A stretch of DNA of 64,000 bases. Source: Cylindrotheca closterium. Its lineage: Eukaryota > Bacillariophyta > Bacillariophyceae > Bacillariales > Bacillariaceae. A model generated the notes under the pieces. The model ran no database searches. It worked only from the letters and a program-made list of their open reading frames with translations, and was not told the origin of the DNA. Below, piece by piece: positions 1 through 64,000 of the stretch. The position numbers and the translations under genes were made by a program. The number at the start of each line of letters is the position of its first letter. The first letter of the stretch is position 1. Location of the stretch: the NCBI GenBank assembly GCA_933822405.4, contig CAKOGP040000224.1:187023-251022 (forward strand). The letters run 5' to 3'.

Positions 1-444
1 CATCTCGTTACTGCTTCCATCGAGCGATGCATTGACGCTGTTATGGACGAACAAGCCGCGCAATGGGAGTCAGACGTTGATGACTTTGATCGCTTGGCAG
101 CAATCTCTGCAGAAGTATCAAAGTTCAGTGTCAACTATGCTTTGGAGCAAGCTGTGGCAGATGAACAAGAAGCACACAGAATGTACAAGGCTATGGAGCA
201 AAAGATCAACTTGCAACAGAAGCTCAAGTCGAGAGACTCCTCGAAGAAGAATGTACTTGATTCGAGTGATCATACATCCATCTGCTCTGATCTCAGTCAT
301 CCTGAGGCAGAATCAATCCGTTCCACAAGAGACTCCTTGTCTCAAGCTAAGGGAAACAATAAGGCAACGAAAGCAATTTCGAGACGCCTCACCAACGCTC
401 TCACGATGCCCAAGATCGTTGGTCTTGCCAGTCGCGCTGCATGA
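1..444 (+). CDS. VMDEQ-family protein, tandem copy 1 (5' end outside window)
   Basis: Partial gene: the reading frame is open from base 1, so the N-terminal half (V.F / WY / RGLE blocks) lies upstream of the window. What is seen is the second half of the core: a CIDAVMDEQ..QW block at once, then RLAAISAEVSKF, and the ADEQEAHRMY block. It is followed by a Ser-rich acidic stretch DSSDHTSICSDLSHPEAES and a short basic tail ending in LTNALTMPKIVG. This order is shared with the next three genes downstream, in the same orientation, so it is the first visible copy of a tandem array. The family has no name I recognise; no catalytic motif or membrane segment is visible. A function cannot be assigned. 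The stop is TGA at 442-444. Confidence that it is a real coding sequence is high because the protein sequence, not only the DNA, is conserved between copies. Confidence 0.85.
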   Translation, partial: HLVTASIERCIDAVMDEQAAQWESDVDDFDRLAAISAEVSKFSVNYALEQAVADEQEAHRMYKAMEQKINLQQKLKSRDSSKKNVLDSSDHTSICSDLSHPEAESIRSTRDSLSQAKGNNKATKAISRRLTNALTMPKIVGLASRAA

Positions 445-1496
445 TAACTCTTCAATGCTCTCCAAACGAGACGCATGTACATAAAGGGGACGACATTTTT
501 CTGCAGCCTGGTGCATTATGCATGACACCTGCAGCTACATTTTTATACACTTGTTACACGCAACGTCCAACAATAATGGACTTTCTAAGTGATAAATGAC
601 AATTTTGCATTTGAGATCTATCAATACCATCTCCTTCTAGAACCTAGTTGTACCCCAGCTTGTGGTTTGCTTTATGATACGATCTGAAGACGCCTACCCT
701 GCAGAACATGTTGTCTGTATCGTACACATCTTTCATCTCTTTGTGTTGCGCTTTATGAACTCACTCACCTCCTTGTCACTAACCCATCAGGAATGCCCCG
801 CAGGCAGGAGTGCCAGATGGATTTATCGTACCGGACCATAAAGTAAAATGTGGCTGCGTGGGATGAGGTCTGCCTGTCGGAATGATTGATTCAGAAAGCC
901 ATTCAATGCTTTGATACTACAGTATACTGTATTTTACCAGAAAGATGTAATACACCTGTCATCAGTGCAAAGTCTCAAAGCCTTCCATCAGCTTGAAACG
1001 TCTTTTCGTTCGTTCATCACGGCCCGCAATACCGGAAGTGAGGATGGCGGCCAGATTACATTGCACAGCGAATCGCGACCATCGCGTATGTACCTGTGAT
1101 GAATTGCGAGCGTCTTCTTCGTTCATGTTCTCGATGTGTTAACGATGTGTTAAAACGTTTCGCACACCCAATCTACAGGTTAGTAGCCTGCGAACCTTTC
1201 GTCGCGGCAGTTTTGGAGGAACAACAGTTTTTTCAACCGTACACATGAAACGCGGTACTTGTCTTCGTTCATGACTGAAACAACGATAGGAATTTGAGAA
1301 AATTTGATTACGTGCTACCAAAATGGTTTTCTCAGTTTGCGCACTTATAGAACATGAAGAAAGTTTTGGTAGCGTTTTAAACGTAAAGAAGGCCGATTTG
1401 AAATCAATCATTGCAGTAGGGATCCCACCCTCACATTCAGATCCAACAAGCAAAGTACACAAAAAATTCAGCACCAAACACAACCAAACGGCAAAC
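445..1496. other. Spacer between tandem copies 1 and 2
   Basis: No gene seen. About 70-90 bases after the stop lies GCATTATGCATGACACCTG (from 512), a 3' flank element recurring after copies 2 and 3. The stretch 590-690 resembles the 3' flank of copy 2 (TTTGAGATCT, CTCCT.CTAGAA, CCCAGCTT.TG), as expected if whole gene units were duplicated. The last ~50 bases match the 5' leaders of copies 3 and 4. Confidence 0.6.
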
Positions 1497-2162
1497 ATGA
1501 ATGCACGAACGAAGGCAATTGAACGAAGAGTCAAGTTCCTTCCAGAGAATGATACCGTGTGGAAGATCAGCAATCTAGAGGAGTACACCGAAGAAGAGAT
1601 CCTAAACAGTTGGTACACTCAGCCCGAGTTCAAGAAGATCACTAGGAGGAGCTACAACCACGCTCTCAGATGGGAGTCTGGCGAAACATCAATGCCTGAC
1701 TCTTTCCATCGAGGACTGGAAGTCTTCACAATGGAAGGCGAGGAGATCATTACCGCTTCTATCGAACAGTGCATTGACGCTGTTATGGATGAGCAAGAAG
1801 CCCAATGGGACAAAGACATTGATGACTTTGATCGTTTGGCAGCTGTCTCTAAAGAAGTATCAAGATTCAGCACCGCCTATGCTTTGGAGCTAGCCCGGGC
1901 AGATGAAGATGAAGCACAAAGAATGTACACGCGTATGGAACAGAAGATTAAGTCAAAAGGCTCGAAACTCGATTCAAGCGATCACACGTCTATCTGCTCT
2001 GATCTAAGTCATCCCGAGGCAGACTCAGTCCATTCAAGAGGATCCTTATCTGAAAGTATAGAAAACAGGAGGGGAACGAAGACTAGATCCAAACGCCTCA
2101 CCAAGGCTCTCAAGTTGTCCAAGAACAAGTTCCCTTGTCGCACTAGTCGCACAGCATGCTAA
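1497..2162 (+). CDS. VMDEQ-family protein, tandem copy 2
   Basis: A 221-residue protein with the full family core. In order: RRVKFLPENDTVWKI (about residues 9-23), EEYTEEEI then SWYTQPEF (about 27-43), HRGLEVF (near 76), QCIDAVMDEQEAQW (near 98), and ADEDEAQRMY (near 137). The C-terminal part carries LDSSDHTSICSDLSHPEADS and a basic tail KRLTKALKLSK. The frame is open further upstream, but I chose ATG 1497 because the leader just before it (ACAA..CAAACATGAATG pattern) is shared with copies 3 and 4 and the protein then aligns from its first residues. Soluble, charged, probably partly helical; no signal peptide or membrane segment. Function unknown. Lies head-to-tail with the neighbouring copies. 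Confidence 0.85.
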   Translation: MNARTKAIERRVKFLPENDTVWKISNLEEYTEEEILNSWYTQPEFKKITRRSYNHALRWESGETSMPDSFHRGLEVFTMEGEEIITASIEQCIDAVMDEQEAQWDKDIDDFDRLAAVSKEVSRFSTAYALELARADEDEAQRMYTRMEQKIKSKGSKLDSSDHTSICSDLSHPEADSVHSRGSLSESIENRRGTKTRSKRLTKALKLSKNKFPCRTSRTAC

Positions 2163-3057
2163 AAGGGATTCTCCATAGCATGCAAGGTTGCATATACAGA
2201 AAAGGGGGATGGTATTTCTTCTCCAGCTCATTGCATCATGGCACCTGCAGCTTCGTTTGATTAAATTTTTTTTCACGCGATGTCCATCAATTAAAAACTT
2301 ATTAGTACCTACTACATATCATGGCAGCATTTCTGAATGAAAATTCATCATCTTTATTTGAGATCTGACTATCTCCTAGAAACAATTGTTACCACAGCTT
2401 ATGTTTCGTTATGATGTGAACATACTTACTAGTAGTTGTGGGTAGCTTCTTGAAGGACGTAGGAACGTAGCATTGACACTTGTAAGCTGTTCGTTTCATG
2501 GACACTGATTATTAGTCGTGGTGATCTCCGTGATCCATATCACCAGGTTCAACGAAGTAACATGCCAACACCAAAGAGACGCCTTTTACGATTCTGAAAC
2601 CATGCAGCTGCAGGTACAGTACTTCACATAGAAAACGCCATTTCTTGGAGGCCATATCGAGTACATCACACACATACTGTAGAGCACGTTCGGGATAGAA
2701 AGGAACTCAGGCCCATGATTAAAATATGTAATTCCGCGCCATTCCTTCGCCGCAGCACAACACACACAAAACCTGGGATTATATCTATTGAAGAAACATC
2801 AAAGACATCTCGGCGGATCCATGTTGCATATGTAACAGCTTGGTTACCGCTTTAAAGGCCCTTGATCGTCGATTCAAACGCCTTTCGTTAAATTGCCAAT
2901 AGGAACCGCGTTGGCTTTGTTCCTTAGTCCATAAGTGTTTGTTGTACACGCAATCAACAATGCCGCATGCTTAAAGTTCAATAATGTGCTCACCGCTCAC
3001 AATCCACGTTCGCAAAATCACACATAAATTCGAACCATGCAGAAACAAACATCAAAA
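2163..3057. other. Spacer between tandem copies 2 and 3
   Basis: No gene seen. TTGCATCATGGCACCTGCAG at about 2231-2250 is the counterpart of the element after copies 1 and 3. The final 45 bases (AATTCGAACC...AAACATCAAAA) form the shared 5' leader of copy 3. Confidence 0.6.
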
Positions 3058-3738
3058 ATGAATTCAAGCGAAAGACGAGTCCAGTTCCTTCCAGCCCATG
3101 ATTCGGTATTGGAGATCCCGTCACTGGGGGAGTACACTGAACAGGATATCATGAACTGCTGGTACACGAAGCCAGAGTTCAGAAAAATCGCTAAGCGATG
3201 CCAGAAACAAGCCCGTCGATGGGAGTCTGGAAAACCATCAATGAACGAATCTTGTCCTCGAGGACTAGAAAGCTTCATGCAGGAAGACGGGGAGATTACT
3301 ACGGCTTCCGTCGAACAATGTATTGACGCTGTAATGGATGAGCAAGAAGTCCAATGGGACAAAGAAGTCGATGACTACGACCGCTTGGCAGCAGTCTCTG
3401 AAGAAGTATCGAGATTCAGCGTCAGTTGGGCTCTAGAGAAAGCCCGGACAGATGAAAAAGAAGCGCAAAGAATATACAAACATATGGAACAGAAATACAA
3501 GGTGACCAAGTTGAAATGCGAGTCTCCAACAAGCCTTTCGAAATCAATAGAGGATGGACGAGATGACCATACGTCTATGTGTTCTGATCTGAGCCATCCT
3601 GGTGCAGAATCGCCCCGGCTAACAGAACACCAAAAGACGAAAGGAGCCTCCAAGCCTCCACTAAAAATGCCCAAGCTCCCTCGTCACGTCAGCGTCACAA
3701 TATATAGAAAGGTGTCTCCAATGATTTGTAGCAGATGA
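3058..3738 (+). CDS. VMDEQ-family protein, tandem copy 3
   Basis: A 226-residue family member. Core blocks in order: RRVQFLPAHDSVLEI, GEYTEQDI, CWYTKPEF, ARRWESGK, PRGLESF, QCIDAVMDEQEVQW, EVSRFSVSWALEKA and TDEKEAQRIY. The acidic Ser motif appears as DDHTSMCSDLSHPGAES, and the tail is basic (KPPLKMPKLPRHVS). An ATG seven codons upstream (3037) is in frame; I prefer 3058 because the AACATCAAAAATGAATTCA context matches the start of copies 2 and 4. Compared with copies 2 and 4 the linker before the acidic motif is changed and the C-terminus is extended by a short unrelated stretch (YRKVSPMICSR). No known domain, no signal peptide. Function unknown. Confidence 0.85.
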   Translation: MNSSERRVQFLPAHDSVLEIPSLGEYTEQDIMNCWYTKPEFRKIAKRCQKQARRWESGKPSMNESCPRGLESFMQEDGEITTASVEQCIDAVMDEQEVQWDKEVDDYDRLAAVSEEVSRFSVSWALEKARTDEKEAQRIYKHMEQKYKVTKLKCESPTSLSKSIEDGRDDHTSMCSDLSHPGAESPRLTEHQKTKGASKPPLKMPKLPRHVSVTIYRKVSPMICSR

Positions 3739-4798
3739 GACGTACATCTACGGGGCTTTGATATTTTACAAAGTCTTCCAGGCATGGTACATCATGGTAC
3801 CTGCAGAGTCGTCTTTTCAAGCCCTCTAAGACTCGCTCCCCTATAGGCACGGTATATCTTGGTACCTGCAGCGTTTTTGAAACTGCAATACCAGACGTAG
3901 GCAATCTAAAACGAAATCAAGAACCCGTAACTTTGATATTTGGGAGTCGTATCCAATAGTCATTCTTTTTTAACAGCTACTGCGGCAATTGGCAATCTGG
4001 CAGATCTTTTTTTTTATTAAATATCACCCATATAGCTGCTAGTATCACTGACACTGTTGTTTGCGCTGTTTCGTGGTGATATGCAATTGTATACTACTAC
4101 TACAAGCGAAGACAGGTCACTTGCCATCAGAGCACGAAAGGCGAATTTAAAAGTTGCCTTGCTTTAACCTACCTGGTTCAAACGGCTTCACCTAGCTACC
4201 GGTAGCACTGCAAGGCGCCATTTCTTCATTCCGTCACCCAACCCACATTGTCGTTCACACAAAAAGCGGTTTCAAAGAGCAAGAACATTATGACAAAAAT
4301 GGGATTACGTATGTTGGTAGCTACTGGTACCTGGTAGGCACATCACAGCCTCCGGATGCACGAAATCGTGATCGCTTTTTTCTATGACACCTTCATGAAA
4401 TATTTTTTATTTGTTGCCGACAATCCGAATTGTCAAAAATTGTGGTGGTACTCAGCTTCGGTCACGGAAGCAATATATACATATATATCATATAAAATGG
4501 GAAACTGTGCGTTGGGAGAAAATAAAATGACTTCTTTGTGGTGCCGTTACCTAAATGTACAGCTTCGTTACCGTTTCTTGGGCTCGACTGCTTCGAAAAT
4601 GCCTTTCTTTTTTATTTATTTTAATGTAGTATTTAGCTCGGAACAGGAAATCGCGATCGCTTTTTCGCAATGTCAATAATTGTTTTTGAGACGTGATCGG
4701 CATTCGCCACATTCTTCATGCTCTTGGACGAATTTCCAAGCCCAACCCTTTCCCAAAAAGTCACACAATTCAGATACAAGCAGATTCAAACATCAAAC
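3739..4798. other. Spacer between tandem copies 3 and 4
   Basis: No convincing gene. The 3' flank element of the array occurs twice here: GGCATGGTACATCATGGTAC at 3781-3800 running into CTGCAG, and again as GGCACGGTATATCTTGGTAC at about 3846-3865 running into CTGCAG. TACCGGTA occurs at 4197. The region is otherwise AT-rich with no coding signature. Confidence 0.5.
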
Positions 4799-5479
4799 AT
4801 GAGTACAAACAAGAGAAGAGTCCAATTCAATCCATCGCATGATTCTGTATTGGAAATAAGTAACCGGGAGGAATACACCGAACAAGAGATCCTGAATTAC
4901 TGGTACACCAAGCCCGAGTTCAAAGCGATCACCACGCGATGCTACAAGCAAGCTAGTCGATGGGAGTCTGGCAAGTCATCAAAGAATGAATCTTTCCATC
5001 GAGGACTAGAAGGATTCACACAGGAAGCCGAGGAGATCACTACTGCTTCCATCGAACAATGCATTGACTCTGTAATGGATGAGCAAGACGCCCAATGGGA
5101 GGAAGAAGTCGATGACTGCGATCGCTTGGCAGCTGTCTCCAAAGAAGTATCAAGATTCAGTGTCGCCTGGGCTTTGGAGAAAGCCATAGCAGATGAGCAA
5201 GACGCCCAAAACATATACAGGCGTATGGAACAGAAAACCAAGTTGCAATTGAAGACCAAGTCCTCGAAAGGCTCGAGTGGTCTCGATTCAAGTGATCACA
5301 CATCGATCTGCTCTGATCTAAGTCATCCCGAGGCAGACTCGGTCCGTTCGAGAGAATCCTCATCTGGAACGAGAGTAAACAAGAAGGGAACGCAATCCAT
5401 AACCAGACGCGTCACCAAGGCTCTCAAGATGCCCAAGCTCGCTGTTGGTGCTAGTCCATTGCTTGGTGTTTCCAGGTGA
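4799..5479 (+). CDS. VMDEQ-family protein, tandem copy 4
   Basis: A 226-residue family member and the last of the head-to-tail array. Blocks: RRVQFNPSHDSVLEI, EEYTEQEI, YWYTKPEF, SRWESGK, HRGLEGF, QCIDSVMDEQDAQW, EVSRFSVAWALEKA, ADEQDAQNIYRRME. The tail holds LDSSDHTSICSDLSHPEADS followed by RRVTKALKMPKLAVG. Closest to copy 2 in the tail and to copy 3 in the core. Frame is open 27 codons upstream, but the ATG at 4799 sits in the same AAACATCAAACATGA leader as the other copies. No signal peptide, membrane span or catalytic signature. Function unknown. Confidence 0.85.
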   Translation: MSTNKRRVQFNPSHDSVLEISNREEYTEQEILNYWYTKPEFKAITTRCYKQASRWESGKSSKNESFHRGLEGFTQEAEEITTASIEQCIDSVMDEQDAQWEEEVDDCDRLAAVSKEVSRFSVAWALEKAIADEQDAQNIYRRMEQKTKLQLKTKSSKGSSGLDSSDHTSICSDLSHPEADSVRSRESSSGTRVNKKGTQSITRRVTKALKMPKLAVGASPLLGVSR

Positions 5480-6084
5480 TGAAATGTCCATATGAGGGTC
5501 TGACATCATTTTTTTCCTCTGGGACTTCTCCAAACATGGAGCAGCGTTTGTCTTTGAAACTCTTTAGAATTCGTTCTAGACGAATGCAATTTGCAACGAG
5601 GGGTGGGCACCAATCAATCAATCAAGAACCCACGGCCATGGTAGCTGGGGATCTCATTTAAGGGCCGTTCTTAATGATAATTGGCAATTTTATGTTACTA
5701 TATCTCTTTTCGTTTTGAAAGTAGTATCCTTCCTAGCATAGGCAACGTGTGCTTCGTGAATATAACAAAGTAGATTGCAAGACCCCACCCGTGATATATC
5801 ATGCTCCGGGTTGAAGCAATCAATACTGTTGGGATAAATTCTGGCATAATCACATAGGCGTACGAAATGTATCGTTTAATGTGTATTCTATTTGCAAAAT
5901 ATTCTAAAGCTTTCATCATTGGGAGGCTTTCTGAAGCTAGAAATGGGTATATATTCTTCTGTCATCAACGAACAGGACGAGTCATTGGTGGGGGATTGGA
6001 TCATATTCATATTATATTCTGATCCGAACATATCAACGTATGCTGGAAGAATCCTTCACCGAAGACATAGTTGACGCATTCGTT
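5480..6084. other. Gap after the tandem array
   Basis: No gene seen. Unlike copies 1-3, no CATCATGG.ACCTGCAG element follows copy 4, so the duplicated unit appears to end close to its stop codon or the flank has diverged. Confidence 0.4.
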
Positions 6085-6420
6085 TCACTCCTTCTTGGGT
6101 ATTGGAAGTATGCGAAAACCTGACTTTCCGATGTTTTGAAAGAAGTTGTTCGTGAATTTCTTCTTTTTCTTCTGGTCTTTGAAGGATTTCGCTTGGCCAC
6201 GGAAATTGATAGGAGAATCCTTAGTTTGGTTCTTTGGTTGCTTCATCATTCGTTCACCCCTCCTCATTAGATGAACTTCTTCGGGATTCATGGGGGCTTT
6301 CATAGGGTCTTCTACGAGCAGAAACCTGGCAGGAACCTTGCGAATCGAAGGATTTGTTCGTTCGGACAAGGGTGATGGTTCCTCTTCGACGACGCCCTCG
6401 AATCTAGCCTGTGGTGGCAT
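6085..6420 (-). CDS. Small basic hypothetical protein
   Basis: A 111-residue open frame on the minus strand starting with a true ATG (MPPQARFEGVVEEEPSP). The N-terminal third is acidic and Pro-rich; the rest is strongly basic, with MRRGERMMKQPKNQTK and a DQKKKKKFTNNFF run, ending RILPIPKKE. No signal peptide, transmembrane segment or named domain is visible. The lysine run could be a nuclear localisation signal, but that is inference. It lies about 340 bases from the carotenoid dioxygenase stop on the same strand. I do not recognise the protein; it could be a real small gene or a chance frame, and codon-level conservation would decide. Confidence 0.4.
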   Translation of the reverse strand: MPPQARFEGVVEEEPSPLSERTNPSIRKVPARFLLVEDPMKAPMNPEEVHLMRRGERMMKQPKNQTKDSPINFRGQAKSFKDQKKKKKFTNNFFQNIGKSGFRILPIPKKE

Positions 6421-6759
6421 GCTTGTCTTCTTGTATACTTTTTGTGATCTATGTTGGTGAATGTGGTTTATGCGACTGATTCACGATAGATTCATTTGGT
6501 ACGTTTCTCAAGTCTTGCAGAGCAAAGTGACCATGGAGGCAAACGAGAATATTGGCAAGATTCTGTACGGATGATGCTTAGTACGCGATACTGTACCTTC
6601 TCTTTGACGCGCATGACTTCAGTCGTACGAAACAATTCCCAAATAAGCGTTGTCCGTACCGTTATATTATGTTCGAACGAGTCCAACAGATCTGTGCAGT
6701 ATTTCATTCGATTTCAGATTAGTACAATCCTGGGTATACTCTATCCTATTATATGCATT
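6421..6759. other. Gap between small ORF and dioxygenase 3' end
   Basis: Likely the 3' untranslated region of the minus-strand dioxygenase and the promoter of the small minus-strand gene. No further feature seen. Confidence 0.4.
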
Positions 6760-8962
6760 CTAACAGAAAACGGACGACCCTCCTTTGCTGTCCTTGGCAA
6801 AGCACCCGTGGATTCCGTGTGGAACACCAGATCGCATCCAAATTTTGGCAACGGGACCTTCCTTCAAGTCTTTCTCCAAATCGAACACAGCCAGGAAGTT
6901 CTTTTGCTTGGCCGCGTCCCGCACCACGCCCAAGAGGAATGCTGCATCTTCGTCATTGGGATCACTTCCATCCTTGGGAATAATAATGGGCTCGGTCGTA
7001 AAATACCGTGTTCCAAACCAATAGGCATCGACGTCCTCATTTGGTGCTCCAGGTTGCAACTGTTCAGTGCTGCCGCTTTCTACCTTCAGTCGAACGTATC
7101 CATTGGGCGGTGTACTGTCACCAATCACATTGGAGACTGTTCCATAGACATTCTCGCATTTCTTGGTGTTGAAATTGGGGTGCACTAGCATGTGTTCTGT
7201 ACAAATATTATGGCATCCTGGTGCAATGTCAAGAGAGACAGTTCGTTTTTCCTTTGGATCAATCTCGAGTCTCCAGAGAAAGGTTGGTGGAATTTGACGA
7301 AATTCGGGACAGAATCCACCCCATGCTCCCAAAAAGTCTTTGGAATCGGATGGAGGCCATCCGGAAAAGTAGGTGACCAAGTTCCCAGTCTCTTCATCTT
7401 CGTATCCATGCGAAAAGTGGATAGAGAAACATGCTGGAACGTCGACCACAAATGGTTCAAACTGATTTTTGGAGGATGGCCGTGGAAAGATCCAAGCTTT
7501 GACGTTTTTGCGACCATCCATGGCCAAGCTGGCAGCGGGGCCTTTGAGATTCAGCAAGAATGGGAGCTGGTTCATTTCGAGTGCATTGATCATGAAAATG
7601 ATGGAATTCTCAGTAATGGCCATATCGTGTGGTGCCAAGGAACAGTTTGGAATCTCAAAGGTGGAGGTTGCCAATCGGTCAAAGTTTTCTTCCGCCCACT
7701 CGGTGAATGTTACCTCCAAACTTTTACTCATTGGCAGTTGTGACCAAGACCAGCCGACCAAGTTGCCATTTGGACATCGTTGTGGGTGTGCCGTGTGCTA
7801 TGATACATACATTGAACGCAAAGGGCAAGAAGGTGAGTATAATTGGCGAAAAAGCTGAAACGTAAGAGCTGTGGTGCATGTACTTACGGCAGATCCACCA
7901 ATAAAGTCTGGCTCAAATTCTTCCAAATCTTTGCCTAGCTTGACCGGTAATGCGGCTTTCAATGCCCCGCCCATGGTATCTTCTCCCATCGCTTCCAAGG
8001 TAGTTGGATCCAAACGAAAGGGTAATCCTGCTTCAAACAGGGCCAGCACCTTTCCTCCAAACGAAATGATCTGAGTATTTGCGGAATCTAATCAGAAGTA
8101 CACGAGTTGTGAGAAATGAACATCGACCCTACCACAACATAACGCTGTCAGCAAGACTGACTGACTTACTCTTGATATCAGTATTAAAGGCTCCACCAAC
8201 AAATTTAGAAATGGCCGAAGGCTCGGAGGGATCCGTGTTGAGCCCATTCTTTTCCCTCGAGTCTAACCCTTCGAAACATGGCCCGGTCCCAAAAGTGCCA
8301 CGATAGAGAAACTTCTTGGCCTTTTGCTCTTCTTCGAACTGAGGGGTCGATACGAAGCGTGATAGGAACTTGACCTTTCGTTGGCCTGAACTATCTGGTG
8401 CTGGTATGTCAATTTTGTAAACCAGTGCATCGGCATCGAGCACATGTTGGACTCGTTCTCCATTCACCCCGAATTTGCCAGGTCCATTACGATAGAGAGT
8501 TCCTTGCAATTCATCTGGTAGCTTTCCTTCCACTTCGCACTCGTACTCGCTGTACCCGGTATCACTATCAATCAAATCGGGATCACTTGCTGGTGATTCG
8601 TAGGTGTACCAATTCTCTCGCCAGTCCGATTCAATGCTTAAACCTTTGCCCAATTCTTCTTGAGATTCTTTCGGATGGATATTCATTTCCATAGCTTCAG
8701 TCAATTCAGACGTTAAGGGTCGAGTTTGTGGATGGAATGTAGAAGAGGTGATTCTCCAATATTCCGACGACGATTGGCTCTTTGGCTTGTTGTTATTGGA
8801 TGATGATTCTTCATCATTCGTTTCAGCAACTGCTTCTCCTTCTTTTTGATCCACAATAGTAGACTTTATTAAGGTGAGCTGACAGCGAGGACTCTGAGAA
8901 GGCAGAAGTGCATCAGCTCCAATTACTCCAGCGATGAGGGCGAGTGCTATAGACCGCTTCAT
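6760..8962 (-). CDS. Carotenoid cleavage dioxygenase (RPE65/CCD family)
   Basis: Three exons on the minus strand: 8962-8170, 8087-7888, 7797-6760, with introns of 82 and 90 bp (GTAAGT donors, TTAG and ATAG acceptors). The joined frame gives 676 residues. Members of this family use a non-haem Fe(II) held by four His to cleave carotenoid or apocarotenoid double bonds. Here the four are in AHP (about residue 335, right after the second splice), SLAPHDMAIT (about 388), SIHFSHGYED (about 458-461) and VPHGIHGCF (about 661, near the C-terminus as usual). Other signatures: YRNGPGKF, ISFGGKVLALFEAG, NLVGWSW. The N-terminus (MKRSIALALIAGVIGADALL) is a signal peptide and may be the first part of a plastid bipartite leader with L in place of the usual F at the cleavage site. 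Substrate cannot be read from the sequence. Confidence 0.92.
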
Positions 8963-9697
8963 TGGATGTATATAAATACGATTGAATAGAGGGAAGCTGG
9001 TATTGTAAAGATCTATACGAACGAACCCTCCTTGCCTACTGAATTGCTTTCTTTTTTATTGTTTTATAATTCGATGATGCCACGCACGTGCCAATGTAGT
9101 CGAACAGGTCGATTTTTTATTTGAACTGAAAATTTTATTTTATGAAAGATATGATACTATGATACGTACGGGCACTGTATACCATCATGATGATGATACC
9201 CTATTATTTGGATCCCAACCGGCGGCGCGTCCAGTGAGTAGTTGAATTGAACAAAAGCCTTGGAAAATTCACGCCAATTTGGTCAAAGGCCGCAACCAAG
9301 ATAGATCTGAAACAGAATGAATCCTGGTTCAATCGCCATTTGAATTGTCATCAATCCGAATCAATCACCCCAATGCGAACCAGAAACTCCTTTGCGAAAC
9401 GTCCAAAAACGGATAGGTAAGTGTACTGCACTCGAATGCGAAAAATAGTCTTTCACAACAAAAAGCCGTGCGAAACCCAGTGCTATTGTGAGAGCTACAA
9501 AATGAGAACCAACCTACAGCGTTGCTGTTCTTCGGTTGTGGGTTATTGCTTCTGTCGATTTTTCGGGTGATTTGAAGCCAATGTTGGATGTGGTCCACCA
9601 GATAAGTAACTTACGACATTCATTCGTCATGCAAAAAGATCATGGCAAAGAGGCAACAAGACGAAGAATGAATGGCTCATGCTGAAACCTCTGATTA
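8963..9697. other. Gap between dioxygenase promoter and acyltransferase 3' end
   Basis: Contains the upstream region of the dioxygenase gene. A short minus-strand open frame at 9365-9598 has no recognisable content and no good start. Nothing else seen. Confidence 0.4.
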
Positions 9698-12103
9698 TCA
9701 TGTCGCAACTGCGGCTGTGCCATATGTGTTCCTTTCAATACTCTGCACCACCACCAATGGCGATGATTCTTCCTCCTGAACTGATGTGGTCGCTCTAGTA
9801 GTAGAGCTCTTACTCAGCGGTCGCATCAGGGCGCAAAAGGGGAATTCCACGATCAATGCCGCGAGGAGGGCAAATACAAAGCTGACCACTGTGATCGAGG
9901 TGAAATCCATGACGTAGGAAAAGACACGAAAGGTCGACTTTTGTCGATCACCCAGTTTCCAAATAAAAATGATCATGGGATGAATCAAGTAAACTCCAAA
10001 TGACAAATGGGCGAGTGGTGTCCAAATGTTCCAACTGAGCATGGAACCGATCAAGCCTCCCTGACGTTCCAAACAGAGACGCATAATGGTGGCAATACAG
10101 ATTGACCAAATGGCTCTTCCAAACGCAGTGTACAGGAAGGTTGCTTCCGCACTCCAGGAAGATCCGCAATCATTGGTGGACGGCACCTCTTGGAATTGGC
10201 AAGCTCGACGGCTGTAGGCTCCAGTGACGGTAATGAGTGACATGGTCGCCAAACCTATTAGTGCCGTGACCATGGCTGCTTTGGCCGTCCGTGTTCCTCC
10301 ATAAATCACTGTTGCTGACGACGATGACGACGATGATGATGATGACGGAGGTAGCATGGCTACTAGCATTCCTGCCAGATACGATTGGGCCCGGACGTGT
10401 GGTTTGGCATATCCTTCAATGTCAAACAAGACGGCAGAACCTCCATCCAGCGTATTGACGCTCCATTTTCGTGTGTAGGAGAGAAATGCCGTGACGACAA
10501 CCGACAGCGTCCATAACAATGCCGTCATTCGCCGACCAGCCGTCTGAGACCGCAAGTAGAGCAGAACCAACCACGGGCCACATAACAAGAACAACTGGAT
10601 ATCCAATGCTAGGTACCAGGAATGATAAAAGCAGCTATCCGTCGTCGGTCTCCCCCAAGGTAAAAAGTTGTTGACAAACAAAAAGTTGGTCCACCAATAC
10701 TTGTCGCAGGGCTCCAAATAGAACTGCCATTGGTACCAAAATGGTCCGGATCCCAAATGAGGTGCGACAAACATCCAAAATCCAAGACACATGGCATATA
10801 GCGGTAGAATGCGCAGTATCCTTATGAGGAATAAGTATAGTAGTTCCCACCAGCTAGCTCCATGCTCGGCTTGTCGTTTCAGTTTTGTTTTCAAAATGTG
10901 GACTACCAGATATCCGCTAATGCACAAAAATGTGTCGACTGCAAATCGGGCGCTGAAAAAGAGCTGACCTCCCAGAGTGGTGGTGAATCCATGAGGCGGT
11001 AAAAAGGTACTAGGATTCATGTACCCTGGTCCTGTGGAGGATTGAATGGCAATCACATGTCCAAAAATGACCCATAGAATACTTCCAAACTTGAGACCAT
11101 CCAAAAATGCCGTTTCAGGTCGTTGACAACATAATTTCTTGAGATGAATTGACATGTCCCAGGCGTCCCAGAATTCGCTTTGTTGTTGTATTCTAGTACT
11201 TTCCTGTTGTCTTTGCATTGATGCTTGTTGCTCCGCGTCATCCTTCTTTTCTTCTGCATGATTTGTGGTGTTGGCGTCACTTATTGTTCTGGTTGATTCA
11301 GATTTTATCTTTGATTTTGGTCGAACAAACAAGGTCCCGATGCAACTCAACAGGAGCAACACTACCAAGATTAGCAAATATAAAAATGTCCCAAAGGACC
11401 ACTCCGCCTTGTATTCCCCACATACCCATCCAGTTTTCAAGAATCGATTGATCTTGGCAAGCCGTTTGAAACTGGAAACATAACTTTCGATCAATATTGG
11501 ATCAAATTCTGGCTCAAATTCGGCTGATGTTCTAGTAGTTTCCGCAGCAACCGCAACCGCAGCAGCAACAGCAGCAACTTGTCGATTGTGGGATGCCAGA
11601 GCCACCTTGGCTGGGAAATCGTCGGCCGCCAAATCCATGGCATTGCATTCCGGAACGACGCAGGCGGAGGCAAAGACCAGGGAGTCCCGTAAGGTTCCGC
11701 CTGCCAAACACACCTGAAGAGGACATTCGTCCATGTTGCCGAGGCCTCCGGAAGCCCAGACCCAGGGTTGGGCATATAAGGAATCCAAACCGGAAGGATG
11801 AGATTGTGCTTCCGCAGTGACAGAAAGTAATTGGGTTGACGCATTCTGAAAAAAGTGGGACAAGGCATTCGAACAATCGTTGGAAACCAACAGCGGTTCT
11901 GAAAGATTCCGGTCCGTCGCAATGGTCCAGGATCCAATCTTCTGTAGCACCATGCTTTTATGTCTGTTCTCTACGGTCCTTTTGTAATTTGGTAACTGAC
12001 TCAATAGACAAGGTTGCTGGTGCCATTTGGTTCTGTTGAATAAAATGCTGCTCCGAAAAAATACATGTTTTCGTTTTGTCCCGCAAAATGTATTCAACAT
12101 CAT
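9698..12103 (-). CDS. Acyltransferase-3 family membrane protein (NRF-6-like)
   Basis: About 801 residues from the ATG at 12103 (another in-frame ATG at 11953 is possible). Acyltransferase-3 proteins transfer acyl groups to membrane or surface glycans and lipids through about ten helices. The N-terminal part has Cys-containing luminal-type sequence (CSNALSHFF, GNMDECPLQVC) like the NRF domain, then a first helix LLILVVLLLLSC near residue 245. The catalytic region follows: LDGLKFGSILWVIFGHV with the family's key His, FAVDTFLCISGYLVV, RILRILPLYA, KYWWTNFLFVNNFLP, CFYHSWYLALDIQLF and KPHVRAQSYLAGMLVAM. Later helices end in LSFGVYLIHPMIIF. A Ser run from a GAT/GAC-type microsatellite lies at 10318-10345. 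The gene is divergent from the GH5 gene across about 325 bases. Substrate unknown. Confidence 0.85.
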   Translation of the reverse strand: MMLNTFCGTKRKHVFFRSSILFNRTKWHQQPCLLSQLPNYKRTVENRHKSMVLQKIGSWTIATDRNLSEPLLVSNDCSNALSHFFQNASTQLLSVTAEAQSHPSGLDSLYAQPWVWASGGLGNMDECPLQVCLAGGTLRDSLVFASACVVPECNAMDLAADDFPAKVALASHNRQVAAVAAAVAVAAETTRTSAEFEPEFDPILIESYVSSFKRLAKINRFLKTGWVCGEYKAEWSFGTFLYLLILVVLLLLSCIGTLFVRPKSKIKSESTRTISDANTTNHAEEKKDDAEQQASMQRQQESTRIQQQSEFWDAWDMSIHLKKLCCQRPETAFLDGLKFGSILWVIFGHVIAIQSSTGPGYMNPSTFLPPHGFTTTLGGQLFFSARFAVDTFLCISGYLVVHILKTKLKRQAEHGASWWELLYLFLIRILRILPLYAMCLGFWMFVAPHLGSGPFWYQWQFYLEPCDKYWWTNFLFVNNFLPWGRPTTDSCFYHSWYLALDIQLFLLCGPWLVLLYLRSQTAGRRMTALLWTLSVVVTAFLSYTRKWSVNTLDGGSAVLFDIEGYAKPHVRAQSYLAGMLVAMLPPSSSSSSSSSSATVIYGGTRTAKAAMVTALIGLATMSLITVTGAYSRRACQFQEVPSTNDCGSSWSAEATFLYTAFGRAIWSICIATIMRLCLERQGGLIGSMLSWNIWTPLAHLSFGVYLIHPMIIFIWKLGDRQKSTFRVFSYVMDFTSITVVSFVFALLAALIVEFPFCALMRPLSKSSTTRATTSVQEEESSPLVVVQSIERNTYGTAAVAT

Positions 12104-12428
12104 TGATGACGTGCTGACGATCGTTGTTGTGGATTTTTGATCGCGTAGATCGATTTTGGGAGACTCCGACAGGCAGTGACATACGTCATACAGTACCGGT
12201 ACCGGTACCACATCACCTTGGATTGAGAAATTGCACGAGAGAGAAAAGGCATCGCACGACCATACTGAGTTTCTTTTTCAGGTGTAAAGGCACTCCATCA
12301 TTCATTCATTCAAACTATTTCTAGTTGAGCCAATAGTGCATATCGCAACATATCGCAATACATCAGCATACATAAATAGCTGTCATCAACATCATCAGCC
12401 ATATATATAGTAGGAAGAACAAAGAAGA
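12104..12428. promoter_or_regulatory. Shared intergenic (bidirectional promoter) region
   Basis: The acyltransferase (minus) and GH5 (plus) genes diverge across this stretch, so it should hold both promoters. It carries two overlapping TACCGGTA palindromes at 12194-12207. A TATATATAG run lies at about 12402-12410, roughly 20 bases before the GH5 ATG, in its likely 5' leader. Function of either is inference. Confidence 0.4.
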
Positions 12429-14250
12429 ATGAACTCTCAGAATCAAAGACGGATAAAAGTCGAAGACGAAGAAGCATTACCACCAAAGAAATGGATTCGT
12501 GGTGTCAATTTGGGCGGCTGGCTACTAGCGGAACAATTCATCACGCCGTATCTCTTTGCTGTCAATAGTTGTCACGTCCAGGGGGATTTTTGTTGGTATC
12601 CTGGCCAAATCGGAGCCCCCAAAGACAATGACAATTGGTGTCATCCTGAAAAATGCAGAGCCGTTCAAAAGTTTGTCCAAGAAGATGGCAATGCTGATTA
12701 TCATCCCAAGAGTGCCACCCCCTACCTTGGCTATCCGATGGATGAAATGTCCCTCGGCCAAACCTTTGATCGAAAGGATATCGCTCGCAAATACATGGAA
12801 CGTCACTGGGATACCTTTCTCACCAAACAGAATCTGATCGACCTCCAAGAAGCTGGAATCACGCATTTGCGAGTCCCCATGGGATTTTGGATACGTGACA
12901 ATATCCAAGATGGTGAACCATGGATTGGAGGTGGTTGGCCCTACTTTGTCCGTATGGTAAAATGGTGTCGTGAGATTGGTGGACTCGAGGTTTGGGCGGA
13001 TCTACATGGAGCACCAGGATCCCAAAACGGCTTTGACAATTCTGGTTACCTCCTGGAGCCCCACACATGCAAGGGATGGTCCGATCGACCGGAAAATGTC
13101 GCACGAACTGTCGAAGTCCTGGCGGATATCGTGCATGCTATTGTAGATGAGGATATGGGCGATATTGTCACTGGAGTTGGATTGTTGAACGAACCCATGT
13201 TGGATTGTGATCAAGATGTTCTGCGTCAATATTACAATGAGGGATTAGAAATCGTACGAAATCTAATGGGGAAAGATACGTCAGTCTTCGTCGGTGATTT
13301 GTTTCAGAGTTGGAGATTCAATGATGGCTTTTGGGAAGATGAACCCAACACCTTTTTGGATACCCATCAGTATCACGTCTTTTTCGAAATGGGCCGTGCG
13401 TTTACACCGAGACAACATATTGCGTATCTATGCCGCCACAATTCGCAAGAGGTAACTGCCTGCTGCTATGGAGATGCTCCCAACAATACCATTCCCAACG
13501 TCAATGGGATGCAAAAGATTGTGGGGGAATGGACTGGTGCCTACGACCAGCTCCCAACCGCGGTGGCACCCTACATTATGGAAGTCATTGGTGAAACAGG
13601 GGTAGCTCCACAGTTGAATCGAACTTTGTCGAGAGCTCGGATGCACTTTTTGGAGACTTTTGTCAAGGCACAAATGGTGGTCTACGAAGCCAAGCACGAC
13701 GTTGTTTCACACGGTTGGTTCTTTTGGAACTTTCATATGGAGTGAGTACATTCCTTGTTCATGTTTGCTGCTATTCTTGTTTTTCCTCCATTCTATGAAT
13801 GCAACATTGTTTTTCTAACACAATCCAATTTGAAACATCATCATCAACAACAACAACAACAGAGGTGGAGCCTATGCGGAATGGGATTTTTTGCGCGGCG
13901 TCAAGGAAGGCTGGATGCCAAAATTGCCTCCTCCGACCGTTGCTTCCGAGGACCTGTTTGGTACTTGCCTAGACATTTACAATCAGACCAATAACGACTA
14001 CAGTGCCATCATTGATGAATACCCAGATCCAAGCGAGTTGGATTGGACCAAGAACCAAGGTTGGGAGGCCACGGACGATTTCGTTTTGAGTGACCCGAGT
14101 GCCCCAGAACGATTGTACGGCCCTGTCAAACCAAGGCACCGCCATCCATTACCGTGGTTGTTTATTATGGTCGTCATAGCAACGGGGCTCTGGTTCTCCT
14201 ATCGAAGACAAAGGGCGATGCGTAGACAAGATTACGAGACCTTGAAATAG
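12429..14250 (+). CDS. GH5 family exo-beta-1,3-glucanase-like, membrane anchored
   Basis: Two exons, 12429-13741 and 13863-14250, around a 121-bp intron (GTGAGT donor, CAACAG acceptor after a CAA repeat); 566 residues. GH5 enzymes hydrolyse beta-glucans by a retaining mechanism with two Glu. The acid/base is in GVGLLNEPML (about residue 253) and the nucleophile in QKIVGEWTGAYDQ (about 367). Other family blocks: RGVNLGGWLLAEQFI at the N-terminus, LRVPMGFW, VWADLHGAPGSQNG, and FFWNFHMEGGAYAEWDF across the splice. This matches yeast exo-1,3-beta-glucanases, so chrysolaminarin or related beta-1,3-glucan is a reasonable substrate (inference). There is no N-terminal signal peptide; instead a hydrophobic segment PWLFIMVVIATGLWF near residues 535-550 and a short basic tail suggest C-terminal membrane anchoring. 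An upstream exon with a signal peptide cannot be excluded. Confidence 0.9.
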
Positions 14251-15005
14251 ATATCATACTACTATAGTCCGATTGGTGCCACAATGCTACAGGTAATGTC
14301 TCGATGGGGATGCTATACATTTCAATTTAATAAAAAAACAATACATATAGACCAACATTACGAACAGTGTCGACCATGGTAGGGTTTTGTATGGAAATTT
14401 AAGCAAGTGTTGAGATGGGAGGTGTAAAAAAAGAAGAAAAAAGAAAACAGACAGCACATTATAACCAATAACTGAATAACTCAGGTGCAAGAATCGAACT
14501 TGTGAATGTGAAGATTGCAGTACGCTGTTTGAGGATGAGGAGGAAATCAAAGTTCATAAACAGGCTTGGGGCACGTCCAAACGTGAGGCAGGTTTGAAGT
14601 TCAGCACCATAGCAGGATAGTTAGTCATGGTTTGACTAGCTTGACTAACCAAATAGAACCCGAAGAAACTCAACCTTCAGAAGTCACAAAAAGTTCTACC
14701 ATGGACTGCAATTTCGACAGCTTCAAAATAAATACACAGCTCGCAGAGAGAATCACAATGATAATACTCAGGGGCTCTCTCCGAGAATGCCCGCATCCTA
14801 ATTGGTCATGAGTTCCATAAAGCAATGCGCAACATCATTATACAGGAGACGATTGGATCTCCAAACGAAGAATATCTACACTTTCCGGTTCTTGCTTCGG
14901 CATTGGCCTTGACTCTTGCTTTGCGTACACTAGCACTTTCTACTACACCGTTCTTCTGAAACTCGATCTCGTGGCTTCGGGTTCAGATATGCTGAACGAC
15001 CATAT
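14251..15005. other. Intergenic stretch with SDR gene relic
   Basis: Between the GH5 stop and the ankyrin gene. Apart from the SDR-derived relic at 14729-14872 nothing coding is visible. Confidence 0.5.
14729..14872 (-). pseudogene. Relic of the 3' end of the SDR gene at 18.5 kb
   Basis: The plus-strand sequence AAATACACAGCTCGCAGAGA at 14730-14749 matches AAATACATAGCTCACAGAGA just beyond the stop of the SDR gene (18505-18524) with two changes. Further in, GAGTTCCATAAAGCAATGCG then CAACATCATT matches the coding stretch CAGTTCCACAAAGAAATGCG then CAACATCATT at 18619-18649. About 40 bases present in the intact gene are missing between the two blocks. So this is a truncated, decayed copy of the last part of the SDR coding region and its 3' flank, in the same orientation. 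Confidence 0.6.
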
Positions 15006-16253
15006 CTAGTAATCTCCATCGGAGTCGTCATTGCCGAAACCCTCATCCTCGTACACAATAATCCCAGGCCTTTCACCTCCTCTCAAATCAGAAGCTGATG
15101 GCCCATTTGGTGGACGAAGTTTGTCTTGTACAGCACGTTCTGATGGGTGTGATGCCTGGTATGTCGCTGCAGTCTGTGCCTTGTTTCGTTGGCCCATCAT
15201 CGCACTCATCATTTCGTCATAGCCCATGCGTTGTTTTATATAGTGACCATACGCCGTCATGCCTTTGTTGTCTTGCAGACTCTTGTCGGCACCACGAGAA
15301 AGCAAGAGATCCATGACTTTGGTCTCCTTGATGCCAGAATTGGTAGAGTTTCCTGCAGCTACTGCGGCAGAAGTCATAAGTGGAGTGCAGAGAGTGAAAT
15401 CCAAGGCATTTACAGCGGATGGATCCTGCTCTAAAAGATGCCTCACAACTTCAAGAGAATTGTTCGCGACAGCTGCATGAATCGCGAACGATTTTTTCAC
15501 AGAAGCGCCGTTGCGCAAATATTCATCAATTTTTCCAAAGACGGTTTGAAAATTCAGATTTCCTAGCCCTGATAGTTCTCTCTTGATGTACGACAACAGT
15601 TCTTCGTCATTTCCTTGCGGCATCTGTGGGTCTGGCACTGTGACGAATTGGACTTGTGCCACCTCTTGAGATGATCTGAGGGGTAGCTTTGTATGATAGG
15701 AGGATGCGACTAAAATACGCTGCTCTGCACCGCCTCCACGAGCAATTGCGGGATCTTGAAAGAATCCATTCCTCAAAAACGCATTCGCTTCGTGTCGAGC
15801 AAAGTTCGGTGGCAACACGTATATCATCATAGTAGCATTCTGAAGAATCAAATTGTGATTCAGCAACTTGGACAAGGCGACCGCCATGACATTTTCATCC
15901 GTCTTATAAGCGTTTTCCATATGAAATTCATCAATGATCACAAACCCAGACCGATTGTCATCGTATGGAGCAAGAGATTCGAGCTTGGTTCTACCAAGAT
16001 TTGGGTCCATCAGGGCTCAACCAAGCCACTGACAAGTCAAAGAGTGACCATCAAATGCAGTATAGTAGTACCCAGAAGGGATCCTGCTCCGGTTAATCAG
16101 CCACGCTTTAATATTTCCAATTTTGGTTCCATTGTGGAGAATGTCAACGTCGATTGTGGTGAGAGCATTGAACTCCATCCCGCCGTCGTCATCACTATCC
16201 TCGTCCGTCTCTTCTCTGAAGCGAATCGAAATAGCGTCGCTTAGATTGCTCAT
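15006..16253 (-). CDS. Ankyrin-repeat protein interrupted by an in-frame TGA
   Basis: One reading frame on the minus strand runs from ATG 16253 to the stop at 15006, broken only by a TGA at 16019-16017. The upstream part (78 codons) starts MSNLSDAISIRFREE and ends HSLTCQWLG; after the TGA it continues ALMDPNLGRTKLESLAPYDD. The two parts read like one domain: an N-terminal beta-type module with FNALTTIDVDILHNG and SGYYYTAFDGHS, then SGFVIIDEFHM and a hydrophobic LILQNATMMIYVLPP strand. Ankyrin repeats follow: SFAIHAAVANNSLEVVRHLL, a CTPLMTSAA unit, and VMDLLLSRGADKSLQDNKG. The C-terminus is acidic. The interruption could be a disabling mutation, a sequencing error, readthrough or selenocysteine. 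An intron spanning it would be far too short or out of frame from the GT/AG sites I can see. Function unknown. Confidence 0.6.
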
Positions 16254-16982
16254 CGTTGCCAGTTTTCCTTTCTTCTTTATGCCTTTTTTCCTGGGAGGGA
16301 GGTATGTTATTGTTTCAGGCACTGGATGATGGTGAAAGCAGTAGGTGACACAATAATGCGAATAATAAGCTGCGGTTAATTCTGAGCTTTAGACAGTCAT
16401 ACTAGTCGAAGATCTTCAATGTGATCTGTTATGTTAGTTTTACATTACAGATGTTGAAAATGATCTTGCATCAATACTGTAAGCTCATTTCGCCTCCTGG
16501 AAATAAAAGGGCATATCGACACAGACAATTTCATCCGACGATACAGAATACATCAGCGCTAGGTTTGAAACATCTTTTGCAATATCAATATTCCAGTCGA
16601 ACCTTTGTCGACCCCAATTCACCAAACAGTCTGCCAAACATCGGTCGACTGAGACTCATGACAAATAGTAGATACTTGAGCATCTTGCTTTCAGCTTGAG
16701 AGTCATCGTAGGTAAAGTACTCGCACTCCTAATAACAGTCAGTCCATCTATCGTTACCAGAGCACTATTACTCTCTTCCAAATGTCGACATGGTTTGTGG
16801 TACAGTGAAGGTATACGTGTACATGTAATATTCGGAGTATCTTTCGTCATGAGTTCGAGGAGCACTGAAGGTCAAGTGTGAAAGTGCGTGGGACGACAAC
16901 AGACACAGGCAGTTTTCGTAGATCGCAACTGGGATCTACTACTCTTCGCCGAGGACGCCGAAGAACTTGATGAAAGAGTATT
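16254..16982. other. Gap upstream of the ankyrin gene
   Basis: Promoter side of the minus-strand ankyrin gene. No coding signature seen up to the direct-repeat element. Confidence 0.4.
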
Positions 16983-17556
16983 GAAAGAAAGAAATAAACC
17001 TTATTTCTTGACGTATACTCGCACACAAGTTCGATAAACTGATCGGACTTGGTGTTGCTGAGCAATGCTATTGTGACGGTCGTTCGACCGTCGTCAGTAT
17101 GATGAAAGGAATCCAATGATTCGTTCTCGAGCTTTCGTCTACGTTAGACTATCGAAGATAGCCAACTGGCGCCTGCCGCCTGGTTTCTTCCGTGAGGGAT
17201 TCTTTCGTGGTGTGACTCTGGTGGGTTGTGGTGTGAAGCTGGTCTTTTGGATTGCGCGCGAAGCGTGCGGTTCCAAAAGGCCAGTCTTTGATATTCCGCA
17301 AAGCGGAATATCAAAGACTTGCTTGCCTACTAGGCCTTACAGAGACGTAGAATGCGTCGATGTAAGGCCCAACAGGGATGTGGAGGGAGGGAAAGAAAGA
17401 AATAAACCTTATTTCTTGACGTATACTCGCACACAAGTTCGATAAACTGATCGGACTTGGTGTTGCTGAGCAATGCTATTGTGACGGTCGTTCGACCGTC
17501 GTCAGTATGATGAAAGGAATCCAATGATTCGTTCTCGAGCTTTCGTCTACGTTAGA
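16983..17556. mobile_element. Short element with 166-bp terminal direct repeats and hairpins
   Basis: Two copies of a 166-bp sequence, 16983-17148 and 17391-17556, look identical base for base and flank a 242-bp centre. Each repeat holds two perfect hairpins: AGAAATAA/TTATTTCT with a 3-base loop (16990-17008 in copy 1) and GACGGTC/GACCGTC with a GTTC loop (17075-17092). The centre has a 16-bp perfect stem with an AAA loop (17284-17318), GGCCTTACA/TGTAAGGCC (17333-17369) and TTTTGGA...TCCAAAA enclosing GCGCGC/GCGTGC (17245-17278). A purine-rich tract GGGATGTGGAGGGAGG abuts the right repeat and TGGCGCC lies 18 bases inside the left repeat, positions where an LTR element would carry its polypurine tract and primer site. 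No open frame of note and no clear target-site duplication. Best guess: a TRIM-like miniature retroelement or a structured-RNA locus. Confidence 0.5.
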
Positions 17557-17913
17557 TAAAATAACGTGGCTGCTGGAAACAAGAATGGAAAACAATGTAA
17601 GTGAAAACGGACTTATTCTCTGGAAATTAATACTACGTGTTTCATCATTATTTACCGCCCATTCCTACTCAAACAATAAGTAACAAGTCTTGCTTTGAAC
17701 TGTCCACGACACAGTGAAACCTCTCTGGCAGCCCTTTCTAGGCCATAACACAACCGGTATAAGCATGTTTATCCTGACACAAGAAGCACATGGGTCGTGT
17801 CATAGGTTGATGATTTCTGACCAGAATCTTGATTCTGCCTACAAAACATCGTAATTTGTTCCCATAATTTCCAAAATCGTCCTAGCTAATACAACACTTG
17901 AAAACAAACAAAC
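17557..17913. promoter_or_regulatory. Upstream region of the Ser-repeat gene
   Basis: Non-coding stretch leading to ATG 17914; immediate leader is AACACTTGAAAACAAACAAACATG, a typical A/C-rich start context in this window. No specific regulatory site identified. Confidence 0.35.
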
Positions 17914-18414
17914 ATGAAGCTCTCCTTTGTCGCAATCGTATTCTACTTCCTTTCTGGTGCCGATGCTGCTAGCCTACGTGGTATCCGAAACCTATCGTCT
18001 GTCTCCGTTGGTTCCTCTGTCTCTGTTGGATCTGAATCGGCCTCTGCATCCAACAGCAGCTCTCGCCGCAAGTTGTCTTCTGCCTCTGTTGTTTCTGACT
18101 CGGCCTCTTCCGTCTCGGTTGGCTCTGACTCGGTGTCTTCTGTCTCGGTTGGCTCTGACTCGGCCTCTGCATCCAACAGCAGCTCTCGCCGCAAGTTGTC
18201 CTCTGGCTCTGTTGCTTCGGACTCGGCCTCTTCCGTCTCGGTTGGCTCTGACTCGGTGTCTTCTGTCTCGGTTGGCTCTGACTCGGCCTCTGCATCCAAC
18301 AGCAGCTCTCGCCGCAAGTTGTCCTCTGCCTCTGTTGCTTCGGACTCGGCTCCTTCGGTCTCGGTTGGCTCTGAATCGGCCTCTGCATCCAACAGCAGCT
18401 CTCGCAGAGTTTAA
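17914..18414 (+). CDS. Secreted Ser/Asp-rich repeat protein with RRKL sites (silacidin-like)
   Basis: A 166-residue protein with a clear signal peptide (MKLSFVAIVFYFLSGADAAS). The mature part is almost only Ser, Ala, Val, Gly and Asp/Glu. It contains two complete 41-residue repeats flanked by shorter ones; units end in SASASNSSSRRKL and consist of SVSVGSDS-type blocks. Three RRKL motifs separate the units, RNL follows the signal peptide, and the last unit ends in RRV just before the stop. In diatoms, silacidin and silaffin precursors are cut at R-x-L type sites and silacidins are acidic, Ser-phosphate-rich peptides that promote silica formation. The layout here (acidic Ser peptides between RRKL sites) fits that class, but the sequence itself is not one I recognise. 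The 123-bp DNA repeats are nearly identical, so copy number may vary between alleles. Confidence 0.75.
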   Translation: MKLSFVAIVFYFLSGADAASLRGIRNLSSVSVGSSVSVGSESASASNSSSRRKLSSASVVSDSASSVSVGSDSVSSVSVGSDSASASNSSSRRKLSSGSVASDSASSVSVGSDSVSSVSVGSDSASASNSSSRRKLSSASVASDSAPSVSVGSESASASNSSSRRV

Positions 18415-18534
18415 GCAAGGACCCCTTGGGCTGGCAATGTCCGTTCTAGGAAACTTTTCCCTTTGGGAATCATCCATATTGTACTCCTAAATATTTAGTC
18501 TTACAAATACATAGCTCACAGAGAGAATCATTTT

Positions 18535-19275
18535 CTATTGACTAGGGGATTGCTCTTCAGGAATGCCAACAACGACCGGCATCTTGTGTTGATACTTTGA
18601 GTAGGTCTCCTCCTTCGTCATCAGTTCCACAAAGAAATGCGCAACATCATTTCTTGAGATGGATGTATCGCCAAATAAGGAAACTTCAGCCTTCTCAGAA
18701 ATTGTATACTTCCCACTGGCTTCTTCGGCGTCAACTAGATTGGTCGGGCGCACGATCACCCAATCTAATTTCTTTCCATCGGGACCCAGAAGATAGGCGG
18801 CTGCCTTTTCGTTATCGGCGTGGGGAGGGATGAGGTAACGCAACATGAAAATTATTGCTCGCTCCCCCAATTTCCTCTTGGGGTCGACACCTTTGTGTGC
18901 CACACCATCAGATCCCATGAGGAGGAATTTACAAGAAGCAGGCATTGCCTTGGTCAACTTCTTGCATGCATCAGCGACGAGGCGTCGGTCCTTCACGAAC
19001 ATTCCCTTGAAGGTCATGTTGTGTCCCAGACAAGAGACTACATAGTCGCAATCTTTGGTCAGCTCGACAAGTTGCTCATGTTTCATTTGCGTAATGCTGC
19101 CTTCACTGATCTCTAGTCGGTCAATGTTTTTGGTCTTATCGTTCAACTTGCTCAACATGGATTCCTTGGATCGGACAAGGGCGATGACTGCATGACCTTG
19201 GTCGAGCATCATTTGCACTACATGCTTTCCAGTAGCTCCGGTGGCACCGACGACAAGGACTTTGGTAGGATACAT
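18535..19275 (-). CDS. NAD(P)-binding atypical SDR (NmrA/BVR-B-like)
   Basis: A single-exon gene for 246 residues. The Rossmann start KVLVVGATGATGKHVVQMML (residues 5-24) has the GxTGxxG-type dinucleotide motif of atypical short-chain dehydrogenases. It continues with HAVIALVRS, CDYVVSCLGHN, SCKFLLMGSDGV and LDWVIVRPTNLVD, and ISRNDVAHFFVELM near the C-terminus, all standard for the SDR_a5 / biliverdin-reductase-B-like group. There is no signal peptide. A conserved YxxxK catalytic pair is not obvious, as is common in this group, so substrate and even catalytic activity are open. It is convergent with the Ser-repeat gene (about 120 bases apart) and divergent from the patatin gene. A truncated relic of its 3' end lies about 3.8 kb away at 14.7-14.9 kb. 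Confidence 0.88.
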   Translation of the reverse strand: MYPTKVLVVGATGATGKHVVQMMLDQGHAVIALVRSKESMLSKLNDKTKNIDRLEISEGSITQMKHEQLVELTKDCDYVVSCLGHNMTFKGMFVKDRRLVADACKKLTKAMPASCKFLLMGSDGVAHKGVDPKRKLGERAIIFMLRYLIPPHADNEKAAAYLLGPDGKKLDWVIVRPTNLVDAEEASGKYTISEKAEVSLFGDTSISRNDVAHFFVELMTKEETYSKYQHKMPVVVGIPEEQSPSQ

Positions 19276-19817
19276 TTTGAGGTTGTGTTTTTGTTTGGAT
19301 CTTTTGGATTTTGTGAGATGATGGGGCAGCTGAAATCAATCAACTCGTGTTTTTTTTTCGTTTGTTCAATATACCGGTAGCAGGAGTCACGTGGAAAATA
19401 GTCGCGTATCGAAGAACTCTCTGGATCAAATCGAAGCCAAATCACGACCCGCGAGTGAAATTGGTTGAGTAATGATGGTGGTCACTCCTCAAGGACTGCA
19501 ATGAAAATAAATCACATGATCCCCGATGAGACAAAATAGGGATCCCCATACCGGAGAGAAGAATATTGCAGCCTCAGAATGAATGAATAAAATTGAATCA
19601 AGCAATCAAAGCTAAAAGAAAATCCAGACAAATTCATCGTGATAATTGGCTTGGGACTGGTCGTGGCGTGGTCCAATTAGTCTTTTATTTGATTCAGTCG
19701 ACCACTGCCACGCATTCGAAAATGACACTTCATTCACATTAAAAATTTAAAAGAGAGACGACGTCAATCAACCAAAGAAGTGCTTCCAAAAGGACACCAT
19801 TCCTCTAACCCCCATCG
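19276..19817. promoter_or_regulatory. Divergent promoter region (SDR / patatin)
   Basis: Separates the minus-strand SDR and plus-strand patatin genes. Holds TACCGGTA at 19372 and CACGTG at 19389, an E-box-like palindrome. No coding signature. Confidence 0.35.
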
Positions 19818-20741
19818 ATGAAAGCATTTTCTTTGTCACCGGGAGGTTTGTTGCTTCCCTACCACTTGGGAGCTCTGCAATCATTGATGGAATCAGGTGC
19901 CTTGCAACCAACCAGCGACATTGTGGGTGGCAGCAGTGCTGGCTCCATTGCGGCCATGTCCTATGGTTGTGGTCTCAAACCAACTGATATCTTGGAAGCC
20001 ACCATCAAGGTATCTGATCAGTGTCACGATTTGAAACGAGCACGAGGGAACTTGTTACCATTGCTACGGCATGAAATGGAAACTCGAGTGGGCCCTGAGG
20101 AGTTTGACTTTTTGATGACATCGGCAGAAGAAGGAGGTGGGGGACGCCGAATTGGGATTGCCTACAAGGAAATCTTTCCTCAACGAAAGTCCTATTTACA
20201 ATGTGACTTTGAGAGTCGGCAAGATTTGTTCCAGAGCGTCTCGTATTCGTGCATGTTTCCTTTTTTCGCTACCAATTACCCCTGCATGATGGACTCGTCG
20301 TCCTTTCCTCCCCGTCTGATGGTGGATGGGTTCTTTTCAGTACCACGAGCGCGCTTTGGATGTCCTGACTTTGAACCTTATTTGGGCGATCCGAAGGGAC
20401 AAGAGCAAGAGGATGATGGTGGAACCGTGGTGAATGGCAAAGAAAATAATAAGAAACCTGATCGGACCATTGCGATATCAGTGTTTCCAAAGGACATGAT
20501 TGGAATGGAGGCTTTTAGTGACGACAATTGTATCAGTCCAAGCATTATAACAGAAGAAGACAGCAATCAGTTGTCGGTTACCGACATGTTCCGTATCGCC
20601 ACCCAAGCGTCATCTCGAGAAGAATTGACACAAGTCTACGAAATGGGTGCCCGAGATGCGGAAGCTTGGTGCCGACGAGAGGAACAAAGGAAAAGTCGAG
20701 TGGATCACACAGAAGCCACGATTAAGCTGGATTCAATATGA
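19818..20741 (+). CDS. Patatin-like phospholipase
   Basis: A 307-residue, single-exon protein. Patatin-like lipases hydrolyse glycerolipid acyl esters with a Ser-Asp dyad. The oxyanion-type glycine loop is SPGGLLLPYHLGAL (7-20), and the nucleophile elbow is VGGSSAGSIAA with Ser near residue 40 (G-S-S-A-G). The catalytic Asp sits in RLMVDGFFSVPR near 171, where DG(G/A) is expected. In between, YSCMFPFFATNYPC is a typical core segment. The C-terminus is charged (RREEQRKSRVDH). No signal peptide or membrane helix, so a cytosolic or peripheral-membrane enzyme is likely. The first ATG follows CCCCATCG; the protein begins directly with the first beta strand, so it may be short at the N-terminus relative to multi-domain relatives, but the catalytic core is complete. 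Confidence 0.9.
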   Translation: MKAFSLSPGGLLLPYHLGALQSLMESGALQPTSDIVGGSSAGSIAAMSYGCGLKPTDILEATIKVSDQCHDLKRARGNLLPLLRHEMETRVGPEEFDFLMTSAEEGGGGRRIGIAYKEIFPQRKSYLQCDFESRQDLFQSVSYSCMFPFFATNYPCMMDSSSFPPRLMVDGFFSVPRARFGCPDFEPYLGDPKGQEQEDDGGTVVNGKENNKKPDRTIAISVFPKDMIGMEAFSDDNCISPSIITEEDSNQLSVTDMFRIATQASSREELTQVYEMGARDAEAWCRREEQRKSRVDHTEATIKLDSI

Positions 20742-21200
20742 TGGCAAAAAGTGCAAAAACGACTTGTCCATTGGTTGTCAACTGCCCTGATTGTGCTGAT
20801 TTCAGACTACCCCTTCTGAAAGCAAGATGAAAGACTTCGCGTGACCCAAGTATTTTTAAACAACCAATACTTTCACCTCATGTATTTGCTCCAAGCATTA
20901 TTGTTGTTCAATCATGACGCCTCTGCAAACTTCTCCCTCGTTGCGTTTTCAGCGTTTTCATGCATTTGACAAATTCAAATGCATGCAGCTTCCTCCAAAC
21001 TACAGTTCTCAATTATAAATCGAATCTGCTATTTTAAATAAAAATGATATCCTAAGAAGTACAACTAGTCTAATGTAATGCGTTTAAAAGTCTTGTTCAA
21101 GCCACAAGAGATGATTGTCCTCATGCATCATGCATGGGGTCAAGCCACAAAAAGGATTGTCCTCACAATCCATATTCCATTCATGTATGGGCCAAACAAT
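20742..21200. other. Convergent 3' gap (patatin / carbonic anhydrase)
   Basis: Should hold both 3' untranslated regions. Near 21098-21165 the phrase CAAGCCACAA(G/A)A...GATTGTCCTCA occurs twice (about 21099-21123 and 21140-21164), a small direct repeat. Nothing else seen. Confidence 0.4.
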
Positions 21201-22428
21201 TTAGTTTCCGCGAAGAGCGCGGTTGTGCTGGTTGTTGGCGACGAATTTGCTGTCGACAAGTTCTCTGGATCCATGGGCGTAAAGATCGTCGCTCATGTCG
21301 TCACGTTGGGACTTCATGTCAGCGCACATCTTGTCGAAAGTAGAAGCAGAGATCATGTGGCACTTGCGGTCGACTTGCCAAGTGATGGGAGAGTAGGCGG
21401 AGCAGATCTCATTGTCGCGGCTGGTTCCGGTCGTGGATCCTGTGTACTTGGTGATTTCAGTTCCCATATCACCGTCAACAATCATTCCACGCATGAGGTC
21501 GGGGTAGAAGTAGTCTTCGTCGTTGACAATGGTGAAGACTTGGGCTTGGACACCGACTTGTTCAGGAAGACGAGAGAGGTCGCCAAGAATTCCAACACGG
21601 CAGAGGACACCATCGTAGAATGGGGTTTGATATTGGTTGATGGTTCCGCATGCACCGGCCGCAGAGTGAGGCCAGTGAACTTCGTAGGTCTCGCCAACTT
21701 CCATGCCGACACAATGCTGCCAGTCGTATTCGGTGGTGAACTTGGCGTCGTTTTCGTCGTAATGGCGGCAACGGAATCCGCCACGGACATCTTCATCTCC
21801 AGCAAGCTTGCGACGCATGTCTCCTGGTTGGGTGTGTGGTCCGGCACCCATCTCGTCGTATTCGCCGACGGAAAGGTGCTCGGTACCCAAGTGCCAGTGG
21901 ACGTTGACGGGGCACATGTCGTTTTGGAAGTAGGGAGTCTTGATTGGTTCATGGCCAACATTGAGTTCACCCTTGAATCCCATGGTCACATTGCCTCCAG
22001 CTTGAGGAAGAATTTTCTCCAATGCGTCGATCAAACAGTCAACATTGTCGATTTGAATCTTCTTGTCTTCACACTCGTTGACACCAGCACGAGGTTGGCG
22101 AGAAGTGAAGGTGTTTGGACCGATGGCTTCAGCTCCTCCGGTGTTGACAATGACAGTGGGAGCTGGGACAGTGATGGGTGCGACCCTTTCGCTAAGTTTC
22201 TCACCAAAGACGATGGCAGTGGCAAGAGAAGTGATGGTGACGACACCGCAGAAGACAATCATCGCCGTTTGGACGCTGGTACCGCCTCCTCCATCGGACT
22301 TGATTTCTGAAGCAAGAAGTGGTTGGCAACGTAAGTGAGCAATCGCGCGGGGTTATGTATCAGACACTAGAGGCTCGTGGGAGCAAAGTCTTACCAGTGA
22401 TGATGCTGTTTTCTGTAGTTCGGCACAT
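21201..22428 (-). CDS. Delta-class carbonic anhydrase, membrane anchored
   Basis: Two exons, 22428-22395 (11 codons plus one base) and 22306-21201, with an 88-bp intron (GTAAGA donor, TTCAG acceptor); 379 residues. Carbonic anhydrases interconvert CO2 and bicarbonate. The delta class, known from diatoms and other marine algae, has metal-binding His in CPVNVHWHLGTEH, here at about residues 148, 150 and 155. Other family blocks: GEYDEMGAGPH, GFRCRHYDEND, CVGMEVGETYEVHWPHSAAG, ITWQVDRKCHMISASTFD. Conserved Cys pairs are present. The N-terminus is not a cleaved signal peptide but a short cytosolic stretch and one hydrophobic helix (AMIVFCGVVTITSLATAIVF, about 26-45), so a type II membrane anchor with the catalytic domain outside the cytosol is likely. 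This would suit a role in the carbon-concentrating mechanism (inference). Confidence 0.93.
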
Positions 22429-23511
22429 GTTGAATACGATACGATTTTTTTCGTTTGAGATAAAATATGTGGAAAGGAAACGGAAGTTTTTGGATATGCT
22501 AAAATGTGAGGCCACGTATCTCTGATTCACCCTTGAAGCATATCAGCTACTTATCACGTGTTCAAAACGTACTTCTGAGGTGTGCAGCGAAAATGGCGAT
22601 TGTCCCATACTCCTACTCAGAGGTGGACCAGGAGGACGTCACCGCATCGGCTTTTGTAAACTCCCGTGGGTTGCCAATCGCCACTACTGCATTATCGGAG
22701 GAAAATAGAGCCCCAAAAAGGCTGGGCTTATGACCTTTTTAAAAAACATACGTGTCCTTCCTATCTATTTTTTTAACTCCGGTATCAGAAGAGCTCACGT
22801 CGAATCAATCTCTGGTAGAGTTTTATGACATCACTCTTTCCAGGAATAATTTCATCACTTCTCACGCACCGGGTACCGTACGCTTGGAAATTGGCGGTAG
22901 GAGAATGCGGCAAAGCTATCTCCTTTTCAGCTTTTGCAATCCATGCTTCGGCAAGTTTAACATACTGTACTGCAAAGAATGTGGCTGCTCAATCAGTGAG
23001 TAGGAAACTAGATGCTGTAGACATTCCTAAGTATTCTTGTTCCTAACGCTTGCTAACTGCTATTCAGCGCAGAGGATGTCATCCGATTGATTCATTGTTT
23101 TAAGTAGGTTGGTGTGCTGAGAAGAGAATCACGTGGAACAAAAGATGTCATCGCAGGCATCTGTTTCAGATCAGAAGTTTGAAGTTGATCGACCGCAGGT
23201 ACTGTACAGGTTTAGTTTCAGCACTTTGACTTACCAAACAATGGGAATGATGCAGTCTGGCTACCTACAAAAAGCTTAGGCCCACCCCTTCAATCGGTAA
23301 AACCTATTCTTCATGATGGAACAAATTATCCAGGCGTAGTCACCAGGAACACCCGCAACTCTGAACAGCTCGCGCACCTGCCAGTCAAAGCCGGCCAGCA
23401 CCAAGTTCTCAACAAAAAGGGGGAGCACGATTTTAAGGGGTGATACTTCTTCCTCGTAAAATAGAAGTGTTAAAATGGTCGAAAGCGCGTTAAACTGAAA
23501 AGCCCGTAAAA
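22429..23511. other. Gap upstream of the carbonic anhydrase gene
   Basis: Contains the promoter of the minus-strand carbonic anhydrase. A 46-codon plus-strand frame starting MAIVPYSYSEVDQEDV (ATG at 22593) reads plausibly but is too short to call. From about 23400 the sequence may already belong to the transposon's left end. Confidence 0.35.
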
Positions 23512-23660
23512 CCTTAAAGTGACGTCCCGAATCCTTAAAATGACTTCCCATTTGTTAAATGTTACTTCCAATTGTTATCTCCATATTTAAAGTGACTTCC
23601 AATTGTTATTTCCAGACTTAAAGTGACTTCCAATTGTTATTTCCAGACTTAATGTCACTT
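23512..23660. repeat. Left iterated 31-bp repeats of the transposon
   Basis: About five copies, degenerating outward, of TTAAAGTGACTTCCAATTGT plus TATTTCCAGAC; the two innermost copies (from about 23587) are exact. Likely transposase-binding sites by analogy with subterminal repeats of other DNA transposons. Confidence 0.7.
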
Positions 23661-23762
23661 CGCTATTTCACGACTCAATTCCCAGTTTCAAATCGAATTA
23701 TCTTGCAATCTTTCACCTTCGGCATTCTTGTCATCTTTGGGCACAATATCCCAACTTCAAGA

Positions 23763-24853
23763 ATGGCAGAGGTGTTGGAGGACCCCCAGCCAAGAAACAA
23801 TGATGACAATGCTGGTGTAGACGAATTGGACGAGGCACCAGTCAATCATGTGGTCACACCAGAGAGGATCCAGTATCTTGGATTGAAACTGGTGGGCTAC
23901 AAACGCAAACGTTTACAGAAGTCAACGGCACGGGTGAACTTTGAGCGTTTCAAGGGATTTTTTGGTTTATCTCCTGTAACTGCTGCCGAGATTTACCACG
24001 ACATGCAAACAACGGATATTGAAGAAGCCAAAGTAGAGGGCAGTCGAATTGATTTGAGGAATCTCTTGATTGCACTTCATTACTTGTTGAAGTATCCAAC
24101 AGAAAGGTACGTACGTGGTGGCAATAGCTTTTTGCAGCGCCCCGTGTTACTGATTGAACTTATTGTCTCGTCACTAGGGACATGGAAGCTCGATTTGGCT
24201 TCAGCATGTACTGGTCAAGAAATTTGGCTTGGGAGTCGATCGAGAGACTTCGAGCCTTGAAACACGAGAAGATCAAGTGGGAGGAGGACTTGTGCACAGA
24301 TGATATCTGGGTCCTGACGGTAGACGGCATTCACTGCTGGATACAGGAGCCAAAACATCCTGTCTGGAGTCAAAACAGGCGCTACTACAGCCACAAATAT
24401 CACAAAGCTGGGTTGATGTATGAGCTTGGGATATGCCTGAGCACAGGTCGTTTGTTGTGGATGCGAGGACCCTACCCTGCAGGGACGTCTGACATTACGG
24501 TAGCCCGAACAGGAGGACTTGTCGAGGAACTCCGTCGTCGTGGACAAAAAGCAATTGGAGATCGAGGTTACAATGGGGAACAAAAACAAATTAGCACACC
24601 GAATGCTCATGACAACAAGGGGGTGTCGCTATTCAAAAGACGAGCTCTCATGCGTCAAGAGAATTTCAATGGAATGATCAAGCGATTCAATGTGACGAGT
24701 CATTGCTTTCGTCACAGTGAAGAACGCTTTGAGCTTGCGTTTGAAGCTGTTTGCGTTATTTGTCAATACAAAGTGGAGAACGAAACCCCACTCTACGACG
24801 TCTTGATTCAACAAGTGAAAGACCAATTTGAAACGAATTCTGTCACTAGCTAA
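23763..24853 (+). CDS. Harbinger-type DDE transposase/nuclease
   Basis: Two exons, 23763-24106 and 24178-24853, around a 71-bp intron (GTACGT donor, CACTAG acceptor), giving 339 residues. The first exon carries NFERFKGFFGLSPVTAAEIY, a helical DNA-binding-like segment, and LLIALHYLLKYPTERD across the splice. The second has WVLTVDGIHCWIQEP with the first catalytic Asp, then SHKYHKAGLMYELGICLSTG, the second-Asp region GPYPAGTSDITVAR, and AIGDRGYNG. RQENFNGMIKRFNVTSHCFR near the C-terminus would supply the Glu. The pattern matches the DDE superfamily endonuclease of PIF/Harbinger elements, which cut and rejoin DNA during transposition. ATG 23763 is chosen because the frame upstream runs into the iterated repeats. 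No stop or frameshift is seen, so the enzyme may be functional. Confidence 0.85.
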
Positions 24854-25090
24854 TAAGTCAACTAACTATTTTAAAAGTATTATATTAAATAATACCACGA
24901 ATCGAGTGCTAAAGTATTACCGAAATTCTATTGCTCCTCTAATGTGACTCATCTGCTAGAAGCTCGGTTTATGCTCAAACAATATGTCATCAACTTGAAA
25001 CTATTAAAATAGGATTTGAGTTTATTTTTTGTTCGGGAGAGTTTTTTTTATAAAAATGTAGCATTTTCAGCCTCAGCCGATTAAAAGGAG

Positions 25091-25226
25091 TGTCGCCTTA
25101 AAGTGATGTCCAATTGTGACGTCGCGCCTTAAAGTGATGTCCAATTGTGACGTCGCGCCTTAAAGTGATGTCCTATTGTGACGTCGCTCACTAAAGTGAT
25201 GTCGATAATTGTTAAAGTGTGTCGCC
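25091..25226. repeat. Right iterated 31-bp repeats of the transposon
   Basis: Four copies of TTAAAGTGATGTCCAATTGT plus GACGTCGCGCC, the first three nearly exact and the last shortened. Same period, orientation and core as the left block. Confidence 0.7.
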
Positions 25227-25991
25227 GAACACAAAAGTTTCTCCGATTTTTATTTGTGAAAAAGGATTTGTCGTGTTTGATAAAATACGTTACCGCGAGA
25301 AGAGTGATATTCTCCCATCAAATAAAAGGGGGATTGCGGATGACGGGAGAACGCGGGCAAGTTGGTGCTGAGATGGCTGGCGCGCGAGCTCACAACAGTT
25401 GCGGGTGTTCCAGTTCCAGGACGACCATCCTTACTGTACTAAAATACTGTACCTCCCGAATCTACATGGTCATTTCAATCGCGTCTCAACGATGTCATAT
25501 CCGCTCGAGAAGTCTGATGCCGAGATGCCTTGGAGCGTGTCGCTTGCGAGCGTGCCAAGAGTACACGTACAATACCATAGATATGGAGCATGCCGCCAAC
25601 TGCTGCATATTTGATGGATCGTCCAACAGAAAAAGATCGGTGGCGAAGGCCGACGGGCGCGTTTTGCTCCGTTAGACGTTATATCGTAATGCAGAATCAA
25701 TCATTGAGGACGACGATGTGTGCGACCTTGAAGGCAATCCAACATTCCAACTGAAGTCGAATAAATAACCTACACTAGTTCCATTATTCGAAGAATTACA
25801 GTGGGCTCAAGAGGCATCTCTCGTTCTACAGCCGTTGAAAGCAAAAAGGAGGTCTCCGTAGACGGTTTCAAAGTTCCTGAAACTTTCAGTAGACCTCAGG
25901 AGAAGTTTGTTGCGCGCAGCTGACGGCTTGTCAAAAGCTTTAGCGGTGACATTTAATTGGATTGTCCATACAAATTGAAACATCCTTAAAA
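25227..25991. other. Gap between transposon and disordered-protein gene
   Basis: No gene seen. A 165-codon plus-strand frame at 25178-25675 overlaps the repeats, lacks family resemblance and has unusual composition; I take it as chance. Confidence 0.35.
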
Positions 25992-28250
25992 ATGGAGATG
26001 ATGCAGGCTAGACGAACGAGAAGTTCCCTGCATGAGGAAGCTAAGGATGACGATGCATTGGTAGAAATGAACATTCCTGGACTGTGCAATGGCGAAGAAG
26101 ATGACGAACACTTGGACAGTTCTCAATATAGAGCTGCGGTGGATGCTCTCTCGAGACAAGACTTGCGCACTGAACTCCTGAAGCAAGTCCGCGAACAACC
26201 TTGGTTTTCACAGCGATCGTTGGCCTACCAAAATCACAAACCCACTACTAGTCGGCGGGGGAGTATGAATGAGGAAAGCTTTAGCTATGCCAAGGCGCTA
26301 GTAGAATCGGATGCGGAATTGGAAAGGATTTCACAAGAAATTTCAACGCAGCTTCACCTGACGGAGATGATGGAGGTAGCAGCTCGTGCACAGAAAGCTG
26401 CGGATGAAGGATGTGAAACCTTTTCGGCCAGGCTTTCCTCCTTTGTGCCGGAACCAGTTTCGTTGGAAACAAGGGACGCAGAAGGACAATCCGATGCTGA
26501 ACCCGTGGAACACAAGAATGGACCCTTGGTGACAACGCCCGCAGGTCGAGAATCCAATCCGACAAGTCCGCCATTTCGGCATATCGCAGAGGTGATTCCC
26601 AGTTTTGAAACAGTCAATAACCACATGCGGACACATCTTTATCGCAAAAAGGTGGCCAAGGAAACACTCGTCTTCAAGGAAGTTGAGGACGGAGCAAAGA
26701 GCGAACAAAATTTCAATTTATCTCCACGAAGTCAAGGAACGGAGATCACGGCTGACTTTTTCAAGAATCTGTCTGGATATTTTGGAAAAAGAGTTCGGTC
26801 GGAAGACGAGGACGAAAAGGATGCCTCAGCAGCAAAAGAGACTGGATTGGCTGAATATAGCAACGGAACCTTGGAGGATCATATTCCATTGGATATGTTA
26901 ACCTCCTCTATACCAGCCGTGGGCTCCTTGGCATCCTTAAATTCCCTGACTTTGAAACCATTCAGCACAATTCCTACCATTGCGAAGGAAGAAGACGGGG
27001 CTGCTAGTTGTTCTGCTCCTCCAACTCAATCTACGTCCAAGGGTCAAGCGGATGATTCCAAGAATGCTGTGAAGGAAACATTGGAAATTCTGAATTCCGT
27101 GTCCGACTCCACAGGTCCAACGGAAACGGATCAAGGTAGTGACAATGACGGTAGCAGCTTCTCTTGCCCATCTTCTCCTTCACAAGGATTTGGAGATCTA
27201 GCACCACTACCATTGGAAATCACGGAAGCAGTCCAAATGCAACAAGGTGAGACGAGTCCAAAGCAGCATGATTTCAACACACCCAAACGACTACGGATAT
27301 TGAGACAAGCTGATGGAGGAGAACCTACTGTTGCTACCCCGGATCATTCGCGATATAACTTTAGCCCAGGCTCCATTGTCGCCTCTTCTGTGGGTGCTCC
27401 TTCCGCAGTTCTGGATCCATTGGAAGAATATGAGAATACCTTTTTGAATGAACAAACGAGGCTCTTGGAGATCCCTCGGATTGGTGAAAAGCCTCAACAA
27501 ACGGGTGACTTGACTACAAGCCCCGCAATTCACGATGCAGTGGAGAAGGCCAAACGAACTCGAAGGATACGAATGCTTCGACGACGATTGGATGACGAGG
27601 ATAACTTCTCGTCAGAGACTCGGGAAGGCGGTGGTGTAGGCACAGATGAAGAAACAAAGAGTGGACATTACCATTTGGATAGTTTCCCAATGAATGGTCA
27701 TCAGAACAATGGTATTGCAACTCAAGGCTCCAATCTTTCACCGCGACCGCAGCCTGACGAAGCTTTAGAAGAGAGACCTCTGGAAGAACCAATTTTGGGC
27801 ACAACATCACTCTGCAGCCCCACGCAGCCCAGCCTAATGGAGACGGCTTCTGTTGTTGGCATACCCCTGATTGCGCCATCTCCATCCTGTTGTGCAGATG
27901 ACAAACAGTACTTCAAGGAAAAGAAGAATGATGAATACATGAACAACTATTTTTACCTTTCCCGCCGTGGAGGCTCCGAACGTCGAGATCTCCAAGGCCG
28001 AAACTATCGTCGTTTTATCTGTGCCGAAACAATTGATAAAACCGGAATCCTTTGCCAAGATGTTGGAGCAACCTGCAACGACTTGGATCACTTGTTCCTT
28101 GGGTCCAACGAAGAAGGAACAGAAAAGGTTGCCAGCTCTACCCAATCGGCGAGCTCGCAAGCCTCAGGGTGGTTCAGTCAAATTGGACTGGGCTTCCTAT
28201 ACGGCAGTACAGAGAAGAAGAGAATAGGCGACGCTACATCGCGAGAATAA
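25992..28250 (+). CDS. Large disordered hypothetical protein
   Basis: A single open frame of 752 residues from the ATG in TTAAAAATGGAGATG. The composition is acidic and Ser/Thr/Pro-rich with many short charged runs, typical of intrinsically disordered regulatory proteins. Short ordered-looking parts are WFSQRSLAYQNHKPTT, a helical stretch YAKALVESDAELERISQEIS running on to MMEVAARAQKAADEG, ITADFFKNLSGYFGKRVRSE, and a conserved-looking C-terminus RRFICAETIDKTGILCQDVG and SGWFSQIGLGFLYG. No catalytic domain, signal peptide or membrane segment is visible. The helical stretch is faintly like the second half of the VMDEQ-family core, but without the diagnostic residues. I do not recognise the protein. 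Confidence 0.7.
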   Translation: MEMMQARRTRSSLHEEAKDDDALVEMNIPGLCNGEEDDEHLDSSQYRAAVDALSRQDLRTELLKQVREQPWFSQRSLAYQNHKPTTSRRGSMNEESFSYAKALVESDAELERISQEISTQLHLTEMMEVAARAQKAADEGCETFSARLSSFVPEPVSLETRDAEGQSDAEPVEHKNGPLVTTPAGRESNPTSPPFRHIAEVIPSFETVNNHMRTHLYRKKVAKETLVFKEVEDGAKSEQNFNLSPRSQGTEITADFFKNLSGYFGKRVRSEDEDEKDASAAKETGLAEYSNGTLEDHIPLDMLTSSIPAVGSLASLNSLTLKPFSTIPTIAKEEDGAASCSAPPTQSTSKGQADDSKNAVKETLEILNSVSDSTGPTETDQGSDNDGSSFSCPSSPSQGFGDLAPLPLEITEAVQMQQGETSPKQHDFNTPKRLRILRQADGGEPTVATPDHSRYNFSPGSIVASSVGAPSAVLDPLEEYENTFLNEQTRLLEIPRIGEKPQQTGDLTTSPAIHDAVEKAKRTRRIRMLRRRLDDEDNFSSETREGGGVGTDEETKSGHYHLDSFPMNGHQNNGIATQGSNLSPRPQPDEALEERPLEEPILGTTSLCSPTQPSLMETASVVGIPLIAPSPSCCADDKQYFKEKKNDEYMNNYFYLSRRGGSERRDLQGRNYRRFICAETIDKTGILCQDVGATCNDLDHLFLGSNEEGTEKVASSTQSASSQASGWFSQIGLGFLYGSTEKKRIGDATSRE

Positions 28251-28628
28251 GGACGATATAATGCTAGACTTGGAAATTTTGCAATGAGCTGCAGTACTGT
28301 TCCAGCCAACCAATCGACGAGACTATGAATCCGTTATTGAAAAAGAGAGAAACAGAAGGTTGTTGCTCGTACGGACAGATGGATATCACATTGTATATGA
28401 AAAAAGTGTAGACTATAGTGAACGCTTACTTAATCTATCCTAAATTGACTGAATAGATCCTCAAACAACAGTATGATTGTGGAACGGAGCTAATAATTGG
28501 TCAAAGACAGTACAGTACGAGTACGACGAAGGTCGATAATGTGTTTGGTCCGTCCTTCGACTGTCCATTCAATTTTCATGTTATATTTTCAATTTATTAT
28601 TATTTTCCATCAGTATCAACACAACGCC
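28251..28628. other. Gap before the URI-like gene
   Basis: Intergenic; the 5' leader of the next gene ends CAACACAACGCCATGAGTG. Nothing else seen. Confidence 0.35.
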
Positions 28629-30077
28629 ATGAGTGATTGGTCTACGCTTCCACCACCGGAAATATCAGCAAAACAATGCCAAAAACTCACTGATAAGTAC
28701 TTTGAGAAAGGTGTGCCTTTGGCAGGACGTCCTATGATGATTCCCTTCACCAAACAAGCCTTTTTAATGGGTGAACTGCAACCTGTGACAACACGAAACT
28801 CGGAAAGTGGAAATCGTACCATAGAACACGTCCAAGTCCGCCCTGGGAAGGAAAAAAAGCTTCAAATCTTATCCACAAATGATGCCAAACAATGGCTACT
28901 TAAAAAGGCCCAACCAGCGCTAACAAAACCCCCCGTAACAGCTCCAGTAACCCAGAAACCAACACAATCCTCCACGTTTGCCAAACAAACACAGTCTCAG
29001 ACGTCCAACAACACCTCAGCGTCACCATCAAGCTCTAAAAGGTCAATTCCGCAAAGCAAGAGCCAACAGGCAGCTGCGCCAATACCATTTCATCCGACCA
29101 TGGTGGAAATTCACGAGGAATTCAACGAAGACGGCACTCAAACCAAAGGTGATGTCGTGAATGTTTCCTCAGAGTTCCAAGCTCTGATGGATAAGATTGG
29201 ACAGGGGGATACAATGAGCTTTCCACAAGGTACTGATATGAGTGGTGAGACGAAGGAAGAGCAACCAGAAAATGGCAGTGATGAAGAAATGATTACAATA
29301 GACTACGACGACACCCCGCAAAAGCAATTATCAGATCCTGAATACGACCAACTCGCCCAACGCTTGGACGAATTGGCAAGATTGGAAGAATCAGAGAATC
29401 AAAGACTTCAGGAAGGAACAAGTAATAGTAAGCTGAAGGCGCAACGAGCTGCCGGCAACAAAAAGAAGAATTCAAGTGGCAGTGGAGGCTGGAACAAGGG
29501 ATTTCTGAATCAACCCAAGAAGAACAAGTCTGCCCAGAAGCGTGCAACTACCCGGACTCAATCCAACTCTACCAAGAATAGTCAATCCTCTGGTCAAGCG
29601 GCTGCTGGAACTTCCAGCAAGAGCGAAGTGCTACCAATTCCCACTTCACCAGAGTCTCAAATCCCACAATCCACTCCAGCAGCCGAAACGACTCCATTGC
29701 CACCCGCCACAACAGGAGGTGTCGCATTCGACTTGTCACAAAACCAAGTCCAAGAAATTCCATCGCTTCCTGGTACTCGACCTTTGCCACCTCGAAACAA
29801 TGTTTCGATGCCACCCAACCAAGCTGAACCTACAGTCGACGAAACTACACGAATTATGAACTCCACTGCCTTTTCAGGGGTTGTACAAGAACGGCCGACT
29901 GTTTCCGTAGCACCCGAGGGTGAACAGATACAGGAAACCAATACCATTCAAGAACGAAGCGCACCACCCCAGAGCAAGTTTCGACGCAGACGACAACAGC
30001 AACAACAAATGCAACAAAAACCACAAGATCAATCAAAGAAGAAGCTATCTCGATTTGCTCAAGAACGAATGGGATAA
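28629..30077 (+). CDS. URI/prefoldin-like protein (unconventional prefoldin RPB5 interactor type)
   Basis: 482 residues from the ATG at 28629. The first 100 residues fit a prefoldin-alpha beta-hairpin: GRPMMIPFTKQAFLMGELQP (about 35-54) followed by EHVQVRPGKEKKLQILSTND and AKQWLLKKA, like the 'vPl...AF..GkL' and 'G..y....s...A' pattern of URI/RMP. In the middle is an acidic stretch with EMITIDYDDTP and a short helix EYDQLAQRLDELARLEESEN; then GWNKGFLNQPKKNKS (about 286-300). Near the C-terminus STAFSGVVQERPTVS resembles the short (A)F(S/T)G.V.E motif of URI. In other eukaryotes URI assembles RNA polymerase subunits with the R2TP complex. The long linkers are Gln/Ser/Pro-rich and low complexity. 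Assignment rests on these motifs only; flanking coiled-coil helices are weak, so confidence is moderate. Confidence 0.55.
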   Translation: MSDWSTLPPPEISAKQCQKLTDKYFEKGVPLAGRPMMIPFTKQAFLMGELQPVTTRNSESGNRTIEHVQVRPGKEKKLQILSTNDAKQWLLKKAQPALTKPPVTAPVTQKPTQSSTFAKQTQSQTSNNTSASPSSSKRSIPQSKSQQAAAPIPFHPTMVEIHEEFNEDGTQTKGDVVNVSSEFQALMDKIGQGDTMSFPQGTDMSGETKEEQPENGSDEEMITIDYDDTPQKQLSDPEYDQLAQRLDELARLEESENQRLQEGTSNSKLKAQRAAGNKKKNSSGSGGWNKGFLNQPKKNKSAQKRATTRTQSNSTKNSQSSGQAAAGTSSKSEVLPIPTSPESQIPQSTPAAETTPLPPATTGGVAFDLSQNQVQEIPSLPGTRPLPPRNNVSMPPNQAEPTVDETTRIMNSTAFSGVVQERPTVSVAPEGEQIQETNTIQERSAPPQSKFRRRRQQQQQMQQKPQDQSKKKLSRFAQERMG

Positions 30078-30223
30078 TCCTAATATACTGAAAGTACCAT
30101 GAACATGTTCTGACATAAAATTCTATCGTGTCAACTACCTTCCACTTGTTGGAGATTTAGATCACAGCCATGACTTATATTGTCGAATTCATCAATAAAT
30201 CAGATCTTAGGAAAACACATTGC

Positions 30224-30808
30224 TTAGTCAGCATATGCCAATTTAACTAGACGATTGATTTCAATTTCAACTTCAGTGGCTCCATTTTCTATGGCATGGT
30301 TGGCCGCCGACATGAGAATGCTGGCAGTTTCCTCCAAATTCAAACCATTGGTTTCTTCATAATAGTTGGGTTCGGCAGCCTTCGATGAAATGCTGACAAT
30401 GGTATCCCCGGCCTGGAATCCTGCTTCCAGAGCGTTTCCAGTAACACTGCTAACAATAACAAGACCTGGTGCCTCGGCCAAATCCAAACCGGGAGTTCCA
30501 GCCAACGACAAGGGCAATTTCAATTTGCCAATGGCATATGGAGCCTCGTCCTCCTTGCCTCCCTCTTTTTCGGGTTCAGCAGTTTCTCCTTTCAACGCCT
30601 GGACAGCGGCAACGAAAGTATTGGTGTCTACCATATTCTTTGGTCGGTCGGGATTACCTTGAGGTGCTGAAGAATCTTCTTGTGCCGCATCTTGGAGTTG
30701 CGAATTGGACCGATGAAAGGCTTGTGCGGTGGGAAGCAGTGAGAATCCAAACACATTGGCCGTGAAGCAATACATCCAGGTCAGTGTAATTAGTAGCGAC
30801 GACCTCAT
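30224..30808 (-). CDS. Plastid-targeted PDZ-like domain protein
   Basis: A 194-residue protein. The first 22 residues (MRSSLLITLTWMYCFTANVF) are hydrophobic and are followed by G-FSLLPTAQAFHRSN. This resembles the diatom bipartite plastid leader: signal peptide, then cleavage just before Phe (ASAFAP-like), then a Ser/Arg/Thr-rich transit part. The mature region has a PDZ-like fold signature: LKLPLSLAGTPGLDLAEAPG, LVIVSSVTGNALEAGFQAGD (the usual 'G.A..AGl..GD.i' turn), TIVSISS. It ends in a helix and VEIEINRLVKLAYAD. PDZ modules bind peptide C-termini, and single-PDZ plastid proteins of this size are known in algae and plants, but the partner is unknown. It is convergent with the URI-like gene (about 150 bases apart). 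Confidence 0.75.
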   Translation of the reverse strand: MRSSLLITLTWMYCFTANVFGFSLLPTAQAFHRSNSQLQDAAQEDSSAPQGNPDRPKNMVDTNTFVAAVQALKGETAEPEKEGGKEDEAPYAIGKLKLPLSLAGTPGLDLAEAPGLVIVSSVTGNALEAGFQAGDTIVSISSKAAEPNYYEETNGLNLEETASILMSAANHAIENGATEVEIEINRLVKLAYAD

Positions 30809-31314
30809 CTTTCGATAGGACTCTATATTTTGCCTGTAGTATTAGAGTGCTGTTGCTATGATGAACTTTGAACCCGATACGGTTTTTGTTTGTCATGATG
30901 TCAGCGGTATATACGGCAATGTTGATGGAAATTCAAAAATAGATGACGCAATTCCGGACGCACGACAGACGCCTCGCCATCTCCATGCTCGATGGTGAGC
31001 CGCATGCGGTGGTGGTTCATGGTTCATTGTCATGGTGCGGTGGTATTGAGTGGTATGTGTGGGTTGGTTTTGGAAGCTGCAGTATTCTAGAAAGATTGTC
31101 CAGAAAATGTAAAAATGAATGCTCTAATTCTAAATTGTTTATAACGTACCGTATGCGTGCAAACCCGTGACAACACGACAAGAAGTGACCACCAGGCCAC
31201 GAGATGCTATTTTGATTGTTTTGGTAGTAGACCGATTCTTGCTTCTTCTTCTTAGTGCTCCTGACGGCAACGACGCCATGTCAGCTGATTCCATTAGGCC
31301 GCTGGAGTGATCAG
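30809..31314. other. Gap with 21-bp tandem duplication at its end
   Basis: Promoter side of the PDZ gene and 3' flank of the next minus-strand gene. Contains GGTGGTGGTTCATGGTTCAT-like low-complexity sequence near 31010. No gene seen. Confidence 0.35.
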
Positions 31315-31336
31315 CTAGGCCGCTGGAGTTATCAGC
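31295..31336. repeat. 21-bp tandem duplication over the stop codon
   Basis: TAGGCCGCTGGAGTGATCAG+C (31295-31315) and TAGGCCGCTGGAGTTATCAG+C (31316-31336) differ by one base. On the minus strand this is seven codons ending in a stop, so the end of the coding sequence (LITPAA, stop) is repeated once beyond the active stop. Confidence 0.85.
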
Positions 31337-31887
31337 AGGGGGGTACTCAGATTTTCCATATCAGAAGTAGCAAAGTAACTCTTGACCGTTGCCCTATCCA
31401 TGGATGTAGGTGAAGGAGGAACACACAACAAGTTATAGTCAGAGTCCATCTTCATGTATGCACCGAATGCTGCTCGCTCATCTTTCTTGGCTGTAATGTA
31501 TGCAATGATGGCACCCTTTGCTGATGTTCTTCGGCATGTCTCTGCAATTGCCCAAGCATCTTCAATTCCTTCTTCAAACTGTCTCTCTTGTTCATCCATC
31601 ACAGAATCAATGTGCAAATCCCTCAAAGCACCTTGTTCATCCCCTGAACTAGGAAGAAATGCCTCAATGCCTCGGGTCTCGCTGACACTCATTCCTTCTG
31701 TGACAGCTCCAAGCCACAGGCTCATATTCTGATGGTATTCAGCCGAGAAGTAGCAGTTCTTTCTCTCTCGTATTGTATATTCACTTCGAGACATGACAAC
31801 AAAGATCTCTACGGTCTCATTGAAACTCACTGATGTCTTGCGTCTGGGTGTGTGTGGTGTGTTGTTCTTGCAGAAGCATCCGGGCAT
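31315..31887 (-). CDS. VMDEQ-family protein, diverged member (31 kb)
   Basis: A 190-residue protein. It keeps the order of the family core but in diverged form: TSVSFNETVEIFVV, SRSEYTIRERKNCYFSAEYH (Y-F in place of W-Y), SETRGIEAF for RGLE, LHIDSVMDEQERQFEEG, then SAKGAIIAYITAKKDERAAF and GAYMKMD. The N-terminus MPGCFCKNNTPHTPRRK is short and Cys-containing. There is no long Ser/Lys-rich tail; the C-terminus ends SDMENLSTPLLITPAA. The VMDEQ..Q block and RG.E anchor the assignment. Its stop codon lies in a 21-bp tandem duplication. Function unknown. Confidence 0.75.
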   Translation of the reverse strand: MPGCFCKNNTPHTPRRKTSVSFNETVEIFVVMSRSEYTIRERKNCYFSAEYHQNMSLWLGAVTEGMSVSETRGIEAFLPSSGDEQGALRDLHIDSVMDEQERQFEEGIEDAWAIAETCRRTSAKGAIIAYITAKKDERAAFGAYMKMDSDYNLLCVPPSPTSMDRATVKSYFATSDMENLSTPLLITPAA

Positions 31888-33088
31888 GGTGATGTGGTGC
31901 TTGGTGTTGTATTTTGATCAGAATTTGTCTTGCGTTGCTGATTTGTGAGCGACTGTGAATTCATCGAGAGTATCGTGATTGAATCACACGATGCATCCTT
32001 CGCGTCTGAACTGAAATCACATGAGATGAACTGAAACGAACATCATCAATCTTGCCGTTGCAGATAATCGTTGCCATGGAAGTTATCATCATTTTTGTCC
32101 AAATCCACCAAAAATCCACCAAAAATCCCTCCAACTGGCAAGTCGTGTGCAAGTCACGAATAAGTTGCGGTCGTAAAGGTCGAGTTTCGCGGAAATCGAT
32201 CCATGCCATGCCGTCACTGCAAAGCCATAAAAATAAAAGCCAGAGGTACAGAGTACCATAATGATGACCAAATCACCCTATTCCTTTTATTACTCTTGCC
32301 TCTTCGAGGCTATAGATACGAAAGCACCACTGTGCAAGTGGTACCTCATGGGCACTTCAAGGGTCAAAATTCAAGAAATTGTTGTCACAAACTTCAACCA
32401 AATACTACTCAATGTCAGTAATGTCACGCATGATAGTTTCCAACGCCCATAGCGGAATATGCAGATCGACAGCACTACAGTATTGGTGTGAAAGTTGTCT
32501 TCGATGACATTATAATAGTACTGTAGTGAATTTTCTCTTTGGCACCTACCAGGGTACCGGTACCTACCGGTACGAGCGACATCGTACTCAAAATGGAAAA
32601 TGGTTATTTCCTGCATGCGTGCAGCTACCGGTATGGGGTCGTGATCATTGTAGACGTACGTACACGTACAGGTACTGTACCCATGACGCGCACAATAATG
32701 AGTCCAACGAAAATTTGCGAAACTGTTCTTTGTCGCGACAACTGGCGACGATGGGTGCCTCTTCGACATTGTGAGAAATAGGGATACCTCCATACCGGTA
32801 GGAATTATGCCCACTTATTAGTATTTTTCGTATTACGATCAGCAGTAGCGATCCTATAAGTACACCGGTACCCAAGACAGGCCTTATTATATTTAATTTG
32901 ATTGACCACGAATAAGTACAATTTGATTTGAGAATAATTGTAGAAACGCCGTTTTGGAAGTCAGTGTGGAGGTTCGTAATATTGGCCTCTAATCAGTTGG
33001 AAATCCAAATAATTAGCGCAGATCACATTTCTGAGGCGGATCGCAAAAATCAAGACCACAATAATAACCGATAACACTTCTGAATACC
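31888..33088. other. Gap with a cluster of TACCGGTA palindromes
   Basis: No gene seen. TACCGGTA occurs at 32555, 32565, 32626 and 32793, the densest cluster in the window. Also CAAATCCACCAAAAATCCAC-type short repeats near 32100. CGATAACACTT at 33069-33079 lies just before the next ATG and recurs near the gene at 36-38 kb. Confidence 0.5.
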
Positions 33089-34501
33089 ATGGCGATGGTC
33101 GATGAATCATCCTCGCAAGCCCCTCAGCCGTGCATTGCCGCTTACAGCGGGTTCAGCAAATCTTTGCGGACAGTCACAGAAGACACAATGAGTCTGGATG
33201 AGGACGAAAACCTGCCAGGCGTTTCGCAACACACAGAATTGTGTGCTAGCAGTAATGAGGACGACGACACATGTTCAATTGCCACTCATGAAGACGATAT
33301 ATACGATGATATCCATGATAGTGCTAGAACAAGAACTAGAAGTAGAACTAGGCGAATTGCATTTGCACCCATGGCCACAAGACACCCCATCATTTCAAGA
33401 GCCGAGTACTCACGAGATGAAGTGGAGGAATCCTGGTGGACCCCAAAACAACGGGAGGTCCTGAATAAGGCACACAACAAAACTGTAGATCGATTAGAGA
33501 CAGGCCTTAAAGAGAAGAAATCCGCTCCTTATCGAGGGCTGGAAAAGATTGCCATCGATGGGTATCACCGAATGGTGGAAGCCAAAAATATGTATGTTGA
33601 TACAGTCATGGACGAGCAACAACGCCAATGGAATGCAGGTGACCTGGACTTGGACTGGGAAGTCATCGCCAACCTTACCCATCAAATTTCGAGAAGAAGT
33701 ACGCAGGAAGCCCTCATGTACGCTTTGTACGATGAAAATGAGGCTCGAGAAGCCTATCAAACCATAAAGGTCAAGGACCTGTTCGAAATGTCCATTTCCG
33801 ATATTGGTGTCGATATCTCTGAACGCACTGATCGGTCTGAAATGGACTACCTAGAAGGATCTGCCCTGCTCGACAATGACCTCGACTACCACTCGGACGA
33901 AGACGTGGGCAAGCTGAAACGGCAAGAGTCATCCATTCGAATCACCAAGGAGCGAGGTCTCAATAAGTCACCCAAGAAATCCAAAAAGAAGAAAAGGAGG
34001 GACAGCAAAAAGAAAAAGAAAACAAAATCCAAGAAACAAGAGGAGGAACCATCCGAATCTGAAGCAAACGATGAAGAGGGAGAGCGATCCGAAGTCGACA
34101 TGCTCATTCAAGATTTTGCCGATGCGTTGGGGGAGTCCACTCGGTCAACTCGCACCGAAGGAGGGGAATCAAAGAAGAAGAAAAGTAAGAGCAGAAGCAA
34201 GACTGTTAGCAGTGACAGTAGATCCAAGAAGAAGAAGAAGAAGGAAACGAAAAATAAGCCATCGGATCTAGACATCTCTCCCGAATCGAACGATTCTTCT
34301 GATGGCTTCTGGTCACTATCTGCACCTTCTTTGTTTGACTCAAAACCCACGACTTCTTCGCCTTCCAAGAAGAAGAAGAAATCCAAAAAGGACTCAACAG
34401 GTTTGAAATTAAAAGCTGATTCACTTCGAGTCAGTACCAAGAAGAACAACCCTGTCACGCAACTTGCTGCCACATGTCTTCACCGCATAAGAGCTCCATG
34501 A
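33089..34501 (+). CDS. VMDEQ-family protein with Lys/Ser-rich tail (33 kb)
   Basis: A 470-residue protein starting at ACCATGG. About 85 residues of acidic, low-complexity sequence precede the core, which reads RRIAFAPMATRHPIISRAEY (about 88-107), ESWWTPKQREVL, a TVDRLETGLKEKKS linker, PYRGLEKIA, MYVDTVMDEQQRQW (about 170-183), RRSTQEALMYALYDENEARE and AYQTIKV. The rest is a long tail with an acidic Ser/Asp segment and lysine runs (KKSKKKKRRDSKKKK, SRSKKKKKKETK) and the motif SSDGFWSLSAPS followed by KPTTSSPSKKKKKSKK. That last motif is shared with the next gene, so the two are a closer pair. Lysine runs could direct it to the nucleus (inference). Function unknown. Confidence 0.82.
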   Translation: MAMVDESSSQAPQPCIAAYSGFSKSLRTVTEDTMSLDEDENLPGVSQHTELCASSNEDDDTCSIATHEDDIYDDIHDSARTRTRSRTRRIAFAPMATRHPIISRAEYSRDEVEESWWTPKQREVLNKAHNKTVDRLETGLKEKKSAPYRGLEKIAIDGYHRMVEAKNMYVDTVMDEQQRQWNAGDLDLDWEVIANLTHQISRRSTQEALMYALYDENEAREAYQTIKVKDLFEMSISDIGVDISERTDRSEMDYLEGSALLDNDLDYHSDEDVGKLKRQESSIRITKERGLNKSPKKSKKKKRRDSKKKKKTKSKKQEEEPSESEANDEEGERSEVDMLIQDFADALGESTRSTRTEGGESKKKKSKSRSKTVSSDSRSKKKKKKETKNKPSDLDISPESNDSSDGFWSLSAPSLFDSKPTTSSPSKKKKKSKKDSTGLKLKADSLRVSTKKNNPVTQLAATCLHRIRAP

Positions 34502-35282
34502 TGATTGCCATTCATTCATCATTCGAACTCACGAGGACAATCTTGCTTACCGGCCACTGTATTAATAGTATCTATAAATACCACAAGAAGAACCGCCATC
34601 ATATTAATAATTCAAAATTGACGGTGTTTTGCCAGTACCGTTCGGTATTGGATTCATAGAGGGTGTGTTTTAAAAGTTAGTGGAACTCTAATTGACGGTG
34701 GCTTTCCAATATCGGTACCGTACTGATCAACGCCACTGGATATTTTGGTGTCACAAAGGGATACAAAAAAGTGTCTGGATCAATAACTATGGACAGAAAC
34801 CAGGGTCTCCAACTTGCATCATCTATCTGTCCCGTTTTTGTTGAACACCAGCACGGGATATCGAAGTATGGTCGAATTGTAAACATGCCATATGTGGAGA
34901 ATTCCATGTCTCGGACACGGAGCACAAATCTATCACTCTCTTATGTTTTCAGAGACATCGCAATGACTTCCGTTAAGCAATGATACACCGAGAAGCTTCT
35001 TTCAGACCGGAAACCACGGAATCAGTGTACCCGCCTCCTCTTTTGATGAATAAGCGTAAAGTGTTCGCTACACAAATATATAATAAGCCACCTGGTACCA
35101 CGGTGAAACTTTCTCGGATTGCGGGTTCCTTGCACTTCCCACAAACTGGCATAAAAGAGGTTTTTTACCAACTCAGTCACACACCCCTTTCTTACGATTG
35201 AATTCCCTTACGGCACCCACTCATTATTTCAATCAATACTCAACCAACTACCAACTACCAACTACCAACTATACTATCAACT
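34502..35282. other. Gap between two family members
   Basis: No gene seen. Just before the next ATG is a heptamer microsatellite, CCAACTA repeated about four times (35243-35271), within the 5' leader. Confidence 0.4.
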
Positions 35283-36221
35283 ATGACAATGCGCACACAG
35301 ATGGAAACCAATAGAGCAATTACCGATTATGATGAACCTCTAGAGAAGCCTGTTGTTTCCCAAGATGAAAATGATTGCACAGAATCCACAGACTCATTCA
35401 CAGAGTTTGCTGGTGAAAGCATATCTCATTATTCCAACAACCCCGAATCCAAACACCGCATCACCTTTGCTCCCGAGCTAGAGGTGTGTGAGATTCCACA
35501 CCGAGAAGACATGACCGATGAGGAATACCATCTCGCTTTCTATTCGAAAAATGAAATTGCCTTTATGAATGAAGAGCAAAATGAAACAGCGGATCGCATT
35601 GAAGCTGGTAAGAAAGCCAAGAAATCAACGACTTACAGGGGGCTAGAAGCTTGGACGCAAATGGGACAACATGAAATGAACCAAAGGATCTTCTCCTGTG
35701 TTGATTCTGTCCTTGATGAACAGGACAAGCAGTGGACCAAGGGGCGCAACAGCACTCGGCGAATCGCCAAAGCTTCCAAAGGCCTTACCAAGACCAGCCG
35801 AAAAATTGCCTTGGAGCTTGCCAAGCAAGATGAAAAGGAAGCTCGTAAGGTTTATGAGGAACACTTGGATGAACACGATAAAGCGGCGCAAGAAGAACCA
35901 TTCCACCTTCCTCTCGTTGCTGTGATCACCAACAGCACCATTATGAAGAAATCTAAGAAGTACACTCCAGACTCTCTCAGGTCTCTGAACGCCAGCAGTC
36001 ATTCGATGGATCTTGGTCTTTCAATGCACTCTCACGATTCTTGTGACAGTGGCTTATGGTCACTCTCTTCCAGTTCCATCTTGGAAAAACCTACCACGCC
36101 AAAGAAGAAAAGAAAATCCAAGAAGAAGTCTGCCGCAAGAGAGGGCAAGGCTGAAAAAGAAACACCTGCCAAGACTACCGCATCACGACGAAAGAAGATT
36201 AACAAAGTGATGGTTGTCTAA
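35283..36221 (+). CDS. VMDEQ-family protein with Lys-rich tail (35 kb)
   Basis: A 312-residue protein. An acidic N-terminal stretch leads to the core: HRITFAPELEVCEIPHREDM (about 58-77), TDEEYHLAFYSKNEIAFM (F-Y for W-Y), TADRIEAGKKAKKSTTYRGL with E-A-W, FSCVDSVLDEQDKQW (V-L-D-E-Q variant), TSRKIALELAKQDEKEARKV and YEE. The tail has SGLWSLSSSSILEKPTTPKK followed by KRKSKKKSA, closely like the tail of the preceding gene (GFWSLSAPS, KPTTSSPSKKKKKSKK). Same strand and 780 bases from that gene, so they look like a local duplication that has diverged strongly in the core but kept the tail motif. No membrane segment. Function unknown. Confidence 0.82.
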   Translation: MTMRTQMETNRAITDYDEPLEKPVVSQDENDCTESTDSFTEFAGESISHYSNNPESKHRITFAPELEVCEIPHREDMTDEEYHLAFYSKNEIAFMNEEQNETADRIEAGKKAKKSTTYRGLEAWTQMGQHEMNQRIFSCVDSVLDEQDKQWTKGRNSTRRIAKASKGLTKTSRKIALELAKQDEKEARKVYEEHLDEHDKAAQEEPFHLPLVAVITNSTIMKKSKKYTPDSLRSLNASSHSMDLGLSMHSHDSCDSGLWSLSSSSILEKPTTPKKKRKSKKKSAAREGKAEKETPAKTTASRRKKINKVMVV

Positions 36222-36348
36222 TAATGAGAACCCACGCATAAGCCTAGATAGATATTATACACATTACATTTTTTCATAAACAAAATTTTGTGTGCTATAT
36301 ATTTCCTTTTAATGGGTTGTAGCAAGAATACTGTCTTGTTGTAACCTC

Positions 36349-38268
36349 CTACAAGGCAACGAGGGTGCGTTTGACCTCAGAGGTATCCATTTCTGCAAAC
36401 TCATCGCTCAATCCAGATGATTGCGATGGTTCCATCTTGGTGATGATTGCGATCGCCTTCTTCATCCCCTTGACCTTTTTCTTGTCCGTTTTGGTGCTTT
36501 TGGCCTTCTTCTTTCGCTTGTTCTTCTTCTTGGAATCCTGAAGTTTTCGCTTCACCTTTTGGTAAATTCCAGTAGTACTACTGGAATCTTTCTTGGAAAA
36601 GATCTTGGTTTTCCGGGTCTTCTTTTTTTGCACAGACACGGTCGTGGGTGGAGCAAGTCGTTCTTCGTACTCAATGGCACCAAACTCCGATTCGGAATCG
36701 ATGCTTCCGGATGATACAACACTAAGAATATCGCTCATTTCACCCGAACCATGATTGCTTGCTATTCTCATTGGCATTGATAATGATCTATCGTGCGAGC
36801 GATTGCTGTTGTTTTCCTGTTGTTGTTGTTGTTGTTCTGGGCCATGGTCGCTTGTGATTCTCAATGGCATTGGGAGTGAAGTCAATGTCCTCTTTGCAGT
36901 GTTCACGGGACTCCAGCGTCCATTCTGCATCTGATTAGTGCCTCCTTCTTGCTGTTCCTTGCCCTTGAGACCAGACCAAGTTCTCTTGGGGGAGGCGGGA
37001 CTCCATCGGCTTTCCACAACAGCAGAGTTCTTTCGAGCTCGATGCTTCTTCTTGATGGACTTGGCTTTTGGCGAGACAACCATTGGACTCAATTGGTAGA
37101 CTTCTTCTTGTATTTTTCGGCAGTGCCCAGTCTCGGATCGCATCGAATGATCCAAAAGATCATTTTCCGTAGATGAGTCATCGCCCAAGTAGAATGGAAT
37201 GGCTTCCAGGGCATCCAATTGTGCCCTCTGGATGGCATCAATGGTGCAGGCTCGGGAATGTGCATAGGAAGCTTGAGCCAGCGTGTCGGCATCGTCAATG
37301 TCTGCGTCCCACTGGACTTCTTGCTCGTCCATGACAGCATCCACAAGAGTATGAATGCGTGCTTCACTTGCCTCGTCATCGGGTTTGCAAGACTCCCGTA
37401 GCAAGCCCTCAGCGGGCAAGCAGGCCATGAGTGTCAGTGGCAACGAGGTCGATCTTGTGTTTGTGGTAGAGCTTGATGAGGAGGATTCTTCTGATGGCAA
37501 GATGTGATCCATTACCATGGGAAGTGGGCCCTGTTCTTGCATCTTGGCTGCTCGTTTGGCTCTGGCATCTTCCTTGTAGCGAGCCACTACCATGGCAGCC
37601 ATTTCTTCAGGTTTGTACCAAACCGTTCCAATCTCCTCCAACGAGAAGTCTTCTCGGTTTGGAATGGTATGAATCTCATTGTGTTGGCGCACAAAGACCA
37701 CCCGTTTCGTCCCAGCAGGCACCATCATATCATCACACGAAGATGCGGAATAAGAGCAGCAGGATGCAGAGGACGAGGAGGTAACCGAGTAGGCCTTGGA
37801 GACAATGGAAGAGAGACTGTCATCATCACTGTCCTCGTCAGGAACAACATTATCGTGGACAATAGTTTCGGCATCTTGAAAGGCTGCCGTTTCCAGGGCC
37901 GACAAGACCCTGATTTGCGACATGATACTATCGTCATCATCACTGTCATCGCTGTCGTTTTCATGGACCATCGTGTCGTCCACCAATTTGACTTGTGAGT
38001 CGAGGCTGTGATCATCATCATGATCATTGCATTGGAAGCAACCTTCCAAGGATGGGAGACGAAGTTTGGTATCGTCATCATCTTCAGCACTCAACTGGCT
38101 CATTCTGCGAACGAGGGGCAGCATTATGGCGTCTGCTGCTTGTGAGGATACTTTAGCACTGCAGGAGTGAGGTCTCATGGCAACTTCTTGTGAGTCTGTG
38201 GAAAGATCTCTGGAATGTTGCCCTTGCAGGTTATGATGAGTGCGATTTGCAAACTGTTGGGGCACCAT
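36349..38268 (-). CDS. VMDEQ-family protein, long variant without RGLE (36-38 kb)
   Basis: About 639 residues from the ATG at 38268 (MVPQQFANRTHHNLQ). An acidic, Asp/Ser-rich N-terminal third precedes the core: TKRVVFVRQHNEIHTIPNRE, DFSLEEIGTVWYKPEEMAAM, then a Ser-rich insert where RGLE would be (only AEGLL remains). The second half is intact: IHTLVDAVMDEQEVQWDADI, IDAIQRAQLDALEAIPFY. The C-terminal half is disordered: VSPKAKSIKKKHRARK, repeated MPLRITSDHG / MPMRIASNHG units, glutamine runs, and a long Lys-rich end (KRKLQDSKKKNKRKKKAKST). It is convergent with the 35-kb member (128 bases between stops). Upstream lie two copies of CGATAACACTT also found before the 33-kb member. Function unknown. 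Confidence 0.8.
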   Translation of the reverse strand: MVPQQFANRTHHNLQGQHSRDLSTDSQEVAMRPHSCSAKVSSQAADAIMLPLVRRMSQLSAEDDDDTKLRLPSLEGCFQCNDHDDDHSLDSQVKLVDDTMVHENDSDDSDDDDSIMSQIRVLSALETAAFQDAETIVHDNVVPDEDSDDDSLSSIVSKAYSVTSSSSASCCSYSASSCDDMMVPAGTKRVVFVRQHNEIHTIPNREDFSLEEIGTVWYKPEEMAAMVVARYKEDARAKRAAKMQEQGPLPMVMDHILPSEESSSSSSTTNTRSTSLPLTLMACLPAEGLLRESCKPDDEASEARIHTLVDAVMDEQEVQWDADIDDADTLAQASYAHSRACTIDAIQRAQLDALEAIPFYLGDDSSTENDLLDHSMRSETGHCRKIQEEVYQLSPMVVSPKAKSIKKKHRARKNSAVVESRWSPASPKRTWSGLKGKEQQEGGTNQMQNGRWSPVNTAKRTLTSLPMPLRITSDHGPEQQQQQQENNSNRSHDRSLSMPMRIASNHGSGEMSDILSVVSSGSIDSESEFGAIEYEERLAPPTTVSVQKKKTRKTKIFSKKDSSSTTGIYQKVKRKLQDSKKKNKRKKKAKSTKTDKKKVKGMKKAIAIITKMEPSQSSGLSDEFAEMDTSEVKRTLVAL

Positions 38269-39500
38269 GATCTTTTTTGTGAGGATAAGTGTTTTGGGCA
38301 AACTATGCCTTTCGAAATAAATCTGAGTGGGATTTTGTTGCTTGATATTCGATAACACTTTCCGGAAACCGAACCACAGACTATGTGTTATCGGATAGGT
38401 TCAAACTTGACTTGAACTGTTCTAACGCTTCTGCAAACAATTAACAAATCATCAAAAGGGGACCCGTTTTGGTTCTGCGAAACGATAACACTTTTCTTTT
38501 TGTGTTTGAAAAGGGCGATACCGTGTGAAAACACATCTGTGTTTGTGACATCTGTTAATTGAAAGCGGGAACATAAAACGATTTCCGATCAAAACTCACT
38601 TTTAATAGAAGCTTTTCTAATTGGATATTGAAGGGTTGGTACCGGATTTTAGGTTCTTTTGGAATAAGAGACAGTTTGCATCTGTCGCATCAATAAATCA
38701 TGGTTGTGGCGAATGGTTTTGTTTCAAGTCATCATATATTCGAAGCGGAGCGAAACCCCCCCTCGGTATTCAACTTCCAGAAAGATACGATTTCAACGAA
38801 AGTTGGTAGAATGCGTTAACACTTTGTTTGGTCGGGATTTTGGTTAGTCGAATGGGGGAGAATCCAGGCTTTGCAATCAATTCGATTTTGAAGAATGGTC
38901 AGGGAAACGCGTGTGTCGAGGAAGCGTTACTTATAAAAATCGCTCGATCTCCTTGTAACGGTCGTACGTTATTGGAATTAATGTTGAGCCGAGCTTTTGG
39001 GTTCAACATAAACGACAGTCGAACACATTGTAGTCGTAGTAATAGCGATTTTCGATTAAAGACTAGATGTTAATCTTACTACTCTAAGTAAAAGGTAAAA
39101 CTGAATCCCGGATGTTGTTAGCCAAAGAAAACCACCCCGAAAACGAAAACTGCATGCTGGAATTTTCGCATAGCATACTCCACGGAAATGGCGACGTCAC
39201 ATGTGATACCTGAAAGTCATACGAGACACGCGAATGACAAAGAGGCGAAGGATCGCAGCCAACGAGACAGCTGCACTTCGATTATAATACCTCAATCTTT
39301 TTGTTCCATTGAAACCAAGCATTTGCCCTCTTTTGTGAAGATCACTCTGTGTTGTGTACAATTAGATATCAACAACAAGTCAAACAACAAAGACTAAGAC
39401 AGTGGACTACAGGATATAGGCTACAAAATTCAGCTTTCAAGTTGTGTCATCCTCCTTAAAAATAAAACAATCTCTCGAATCTCACTAAACGAAACGAACA
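38269..39500. other. Gap between divergent genes (family member / J protein)
   Basis: Promoters of both neighbours. CGATAACACTT at 38350 and 38483 and the inverted CCGATAACAC at 38385-38394 (plus strand GTGTTATCGG). Several short plus-strand frames (38621-39073) have no recognisable content. Confidence 0.45.
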
Positions 39501-40634
39501 ATGCCAGAACGAAGACCGCATTCCATCCTGGGTGTCTCAAAAGATGCGTCAGAAGCAGAAATAAAGGCCGCGTATCACAAAGCTGCCAAGAAATACCACC
39601 CGGACAAGCAGACGAGCACGCAAGACAAGGAAAAGGCGAATCAATTGTTCAGCCAAGTCAATGAAGCGTACGAATCCTTGATGAGCCAATTTCACAGTTC
39701 TTACGGCGACGAAGGACGAGAAGGTGAGCAAGATTTGGCTGGTGAGCCTCCCTCACGCAATAGACCCAAGGAAGGATGCAAGAAGGTCCGCAAGCGTTCC
39801 AGCACGGGTCGTTCCAATCTCAGTAACTCTCAAAGAAGTAGTGAGAGTGCTGGCGAAAATCAAAAGCCATCATCGTTTTCACGACAGCCTGGCCCCGAAT
39901 CTTCTCCTAGGGGACATCGACGAGCTAGCAGTGCGTCCAATTCTCCTGCTTCAAATCACAGCAAGAGATCCATCCGAATGTCTCGCTCCAATATGGTAAG
40001 CCCTGTCCCCAAATCACCCTCGGCCAAAAAGAGCGTCCGCGACAGCATTCGTAGCAAGTCGCCACATGCTACGAGTTCCGGTACGCCAAGACAACGACCA
40101 CGACCTGTTCAACGGAACTCTTCGACTCCTTCCCGTCACTCCTCTGGGCCCGCCTTGGGTGCTTCGGCTGGCGCAGCTTCTGCTCCTCATCGACGCAGTC
40201 GCAGCTCCTTGGTTGGCGGTGCACCTCCTCCCAAACCACCTTTGGATTCTCCTGTGGTCACGCGCAAGAAGCACAGTCCTATGAACAGTCCAGCCTCTCC
40301 TCATGGTCATCGGCGGGTTGGAAGTATGAGAGTCAACCACAATCGACCCTCGTCCTTTCGTACCAACGGAGATGCTTCGCTCTCGCCACTCCGCACCAAA
40401 AAGAGTCCGGTCCATGCCAGGCACGGCAGTTTTGGATCTTTGAATTTCCATGCCAATATCGCTCCGCCTCCGCCTAGTATGCCAGCTCTAAGTCCCACTG
40501 CTACCAAGTCACTCAAAAAGGCCAAGGCACCACCGCCGCCCCAAAGCACCTTGCAACGCTTGTCGGTCAAATTGACGAGCCGCAACGAACTCAAGGCGGA
40601 GAAGAAGGCGAGGGCAGAAAAGTTGATGCAATAA
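39501..40634 (+). CDS. J-domain (DnaJ-like) protein with Ser/Arg-rich tail
   Basis: A 377-residue protein. Residues 6-66 form a J domain: HSILGVSKDASEAEIKAAYH, KAAKKYHPDKQ with the essential HPD at about 33-35, and ANQLFSQVNEAYESLMSQF. J domains stimulate Hsp70 ATPase activity. The rest (about 300 residues) is Ser/Pro/Arg-rich and disordered, with many RRASS, RRSRSS and SPSAKKS motifs that look like basophilic or SR-type kinase sites, and a C-terminal helix RLSVKLTSRNELKAEKKARA. There is no G/F region, zinc finger or signal peptide, so this is a type III (class C) J protein in cytosol or nucleus. The tail gives no hint of a specific client. It starts after ACGAACAATGCC. Confidence 0.85.
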   Translation: MPERRPHSILGVSKDASEAEIKAAYHKAAKKYHPDKQTSTQDKEKANQLFSQVNEAYESLMSQFHSSYGDEGREGEQDLAGEPPSRNRPKEGCKKVRKRSSTGRSNLSNSQRSSESAGENQKPSSFSRQPGPESSPRGHRRASSASNSPASNHSKRSIRMSRSNMVSPVPKSPSAKKSVRDSIRSKSPHATSSGTPRQRPRPVQRNSSTPSRHSSGPALGASAGAASAPHRRSRSSLVGGAPPPKPPLDSPVVTRKKHSPMNSPASPHGHRRVGSMRVNHNRPSSFRTNGDASLSPLRTKKSPVHARHGSFGSLNFHANIAPPPPSMPALSPTATKSLKKAKAPPPPQSTLQRLSVKLTSRNELKAEKKARAEKLMQ

Positions 40635-40988
40635 TTACTATGAGGAGAGTTTATTGTCGATATGTATTGACATATAATTGTCATCATCAGCATCACAATA
40701 CAAAGTAGAAAAAGAGGGGGGAATGCTTTTCAATTCTAGTGATCAATTTTTACTAGTTTCAGTACATCTTTTCGGACTGTTGAATTGAATACACTGTATC
40801 AATTGGAATGAATGTTGACGAGACCAAAGAAATAAAAGCCTACGATAATACAAGATGGAAAAATTGTACATTCTTTTACTTGGCATTTCCAAAAGTTTCG
40901 CCCACGGAACATCTTTCTTCATTCATAGAAGCCACAGTTGCCAGTTGTGATTCTGACCCAATCATCATACATGTATACTATGACTTAC
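40635..40988. other. Convergent 3' gap (J protein / K+ channel)
   Basis: Both 3' untranslated regions; nothing else seen. Confidence 0.35.
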
Positions 40989-42464
40989 TCATGCCCTCAT
41001 GGTGGCGGAAGCATTGTTTTCGGGGTTCTCCTCGATCACGTCTCCATTTTCAAATTTCAGATTGGTGCTGCTAATGCCCTCGTCGTCAGGAACTCCATGC
41101 TCTATAATGGTCGAGCTTTGCATGCTATCACTGCGCATGCTACCGTTGACGCTATTGCTCTTGCTATTGTTGATGGTACTACTGCGCACGCTCTCACTAA
41201 TCCCAGAACCCTCCACAGGATACCAGACAAAGGATGGTTGGATGCTCGACAACTTGGCATAGTCAAAATACCCTTTGCGAGTTTCTTCATCCCAAATGGC
41301 CATGTCCTCAAACCGATGACCAACCATAATATCGTGGACTTGGTAGGCAGTCTGACTATAGACTTCGCCCTTGGTGACTTTTTGAATGGCCTTGACGTTC
41401 AATTGAATGCTATAGATATCCTTCCCCGGGAATTCATCAAACCGCAAGCCATGGAGTGGCGACTTTTCATCTATGAAGTGTCGAATGGTCCAAACCCCAT
41501 TCAATTTGTGCTGCGTGCTGACGGCCAATTCCAAATCTTCCGTCTGCACCACTTTTCTAGGCGAATGGTCGTCAGGATCAATGTAATTTTGGACCGACGT
41601 AACACAGAGACTGGCATCGACATTGATCAATTTGTTGGCTTTGCCGTCGGCATTGCCAATGCGAATCTCAAAACAAGGCGTTCCCAAAACATTACTCATA
41701 GTAATGACCTCACTGAACTGGACATGACACTGTGGGGTAATGAATCGAAAGAAGCTGTTGTTTTTCATGGATCAAAGAATGAAGTATGTGGTTGAGCATC
41801 ATTGTTCATTAACCAGAACCTGAAGGAAGGTCAAACGACATCAATTAAAGTCAAATAGTACTCACAGTAAACCGGCATAGACAGTAGCTTGGCAAATAGA
41901 AAGGACAGTTACCAATACGACCAACGCATTGTTAAAGTATCCTTTCGGCCAATATCCACCATAACCAATCGTAGAAGAGGTTTGGACCGCGAAATCAAAG
42001 ATCTGTGCAAAGGTCATGGAGGGATCATCACAGCACTTATCTTCAGTCATGTACCAGAAACTGGCGAAAAATATGTTCATGAAGAGAAAGACGACCAGAT
42101 AGTAAACCGTGAGGACAGGGATCGACTGAAGCATCAGATACTGTTGAAGTTCATGTTCCCATCTGCGATGCACACTGCTTTTCTGGACGTTGATATTTCT
42201 CCAATCCGATTCAAGACGTTTTTTGCGACTCGTTTCTGGCAATTGGTTCACCTCTCTCATCAATGCAAAAGTGATCTTGCGACCATCAATCACTTCCGTT
42301 CGTGATCGTCGCTTTGGTTTGCTCTGTTCCACATCATCGTCGTTCCAACTTGAGGACTGCTGAAGTTCCAAAGCTCCGTGTAGGGCTGAAGTGGAACGGC
42401 GGTAGCCCCTTAGCTTCCATTCGCTACCACCATGTGATTTACTAGCGGTCCCTCTTGCTGGCAT
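40989..42464 (-). CDS. Inward-rectifier-type (Kir) potassium channel
   Basis: Two exons, 42464-41866 and 41754-40989, with a 111-bp intron (GTGAGT donor, AACAG acceptor); 454 residues. Kir channels are tetramers of two-helix subunits passing K+ and gated from a cytosolic beta-rich domain. Here helix 1 is SIPVLTVYYLVVFLFMNIFF (about 114-133). The pore follows with FDFAVQTSSTIGYGGYWPKG holding the T-I-G-Y-G selectivity filter (about 165-169), and helix 2 is NNALVVLVTVLSICQATVYA. The splice joins AGL to LFFRFITPQCHVQFSEVITM, matching the Kir 'RP....FS' link. The cytosolic domain includes TPCFEIRIGNADGKANKLIN and the C-terminal Ser-rich acidic tail. The helix 2 position used for rectification cannot be assigned safely. 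Divergent from the peroxidase fusion gene across about 400 bases. Confidence 0.9.
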
Positions 42465-42865
42465 TACGTTCTTGTTATTATGCTACCGGTATTCGAAATC
42501 AGGAGTGGCTTATTTTTTTTCTTCCATTACAATTTCCCAAGATTTCAGGGAGTCGGAGTAATCAAAGCCAGAAAATTCCAAACCGAAAACGGAAGATTGT
42601 ATGATTGTCGATTATTGATGAATTTTCCCAGCTCTTCTACACGGGTCAAGTACGTACTGGTCGTGGTATCACCTAGTTTAGGCCCAAATGAGGTACATAC
42701 GAAAAGAGTGCGAGTCTGTCATCATCGCTCGAAGAGTCATCGCTCAAAGATACTAGATACGTAGGAAACGTGCAGTCATTTGGGAAACAAGAAGTCAGCC
42801 GATCCTCCATCGTTATATCATCTTCCCTTCTTGCCACTGAAAGTTCGTGGTGCGGACCTTTAGGA
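42465..42865. promoter_or_regulatory. Divergent promoter region (K+ channel / peroxidase fusion)
   Basis: TACCGGTA at 42484, close to the K+ channel ATG. TCATCGCTC(G/A)AAGA occurs twice (42721-42748). The frame of the next gene is open back to 42770 but has no ATG before 42866. Confidence 0.35.
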
Positions 42866-45800
42866 ATGTCTTGTCAAGTATGGGCTCTTCTTTGCTGGCC
42901 GGTACTGCTGCTTCTGCCTACCATCGCAGTATCAATAGAGCTGAGCAATATCCCCATCAAAGACCACAAATACGAGTACAATGGATATGGAAACAATATC
43001 GAGAATCCCACATGGGGTGCGGTTGATGGACCTCGTGTTCGATATTTACCCGATGAAGATGGCTTCTTCCAACGACCAGGTGTGCCGCGGAGTGAAGACA
43101 ATGGTGGTCTCCCATCGGCCCGTCGAATCATGGAAGAACTCTTTCGATTTCCAGCTCTCAAGGAAAAGAAAGCATCTACTAGCACCAATGACTTCAAACT
43201 GATATTTGGGATGACCATGTCTTCGGATAGTCTAACCGCGGCCGGAACAAATGAAAGCGAGCCATTTGATCTAACGGGAGACGGAAACTTTTCGGATGGT
43301 GTGTTTTGCCCTGTCACTGGTCAGTTTGAATCTGCTCGAGACTATGACAAATCGTTTCCTCGATACAACCATCAGCTCGTTGTTGGAAAGAAAGATAACG
43401 AGCCAGTTCGTGCAACAACCAATAGTGGTACAGCCTTTCTGGACCTTGGATGCATCTACGGAAATTCCGTCGAAGAGAACGAAAAAATTCGCAATCAAGA
43501 TGACCCGAAACTATTTGACTTGGTGAATGGAACCAATGGTCTCTTGCCCCGACAGCCATATCTCCGATCTTGCTTTGGAGCAGTGCCAGCTTCCTATGCG
43601 CTGCAAGTCGTCTGGATGCGGTTACACAATCATGTTGCCGAGATCATCGCGAACGAAAATGCTGGGCTCAACGATGAGCAAGTTTTTCAAGCTGCTCGAA
43701 ACTACGTCATTGCAACATATCAGAAAATTGCTCTTACAAAGTATGTACCGGCTCTCCTCGGTGACTCCATGGGTCGATATCCCGGGTATAACTCAACCAT
43801 TGATCCTTCTATTGACGAGTACTTCGCTGGGGTCACTTACCGCTACGGCCACTCGGAACAACCAAATGTCATTCGATTGGCTGATGAAGACTTTTTGCCA
43901 ACCTCGCAAGATCCAATCCTCATGAGAGATGCCTATCAAAAGAATCCGCAAAAGATAGTCGAGAATGCTGGAGGTATTGAAAAGTTTATAAGGGGAGCTA
44001 TCATCACACCCACGAAACCTTTTGATTATGCGTTTGAGGACGATCTAAACTTTTACAGCAAAGCAACCTCCATGGTGGACGTACAGAGGTCTCGCGATGT
44101 TGGCATTCCGCCATACAATCAGGCCAGGGAAAAGTTTGGATTAAAACGATATGCCACCATACGAGAGCTGGTGGAAGCGAGTGGCTATTACAACGAAGAC
44201 CTCGTGAGCGTCATGGAAAACCTATACGGTAACGATATTGAAAAAGTCGATTCATATGTTGGAACCCTCTTTGAGAAGCCGTCCAACGCAGATGGTTTGT
44301 TTGGACCTTCGCTCACCGCATCGACACGGGACCAAATCAATCGAATCCGCACTGGAGACAGATTCTGGTATGAAAAAGAATTCAACGCAACAGAGATTGC
44401 TGCTCTACCTTCAATGACGGACGTTATCAAGCTTGTATGTACCGGCATGGATAAATTTCCAGAAACATTCTTCCGGGTATATGGCTCTGGCAACGAAGAA
44501 GACGCGACAAATGGCGAAGATGAGAGTTGCATCGGCAGACAGAGTCAAGTGGGGTTGCTAGGGTGAGTGGCACTTGTTTTGCAGTTATCAAAGCGACGAA
44601 TGCAATCTGTCAAATTCTAATTTGTTTTTCCGTTGATGCAGCGGAGAAGTAGTCGTGAAATGGACTATTGATCAATCTAATGAGCTCGAAGATGAAATGA
44701 AAAGTAGTATTGAACTTACACTTACTGCCAACGTAAAAATGGAAGGAGCTGGTTATTTGGGCATCGGATGGAGATCTCGAAAGATGGCAGGGGCAGATAT
44801 TTGGATTTGCACTGTAGACCCTGACGTGTTTGGTGAGGTGCCACGGTCGGCGAATTGTGACGAGAGTCAGACCTCACCGCCTATGTTTAGTTGCTGTCTA
44901 GCAAGTGGTGCCAATGTCAGGCCAGAATGTCGAAACGCAGATGATCCAAGCTTTTATGAGCTAGACGTTGTCAATTGGTGCTTATCAGAAGAGGAGTCTT
45001 CGGTTACCATCAATGCACAGATTTGTAACGATGGTACTGTCACCGATGACTGTTTTGACATCTCCTCGAATCCAGATGGTACAATGGACATGATTGTCTC
45101 TTTCAATCCAAACGATCAGAATAAACCTCATGGATTCCTTAGGCGAACGTCAACTGTGGTAGATTTGAAGGCAGGGATACTTACAGCTGCCGAAGCCGGG
45201 GTTGCTTCCGCCGGTCTTATTGCATATCATGGGATCACAATGCTGGCCTTTTGGATGCTCGGCGCTCCTGTTGGAATCTATGTTGTGCGCTACATGAAAA
45301 CAAAATCATGGCGTCTCGCAGTTCACATTTCTATTATGGGCGCTGTTGGTGGTTTGACGATTCCCATCATTGTTGGAATAGAGAGTGCAGTTGGGGCAAG
45401 TTCTGACAAGACACAGGAACATTCTTTCATTGGCCTTATTTTGACATTTCTCATACTTCCAATGTTCCTAGCTGGACGAATAAGATATTCGCAGCTCCAG
45501 GGATTCAGCGTCAGTCGACGGGTTGCTCTTTGGGCATATGTTTTTCACAAGATTTTTGGTTATGCTATCTTAATCTTCGCTTGGTGGAATTGCTATACTG
45601 GACTGGTGCGAATTTCACCAGCGGACTCGTTTTTTCAGCTCGTTGTTCTTAGCAGTTACTCGTTCGGGTACGACGTGCCGATATTCGGCGTTTTCAAGAA
45701 CAATATTTTCTGGCCGTATCTATCAATTGTTGTGTTAATCTTTGCAATGTCCGAGATACGAAAGAGGGTCCTCAATCACAGGGTTCATGCGAGTCAGCTA

Positions 45801-47490
45801 TTAGTGGCAACCAAAACAATATGGGATGATGGAAATGTTTTTGCCGGCACATCTGAAGTGATACAAGAGATGGAGAGAGGGAAGTTCCTAGAGCTGGTGC
45901 GACTCGGAACTCCTCTCTGCATCATCGATGGTCGGGTTTTGGATCTCACTGGTTTTCTCGAGCACCACCCTGGAGGTAGTGATATGCTTGAAGGAGTCGC
46001 TGGAACAGACATATCCGCGTAAGCTTGTTCTAGTGACAGCTGTTTTAATTCATCATTCCAGCCCTCATCATTGAGTCGTTTGTCATTTCAGGGAAATAAA
46101 AGGCTTGCGAGCTATTGAAGGTTTTTGCCACAAGCATTCTTACATCGCGTTGCAAAAGATGCGATCTCTGGTTATCGCTTCGATAGTTGAGGACGCAAAC
46201 AAGGAGAGCGTATACTTACCAACGGCGGTCCATTCCGAAAATAATATTGCGAAGCAACCAAGTGGCACTAGTCTGGATGTGGAACATGACGTAGACTTCT
46301 TGCGACAGAAGGTAACTGCGCGAATATTCCGAAGAGCACGAATTATCTACGCTTCATTTGTTACGCCTAGCCATGAAGTCACAGCTGACAACAAGCCCGT
46401 TGTGATGCTCTATCTAGCGGCCCCAAAGCGACCCAATATCGATTCCCAAGATGTTATAATTCCGAGCTCCGCCTACAGGTTTCGCATTACGAATCCTTGG
46501 GGCACAACCTTTGAAGCTTACTACACCCCTGTCAGGCTCCAGAAAAGCAATGCTATGAGGAAAGATGGGTTGGATGTAAACGATGACGAAGAAGTTCTCG
46601 AGTTCCTGATAAGCCTTCGCGCTGGTGGGCAACTGCAGAAGTCGTGCATGAGTTGGACAATAGGAAAGACCTTGCCGATATTTGGTCCTACTGTCAACTT
46701 AAAGGTACTGCAGCAACTTGGCACAACTCCCCGTTCAAAATCTCTGATTCTCTTTGCCGCAGGCACTGGGATCGCGCCGATGCTCCAACTGATTGATTTT
46801 TATTCACCAAAGCGAATGAAAGATTCTCCTAGTATTTTTTTGATCTGGATATTGAAGAGTCCGATGCACAACTACAATGAGTGGATAGGGCTAGGAGAAC
46901 ATGTGAAGGTATTCAAACGCAAGTTCCGGTGGGTTGTCCTGTATTCTTCCAAGAAACCGGTAGTCGATGTTGCCGCCTTAAAAGGAACGACTGGTACAAC
47001 CGAGTCTCGTCGCCCACGTGATAAGCAACCATTTTACAAACGATTTCAAACCAGAAAACTTGGAGACATGCAAGGCAAGGATCCTCTTGACTTCTCCCAT
47101 AGATTGAGTGCAGAGGGTGCGTTGGATGAGTTGAGTCTAAGAGGTGATCCTTCAGATGATGAAAAGAATGATATGGATGAAGCGCCAGCTGTTAATGATG
47201 TCTTCTGGCGTGTGCATGGAAACAAATGCATGTCCATGAAATTGAATCAGGAGCTAGTTTCAAGTCTAGTGTCAGCAAGTGAAGTTGAATTGAGTCAAGA
47301 GAGAGCCAATTTTAGAGGTAGCGAAGACTCGAACAAGAATGGCACGAAGGTACACACCGGAAGCAACATGGTGGCATATGTATGTGGCAGCCCAGGGTTT
47401 GACAGCTGCATCCGAGATTGGCTAATGACCGGTGGTTTCCCAAAGGATCAGATTGTCGATTTCTACTCGTCGCCCACTGTTCACGTCTAG
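42866..47490 (+). CDS. Haem peroxidase-DOMON-cyt b561-cyt b5-FAD/NAD(P)H reductase fusion
   Basis: Three exons (42866-44562, 44642-46018, 46092-47490; introns 79 and 73 bp), 1490 residues. Signal peptide MSCQVWALLCWPVLLLLPTI. (1) Animal-type haem peroxidase, about 60-560: TAFLDLGCIYGNS, WMRLHNHVAEI with the proximal His, VIATYQKIALTKYVPALLG, YRYGHSEQPN, QRSRDVGIPPYNQAREKFGL. The distal HD site is absent: IFGMTMSSDS stands there, as in the degenerate peroxidase part of animal dual oxidases. (2) DOMON domain, about 567-720, with GYLGIGWRSRKMAGADIWIC. (3) Cytochrome b561, about 740-900: four helices each with a His (IAYHGITML, AVHISIMG, HSFIGLIL, VFHKIFGY). (4) Cytochrome b5: LTGFLEHHPGGSDMLEGVAG and, across the second splice, FCHKHSYIAL giving both haem His. 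(5) Reductase: LILFAAGTGIAPMLQLIDF and VAYVCGSPGFDSCIRDWLM for NAD(P)H. Predicted to pass electrons from cytosolic NAD(P)H across a membrane to the outside. Confidence 0.88.
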
Positions 47491-47829
47491 TTTGACAATA
47501 TAGGCTGCAGGCACTGGAAACGAATGAACAATAGTGTGTTTATACATTTTTCTATACTTTTCACAAAGCTTGTACGGAAACATGACTTTCTGATTGTGTT
47601 TACTCCTGGGCGTTTGATTCTGCTTCTTGTATGGCCGACAACGAAAATGGGTCCTCCCGCACGATCTTTCGACTTTTGAGTCTAGTGCTTTCCTTGTTGA
47701 CATCCTTCAATTTTATGGGCATTCTTGTTCCGGCGTCTTGCAGGTGTGGAAACCACTCCAACAGTGTCTTCCAATCTCTTGTTCACAGCGTCAAGCTTCT
47801 CATTGGCAATCTTCTTTCTACTGCAACCA
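47491..47829. other. Convergent 3' gap
   Basis: 3' flanks of the fusion gene and the minus-strand WGAG gene. Nothing else seen. Confidence 0.35.
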
Positions 47830-48789
47830 CTACTGCAAGTGGGAGATAGTGATTTGGTTTTTCGAGTCTTCATCGGGCTTGTCCTTTTTCTTGTAGCTGG
47901 TGGATCGTTTGGGAGACTTGCTTTTTGACTTCCGATTGTGTGTCCTCCTACTCTTGACCGATGCTATGTCCTCCGGAATAGAAGACTCGGATATAGGTGA
48001 TGACACCAAGGAAAGAGAGAGGGAAATTGAGGACAACACCTTGGCCCTCCGAGCATCCTTCATCTTCTTATTTCTCTTGGCCGATCCGGTGGACCTGATG
48101 GATTCATCGACTTCGGAAGGACTTGGCAATAAATTCCACCAGGAAGAGCCTACTAGTGGCTTGTTGTCTGACGCATCAATATTTGCAAGGCTGATAAAGT
48201 TTGATGAGCTAATGTCGTTCGCCTTCTTCTTATCATCGTTTTCTTCGTCCTCTTCTGGAAGACCCGAGACTAGTTGCGAGAATCGCAAAGACTGGCAAAG
48301 CTCAAAACTCCTTCGAGCTTCTTCTAGAGCATTGTCCAGGGAACCATCCCTAACGGCCACTTTAAGTTCTTGGATAGATGAGACACAAGAAATGGAATCT
48401 CCCATGAATGTAGCAGCAGTACCGCTTTCTGCATCATCTTCTACACCCTTGCGATGTTCGAATAAATTCCAATCATCTTCCTCATCCTCTTTCACCTTGG
48501 ATGTTGCATTTGGCACTTGCTGACTTTCGTCTTCATGAGATGGTTCTGTTTGCACTTTACAACGACCAAAATCCTATTCATCTTTGCCCTCGTCTTCCTC
48601 ATCACAATCTTCTTCTGGTAGGAGCCCAGCACCCCACCCCCAAGATGCTTGCATGTCTGAAGCTGTGCTTCTGGCAGATTCCCAACGGGAGTCGTGGTCT
48701 TCCTCTTCGGATTCAACTACTGTGCCTGCACCCCATGTCCAAGCGGCCTTGAGCGGATTTGCCGAAGTGTTTATTGCGGTGGTTGCCAT
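47830..48789 (-). CDS. Trp-Gly-Ala-Gly motif protein interrupted by an in-frame TAG
   Basis: From ATG 48789 the frame encodes 71 residues with two related units, AAWTWGAGTVVESEEEDHDS and ASWGWGAGLLPEEDCDEEDE, then meets TAG at 48576-48574. The same frame continues without further stops for 247 codons: QTEPSHEDESQQVPN, DWNLFEHRKG, a helix VRDGSLDNALEEARRSFELC, SSWWNLLPSPSEVDES and a Lys/Ser-rich end KSKSPKRSTSYKKKDKP. The composition is alike on both sides (acidic, Ser-rich). The TAG may be a real end, with the rest being a second product or dead sequence, or it may lie in an intron; a GTGCTG..AACAG intron of 87 bp would keep the frame but has a weak donor. No known domain; likely disordered. 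Not recognised. Confidence 0.5.
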
Positions 48790-49171
48790 GATGCGTGTTT
48801 TCGTTTTTGCTGGATTATTATAATGTAATTGTAAAAAGTGTTTGTCCCGCCGGATTGTATGCAAAAAATTGAACTGCATGCATGCATGTGTTTCCGTATA
48901 AATATAATCGTTGAAGTATTATGTTACATTTGACTTACAAAGTAGTATGTATAAAAGATGATAGTGTAAATCATCCGTATTCTTAAAAAGAGTGTTACCA
49001 TCGTCAGATCGACGTGCTTCCCTGGAGGCCGATTTGTCCTTACTACATACAGACTCTAGCAATCGTACACGTGCATGACAGCATGATCGATCTCATATTC
49101 AATAGCACGGTCACCTTTATTTGGTCCCCTCGAAATGGGTTCCAAAGATGGGATCCATTTTGACACTGTGA
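48790..49171. other. Gap between WGAG gene promoter and Copia relic
   Basis: No gene seen. May contain the 3' end (LTR) of the Copia element, but no repeat partner was found. Confidence 0.3.
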
Positions 49172-52100
49172 TTAGTACGTCCATTCTCCATATAGTCGTC
49201 CCCTTCTTCCTAGCGTCAATCGTTTCGTTACAGCATCAGCAAGGTTTGTCATCCCTCATATCCATGACACCAGCAGCCACGTTCCACCTGGTATAATGGT
49301 GGTCTATCGAATTGTGCTTCTTGTTTGATGTCGACTCAACCTTTGTTGCAGTCATAACCACATTCTTGTTGTCACAAAATATGTGTGTTGGTTCACCTTC
49401 CAAAGGTATTCCAAACATCCTCAATTTGGATCTCAAATGCAAAACAGCTTCAATGCATGATGTTAATGCTATAAATTCCGGACCAAAAGTGCTCGCTTCC
49501 ACCCTGTTTTGTCCTTTACCGTACCATAAAATGGGCGCTCGATTGAAGAAAATCACATGCCCCATATGCGACTTTCGCATCTTCTTGTTGGCAATATGCA
49601 AAGCATCCACCCATACAGTACTCCCTACTCTTCGTTCCCTCGTTTTTGGATCAGAGTGTAACATTTCCTCTTTTGCGTCTTGATAGCATGCTTGGAAATC
49701 CTCTTGTGAAGATCCTAATTTGTAGTGATCAAAGTTCCGCACCCTCGAATCATAGTACATATCCTCAATGCTTGCTCCTCTTTTTGTATCAAGGATGTTG
49801 GATACTTCAGTCGTTCATTGCTCCATGTGCCCTTCTCTTGGGGCCGTTTGATATTGGCTCAAAAGTAATACTTCCAATAAGATGTCAACTCGTCCAATCT
49901 CCGTCGTCCATCGTAACATCCCAATCAACTCTTGGAAGTAGGTATGATCATTTTTTCCTATTTCACTTGATCCGTCCATCTCTGGTTTGTAAGCACTGGT
50001 CATTGACTCAATCCGTCCATCTCCAGTTTGTGAACACTGGTCATTTGCGTCAGTGCATTCTTTGGTAGCTTCAGACTTGTGTTGTCTTTCAACGTTTCTT
50101 TAAGATTCTTGACGGCTGCCACGACATAGTCATAACTAGGCATCTTCCACATACCAAATCCGTCCAAAGTCTTCTTTTGTAACCTGGCTCCTAGATAGCT
50201 CTCTAGTGGTTCAATCTTCTCTTTCTTGAATTTGAACGCCCTTCCAATTCATTCCATCACTTCCTTGGCTTTCATCGACATACAGATGATGTCACCGACG
50301 TAACAAAGGATATATTCGTAATATTCCCCCCCATCAGGCTTCACAGCTGCCCTCATCCAAACGTCAGGATTGGCACAATGCCTTTCTTACAATGAAGACG
50401 TTTCCTTCTTTGTCTCCAAACTCAGGTCCTGCTACCATGTAGTACCTCTCAATTGCTGGTGCAGTGAGGAAAGCGTTCTGGATATCTGCACATTGCAAGT
50501 CCACTCTGTTTAGTGTTGCTATCATTACTAGTATTCTTCTTCATTTCCATTTAAGTCGCGTCCTGCCATAATGTGTCCCGATTCTCTTTGTCAATTTGTC
50601 CAGATTCTCTTTGTCAATTTTGATGGCTTCTTTGATCAATTTTGGGATACGTATCCTGTACTTGTGTGTAAGTTCCTGGTAGTTAGATTTGACTTTCCCA
50701 AGGAATCGCGCGCGTTTTTAGACAACGGTCAAAAGCAGGTTCGCTTGGGTGCCCTTTCCTATTGCATAGTCTGCCTGGCCTCTTCTTAAACCAATCTCCA
50801 TGTTGACGTAATTTTGTGCGTTTATGTTGTCAGCTTCCGTAGTCCCCTGGAGCAGTCATGCCATCATCGACCCTGGAGCATGCCGTCATCAACGTCCTAA
50901 GCCTCGATCAACTTGTTGAAGCTGCATTTGGATTCTGTGTCTTCCAAGTCAAGATCAAACATCAATTGTGGCGTCATCTCATTCAAACATCAATTGTGGC
51001 GTCATCTCATTCTCCCCCCAACTGATTGCGCCAATATTTGCCTGGGTGATTCCATGCTTCTTTGAAGTTCTTTGGTCCTTTGTTCTCCGCCATATTTTCC
51101 ATCACTTGTAATGCGAGATCTGGCCACTGTAAAATCCGATTCAGCTTCATGTTTGCAACCTTGCTTTTGGCATTATTGTTGAATAGTGGTCCATGTTGAC
51201 CATCTGAGAAATCAATTTCTTCTTCTTCCGTTGGCTGGTGCTTCTCTTGTTCAAACACAAGTCAATGTTTCCCTTCCTGGTTCGGAATTTGCAGTTGCCA
51301 ATCTTGTCTCAGTTCAAGTTCAAAGTGTAGGCTGCGTCTCATGCCATGTCTGTAGATCTTTCTGCCATCTAGTAGTTGGTGCTGCGGTTGGTGTCGCCAG
51401 TGTTGCCGTTGTGCGTGTGTGTGTGTGGTGTTGCTGCCGGATTGAGTTGCATTGCTGGTGCTGTTGCGGTCTGGGTTTGGTGCTGTTGCTTTCGAAAAGT
51501 TCGCTTTTGCATTGTTTGCTGTAGTTGCTGGTGCTGGTGGTGCTAGCCCAATATCATCGTTGTTTGATTCCAATAGTATCTCTTGCGTCGATTGTAATGT
51601 GTTGGTCGTTCAGTGGGTACTGAAGTTGGTTCACTGGCACATCCGCAAATCCTGCGTTTCCTGTTTGTTCAATTTGTTGCAAGGACCTCTCTCCATCGAC
51701 CATTGCCTACCTCCATTGACCATTGCCGCTTGCACCGTGCATCATTCGTTCATTCATTGCATGATAGGATCCAATTGCCTCAGTTTGGTTTCATTGGATC
51801 TTGGGTCATCTACTGGATCTTCGTGAGCCACTGAGATTTTTCCTAGTTGAACAGTGCTTGAATTCCATGGCACTTTGCTGGCTGCTTATATCGATTGAAG
51901 GCATATCGCAAGTCAATCTCTTCCGCTTGACTGTCGATTGCGTCCGCCCATTACAGAAGCTCCAGCAGTTCCCATAGTCACTTGTGATATCTGTGTAGCT
52001 GCTGCTCCTTCAGCAGGAACGTTGCTGGATCATAGTAGTGATGCTACTTCTTCTCGTAATTCAGGCGGTTGCGTTTTCATAGTCCGTCTTGTTTGTCTTG

Positions 52101-52620
52101 TCAGCAATCATGACTTGTTCGGTATGCTCTTCTTTCATTTGACATATGTTCCTTCTGTTGGTCGATCATTATTTGTAGCTCACCCAGAGTGAAGTAGTAG
52201 TAACTTGGGTGGTACCAGGGCTTGTCCCCATTGCTCAGGGTGATCTCTTCTTGGTCTTGGTACCTGGTCTTTTTCCTCCTCTGTTTTGGCTCCTGTTGCT
52301 CCTGTCATCGTTGTGCAGATTCAGTGCATATGTTGATTTTTGCGGCAATTGCATATTGCGGTTAATACTGTTCATGTTGCCATTCATATTGCTCATCCAG
52401 TTGTTCATATCGTGTTCATGCTGTTGTTGTTCAGTTGTAGGAATAAGGCGGTAACCTTGGTCTTTAGTTTCATTGCATAGTTTCATTGCGACTGAATGGA
52501 CTTTTCTCGCCTCTGAATGGGTTTCTCTCCCCTCATGTTTGTCGTGTGCTGCGTATGATTTCTTCAGCAGCCATACGTTCAAATATGGACCAGTTCATTG
52601 TAGTCTTTTCGCTAACATAG
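49172..52620 (-). mobile_element. Decayed Ty1/Copia retrotransposon pol
   Basis: Minus-strand pol remnants in several frames. The 3' end of pol reads NLADAVTKRLTLGRRGRLYG then EWTY and TAA at 49174-49172. Before it, RNase H is in one frame (49236-49760): APILWYGKGQNRVEASTFGP, EFIALTSCIEAVLHLRSKLR, THIFCDNKNVVMTA. The reverse transcriptase lies at about 49800-50530: ELIGMLRWTTEIGRVDILLE, YEYILCYVGDIICMS (YVGD at the YVDD position) and CADIQNAFLTAPAIERYY. Between the last two, part of the fingers/palm region is missing. The integrase-RT linker has FKEAWNHPGKYWRN near 51040. Further upstream (to about 52.6 kb) only low-complexity Asn/Gln-rich frames remain. Stops, frameshifts, short tandem duplications and the altered active site show a dead copy. 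LTRs were not found; limits are approximate. Confidence 0.75.
50938..51012. repeat. Short tandem duplication inside the Copia relic
   Basis: CAAACATCAATTGTGGCGTC then ATCTCATT occurs twice in a row (from about 50957 and 50985). A similar duplicated phrase, CCGTCCATCTC.(G/A)GTTTGT.A, occurs at about 49973 and 50012. Confidence 0.6.
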
Positions 52621-52748
52621 CATAGCTCTTTGATGTAAGCGATTCTCTCGATCTACGTTGAAAATGTCACCCTTTTTCATTGATCCATTTTCTGTTGCAG
52701 CACCTGCAGTTTTCGTCTGTATTGGTGCAGCGCTTGGCGTTATTCATG

Positions 52749-52860
52749 ACAGTTTTTGTCGGTGTTGTTCAGCACGATTCGCAACAGTTTTCATTGGTGT
52801 TGTTCAGCACGATTCGTAACAGTTTTCATTGGTGTTGTTCAGCACGATTCGTGACAGTTT
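52749..52860. repeat. 35-bp tandem repeat, about three copies
   Basis: Unit CACGATTCGTAACAGTTTTC plus ATTGGTGTTGTTCAG. The first copy is partial and diverged, the last two nearly exact. Next to the Copia relic. Confidence 0.75.
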
Positions 52861-53831
52861 ATGTAATGGACGCAAAGAACCAAAAGGCTACACATGTTAC
52901 AAGTCAACCTGATTCATACTCCTGTAGTAGCATTGCTAACAATGTAATCACTCGTTACTTTGTATGCAATACGAATATAGCTATATTTCCAACAGCACAG
53001 CATGTCAAATTGATTCATGCTGATGTACCATCACTTTGTGAACACATCTACTAGGAGTAATAACTGGTTGCCAGTATATATATTTATTGTTTTTGGCTAG
53101 CCCCCACCATATCAGCCATCGGCCACTGTACCTGTATAAAGCCTTCTCCATCTACAGTAGATTGTGATATTTATCTGCGGTTTTTCCACCCCATGTGTTG
53201 GCTGTTCGTGTGAATAAACTTGGTGGCTCTGACTGCGAATCGAATGCGTTGGGGCGATCTGTGATTTACTTTGTATCTACAAGTTTTAAAATATTGTGAA
53301 ACCATCGGGAAGTCTCATACATAGATGAGGCCGATGAGGAACGACGGGTTTTATTTCCATGCAAGCCATGATTGACTACACCCCATGATGGGCGCTTATT
53401 GTGTGTGCGATATACATATTGCAGGAATACACAAAGAGAGATTCGATTCCAGTGAAAGCAGACCGGAGATACTATACTTCTTTTCGTTTGTACTCCAGTC
53501 AAAATAATCACTTAAACTATTTGCATTGAGTTTCATAGTTTCTACCGTATACAACAAATCTAGCCAGCGTCCAGTCCTACTAATACTCAGTGATGATACC
53601 ACCGACATTGGCGACAAATCCAATCCAGTTGCCAAATAGCTCTCGGTGTCCCCAAGCTCTTTGCAGCCGAAGTGAAAAATGGAAGTTGCACTTAAATGGT
53701 GGATGGAAGAGAGTCCATTCACAGATCATACTGATTCAAAGATGTAGTTCTACAGTACCACCGAGTCCCTTTCATTTTCATATGAAAGGGTGGCGGTTCC
53801 GTTGCGAGTGGAGAGGATTGTTCTACCTTGC

Positions 53832-53856
53832 GGGGCGGGCGGGCGGGGGGGGGGGG
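53832..53856. repeat. G-rich run (possible G-quadruplex)
   Basis: GGGGCGGGCGGGC followed by twelve G. Four or more G-tracts separated by single C could fold as a quadruplex on the plus strand; also a place where length may be misread. Confidence 0.6.
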
Positions 53857-54024
53857 CTACTCCTCCATTCCTGATGAGCTTCGTCATATCTGAAAAGAGC
53901 CGTCCCCTCCATACTTTGAATTGTTGACCTAGATGTAAATATACATATATACACCATCATACTGCAATGAGCTTGCTTTGGTACACCTTGTACCGTCATA
54001 CATACACCTCCTCATCAAACAAGA

Positions 54025-54504
54025 TTAGGTACAACATAACATCACCTCATGTGCAAATGCGAGGCACCCAAAAAATTTCTCTCTGGGCTCTTCAGGCCTC
54101 GGCACATTCCCGACCCCCAAACCAATATGTAACAAATGGTCTTGGATGCCTTGGCAAAGGAACGAGTTTTCCTGCGAAAAGAGAATGGTGTTGCCCTTGT
54201 GCAACGACAGCAGGGTATTGGGATCAATAATCTTGGAACCGCAGGAAGGATCGATTGCATTTAAAGATTCCTTCAAGCAGCCCATGAAAACATCCAGCGG
54301 GTTCTGGCCCTCGCTTGGCGAGGTTGAGTTGCATTTCAGCTCGTGGTTGAACAGGCCAGCAAGGGAGTGAAAGCAAGATGACCCCGAATAATCATGGTCT
54401 AGAGTCATGATTGATGGAAGATAGGTTATTTGCTTTTGGGTAAAACCCAAGATCAAGACAAAAAGGAGAATCATAATTCCTTTCAGATTTCTTGGCTTCA
54501 TCAT
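54025..54504 (-). CDS. Small secreted/anchored Cys-rich protein
   Basis: About 159 residues from the ATG at 54504 (or the next codon). A short basic start (MMKPRNLKG) is followed by a hydrophobic stretch IMILLFVLILGFTQ, which fits a signal peptide or signal anchor. The rest has eight Cys (SGSSCFHSL, HELKCNSTS, MGCLKESLN, DPSCGSKII, SFLCQGIQD, FFGCLAF, MLCCT), typical of disulphide-bonded exported proteins. No named domain is seen. It lies upstream of the GPI-type repeat protein on the other side of a short gap and both are minus strand. A longer frame upstream adds only 13 residues before the tandem ATGs. Not recognised; moderate confidence that it is a gene. Confidence 0.5.
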   Translation of the reverse strand: MMKPRNLKGIMILLFVLILGFTQKQITYLPSIMTLDHDYSGSSCFHSLAGLFNHELKCNSTSPSEGQNPLDVFMGCLKESLNAIDPSCGSKIIDPNTLLSLHKGNTILFSQENSFLCQGIQDHLLHIGLGVGNVPRPEEPREKFFGCLAFAHEVMLCCT

Positions 54505-54830
54505 TATTCTAGCTTGATGCAGGCTGGTACAGGTGCCGTGCACAAGAGGAGACAGACAGCAAGTGTTGCAGTGGTACCGTACAAGTAATATATTTGATAT
54601 TGAGTGCGATCGATGATGTTAGTTGACCACAATCTCCGCACGCCGCACGGCGCGATCGCATAAGCGCAGCAATGACAATAACAGGGGCTGAAGTAGTTTC
54701 AATAAGAAAAACTTCAACTGCAAACAAAATATAAACGTATCCAATCAATGACGATAGATCATATTCAATAGATATAGATACTCCACTTTTGTCAAAGTCT
54801 AAGAGGAATACGAATTTTAGATTTTAGTAT
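54505..54830. other. Gap between two minus-strand genes
   Basis: Promoter of the small Cys-rich gene and 3' flank of the surface protein gene. No other feature seen. Confidence 0.35.
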
Positions 54831-57403
54831 CTATTCTATTGAAGACCAAAATGCGGCAAGACACACAGCCAAAGGCATTAGAAGTGCGAGTGTGTTGGCA
54901 CCAGAATCACCGCCTGGTGGTGCGGTGGTGGGTGCTGTTACCGGTGTGGTAGTAGGAGTCGTTACCGGTGCATCTGTGGGGGGTGCTACTACCGGTGCGT
55001 CGGTAGGAGTCGTTGCCGGTGCATCAGTGGGAGCTACAACCGGTGATGGGACAGAAGGAGTTGTTGCTGGTGCATCTGTGGGCGCTGGTACCGGTGGTGG
55101 GTTGGTTGGAGTTGTTACTGGTGCATCGGTAGGCGGTGTCACTGGCGGTAGCGTCGCATCCTCAATGACAATGAGTGTTCCAGACCCGACAATGGGATCG
55201 TACACCAAGGTATTGGCGAAGCGAGGAAATCGGAACACAAAGAACGCGCCTTCGGCAGGTGTTTGCTCGACTCGTGGAAAGCCTGGTGGCATGGCATCAA
55301 TGACGCCATCAATTTCCACTTGGTTCGTAAGAAGGATCGGTACGCCACCACCCAAGTCAAAGATTGACCCGTCTGCTTCATCTTGCTCTGGAGCCTCCGC
55401 ACTTCCTTTCACTGTCATTGCAATATCAACATAAGCAGCTGACCCAGAATCGGCACAAATGCCAGTTTCATCTTCATCACAGAATGACCAGTTTGACAAG
55501 TTGACATTGAATTTGACGTCTATGTATATGTATGACAAAGCAATGGAAGTGACAAAATTAGAACGGCCAGTGCCAAAATTCACACATAGCAATAATACGT
55601 ACCGCCTTCCGTAACATCAAAGACTTCTCCGGAAGGAGTGGTGATTGTTCCATCTTCTAGTATCTTGTAGACAATCAGCTCCATAGATCCCACTCCTACA
55701 ATATCAGCAGAAAAGGTTGCCTTTCTGGACAGGACACCCAAGAAGACGCCTTGTGATTGGGAAACTTTAAAGCCTTGATTTTGAACATCGACAAAACTGA
55801 ACGGAATTTCGCTACCATCTTCGGCAACCTCAAAGTAATAGTTGAGAGCAACCTCGACAGCATTTGGATCGGATTCACCCAATCCTTCATTCTTAAGCTT
55901 GAACGCAGGAGAACCGTATTCAATATCCATTCTCACCGTTGCCGATGCAACGCCACACAGAAAAATGTCCGCTGCATTGCAAGTCTGTTCGTCAGGGCAC
56001 CACAGACAAGACGCTTCCGCCTCGCAATCTGGACCAAAGATCAATGTGGTACAATCGACAGCTCCGACGTTTACGTCCTCGTCAGCATCACCGTCCTCAT
56101 CCTCATCATCGCAACCATCTTCGGCCTTTTTGCACTTGGAATTGCCTTCACACCATAGACATCCTTCAACACCGGTACAACCATCCGTAGTGGATTGATC
56201 CTTGCATGGATTTCCTCTGATTCCTTCTTCACCATCATCACATTCGTCTTCAGCGTTCTTGCATTTCAAGTTGCCTGGGCACCAACGGCAGTTGGAAGTT
56301 TCTCCCGAGGTACAATCGGCATCGGTGGTGTATTGTTTGCAGAGATTGCCAGGAGGCAATCCCGCAGACGCGCAGGTTCCACCACGTGCTGAGGTACATA
56401 CGTTGCCTTCGGCACACCAGAGACAGTCTTCCGAAGTGGAGCAGCCAGTTTCTTCCAAACCGTTGCATGGACTGCTGCGACCTTGTCCAGGGCACTCGGC
56501 TTCATCCAAACGGCACTGGGCAGACGATCCACCACAGAAAAAGCATCCGGCATCGGAACATCCAGTTTCGTCTCCTTTGAAAGTTTTGCACTCGCTGCTT
56601 CCGAATGCAGTGCCCGCTCCGGGAGGACATTTCGCTTCCGTTGCTCTACAGAGTCCCTTGTCTTCGCAGAAAAAGCATCCTGCGTCTTCACAGGCAGTTG
56701 CGTCACGGATGGGGTTGCATTTGATATTGTCTTCGAGTCCATTCGCAACACCATTGAATCCAGGACAGCGCTGTTCCGAGATTCGGCACTTGCTTTTGTT
56801 GGTACAGAAGAAACAGCCAGATTCTTCACAGGATCCTTGAGCCTTGATGGGATTGCAAAGTCCATTGGTGACAGAACCATCACCTACTGGTTCGTCTCCA
56901 TCGGCATCCGTTTCTTCGTCTTCATCAGGAGCAGGACAACGTTCTTCTGAGACACGGCACTTCATGGCTTCAGCACAATAGAAACAGCCGATTTCTTCGC
57001 AGAATGCTTGGTCCTGAATGGGGTTGCAAGTACCTTCATCCGAGGCATTAGGACAGCGGTCTTCTGAGACTCGACACTGTTGTTTGTCACAAAAGAAACA
57101 ACCCTGTGTTTCACACGCCGTTTGGTCCTTGATGGGATTACAGGTGCCATTGCTGACAATGGGCATTTGCTCCTCGTTGTCTTCTTCTTCTTCCGTACCT
57201 CCTCCTCCTCCTCCATTGTTACCGCCGCCGCCTCCAGGACAGTTGGATTCCGCGACTCGACATTTGCTGGAGGAAGGACAAAAGAAACAACCTGCACTTG
57301 AACAAGATGTTTCGTCCTTGATAGGGTTACAGGTCCCGTTGTTTTGGGCCTCGGCAGTGCAAAACAGTGCTAGGAAAAGAAGGATGGTGCTTGTTCTCAT
57401 CAT
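54831..57403 (-). CDS. GPI-type surface protein with ten Cys-rich (PSI-like) repeats
   Basis: Two exons, 57403-55603 and 55519-54831, around an 83-bp intron (GTACGT donor, ACATAG acceptor); 829 residues. A signal peptide (MMRTSTILLFLALFCTAEAQ) is followed by ten modules of about 35-50 residues. Six have the form CNPIKDQTACETQGCFFCD then CRVSEDRCP; four later ones have GCLWCEGNSKCKKAEDGC. The spacing C..C....GC.(F/W)C....C......C resembles plexin/PSI modules, which are extracellular. Acidic and Gly-rich linkers join them. Next comes a beta-rich region (about 520-700, with FEVAEDGSEIPFSFVDVQNQ and KFNVNLSNWSFCDEDETG), then a Pro/Thr/Ala/Asp repeat stalk (PTDAPVTTPT units). The end GANTLALLMPLAVCLAAFWS is a hydrophobic tail preceded by small residues, as for GPI attachment. 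Likely a cell-wall or surface protein. Ligand unknown. Confidence 0.85.
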
Positions 57404-58340
57404 GATTGTGAAATAATACGAGAAGGGAGAAGAGGAAATATATGACAAGATGTCATCGATCTGGTATTCAACCAACAGTTGTTGGATCTTGGATCTTGGT
57501 TACGATTCAATATTTGTGTGCATCCTCGCTTTTGTTTAAAGACGATTGACTCGTGGTTAAATATTTGTTGGTACAGTCTGTCGCTTCGTGATTGTGGCGG
57601 GATTTTACTTAGTGTTCATATTTAGTCTTGCCGTTCACATCGAGGAGTGAGTCAAACTTGGATACGGGATTCTAGTCCAAGTGGTCTATTTCAATGATCA
57701 TCGTACCAGGTACATACCTACTTCTCAAAGAAGAAGAATGATACCGGTCTGTAAATTCTCCATTGATTTTTTGTTGCGTACTAGTAGTACAAAAGTACGA
57801 TTCCGAGACAGAAAACTACCGTAACGTCTTTGGGTAGCTGTATCATGGACTAAAGTTCCATGATGACACGAACGCAGCTTTCATTATTGGCATCTTCCCT
57901 TTCTCGGTCGCCAAGATTGAGAGACATCATCTCCGGTCCTGATCAAGCGCTTTTTTCAAAAGATTCGAGTACTGTATGTGGGGTAGAGAGCTCGACGAGT
58001 GCAGACAAAAGCTTCATTCCATGCTAACCTAATGGGCGCAGTCATACGGCAATGGAATTCTGCTCGTACAATCGCCTGTGTGTCTCTTTATGTAACTTGC
58101 GGGTACAGCTATCGAGGAGCATTTTAAAATGCCCTATTTTGGTCACATTTCCACATTGGATCAATTTGGAAACAGTCAAAAGAACAGAACCAATTTTTTA
58201 CATCTAATGAATAGAATGATTCAATTCACCGAAGTCATTTTTATTTGCGTATTTCGACGCAAAATGCCGGCTGGTTGAAAATCTAAACTCTCACAATTTT
58301 ACAGACCAAGACTATAGAGAAACCAAAATAATTTTACAAG
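57404..58340. other. Gap between surface protein and family member
   Basis: Promoters of both divergent genes. No gene or repeat identified. Confidence 0.4.
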
Positions 58341-58862
58341 ATGGTAGCTTGTACACACGCAAAACATCATCCATTTTTCAACTCCTCTTACGACAAGATC
58401 GAGTTTGATTTCGACGATCTCAAGTCTCCTACCGGTACACCACAAAAAGCCGAGAAGAAAAGTGTCCGATTCGAAAGGCACGATCGGGTCCATGAGATCC
58501 CCCACATAAATGATCTGAGCGACGAAGAGATAGATGGTGTTTGGATGCATCCTGATGACTTCAAGACTATCCGAAGAGAATGCCAGGCTGTCATTCTTAT
58601 CATTGAACATGATAGCGATCTCATTGAAGGCGCTGAGCTCCGCGGGCTCGAACATCACATGGCCAAACAAAAAAGGGAAGCCCAACAAATCCAGGAGCTC
58701 CTCTACGACACTGTTGATAGACTTCAGAAGTACGGGGACGAGTCCTCAACGGATGTATCAGACATGCTGGCATGTATGTGCCAGAAGATCTCCAAGAGAC
58801 CTGAAGCATTTGCGAGGAAAATTGCAGCTGAAGACGAAGAGGAAGCAAAGAACAAGGTCTGA
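58341..58862 (+). CDS. VMDEQ-family relative, short variant (58 kb)
   Basis: A 173-residue protein that keeps the first half of the core well: KKSVRFERHDRVHEIPHIND (about 38-57), LSDEEIDGVWMHPDDFKTIR (W-M for W-Y), GAELRGLEHHMAKQKREAQQ. In the second half VMDEQ is replaced by QELLYDTVDRLQ and the last block survives as AFARKIAAEDEEEAKNKV, where it stops. It therefore represents a separate branch with RGLEHH and no DEQ. Another frame after the stop (to 59052, ending LQLLTADCNIILHLHK) could be a lost or spliced C-terminus, but no splice signal was clear. No tail, signal peptide or membrane helix. TACCGGTA occurs inside this coding sequence (58430). Function unknown. Confidence 0.75.
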   Translation: MVACTHAKHHPFFNSSYDKIEFDFDDLKSPTGTPQKAEKKSVRFERHDRVHEIPHINDLSDEEIDGVWMHPDDFKTIRRECQAVILIIEHDSDLIEGAELRGLEHHMAKQKREAQQIQELLYDTVDRLQKYGDESSTDVSDMLACMCQKISKRPEAFARKIAAEDEEEAKNKV

Positions 58863-61562
58863 ACCGTGTTCCACCAGCGGTGAAAAAACATGCTACAAGC
58901 GCCTATCGGCCATCAATTTCAAGGGGGAAACAAAATCAGGCCACGCCTTGAAAGATCAGAAATTGACATTAGATGTTATCTTCCTCGAACTTCAAGAAGC
59001 CCTCCAACTCCTCACGGCTGACTGCAATATTATTTTGCATCTTCACAAATGAGCAAAATGTGTAGTATCCTGTGAACGAAGATAAAGATAGATCTCATAA
59101 CTTAGAGAGGAGAGTCTCTATTGCAAGGCAACTCAAACGAGCATACCCACCAAGTAGTAGCACTTCCAAATATGTTCAACCCTGCGTGTTCTTATAGTTC
59201 CTGACTTTGGAGACGACGGTGCCACAACCCAATTTGGTTACTGATCAGCGAAAATTACAACAGATTGGTCTCATACTTTTTACCGTAAGGTATGTCGCAA
59301 ACCAGCATGGTAGTCGGTCGTCTCGTTAATGGAATTCTTAAACTGGACATTAAATAGTATGCAATGTAGCATTTTTGTCTTACCTGTGTGGACGATCTTC
59401 TTGGAGCGGTACAGTGCTGCTAGTTGGTGGTATTTGGTATTGGAAAATGCAGTCTGATTTCACGTCGTCCAAAGGGAGTACTAGAAGAGGTCCAGCCCCG
59501 TAAGGTGCTGTCGTTCTGGTTCTGATCAGCAGCTAGTAGATGAGCTGAAACAACTACTATGCGTAGGTTCTTACTAGTAGGCACGATGTAGACGGTGACT
59601 GTGCATGCTAGGGAGACTGAGGCAACAGCCACTGAGTAGGTGCATGATCGATCTGAGCTTGACTGAGATCGGCGACTATCATTGACCCTCGCCCAAAGCT
59701 CTACATTCATTCGAACAAAAAGTATCATAGGAAATGTGCTACCGTAGGGAGTTGGAAGTCAAATCAGTCACGTTACGGAAGAGGGTCAGGTCACGCCACA
59801 GGCCACCATAACGGTACCGGTTATTAATACCACCTGGTACAATACTCGGCACATCAGCGGAGGCATGAACTGCTTCAAATTAGACACTATGCCTTGTAAG
59901 TTGTTTCTGTTCGATCGATTGGCCGTCTTCTTCTTGGAGCGCCACCGGCGGCAGGCCCTGCTTGCACTTTTTAGTTTGGTTTCTTGACAAGAAGTGCCAG
60001 CGACACACCAAGCCGCAGCTGAAAAAAAAAGAAGTTTGCCAGTGGGGAGTACTGGATGTGGCTCAGTGCAGTAGCAGCTACCTTTTTTATATTGAAGAGG
60101 AGCTCTGTTGAGCCCGGAAATCATCGGGACTGTGAATGATCTTCCTTGTGATTGGAGCTGGTTCCTGTTTTAGCATCTCAATGAGAAAGCAGGTTTCTTG
60201 TCGAGAGGCGTAATACCGGTGTATGCATGATTCCAATGGATACTGGTACCGGTACTTGTAACCTATGTGTTTCGCATTTTTTTTTAAAATCTCCAAAGGG
60301 AGTACTACTGGAACAAGGTTCAGTGCAGAAACACTCTTGTTTAAGTTCCTTTTATTAGAATACCCGAAAAAAATTATTATAAAGCCTCTGTTTGATCTGT
60401 GAATGTTGTCAGTGACTTAATGTTTTCGCACGTGGTAGTGCCAACAATTTAATCAATGTCAGAAACGCTTGCCAATTGGAAAATTGAGCAACAAATCGGT
60501 CAAGCAACGTTGAACTTTTGGGCACAGTACCTGGTACCAGGTACCAGCTACAATATCTCTCTGAGTTGTCATAGTGCGAACACCTAATTCCGGAACCACG
60601 TAATGGAATCTAAAAATGATCTACGATCTGAAATTGAGCATGAAAGCTGTACTGTCGGTACGGTATTGGTACGTTGATGGTACGGTGTTGGGACACGTAG
60701 TTGAAGAAATCTCGCGAGTGAATGGAGGAACACACGCAAGTGTCAAAAGTCCGGTACGGTACTCAAATTCGAACAATACTGGTCTTATTTTTTGTCGTTC
60801 ACTTAGTGATTTTCTCCTCAAGAAATCTCACGAGTAAATGAATGGACATTTGAAGTGTTTCGTCAAACAGCTTGTCTATTCCTGTGTCATTTATCTGTTT
60901 TATTATGCCATTTCATTAAATGTTTTCCACGAGATGCCCAAGGAGCAGATATATCAATGTCTCTCGAGATATCAAGCTATGCGGTTTTTTCTACTAGGAT
61001 TTTGATTCTAATTTTTAACAAATGGTAAAGTATCGGAGAACCCTACAGTAAATTCTAGTTCTCGATGTACCGGTATTGGGAGTTGCGTCATTATGCGAAA
61101 AAAGGCGGAGCTACCGTACGTGGCATCAGAAATCTGTACAGCGACGACAGTTGAAGCTCACGACCACCAGTATGCCTGGTACCAACTATTCAGGTAGGTA
61201 GACACTTAACAACCCCCTCCGGTACATTCTCGCAACCAACCATTTTCGGAAATAGCGCTTTTGTTTAAGAAGATACAATTCTGTTGGTATCTCTAAATGA
61301 ATCCGAAAATGCACTAATTACCAAACACCCAGAAGCTCTCTTCAGCAAACACGAGGGCTTAGGAGAGGGCTTAGGTTTGTAGCGCTCTCTAAGTAAAATC
61401 TTCGATAACAGTATTCTTCCGAAAAATGCGAAAGCTGCATACCGCAACGGGATTCTAGATTCGGTTGCGGTTCCAGCGAGGAGGGGCTTGAACATGTCTC
61501 AAACTTCGCACACAAAAAGTTGTGCAGCTCGATTGTACCGCACAATTTTAATAAAACAAACA
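58863..61562. other. 2.7-kb gene-poor stretch
   Basis: No convincing gene on either strand. Rich in GGTACC/ACCGGT-type palindromes: TACCGGTA at 60247 and 61068, TGGTACCAGGTACCAG near 60532, and GGTACGGTA(T/C)-like phrases at 60657-60760. Ser/Lys-poor short frames here have no family content. Confidence 0.45.
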
Positions 61563-62441
61563 ATGGCTCCTCTCATGCGTGAAGAACAACAACAAGAATC
61601 ACAACAACCGCAAGAGCAGCTAGCCAGCGATCGCTTCTCCAATTGTAGTAATGATTCCGATAGCTCTCCCTCTTCGTCTCATCGAAGAGTGCGCATTCGC
61701 TTCAATCATACGCCACAAGTGGAAACCATTGAAAGCAAGGACGACTTTACTCCTTCCGAATTGAGTGCCTCTTGGTACTCTGGTGAAGAGAAGCGTGCCA
61801 TGTACGAAGACTACGAGAAGATTGTCATGCGCATGGAAGCTGGCAGAAGACCCAAGAAGAACACCACTTACCGCGGACTCGAGAACTTTTCCGAGACCAA
61901 CTCGGCCCAATTGGATGAGATTGTTCATGCTTGCATTGATGCAGTCATGGATGACCAAGATCGTCAATGGGCTGAGAATGGTAACGAGGCTGACTGGGAT
62001 TCCTTCCGCGAAGTGTCGCTTCAGGTTTCTCTTCAGTCTGCGTCTCTTGCGTACAAGATGGCCGAGTACGATGAACGTGAAGCCCGCAAGGCTTACATTG
62101 CCATGGCCAAGGAAGAATTTGAACGCCAACAAGGAAAGGAGGTCCAACAAGATGATGCCTCTGTCGGCACTGAAGTCACTGAGGTTACTACCTCTACCAT
62201 GGCTCAAGATGTCAAGAGCAACCACCACAAGATTGTTTCTCCACTAAAACTTGGAGGACGCAGCAAAAAGTCGTCCAAGGCAACCAACAAGAATGGCAAG
62301 AACCGACCACCCAAGGCTCGCAGTTCCGGAAGTCGCAAGACTTTGGGAGACGCCCTTGAGAATCTGAACAAGAAGAAGGCTGTCTACAATGATAAATTGA
62401 GAGATCGCGAATTCCAACCCAAAGTCTTGAGAGTGAGATAA
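61563..62441 (+). CDS. VMDEQ-family protein (61 kb)
   Basis: 292 residues from ATG 61563 (AACAAACAATGGCTCC); the frame is open upstream but this ATG has the best context. After a Gln/Ser-rich start the core reads RVRIRFNHTPQVETIESKDD (about 44-63), FTPSELSASWYSGEEKRAMY, MRMEAGRRPKKNTTYRGLEN, VHACIDAVMDDQDRQW (D-D-Q variant, about 121-136), LQSASLAYKMAEYDEREARK and AYIAMAKEEF. The tail is Thr/Ser-rich then basic (KNGKNRPPKARSSGSRKTLG), ending with a charged helix ALENLNKKKAVYNDKLRDRE. The linker RRPKKNTTYRGLE is nearly the same as KKAKKSTTYRGLE in the 35-kb member, so these two branches are close. No signal or membrane segment. Function unknown. Confidence 0.83.
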   Translation: MAPLMREEQQQESQQPQEQLASDRFSNCSNDSDSSPSSSHRRVRIRFNHTPQVETIESKDDFTPSELSASWYSGEEKRAMYEDYEKIVMRMEAGRRPKKNTTYRGLENFSETNSAQLDEIVHACIDAVMDDQDRQWAENGNEADWDSFREVSLQVSLQSASLAYKMAEYDEREARKAYIAMAKEEFERQQGKEVQQDDASVGTEVTEVTTSTMAQDVKSNHHKIVSPLKLGGRSKKSSKATNKNGKNRPPKARSSGSRKTLGDALENLNKKKAVYNDKLRDREFQPKVLRVR

Positions 62442-63352
62442 ATGAAAACTACCACCAGTATCACTATCTGATCTCGAACACAGGTCGAAAAATTTCAAAA
62501 TGTGCCCGGATATCGTGACCGGCCGAGCTTTGAATCGAAATGCAAATCCTTTTCACAAGAACAGGGAAACCGAAACTGAAACGCGAGTCGGATTTTGCCG
62601 ACTCTGGAACCAAGAGCAAGAGCAGTCTTAGAGGCTAGCCCTTCTGGTTCATAGATTTCAACTTTTGATTTACTCAAAATGCTACCACTATTGTAAATAA
62701 ATAATGTTCAATACAGCCACCCACGGAAATCTTTTTATTTTAAATATCGGAAGATTGAGTGAGTCAGTCATTCTATCAATGTGTACCGGTACACGTGTAC
62801 CAGTACGTATACACATCACATTGTCTTGGCGACAGTGATACCCTCATTCATTCAATCTCGATAAAAATTTCCGCTCTAGGAAACAAATTCAAAATACCAC
62901 GATAAGACACCAACAAAAAGCAAATAGGATAATAACCTAATGCCATGTTTCCTTATTCCACACACGAACAGTCGCGTTTTCAGTCAGTCGCGTTTTCTCA
63001 GTCTTGCAAATCATCAGGGGGTGGCAAGGCAATACCGGTACCTCTCCCCAAAATGAGGACAAAGATCTGCCACCTTATTTTGCATTCGCTCGTCCGCCGT
63101 CCTTCGTTGGCAATTTTCAATTTGAGACTCTTTCGCTCTTGTGCATCCGTCATCATGCGTGGTATCTTTTGAATGGCCCACGACACCACGACAGAGGCGA
63201 ACTCAACTTCCCGAACTCATTGGCCTTTGTGCAATGACATCTTTGCCCTGTTTATCCTACCGGCTAGCTAGTAGACATACAAAAAACTTGAACATCCAAA
63301 ACATAAAATCTTATTTCCTTCTGAACAGTAACAACAAAAAGCAACACCAATA
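62442..63352. other. Gap with GTGTACCGGTACAC palindrome
   Basis: No gene seen. A perfect 14-base palindrome GTGTACCGGTACAC lies at 62781-62794 and is followed by GTGTACCAGTACG; TACCGGTA again at 63033. Confidence 0.45.
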
Positions 63353-63796
63353 ATGGAAGCTTTTATGTCAACATTGATGAGAGATTACTCTGCAACTAAC
63401 TTTGTAATCATCCGTGATGACGCTAGAATTGCGGAACATCAGCGTGCCGAGTTCACTACAGCTGTCACTGCATCGATGGAGGATACACCCAAACGTCCTT
63501 CCTTTGGCAACTGCCCTACCAAAAACCCCGCCCCGAAACTACCATCACGAAGGGAGAGTACGGATGATCTTTTCGAGCGAAAGGATGGCCGTCGTCGTAC
63601 GCGTAACATTCCCAAACGAAGGTCCTCGATGGATGACGACCTGTTGTTGCACGGCATCAAGAACATTGGAAATCAGCCACTTTCAAACCTTTTTGAAGAA
63701 CAACATAATTATGGATCACCATCCAGGCAAATGTTGTTTGAAGACATTTTCCGGGATCTTGATAATCTGCTAAAGAAGACTGCAATGAATGAATGA
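63353..63796 (+). CDS. Small Ser/Arg-rich hypothetical protein
   Basis: A 147-residue open frame starting at CCAATAATGGAAGC. The N-terminal 35 residues (MEAFMSTLMRDYSATNFVII) look ordered; the middle has three phosphorylation-like sites with basic residues before Ser (LPSRRESTDD, IPKRRSSMDDD, DTPKRPSFGN). The C-terminus is a helix-prone segment SRQMLFEDIFRDLDNLLKKT. No signal peptide, membrane helix or named domain. It does not carry any block of the VMDEQ core, although it sits about 900 bases after a family member. I do not recognise it. The start context and balanced composition make a real small gene likely. Confidence 0.55.
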   Translation: MEAFMSTLMRDYSATNFVIIRDDARIAEHQRAEFTTAVTASMEDTPKRPSFGNCPTKNPAPKLPSRRESTDDLFERKDGRRRTRNIPKRRSSMDDDLLLHGIKNIGNQPLSNLFEEQHNYGSPSRQMLFEDIFRDLDNLLKKTAMNE

Positions 63797-64000
63797 ATGA
63801 ATAAGAAAATCACACAAGCGAAACCACAAGAGTGGTGGAATAAATACTAGCCAGATGCACATAGATGGCTTGGGAGAGAATCACAGCAGGATGTCGACAA
63901 GACTGTACTCTACATCGAGATCTGTATCACCTTCATCAGCTAAAATGCCTGATTGAGATTTATTCAGGAACTATTACATTAATGGTCGAAATCTCGAGTT

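Follow-up and report, generated by a model that had tools for sequence, protein, structure and literature searches.

A putative family of PP1-targeting subunits with an RVxF-type arm and a predicted four-helix domain in the diatom Cylindrotheca closterium

Introduction

The specificity of the phosphatase PP1 comes from its partners, which in animals amount to about two hundred mostly unrelated proteins. The known ones that dock through an RVxF site, such as NIPP1, ZAP3 and PNUTS, are mostly without kinship to each other, and KNL1, which also has a SILK motif, acts as a kinetochore scaffold. The RVxF dock has been described as [K/R]-X0-1-[V/I/L]-X-[F/W], where X is not P, often with preceding basic residues and with a phi-phi pair 5-8 residues after it (PMC10731240). 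Tandem duplication and unannotated gene families are common in the Seminavis robusta genome, and the expanded families named in the relevant part of that genome description are LRR, cyclase, HSF and others, the arm/RGLE family described below not being among those named there (PMC7335047).

Here, we analysed a window of 64,000 nucleotides (C24:187023-251022) from the Cylindrotheca closterium assembly, which comprises 47.6 Mb in 572 contigs. Judging from sequence, we estimate a probability of about 0.55 that ten genes in this window belong to a large family of diatom proteins that serve as PP1-targeting (regulatory) subunits, presumably by binding PP1.

Results

A sequence-only reading of the window had named ten positions carrying genes with a common, ordered core, and open reading frames were present at all ten. 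A family profile, seeded with eight window cores and refined by repeated searches of the window and of the fetched loci, retained, at E <= 1e-4, 87 of the 1,923 ORFs from six-frame translation, including all ten window genes, which are thus homologous by profile. The weakest pieces were the truncated gene at 1-444 (E 4e-16) and, next, the gene at 36349 (E 2e-19), these values coming from a final model trained on the same rows that it scores. The first gene is merely cut by the window edge, its frame starting at C24:186654, 369 bases to the left (L010). The genes and their RVxF-type sites are given below; genes rest on an open reading frame and the family profile, those with a model also on AlphaFold2 (AF2), and sites called RVxF on the sequence pattern.

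1..444, plus strand: family gene 1, 3′ part only, its arm (SRRVQF) lying left of the window
1497..2162, plus strand: family gene 2
1524..1538, plus strand: RVxF site RRVKF of gene 2
3058..3738, plus strand: family gene 3
3073..3087, plus strand: RVxF site RRVQF of gene 3
4799..5479, plus strand: family gene 4
4814..4828, plus strand: RVxF site RRVQF of gene 4
31315..31887, minus strand: family gene 5, with a shortened linker and RGIE
31822..31839, minus strand: RVxF-like KTSVSF of gene 5, its basic residue one position too distant for the strict pattern
33089..34501, plus strand: family gene 6, with a long Lys/Ser-rich tail
33350..33364, plus strand: RVxF site RRIAF of gene 6
35283..36221, plus strand: family gene 7
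35454..35468, plus strand: RVxF site HRITF of gene 7
36349..38268, minus strand: family gene 8, core split by an insert and without RGLE
37693..37707, minus strand: RVxF site KRVVF of gene 8
58341..58862, plus strand: family gene 9 (AF2 model m543ff7d2cda9)
58458..58472, plus strand: RVxF site KSVRF of gene 9
61563..62441, plus strand: family gene 10 (AF2 model ma5aa90969bab)
61689..61703, plus strand: RVxF site VRIRF of gene 10

Homology and the order of the core elements held across the ten genes, but three of them lack or replace an element that the sequence-only reading had assigned to all. The core of 31315 is short of about 7 residues behind the WY position and has RGIE instead of RGLE; that of 36349 is interrupted by a long low-complexity insert and lacks RGLE, and for this reason the profile matched it in two halves; and 58341 has VDRLQ in place of VMDEQ. 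The WY position also varies, being WW in 33089, FY in 35283 and YF in 31315. An eleventh member, sister to the left-edge tandem set, lies outside the window, about 2.6 kb beyond its left end (L009; C24:183579-184424, minus strand).

The view that the family is an unnamed one agreed with the domain searches. No Pfam family reached its curated cut-off in the ten window proteins, and 30 members gave scattered single weak Pfam matches (best E 0.003 among the 25 families listed out of 29) and only one weak NCBIfam match (E 0.0024). No model of the PPP1R15 group turned up when Pfam matches were taken to E 10 for the ten window proteins and to E 1 for 53 arms. When the model of 61563 was compared with the PDB by Foldseek, none of 17 matches reached E <= 0.001, which is not proof of a new fold.

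The first core element, (V/I).F, bears the signature of a PP1-docking RVxF site, a feature that the sequence-only reading had missed. We aligned this element at 86 sites, 85 of them different. The arm follows the pattern [RK]-x(0,1)-[VI]-x-F, a small residue and then alternating hydrophobics, and so reads as a PP1 RVxF site at the level of sequence. Among the 85 sites, K/R occupied positions -3, -2 and -1 in 52, 66 and 52% of cases, compared with 15% overall, while D/E were found in 0% at -2 and -1. The first anchor was V, I or L in 85/85, the x position was R, T, K, S, H or Q in 76, the second anchor was F in 73 and the residue after it was S, N or A in 64, with hydrophobic peaks at +6, +8, +11 and +12. 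The published pattern fitted 62 of the 85 sites and 23 missed its strict form; where a [VIL]x[FW] core was present, 62 of 74 arm sites fitted versus 38 of 116 other places in the same ORFs (Fisher p 2e-12). Nine of the ten window genes carried the strict pattern, the first of them via its part left of the window. Likewise, in 43 aligned rows of database relatives (8 from the same genome) the first anchor was V/I in all 43, the second was F in 40, and 30 rows presented the strict pattern. A phi-phi pair, under a lenient rule that allowed H in second place, followed 55 of the 85 arm sites versus 32 of 116 control places. At 8-9 residues past the phi-phi place, no column of the 85 sites contained K/R in more than 29%.

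An amplified clade marked by YCTRGLE (L032, L033, L036-L042 and L046) departed from this pattern, the anchor F being replaced by I, M or L in 10 out of 15 sites and kept in 5; outside the clade, F or W was found in 70 of 71. In most copies of this clade the aromatic anchor is gone, and these may no longer target PP1.

The same genome encodes a PP1 whose docking groove is, by its sequence, intact. The Pfam model of the PP1-type N-terminal domain matched four places, one of which, L060, contains a long PP1 frame with 237 out of 285 residues identical to a human PP1 alpha chain. Its groove residues I169, L243, F257, R261, V264, L266, M283, C291 and F293 are unchanged. RVxF groove residues are listed in PMC10731240, which prints I266 at position 266.

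We then compared the arm with proteins of known structure. The PP1 idea preceded these PDB searches, and the arm profiles held no PP1 sequence. A 35-column profile of the N-terminal 35 residues of 53 members gave three matches at E <= 10 among 177,635 distinct PDB sequences, namely CASC5/KNL1 (6czo_B, E 0.15), PPP1R15A/GADD34 (4xpn_B, E 0.33) and a viral non-structural protein (E 0.36). With a 21-column profile of 61 members, GADD34 came first (E 0.11) and KNL1 second (E 0.36), followed by three others at 0.67-0.99; the viral fragment, 2m0a, ranked third or fourth in both lists, and we know of no role for it as a PP1 ligand. We take CASC5 to be KNL1 and 6czo to be a PP1 complex; 4xpn also contains PP1, as it is listed with a PP1 alpha chain. 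Control profiles built from the RGLE part and the last helix of the same 61 members produced 5 and 1 PDB matches, none to a PP1 regulator, and neither the whole-core profiles nor one single-member arm matched a PP1 regulator in the PDB. The E-values of the arm (0.1-0.4) are not significant alone; their weight lies in the fact that two PP1 regulators top both lists.

A weight matrix trained on 65 diatom arm sites served as a separate test. The docking peptides of GADD34, KNL1, NIPP1 and ZAP3 outscored every one of about 40,000 background positions and, when only background places with a [VIL]x[FW] core were considered, every one of about 540. When half of the training set was used, GADD34 and KNL1 kept the top score in 5 out of 5 draws and NIPP1 in 4 out of 5. 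The six-residue LtPNUTS site was outscored by 11 of 41,235 background positions and the viral fragment scored as high as the PP1 peptides, so that the matrix is not specific proof.

AF2 predicted one architecture for two members from different subfamilies, consisting of an arm without secondary structure followed by four helices. In the model of 61563 (93 alignment rows), 134 of 292 residues had a pLDDT of at least 90, the helices spanned residues 64-70, 74-92, 111-139 and 145-196, with a weak helix at 266-274, and the chain ends stood at a pLDDT of about 40-58. In that of 58341 (48 rows), the helices were placed at 61-67, 71-90, 108-135 and 140-172. The helices agree element by element, and not as the unrelated folds that would have spoken against a family, although the two models are not fully independent because each alignment includes members of other subfamilies. 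The V.F element (I45-R46-F47 in 61563 and V42-R43-F44 in 58341) lay ahead of the bundle and in neither helix nor strand. Modelled without a partner, the arm (residues 41-60 of each protein) had pLDDT values of 84 and 93 in 61563 and of 77 and 90 in 58341. This predicted confidence is fairly high, higher than for a floppy arm, as if the arm were packed on its own helices.

Eight single-sequence searches of the C. closterium genome gave 93, 79, 54, 28, 11, 20, 36 and 97 matches at E <= 0.001 out of 135, 125, 106, 75, 48, 71, 120 and 146 candidates scored, respectively. Removing repeats left 141 places, which merge into 134 loci spread over 48 contigs. Scoring was confined to the best candidates, so this count is a minimum. 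The figure includes fragments and frames with stops (e.g. C135:92.8k, C267:75.8k, C223:63.8k and C223:67.6k), and some loci may be haplotype copies. Contig C24 alone carries 16 of the 134 loci, and 81 have a neighbour within 10 kb, against an expected 7 and a maximum of 22 in 1,000 random placements. When the loci were scattered at random over the 47.6 Mb, treated as a single piece, the richest 64 kb held a mean of 2.9 and a maximum of 5 members (1,000 simulations) compared with the 10 observed. The density of members in the window is therefore far above chance. The sequence statistics given here rest on 49 stretches fetched by coordinates, which represent part of the loci. In two loci of contig C223 (L017, 1316-2410, and L018, 1169-2494) the arm and the helical domain are present twice in a single frame; at the sequence level, the whole unit, dock included, is duplicated together.

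Three protein searches yielded 13, 25 and 21 matches from 397, 3,854 and 8,000 scored candidates. The named relatives came only from C. closterium itself and from two MAG proteins of Bacillariaceae sp., in a search of low sensitivity that depends on shared 5-letter words, which limits its reach beyond Bacillariaceae. Four relatives are MMETSP transcripts and are therefore transcribed. The metagenome relative P0015 has two RVxF-like sites in tandem before one helical domain. Among the relatives of 61563 (P0002-P0009), the five sequences compared keep an N-terminal stretch resembling RFSNC.ND(C/S)DS and a tail motif around DDASV.TE.TE, and thus the variable ends are partly conserved within one subfamily.

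The sequence-only reading had attributed the cluster to repeated local duplication and fast change, as in families shaped by selection. The former was supported in part by a tree built from 82 core rows and recomputed with bootstraps under a different model. The four left-edge genes formed a clade with the gene at C24:183.6k and one gene of contig C223 (95% SH-aLRT; 99/93 in the repeat), but 58341 was sister to a C223 gene (98%) and 61563 grouped with genes of contig C135 (93%; 100/93 in the repeat). A single local clade of window members was rejected, as forcing the eight testable rows together cost 390 log-likelihood units (AU p 4e-65). The cluster thus mixes a local burst with old lineages. 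The deep forks are unsure because the rows are short and many branches long. Regarding selection, dN/dS (Nei-Gojobori) was 0.15-0.46 in 14 of 20 paralogue pairs and 0.5-1.23 in the four youngest, and two pairs were saturated in dS. This coarse pairwise test gave no sign of positive selection, with values below 0.5 except in the youngest pairs, and points to purifying selection on the sequences overall, relaxed or unresolved in new copies.

Other genes were also found in the window. At 42770-47490 (plus strand), an animal-type haem peroxidase (Pfam E 1.7e-79) precedes frames in which a membrane part can be recognised by eye and a ferric-reductase NAD-binding Pfam match falls below its cut-off; together they are perhaps one intron-split peroxidase/NADPH-oxidase-like gene. 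At 6760-8962 (minus strand), a carotenoid oxygenase (Pfam RPE65 family) lies in two pieces, probably exons of a single gene. A DDE_Tnp_4 transposase (24182-24853, plus strand, Pfam E 1.4e-12) sits inside the family cluster, and a frame at 49236-49760 (minus strand), without a Pfam match at E 0.001, resembles the RNase H part of a retroelement. The ORF list further showed a short frame (17914-18414, plus strand) that begins like a signal peptide and repeats S/V-rich units containing RRKL, and a Cys-rich frame with many CNPI...C..GCFFC repeats and a signal-like start (55580-57475, minus strand).

Discussion

PP1 targeting is the most economical reading of the family. The N-terminal arm, through its RVxF-type site, would occupy the RVxF groove of the highly conserved PP1 that the alga itself encodes. 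Behind the arm come the four-helix 'RGLE' domain and, after it, a tail that varies from one paralogue to the next. By analogy, the helical domain and the tail may choose the substrate or the place, and gene duplication would have diversified PP1 targeting.

The strongest competing explanation is that the arm acts as a structural strap on the family's four helices, its RVxF likeness being convergence on a simple short motif, and that the domain binds some other partner through its helices and tails. We hold this to be the less probable account, yet one with a substantial claim: AF2 places the arm at pLDDT 77-93 without a partner, the arm runs unbroken into the conserved DYT..E helix start, and an unrelated viral fragment matches the scores of the PP1 peptides. 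A strap, however, leaves several traits of the site unexplained: basic residues at -3 to -1, none that are acidic at -2 or -1, a polar x, and S, N or A following F. Nor does it account for two PP1 regulators leading both arm searches while none emerged with two other parts of the domain.

The basic linker and the Lys-rich tails of several members, such as 33089 and 36349, could instead suggest nuclear or nucleic-acid-binding regulators, in which the basic stretch ahead of V.F and the Lys/Ser-rich tails localise the protein or bind nucleic acid while the helical domain dimerises. This seems improbable to us, given that no DNA- or RNA-binding Pfam model exceeded its cut-off in the ten window proteins, that the tails are not common to different subfamilies, and that conservation falls on V, x, F and the next residue and not on basic residues alone. 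Most improbable of all is that the loci are mostly dispensable duplicates, produced by fast turnover and chance duplication and without a common biochemical role. The fragments and stop-containing frames among the 134 loci and the dN/dS near 1 of the youngest pairs would fit such a history, but all 14 older pairs whose dS could be measured have a dN/dS of 0.15-0.46, the arm and RGLE are conserved across relatives, and four of these come from MMETSP transcripts.

The wider picture that PP1 targeting would give is more tentative and falls slightly short of even odds: some 130 homologous PP1-targeting loci, each with an RVxF arm, an undescribed four-helix domain and a tail of its own, with one clade losing the anchor and being freed for another use. 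If so, we know of no larger expansion of PP1 regulators within a single family. A lineage that copied one homologous module would constitute a natural experiment on the evolution of phosphatase specificity, and a large blank family of a pennate diatom would gain a testable function. Should the arm not bind PP1, these genes would still form a large unnamed diatom family with a predicted four-helix core.

Compared with known systems, the arm resembles GADD34 in its basic stretch, VxF, S and equally spaced hydrophobics (MKARKVRFSEKVTVH versus the consensus krkrrVrFsptvdvr), and it differs in that GADD34 has, to our knowledge, no RGLE helical domain. The docking segment of KNL1/CASC5 (NSRRVSFADTIKVFQTESH), the other leading match of the arm profiles, is similar as well, but SILK ([GS]IL[RK]) lies upstream of the RVxF site in 0 of the 85 diatom sites. 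With the RVxF class of NIPP1, ZAP3 and PNUTS, the diatom arm shares the pattern itself, present at 62 of 85 sites, and the NIPP1 and ZAP3 peptides top the matrix background. The difference from this class is one of kinship: in the diatom, the site would be common to about 130 loci of a single homologous family.
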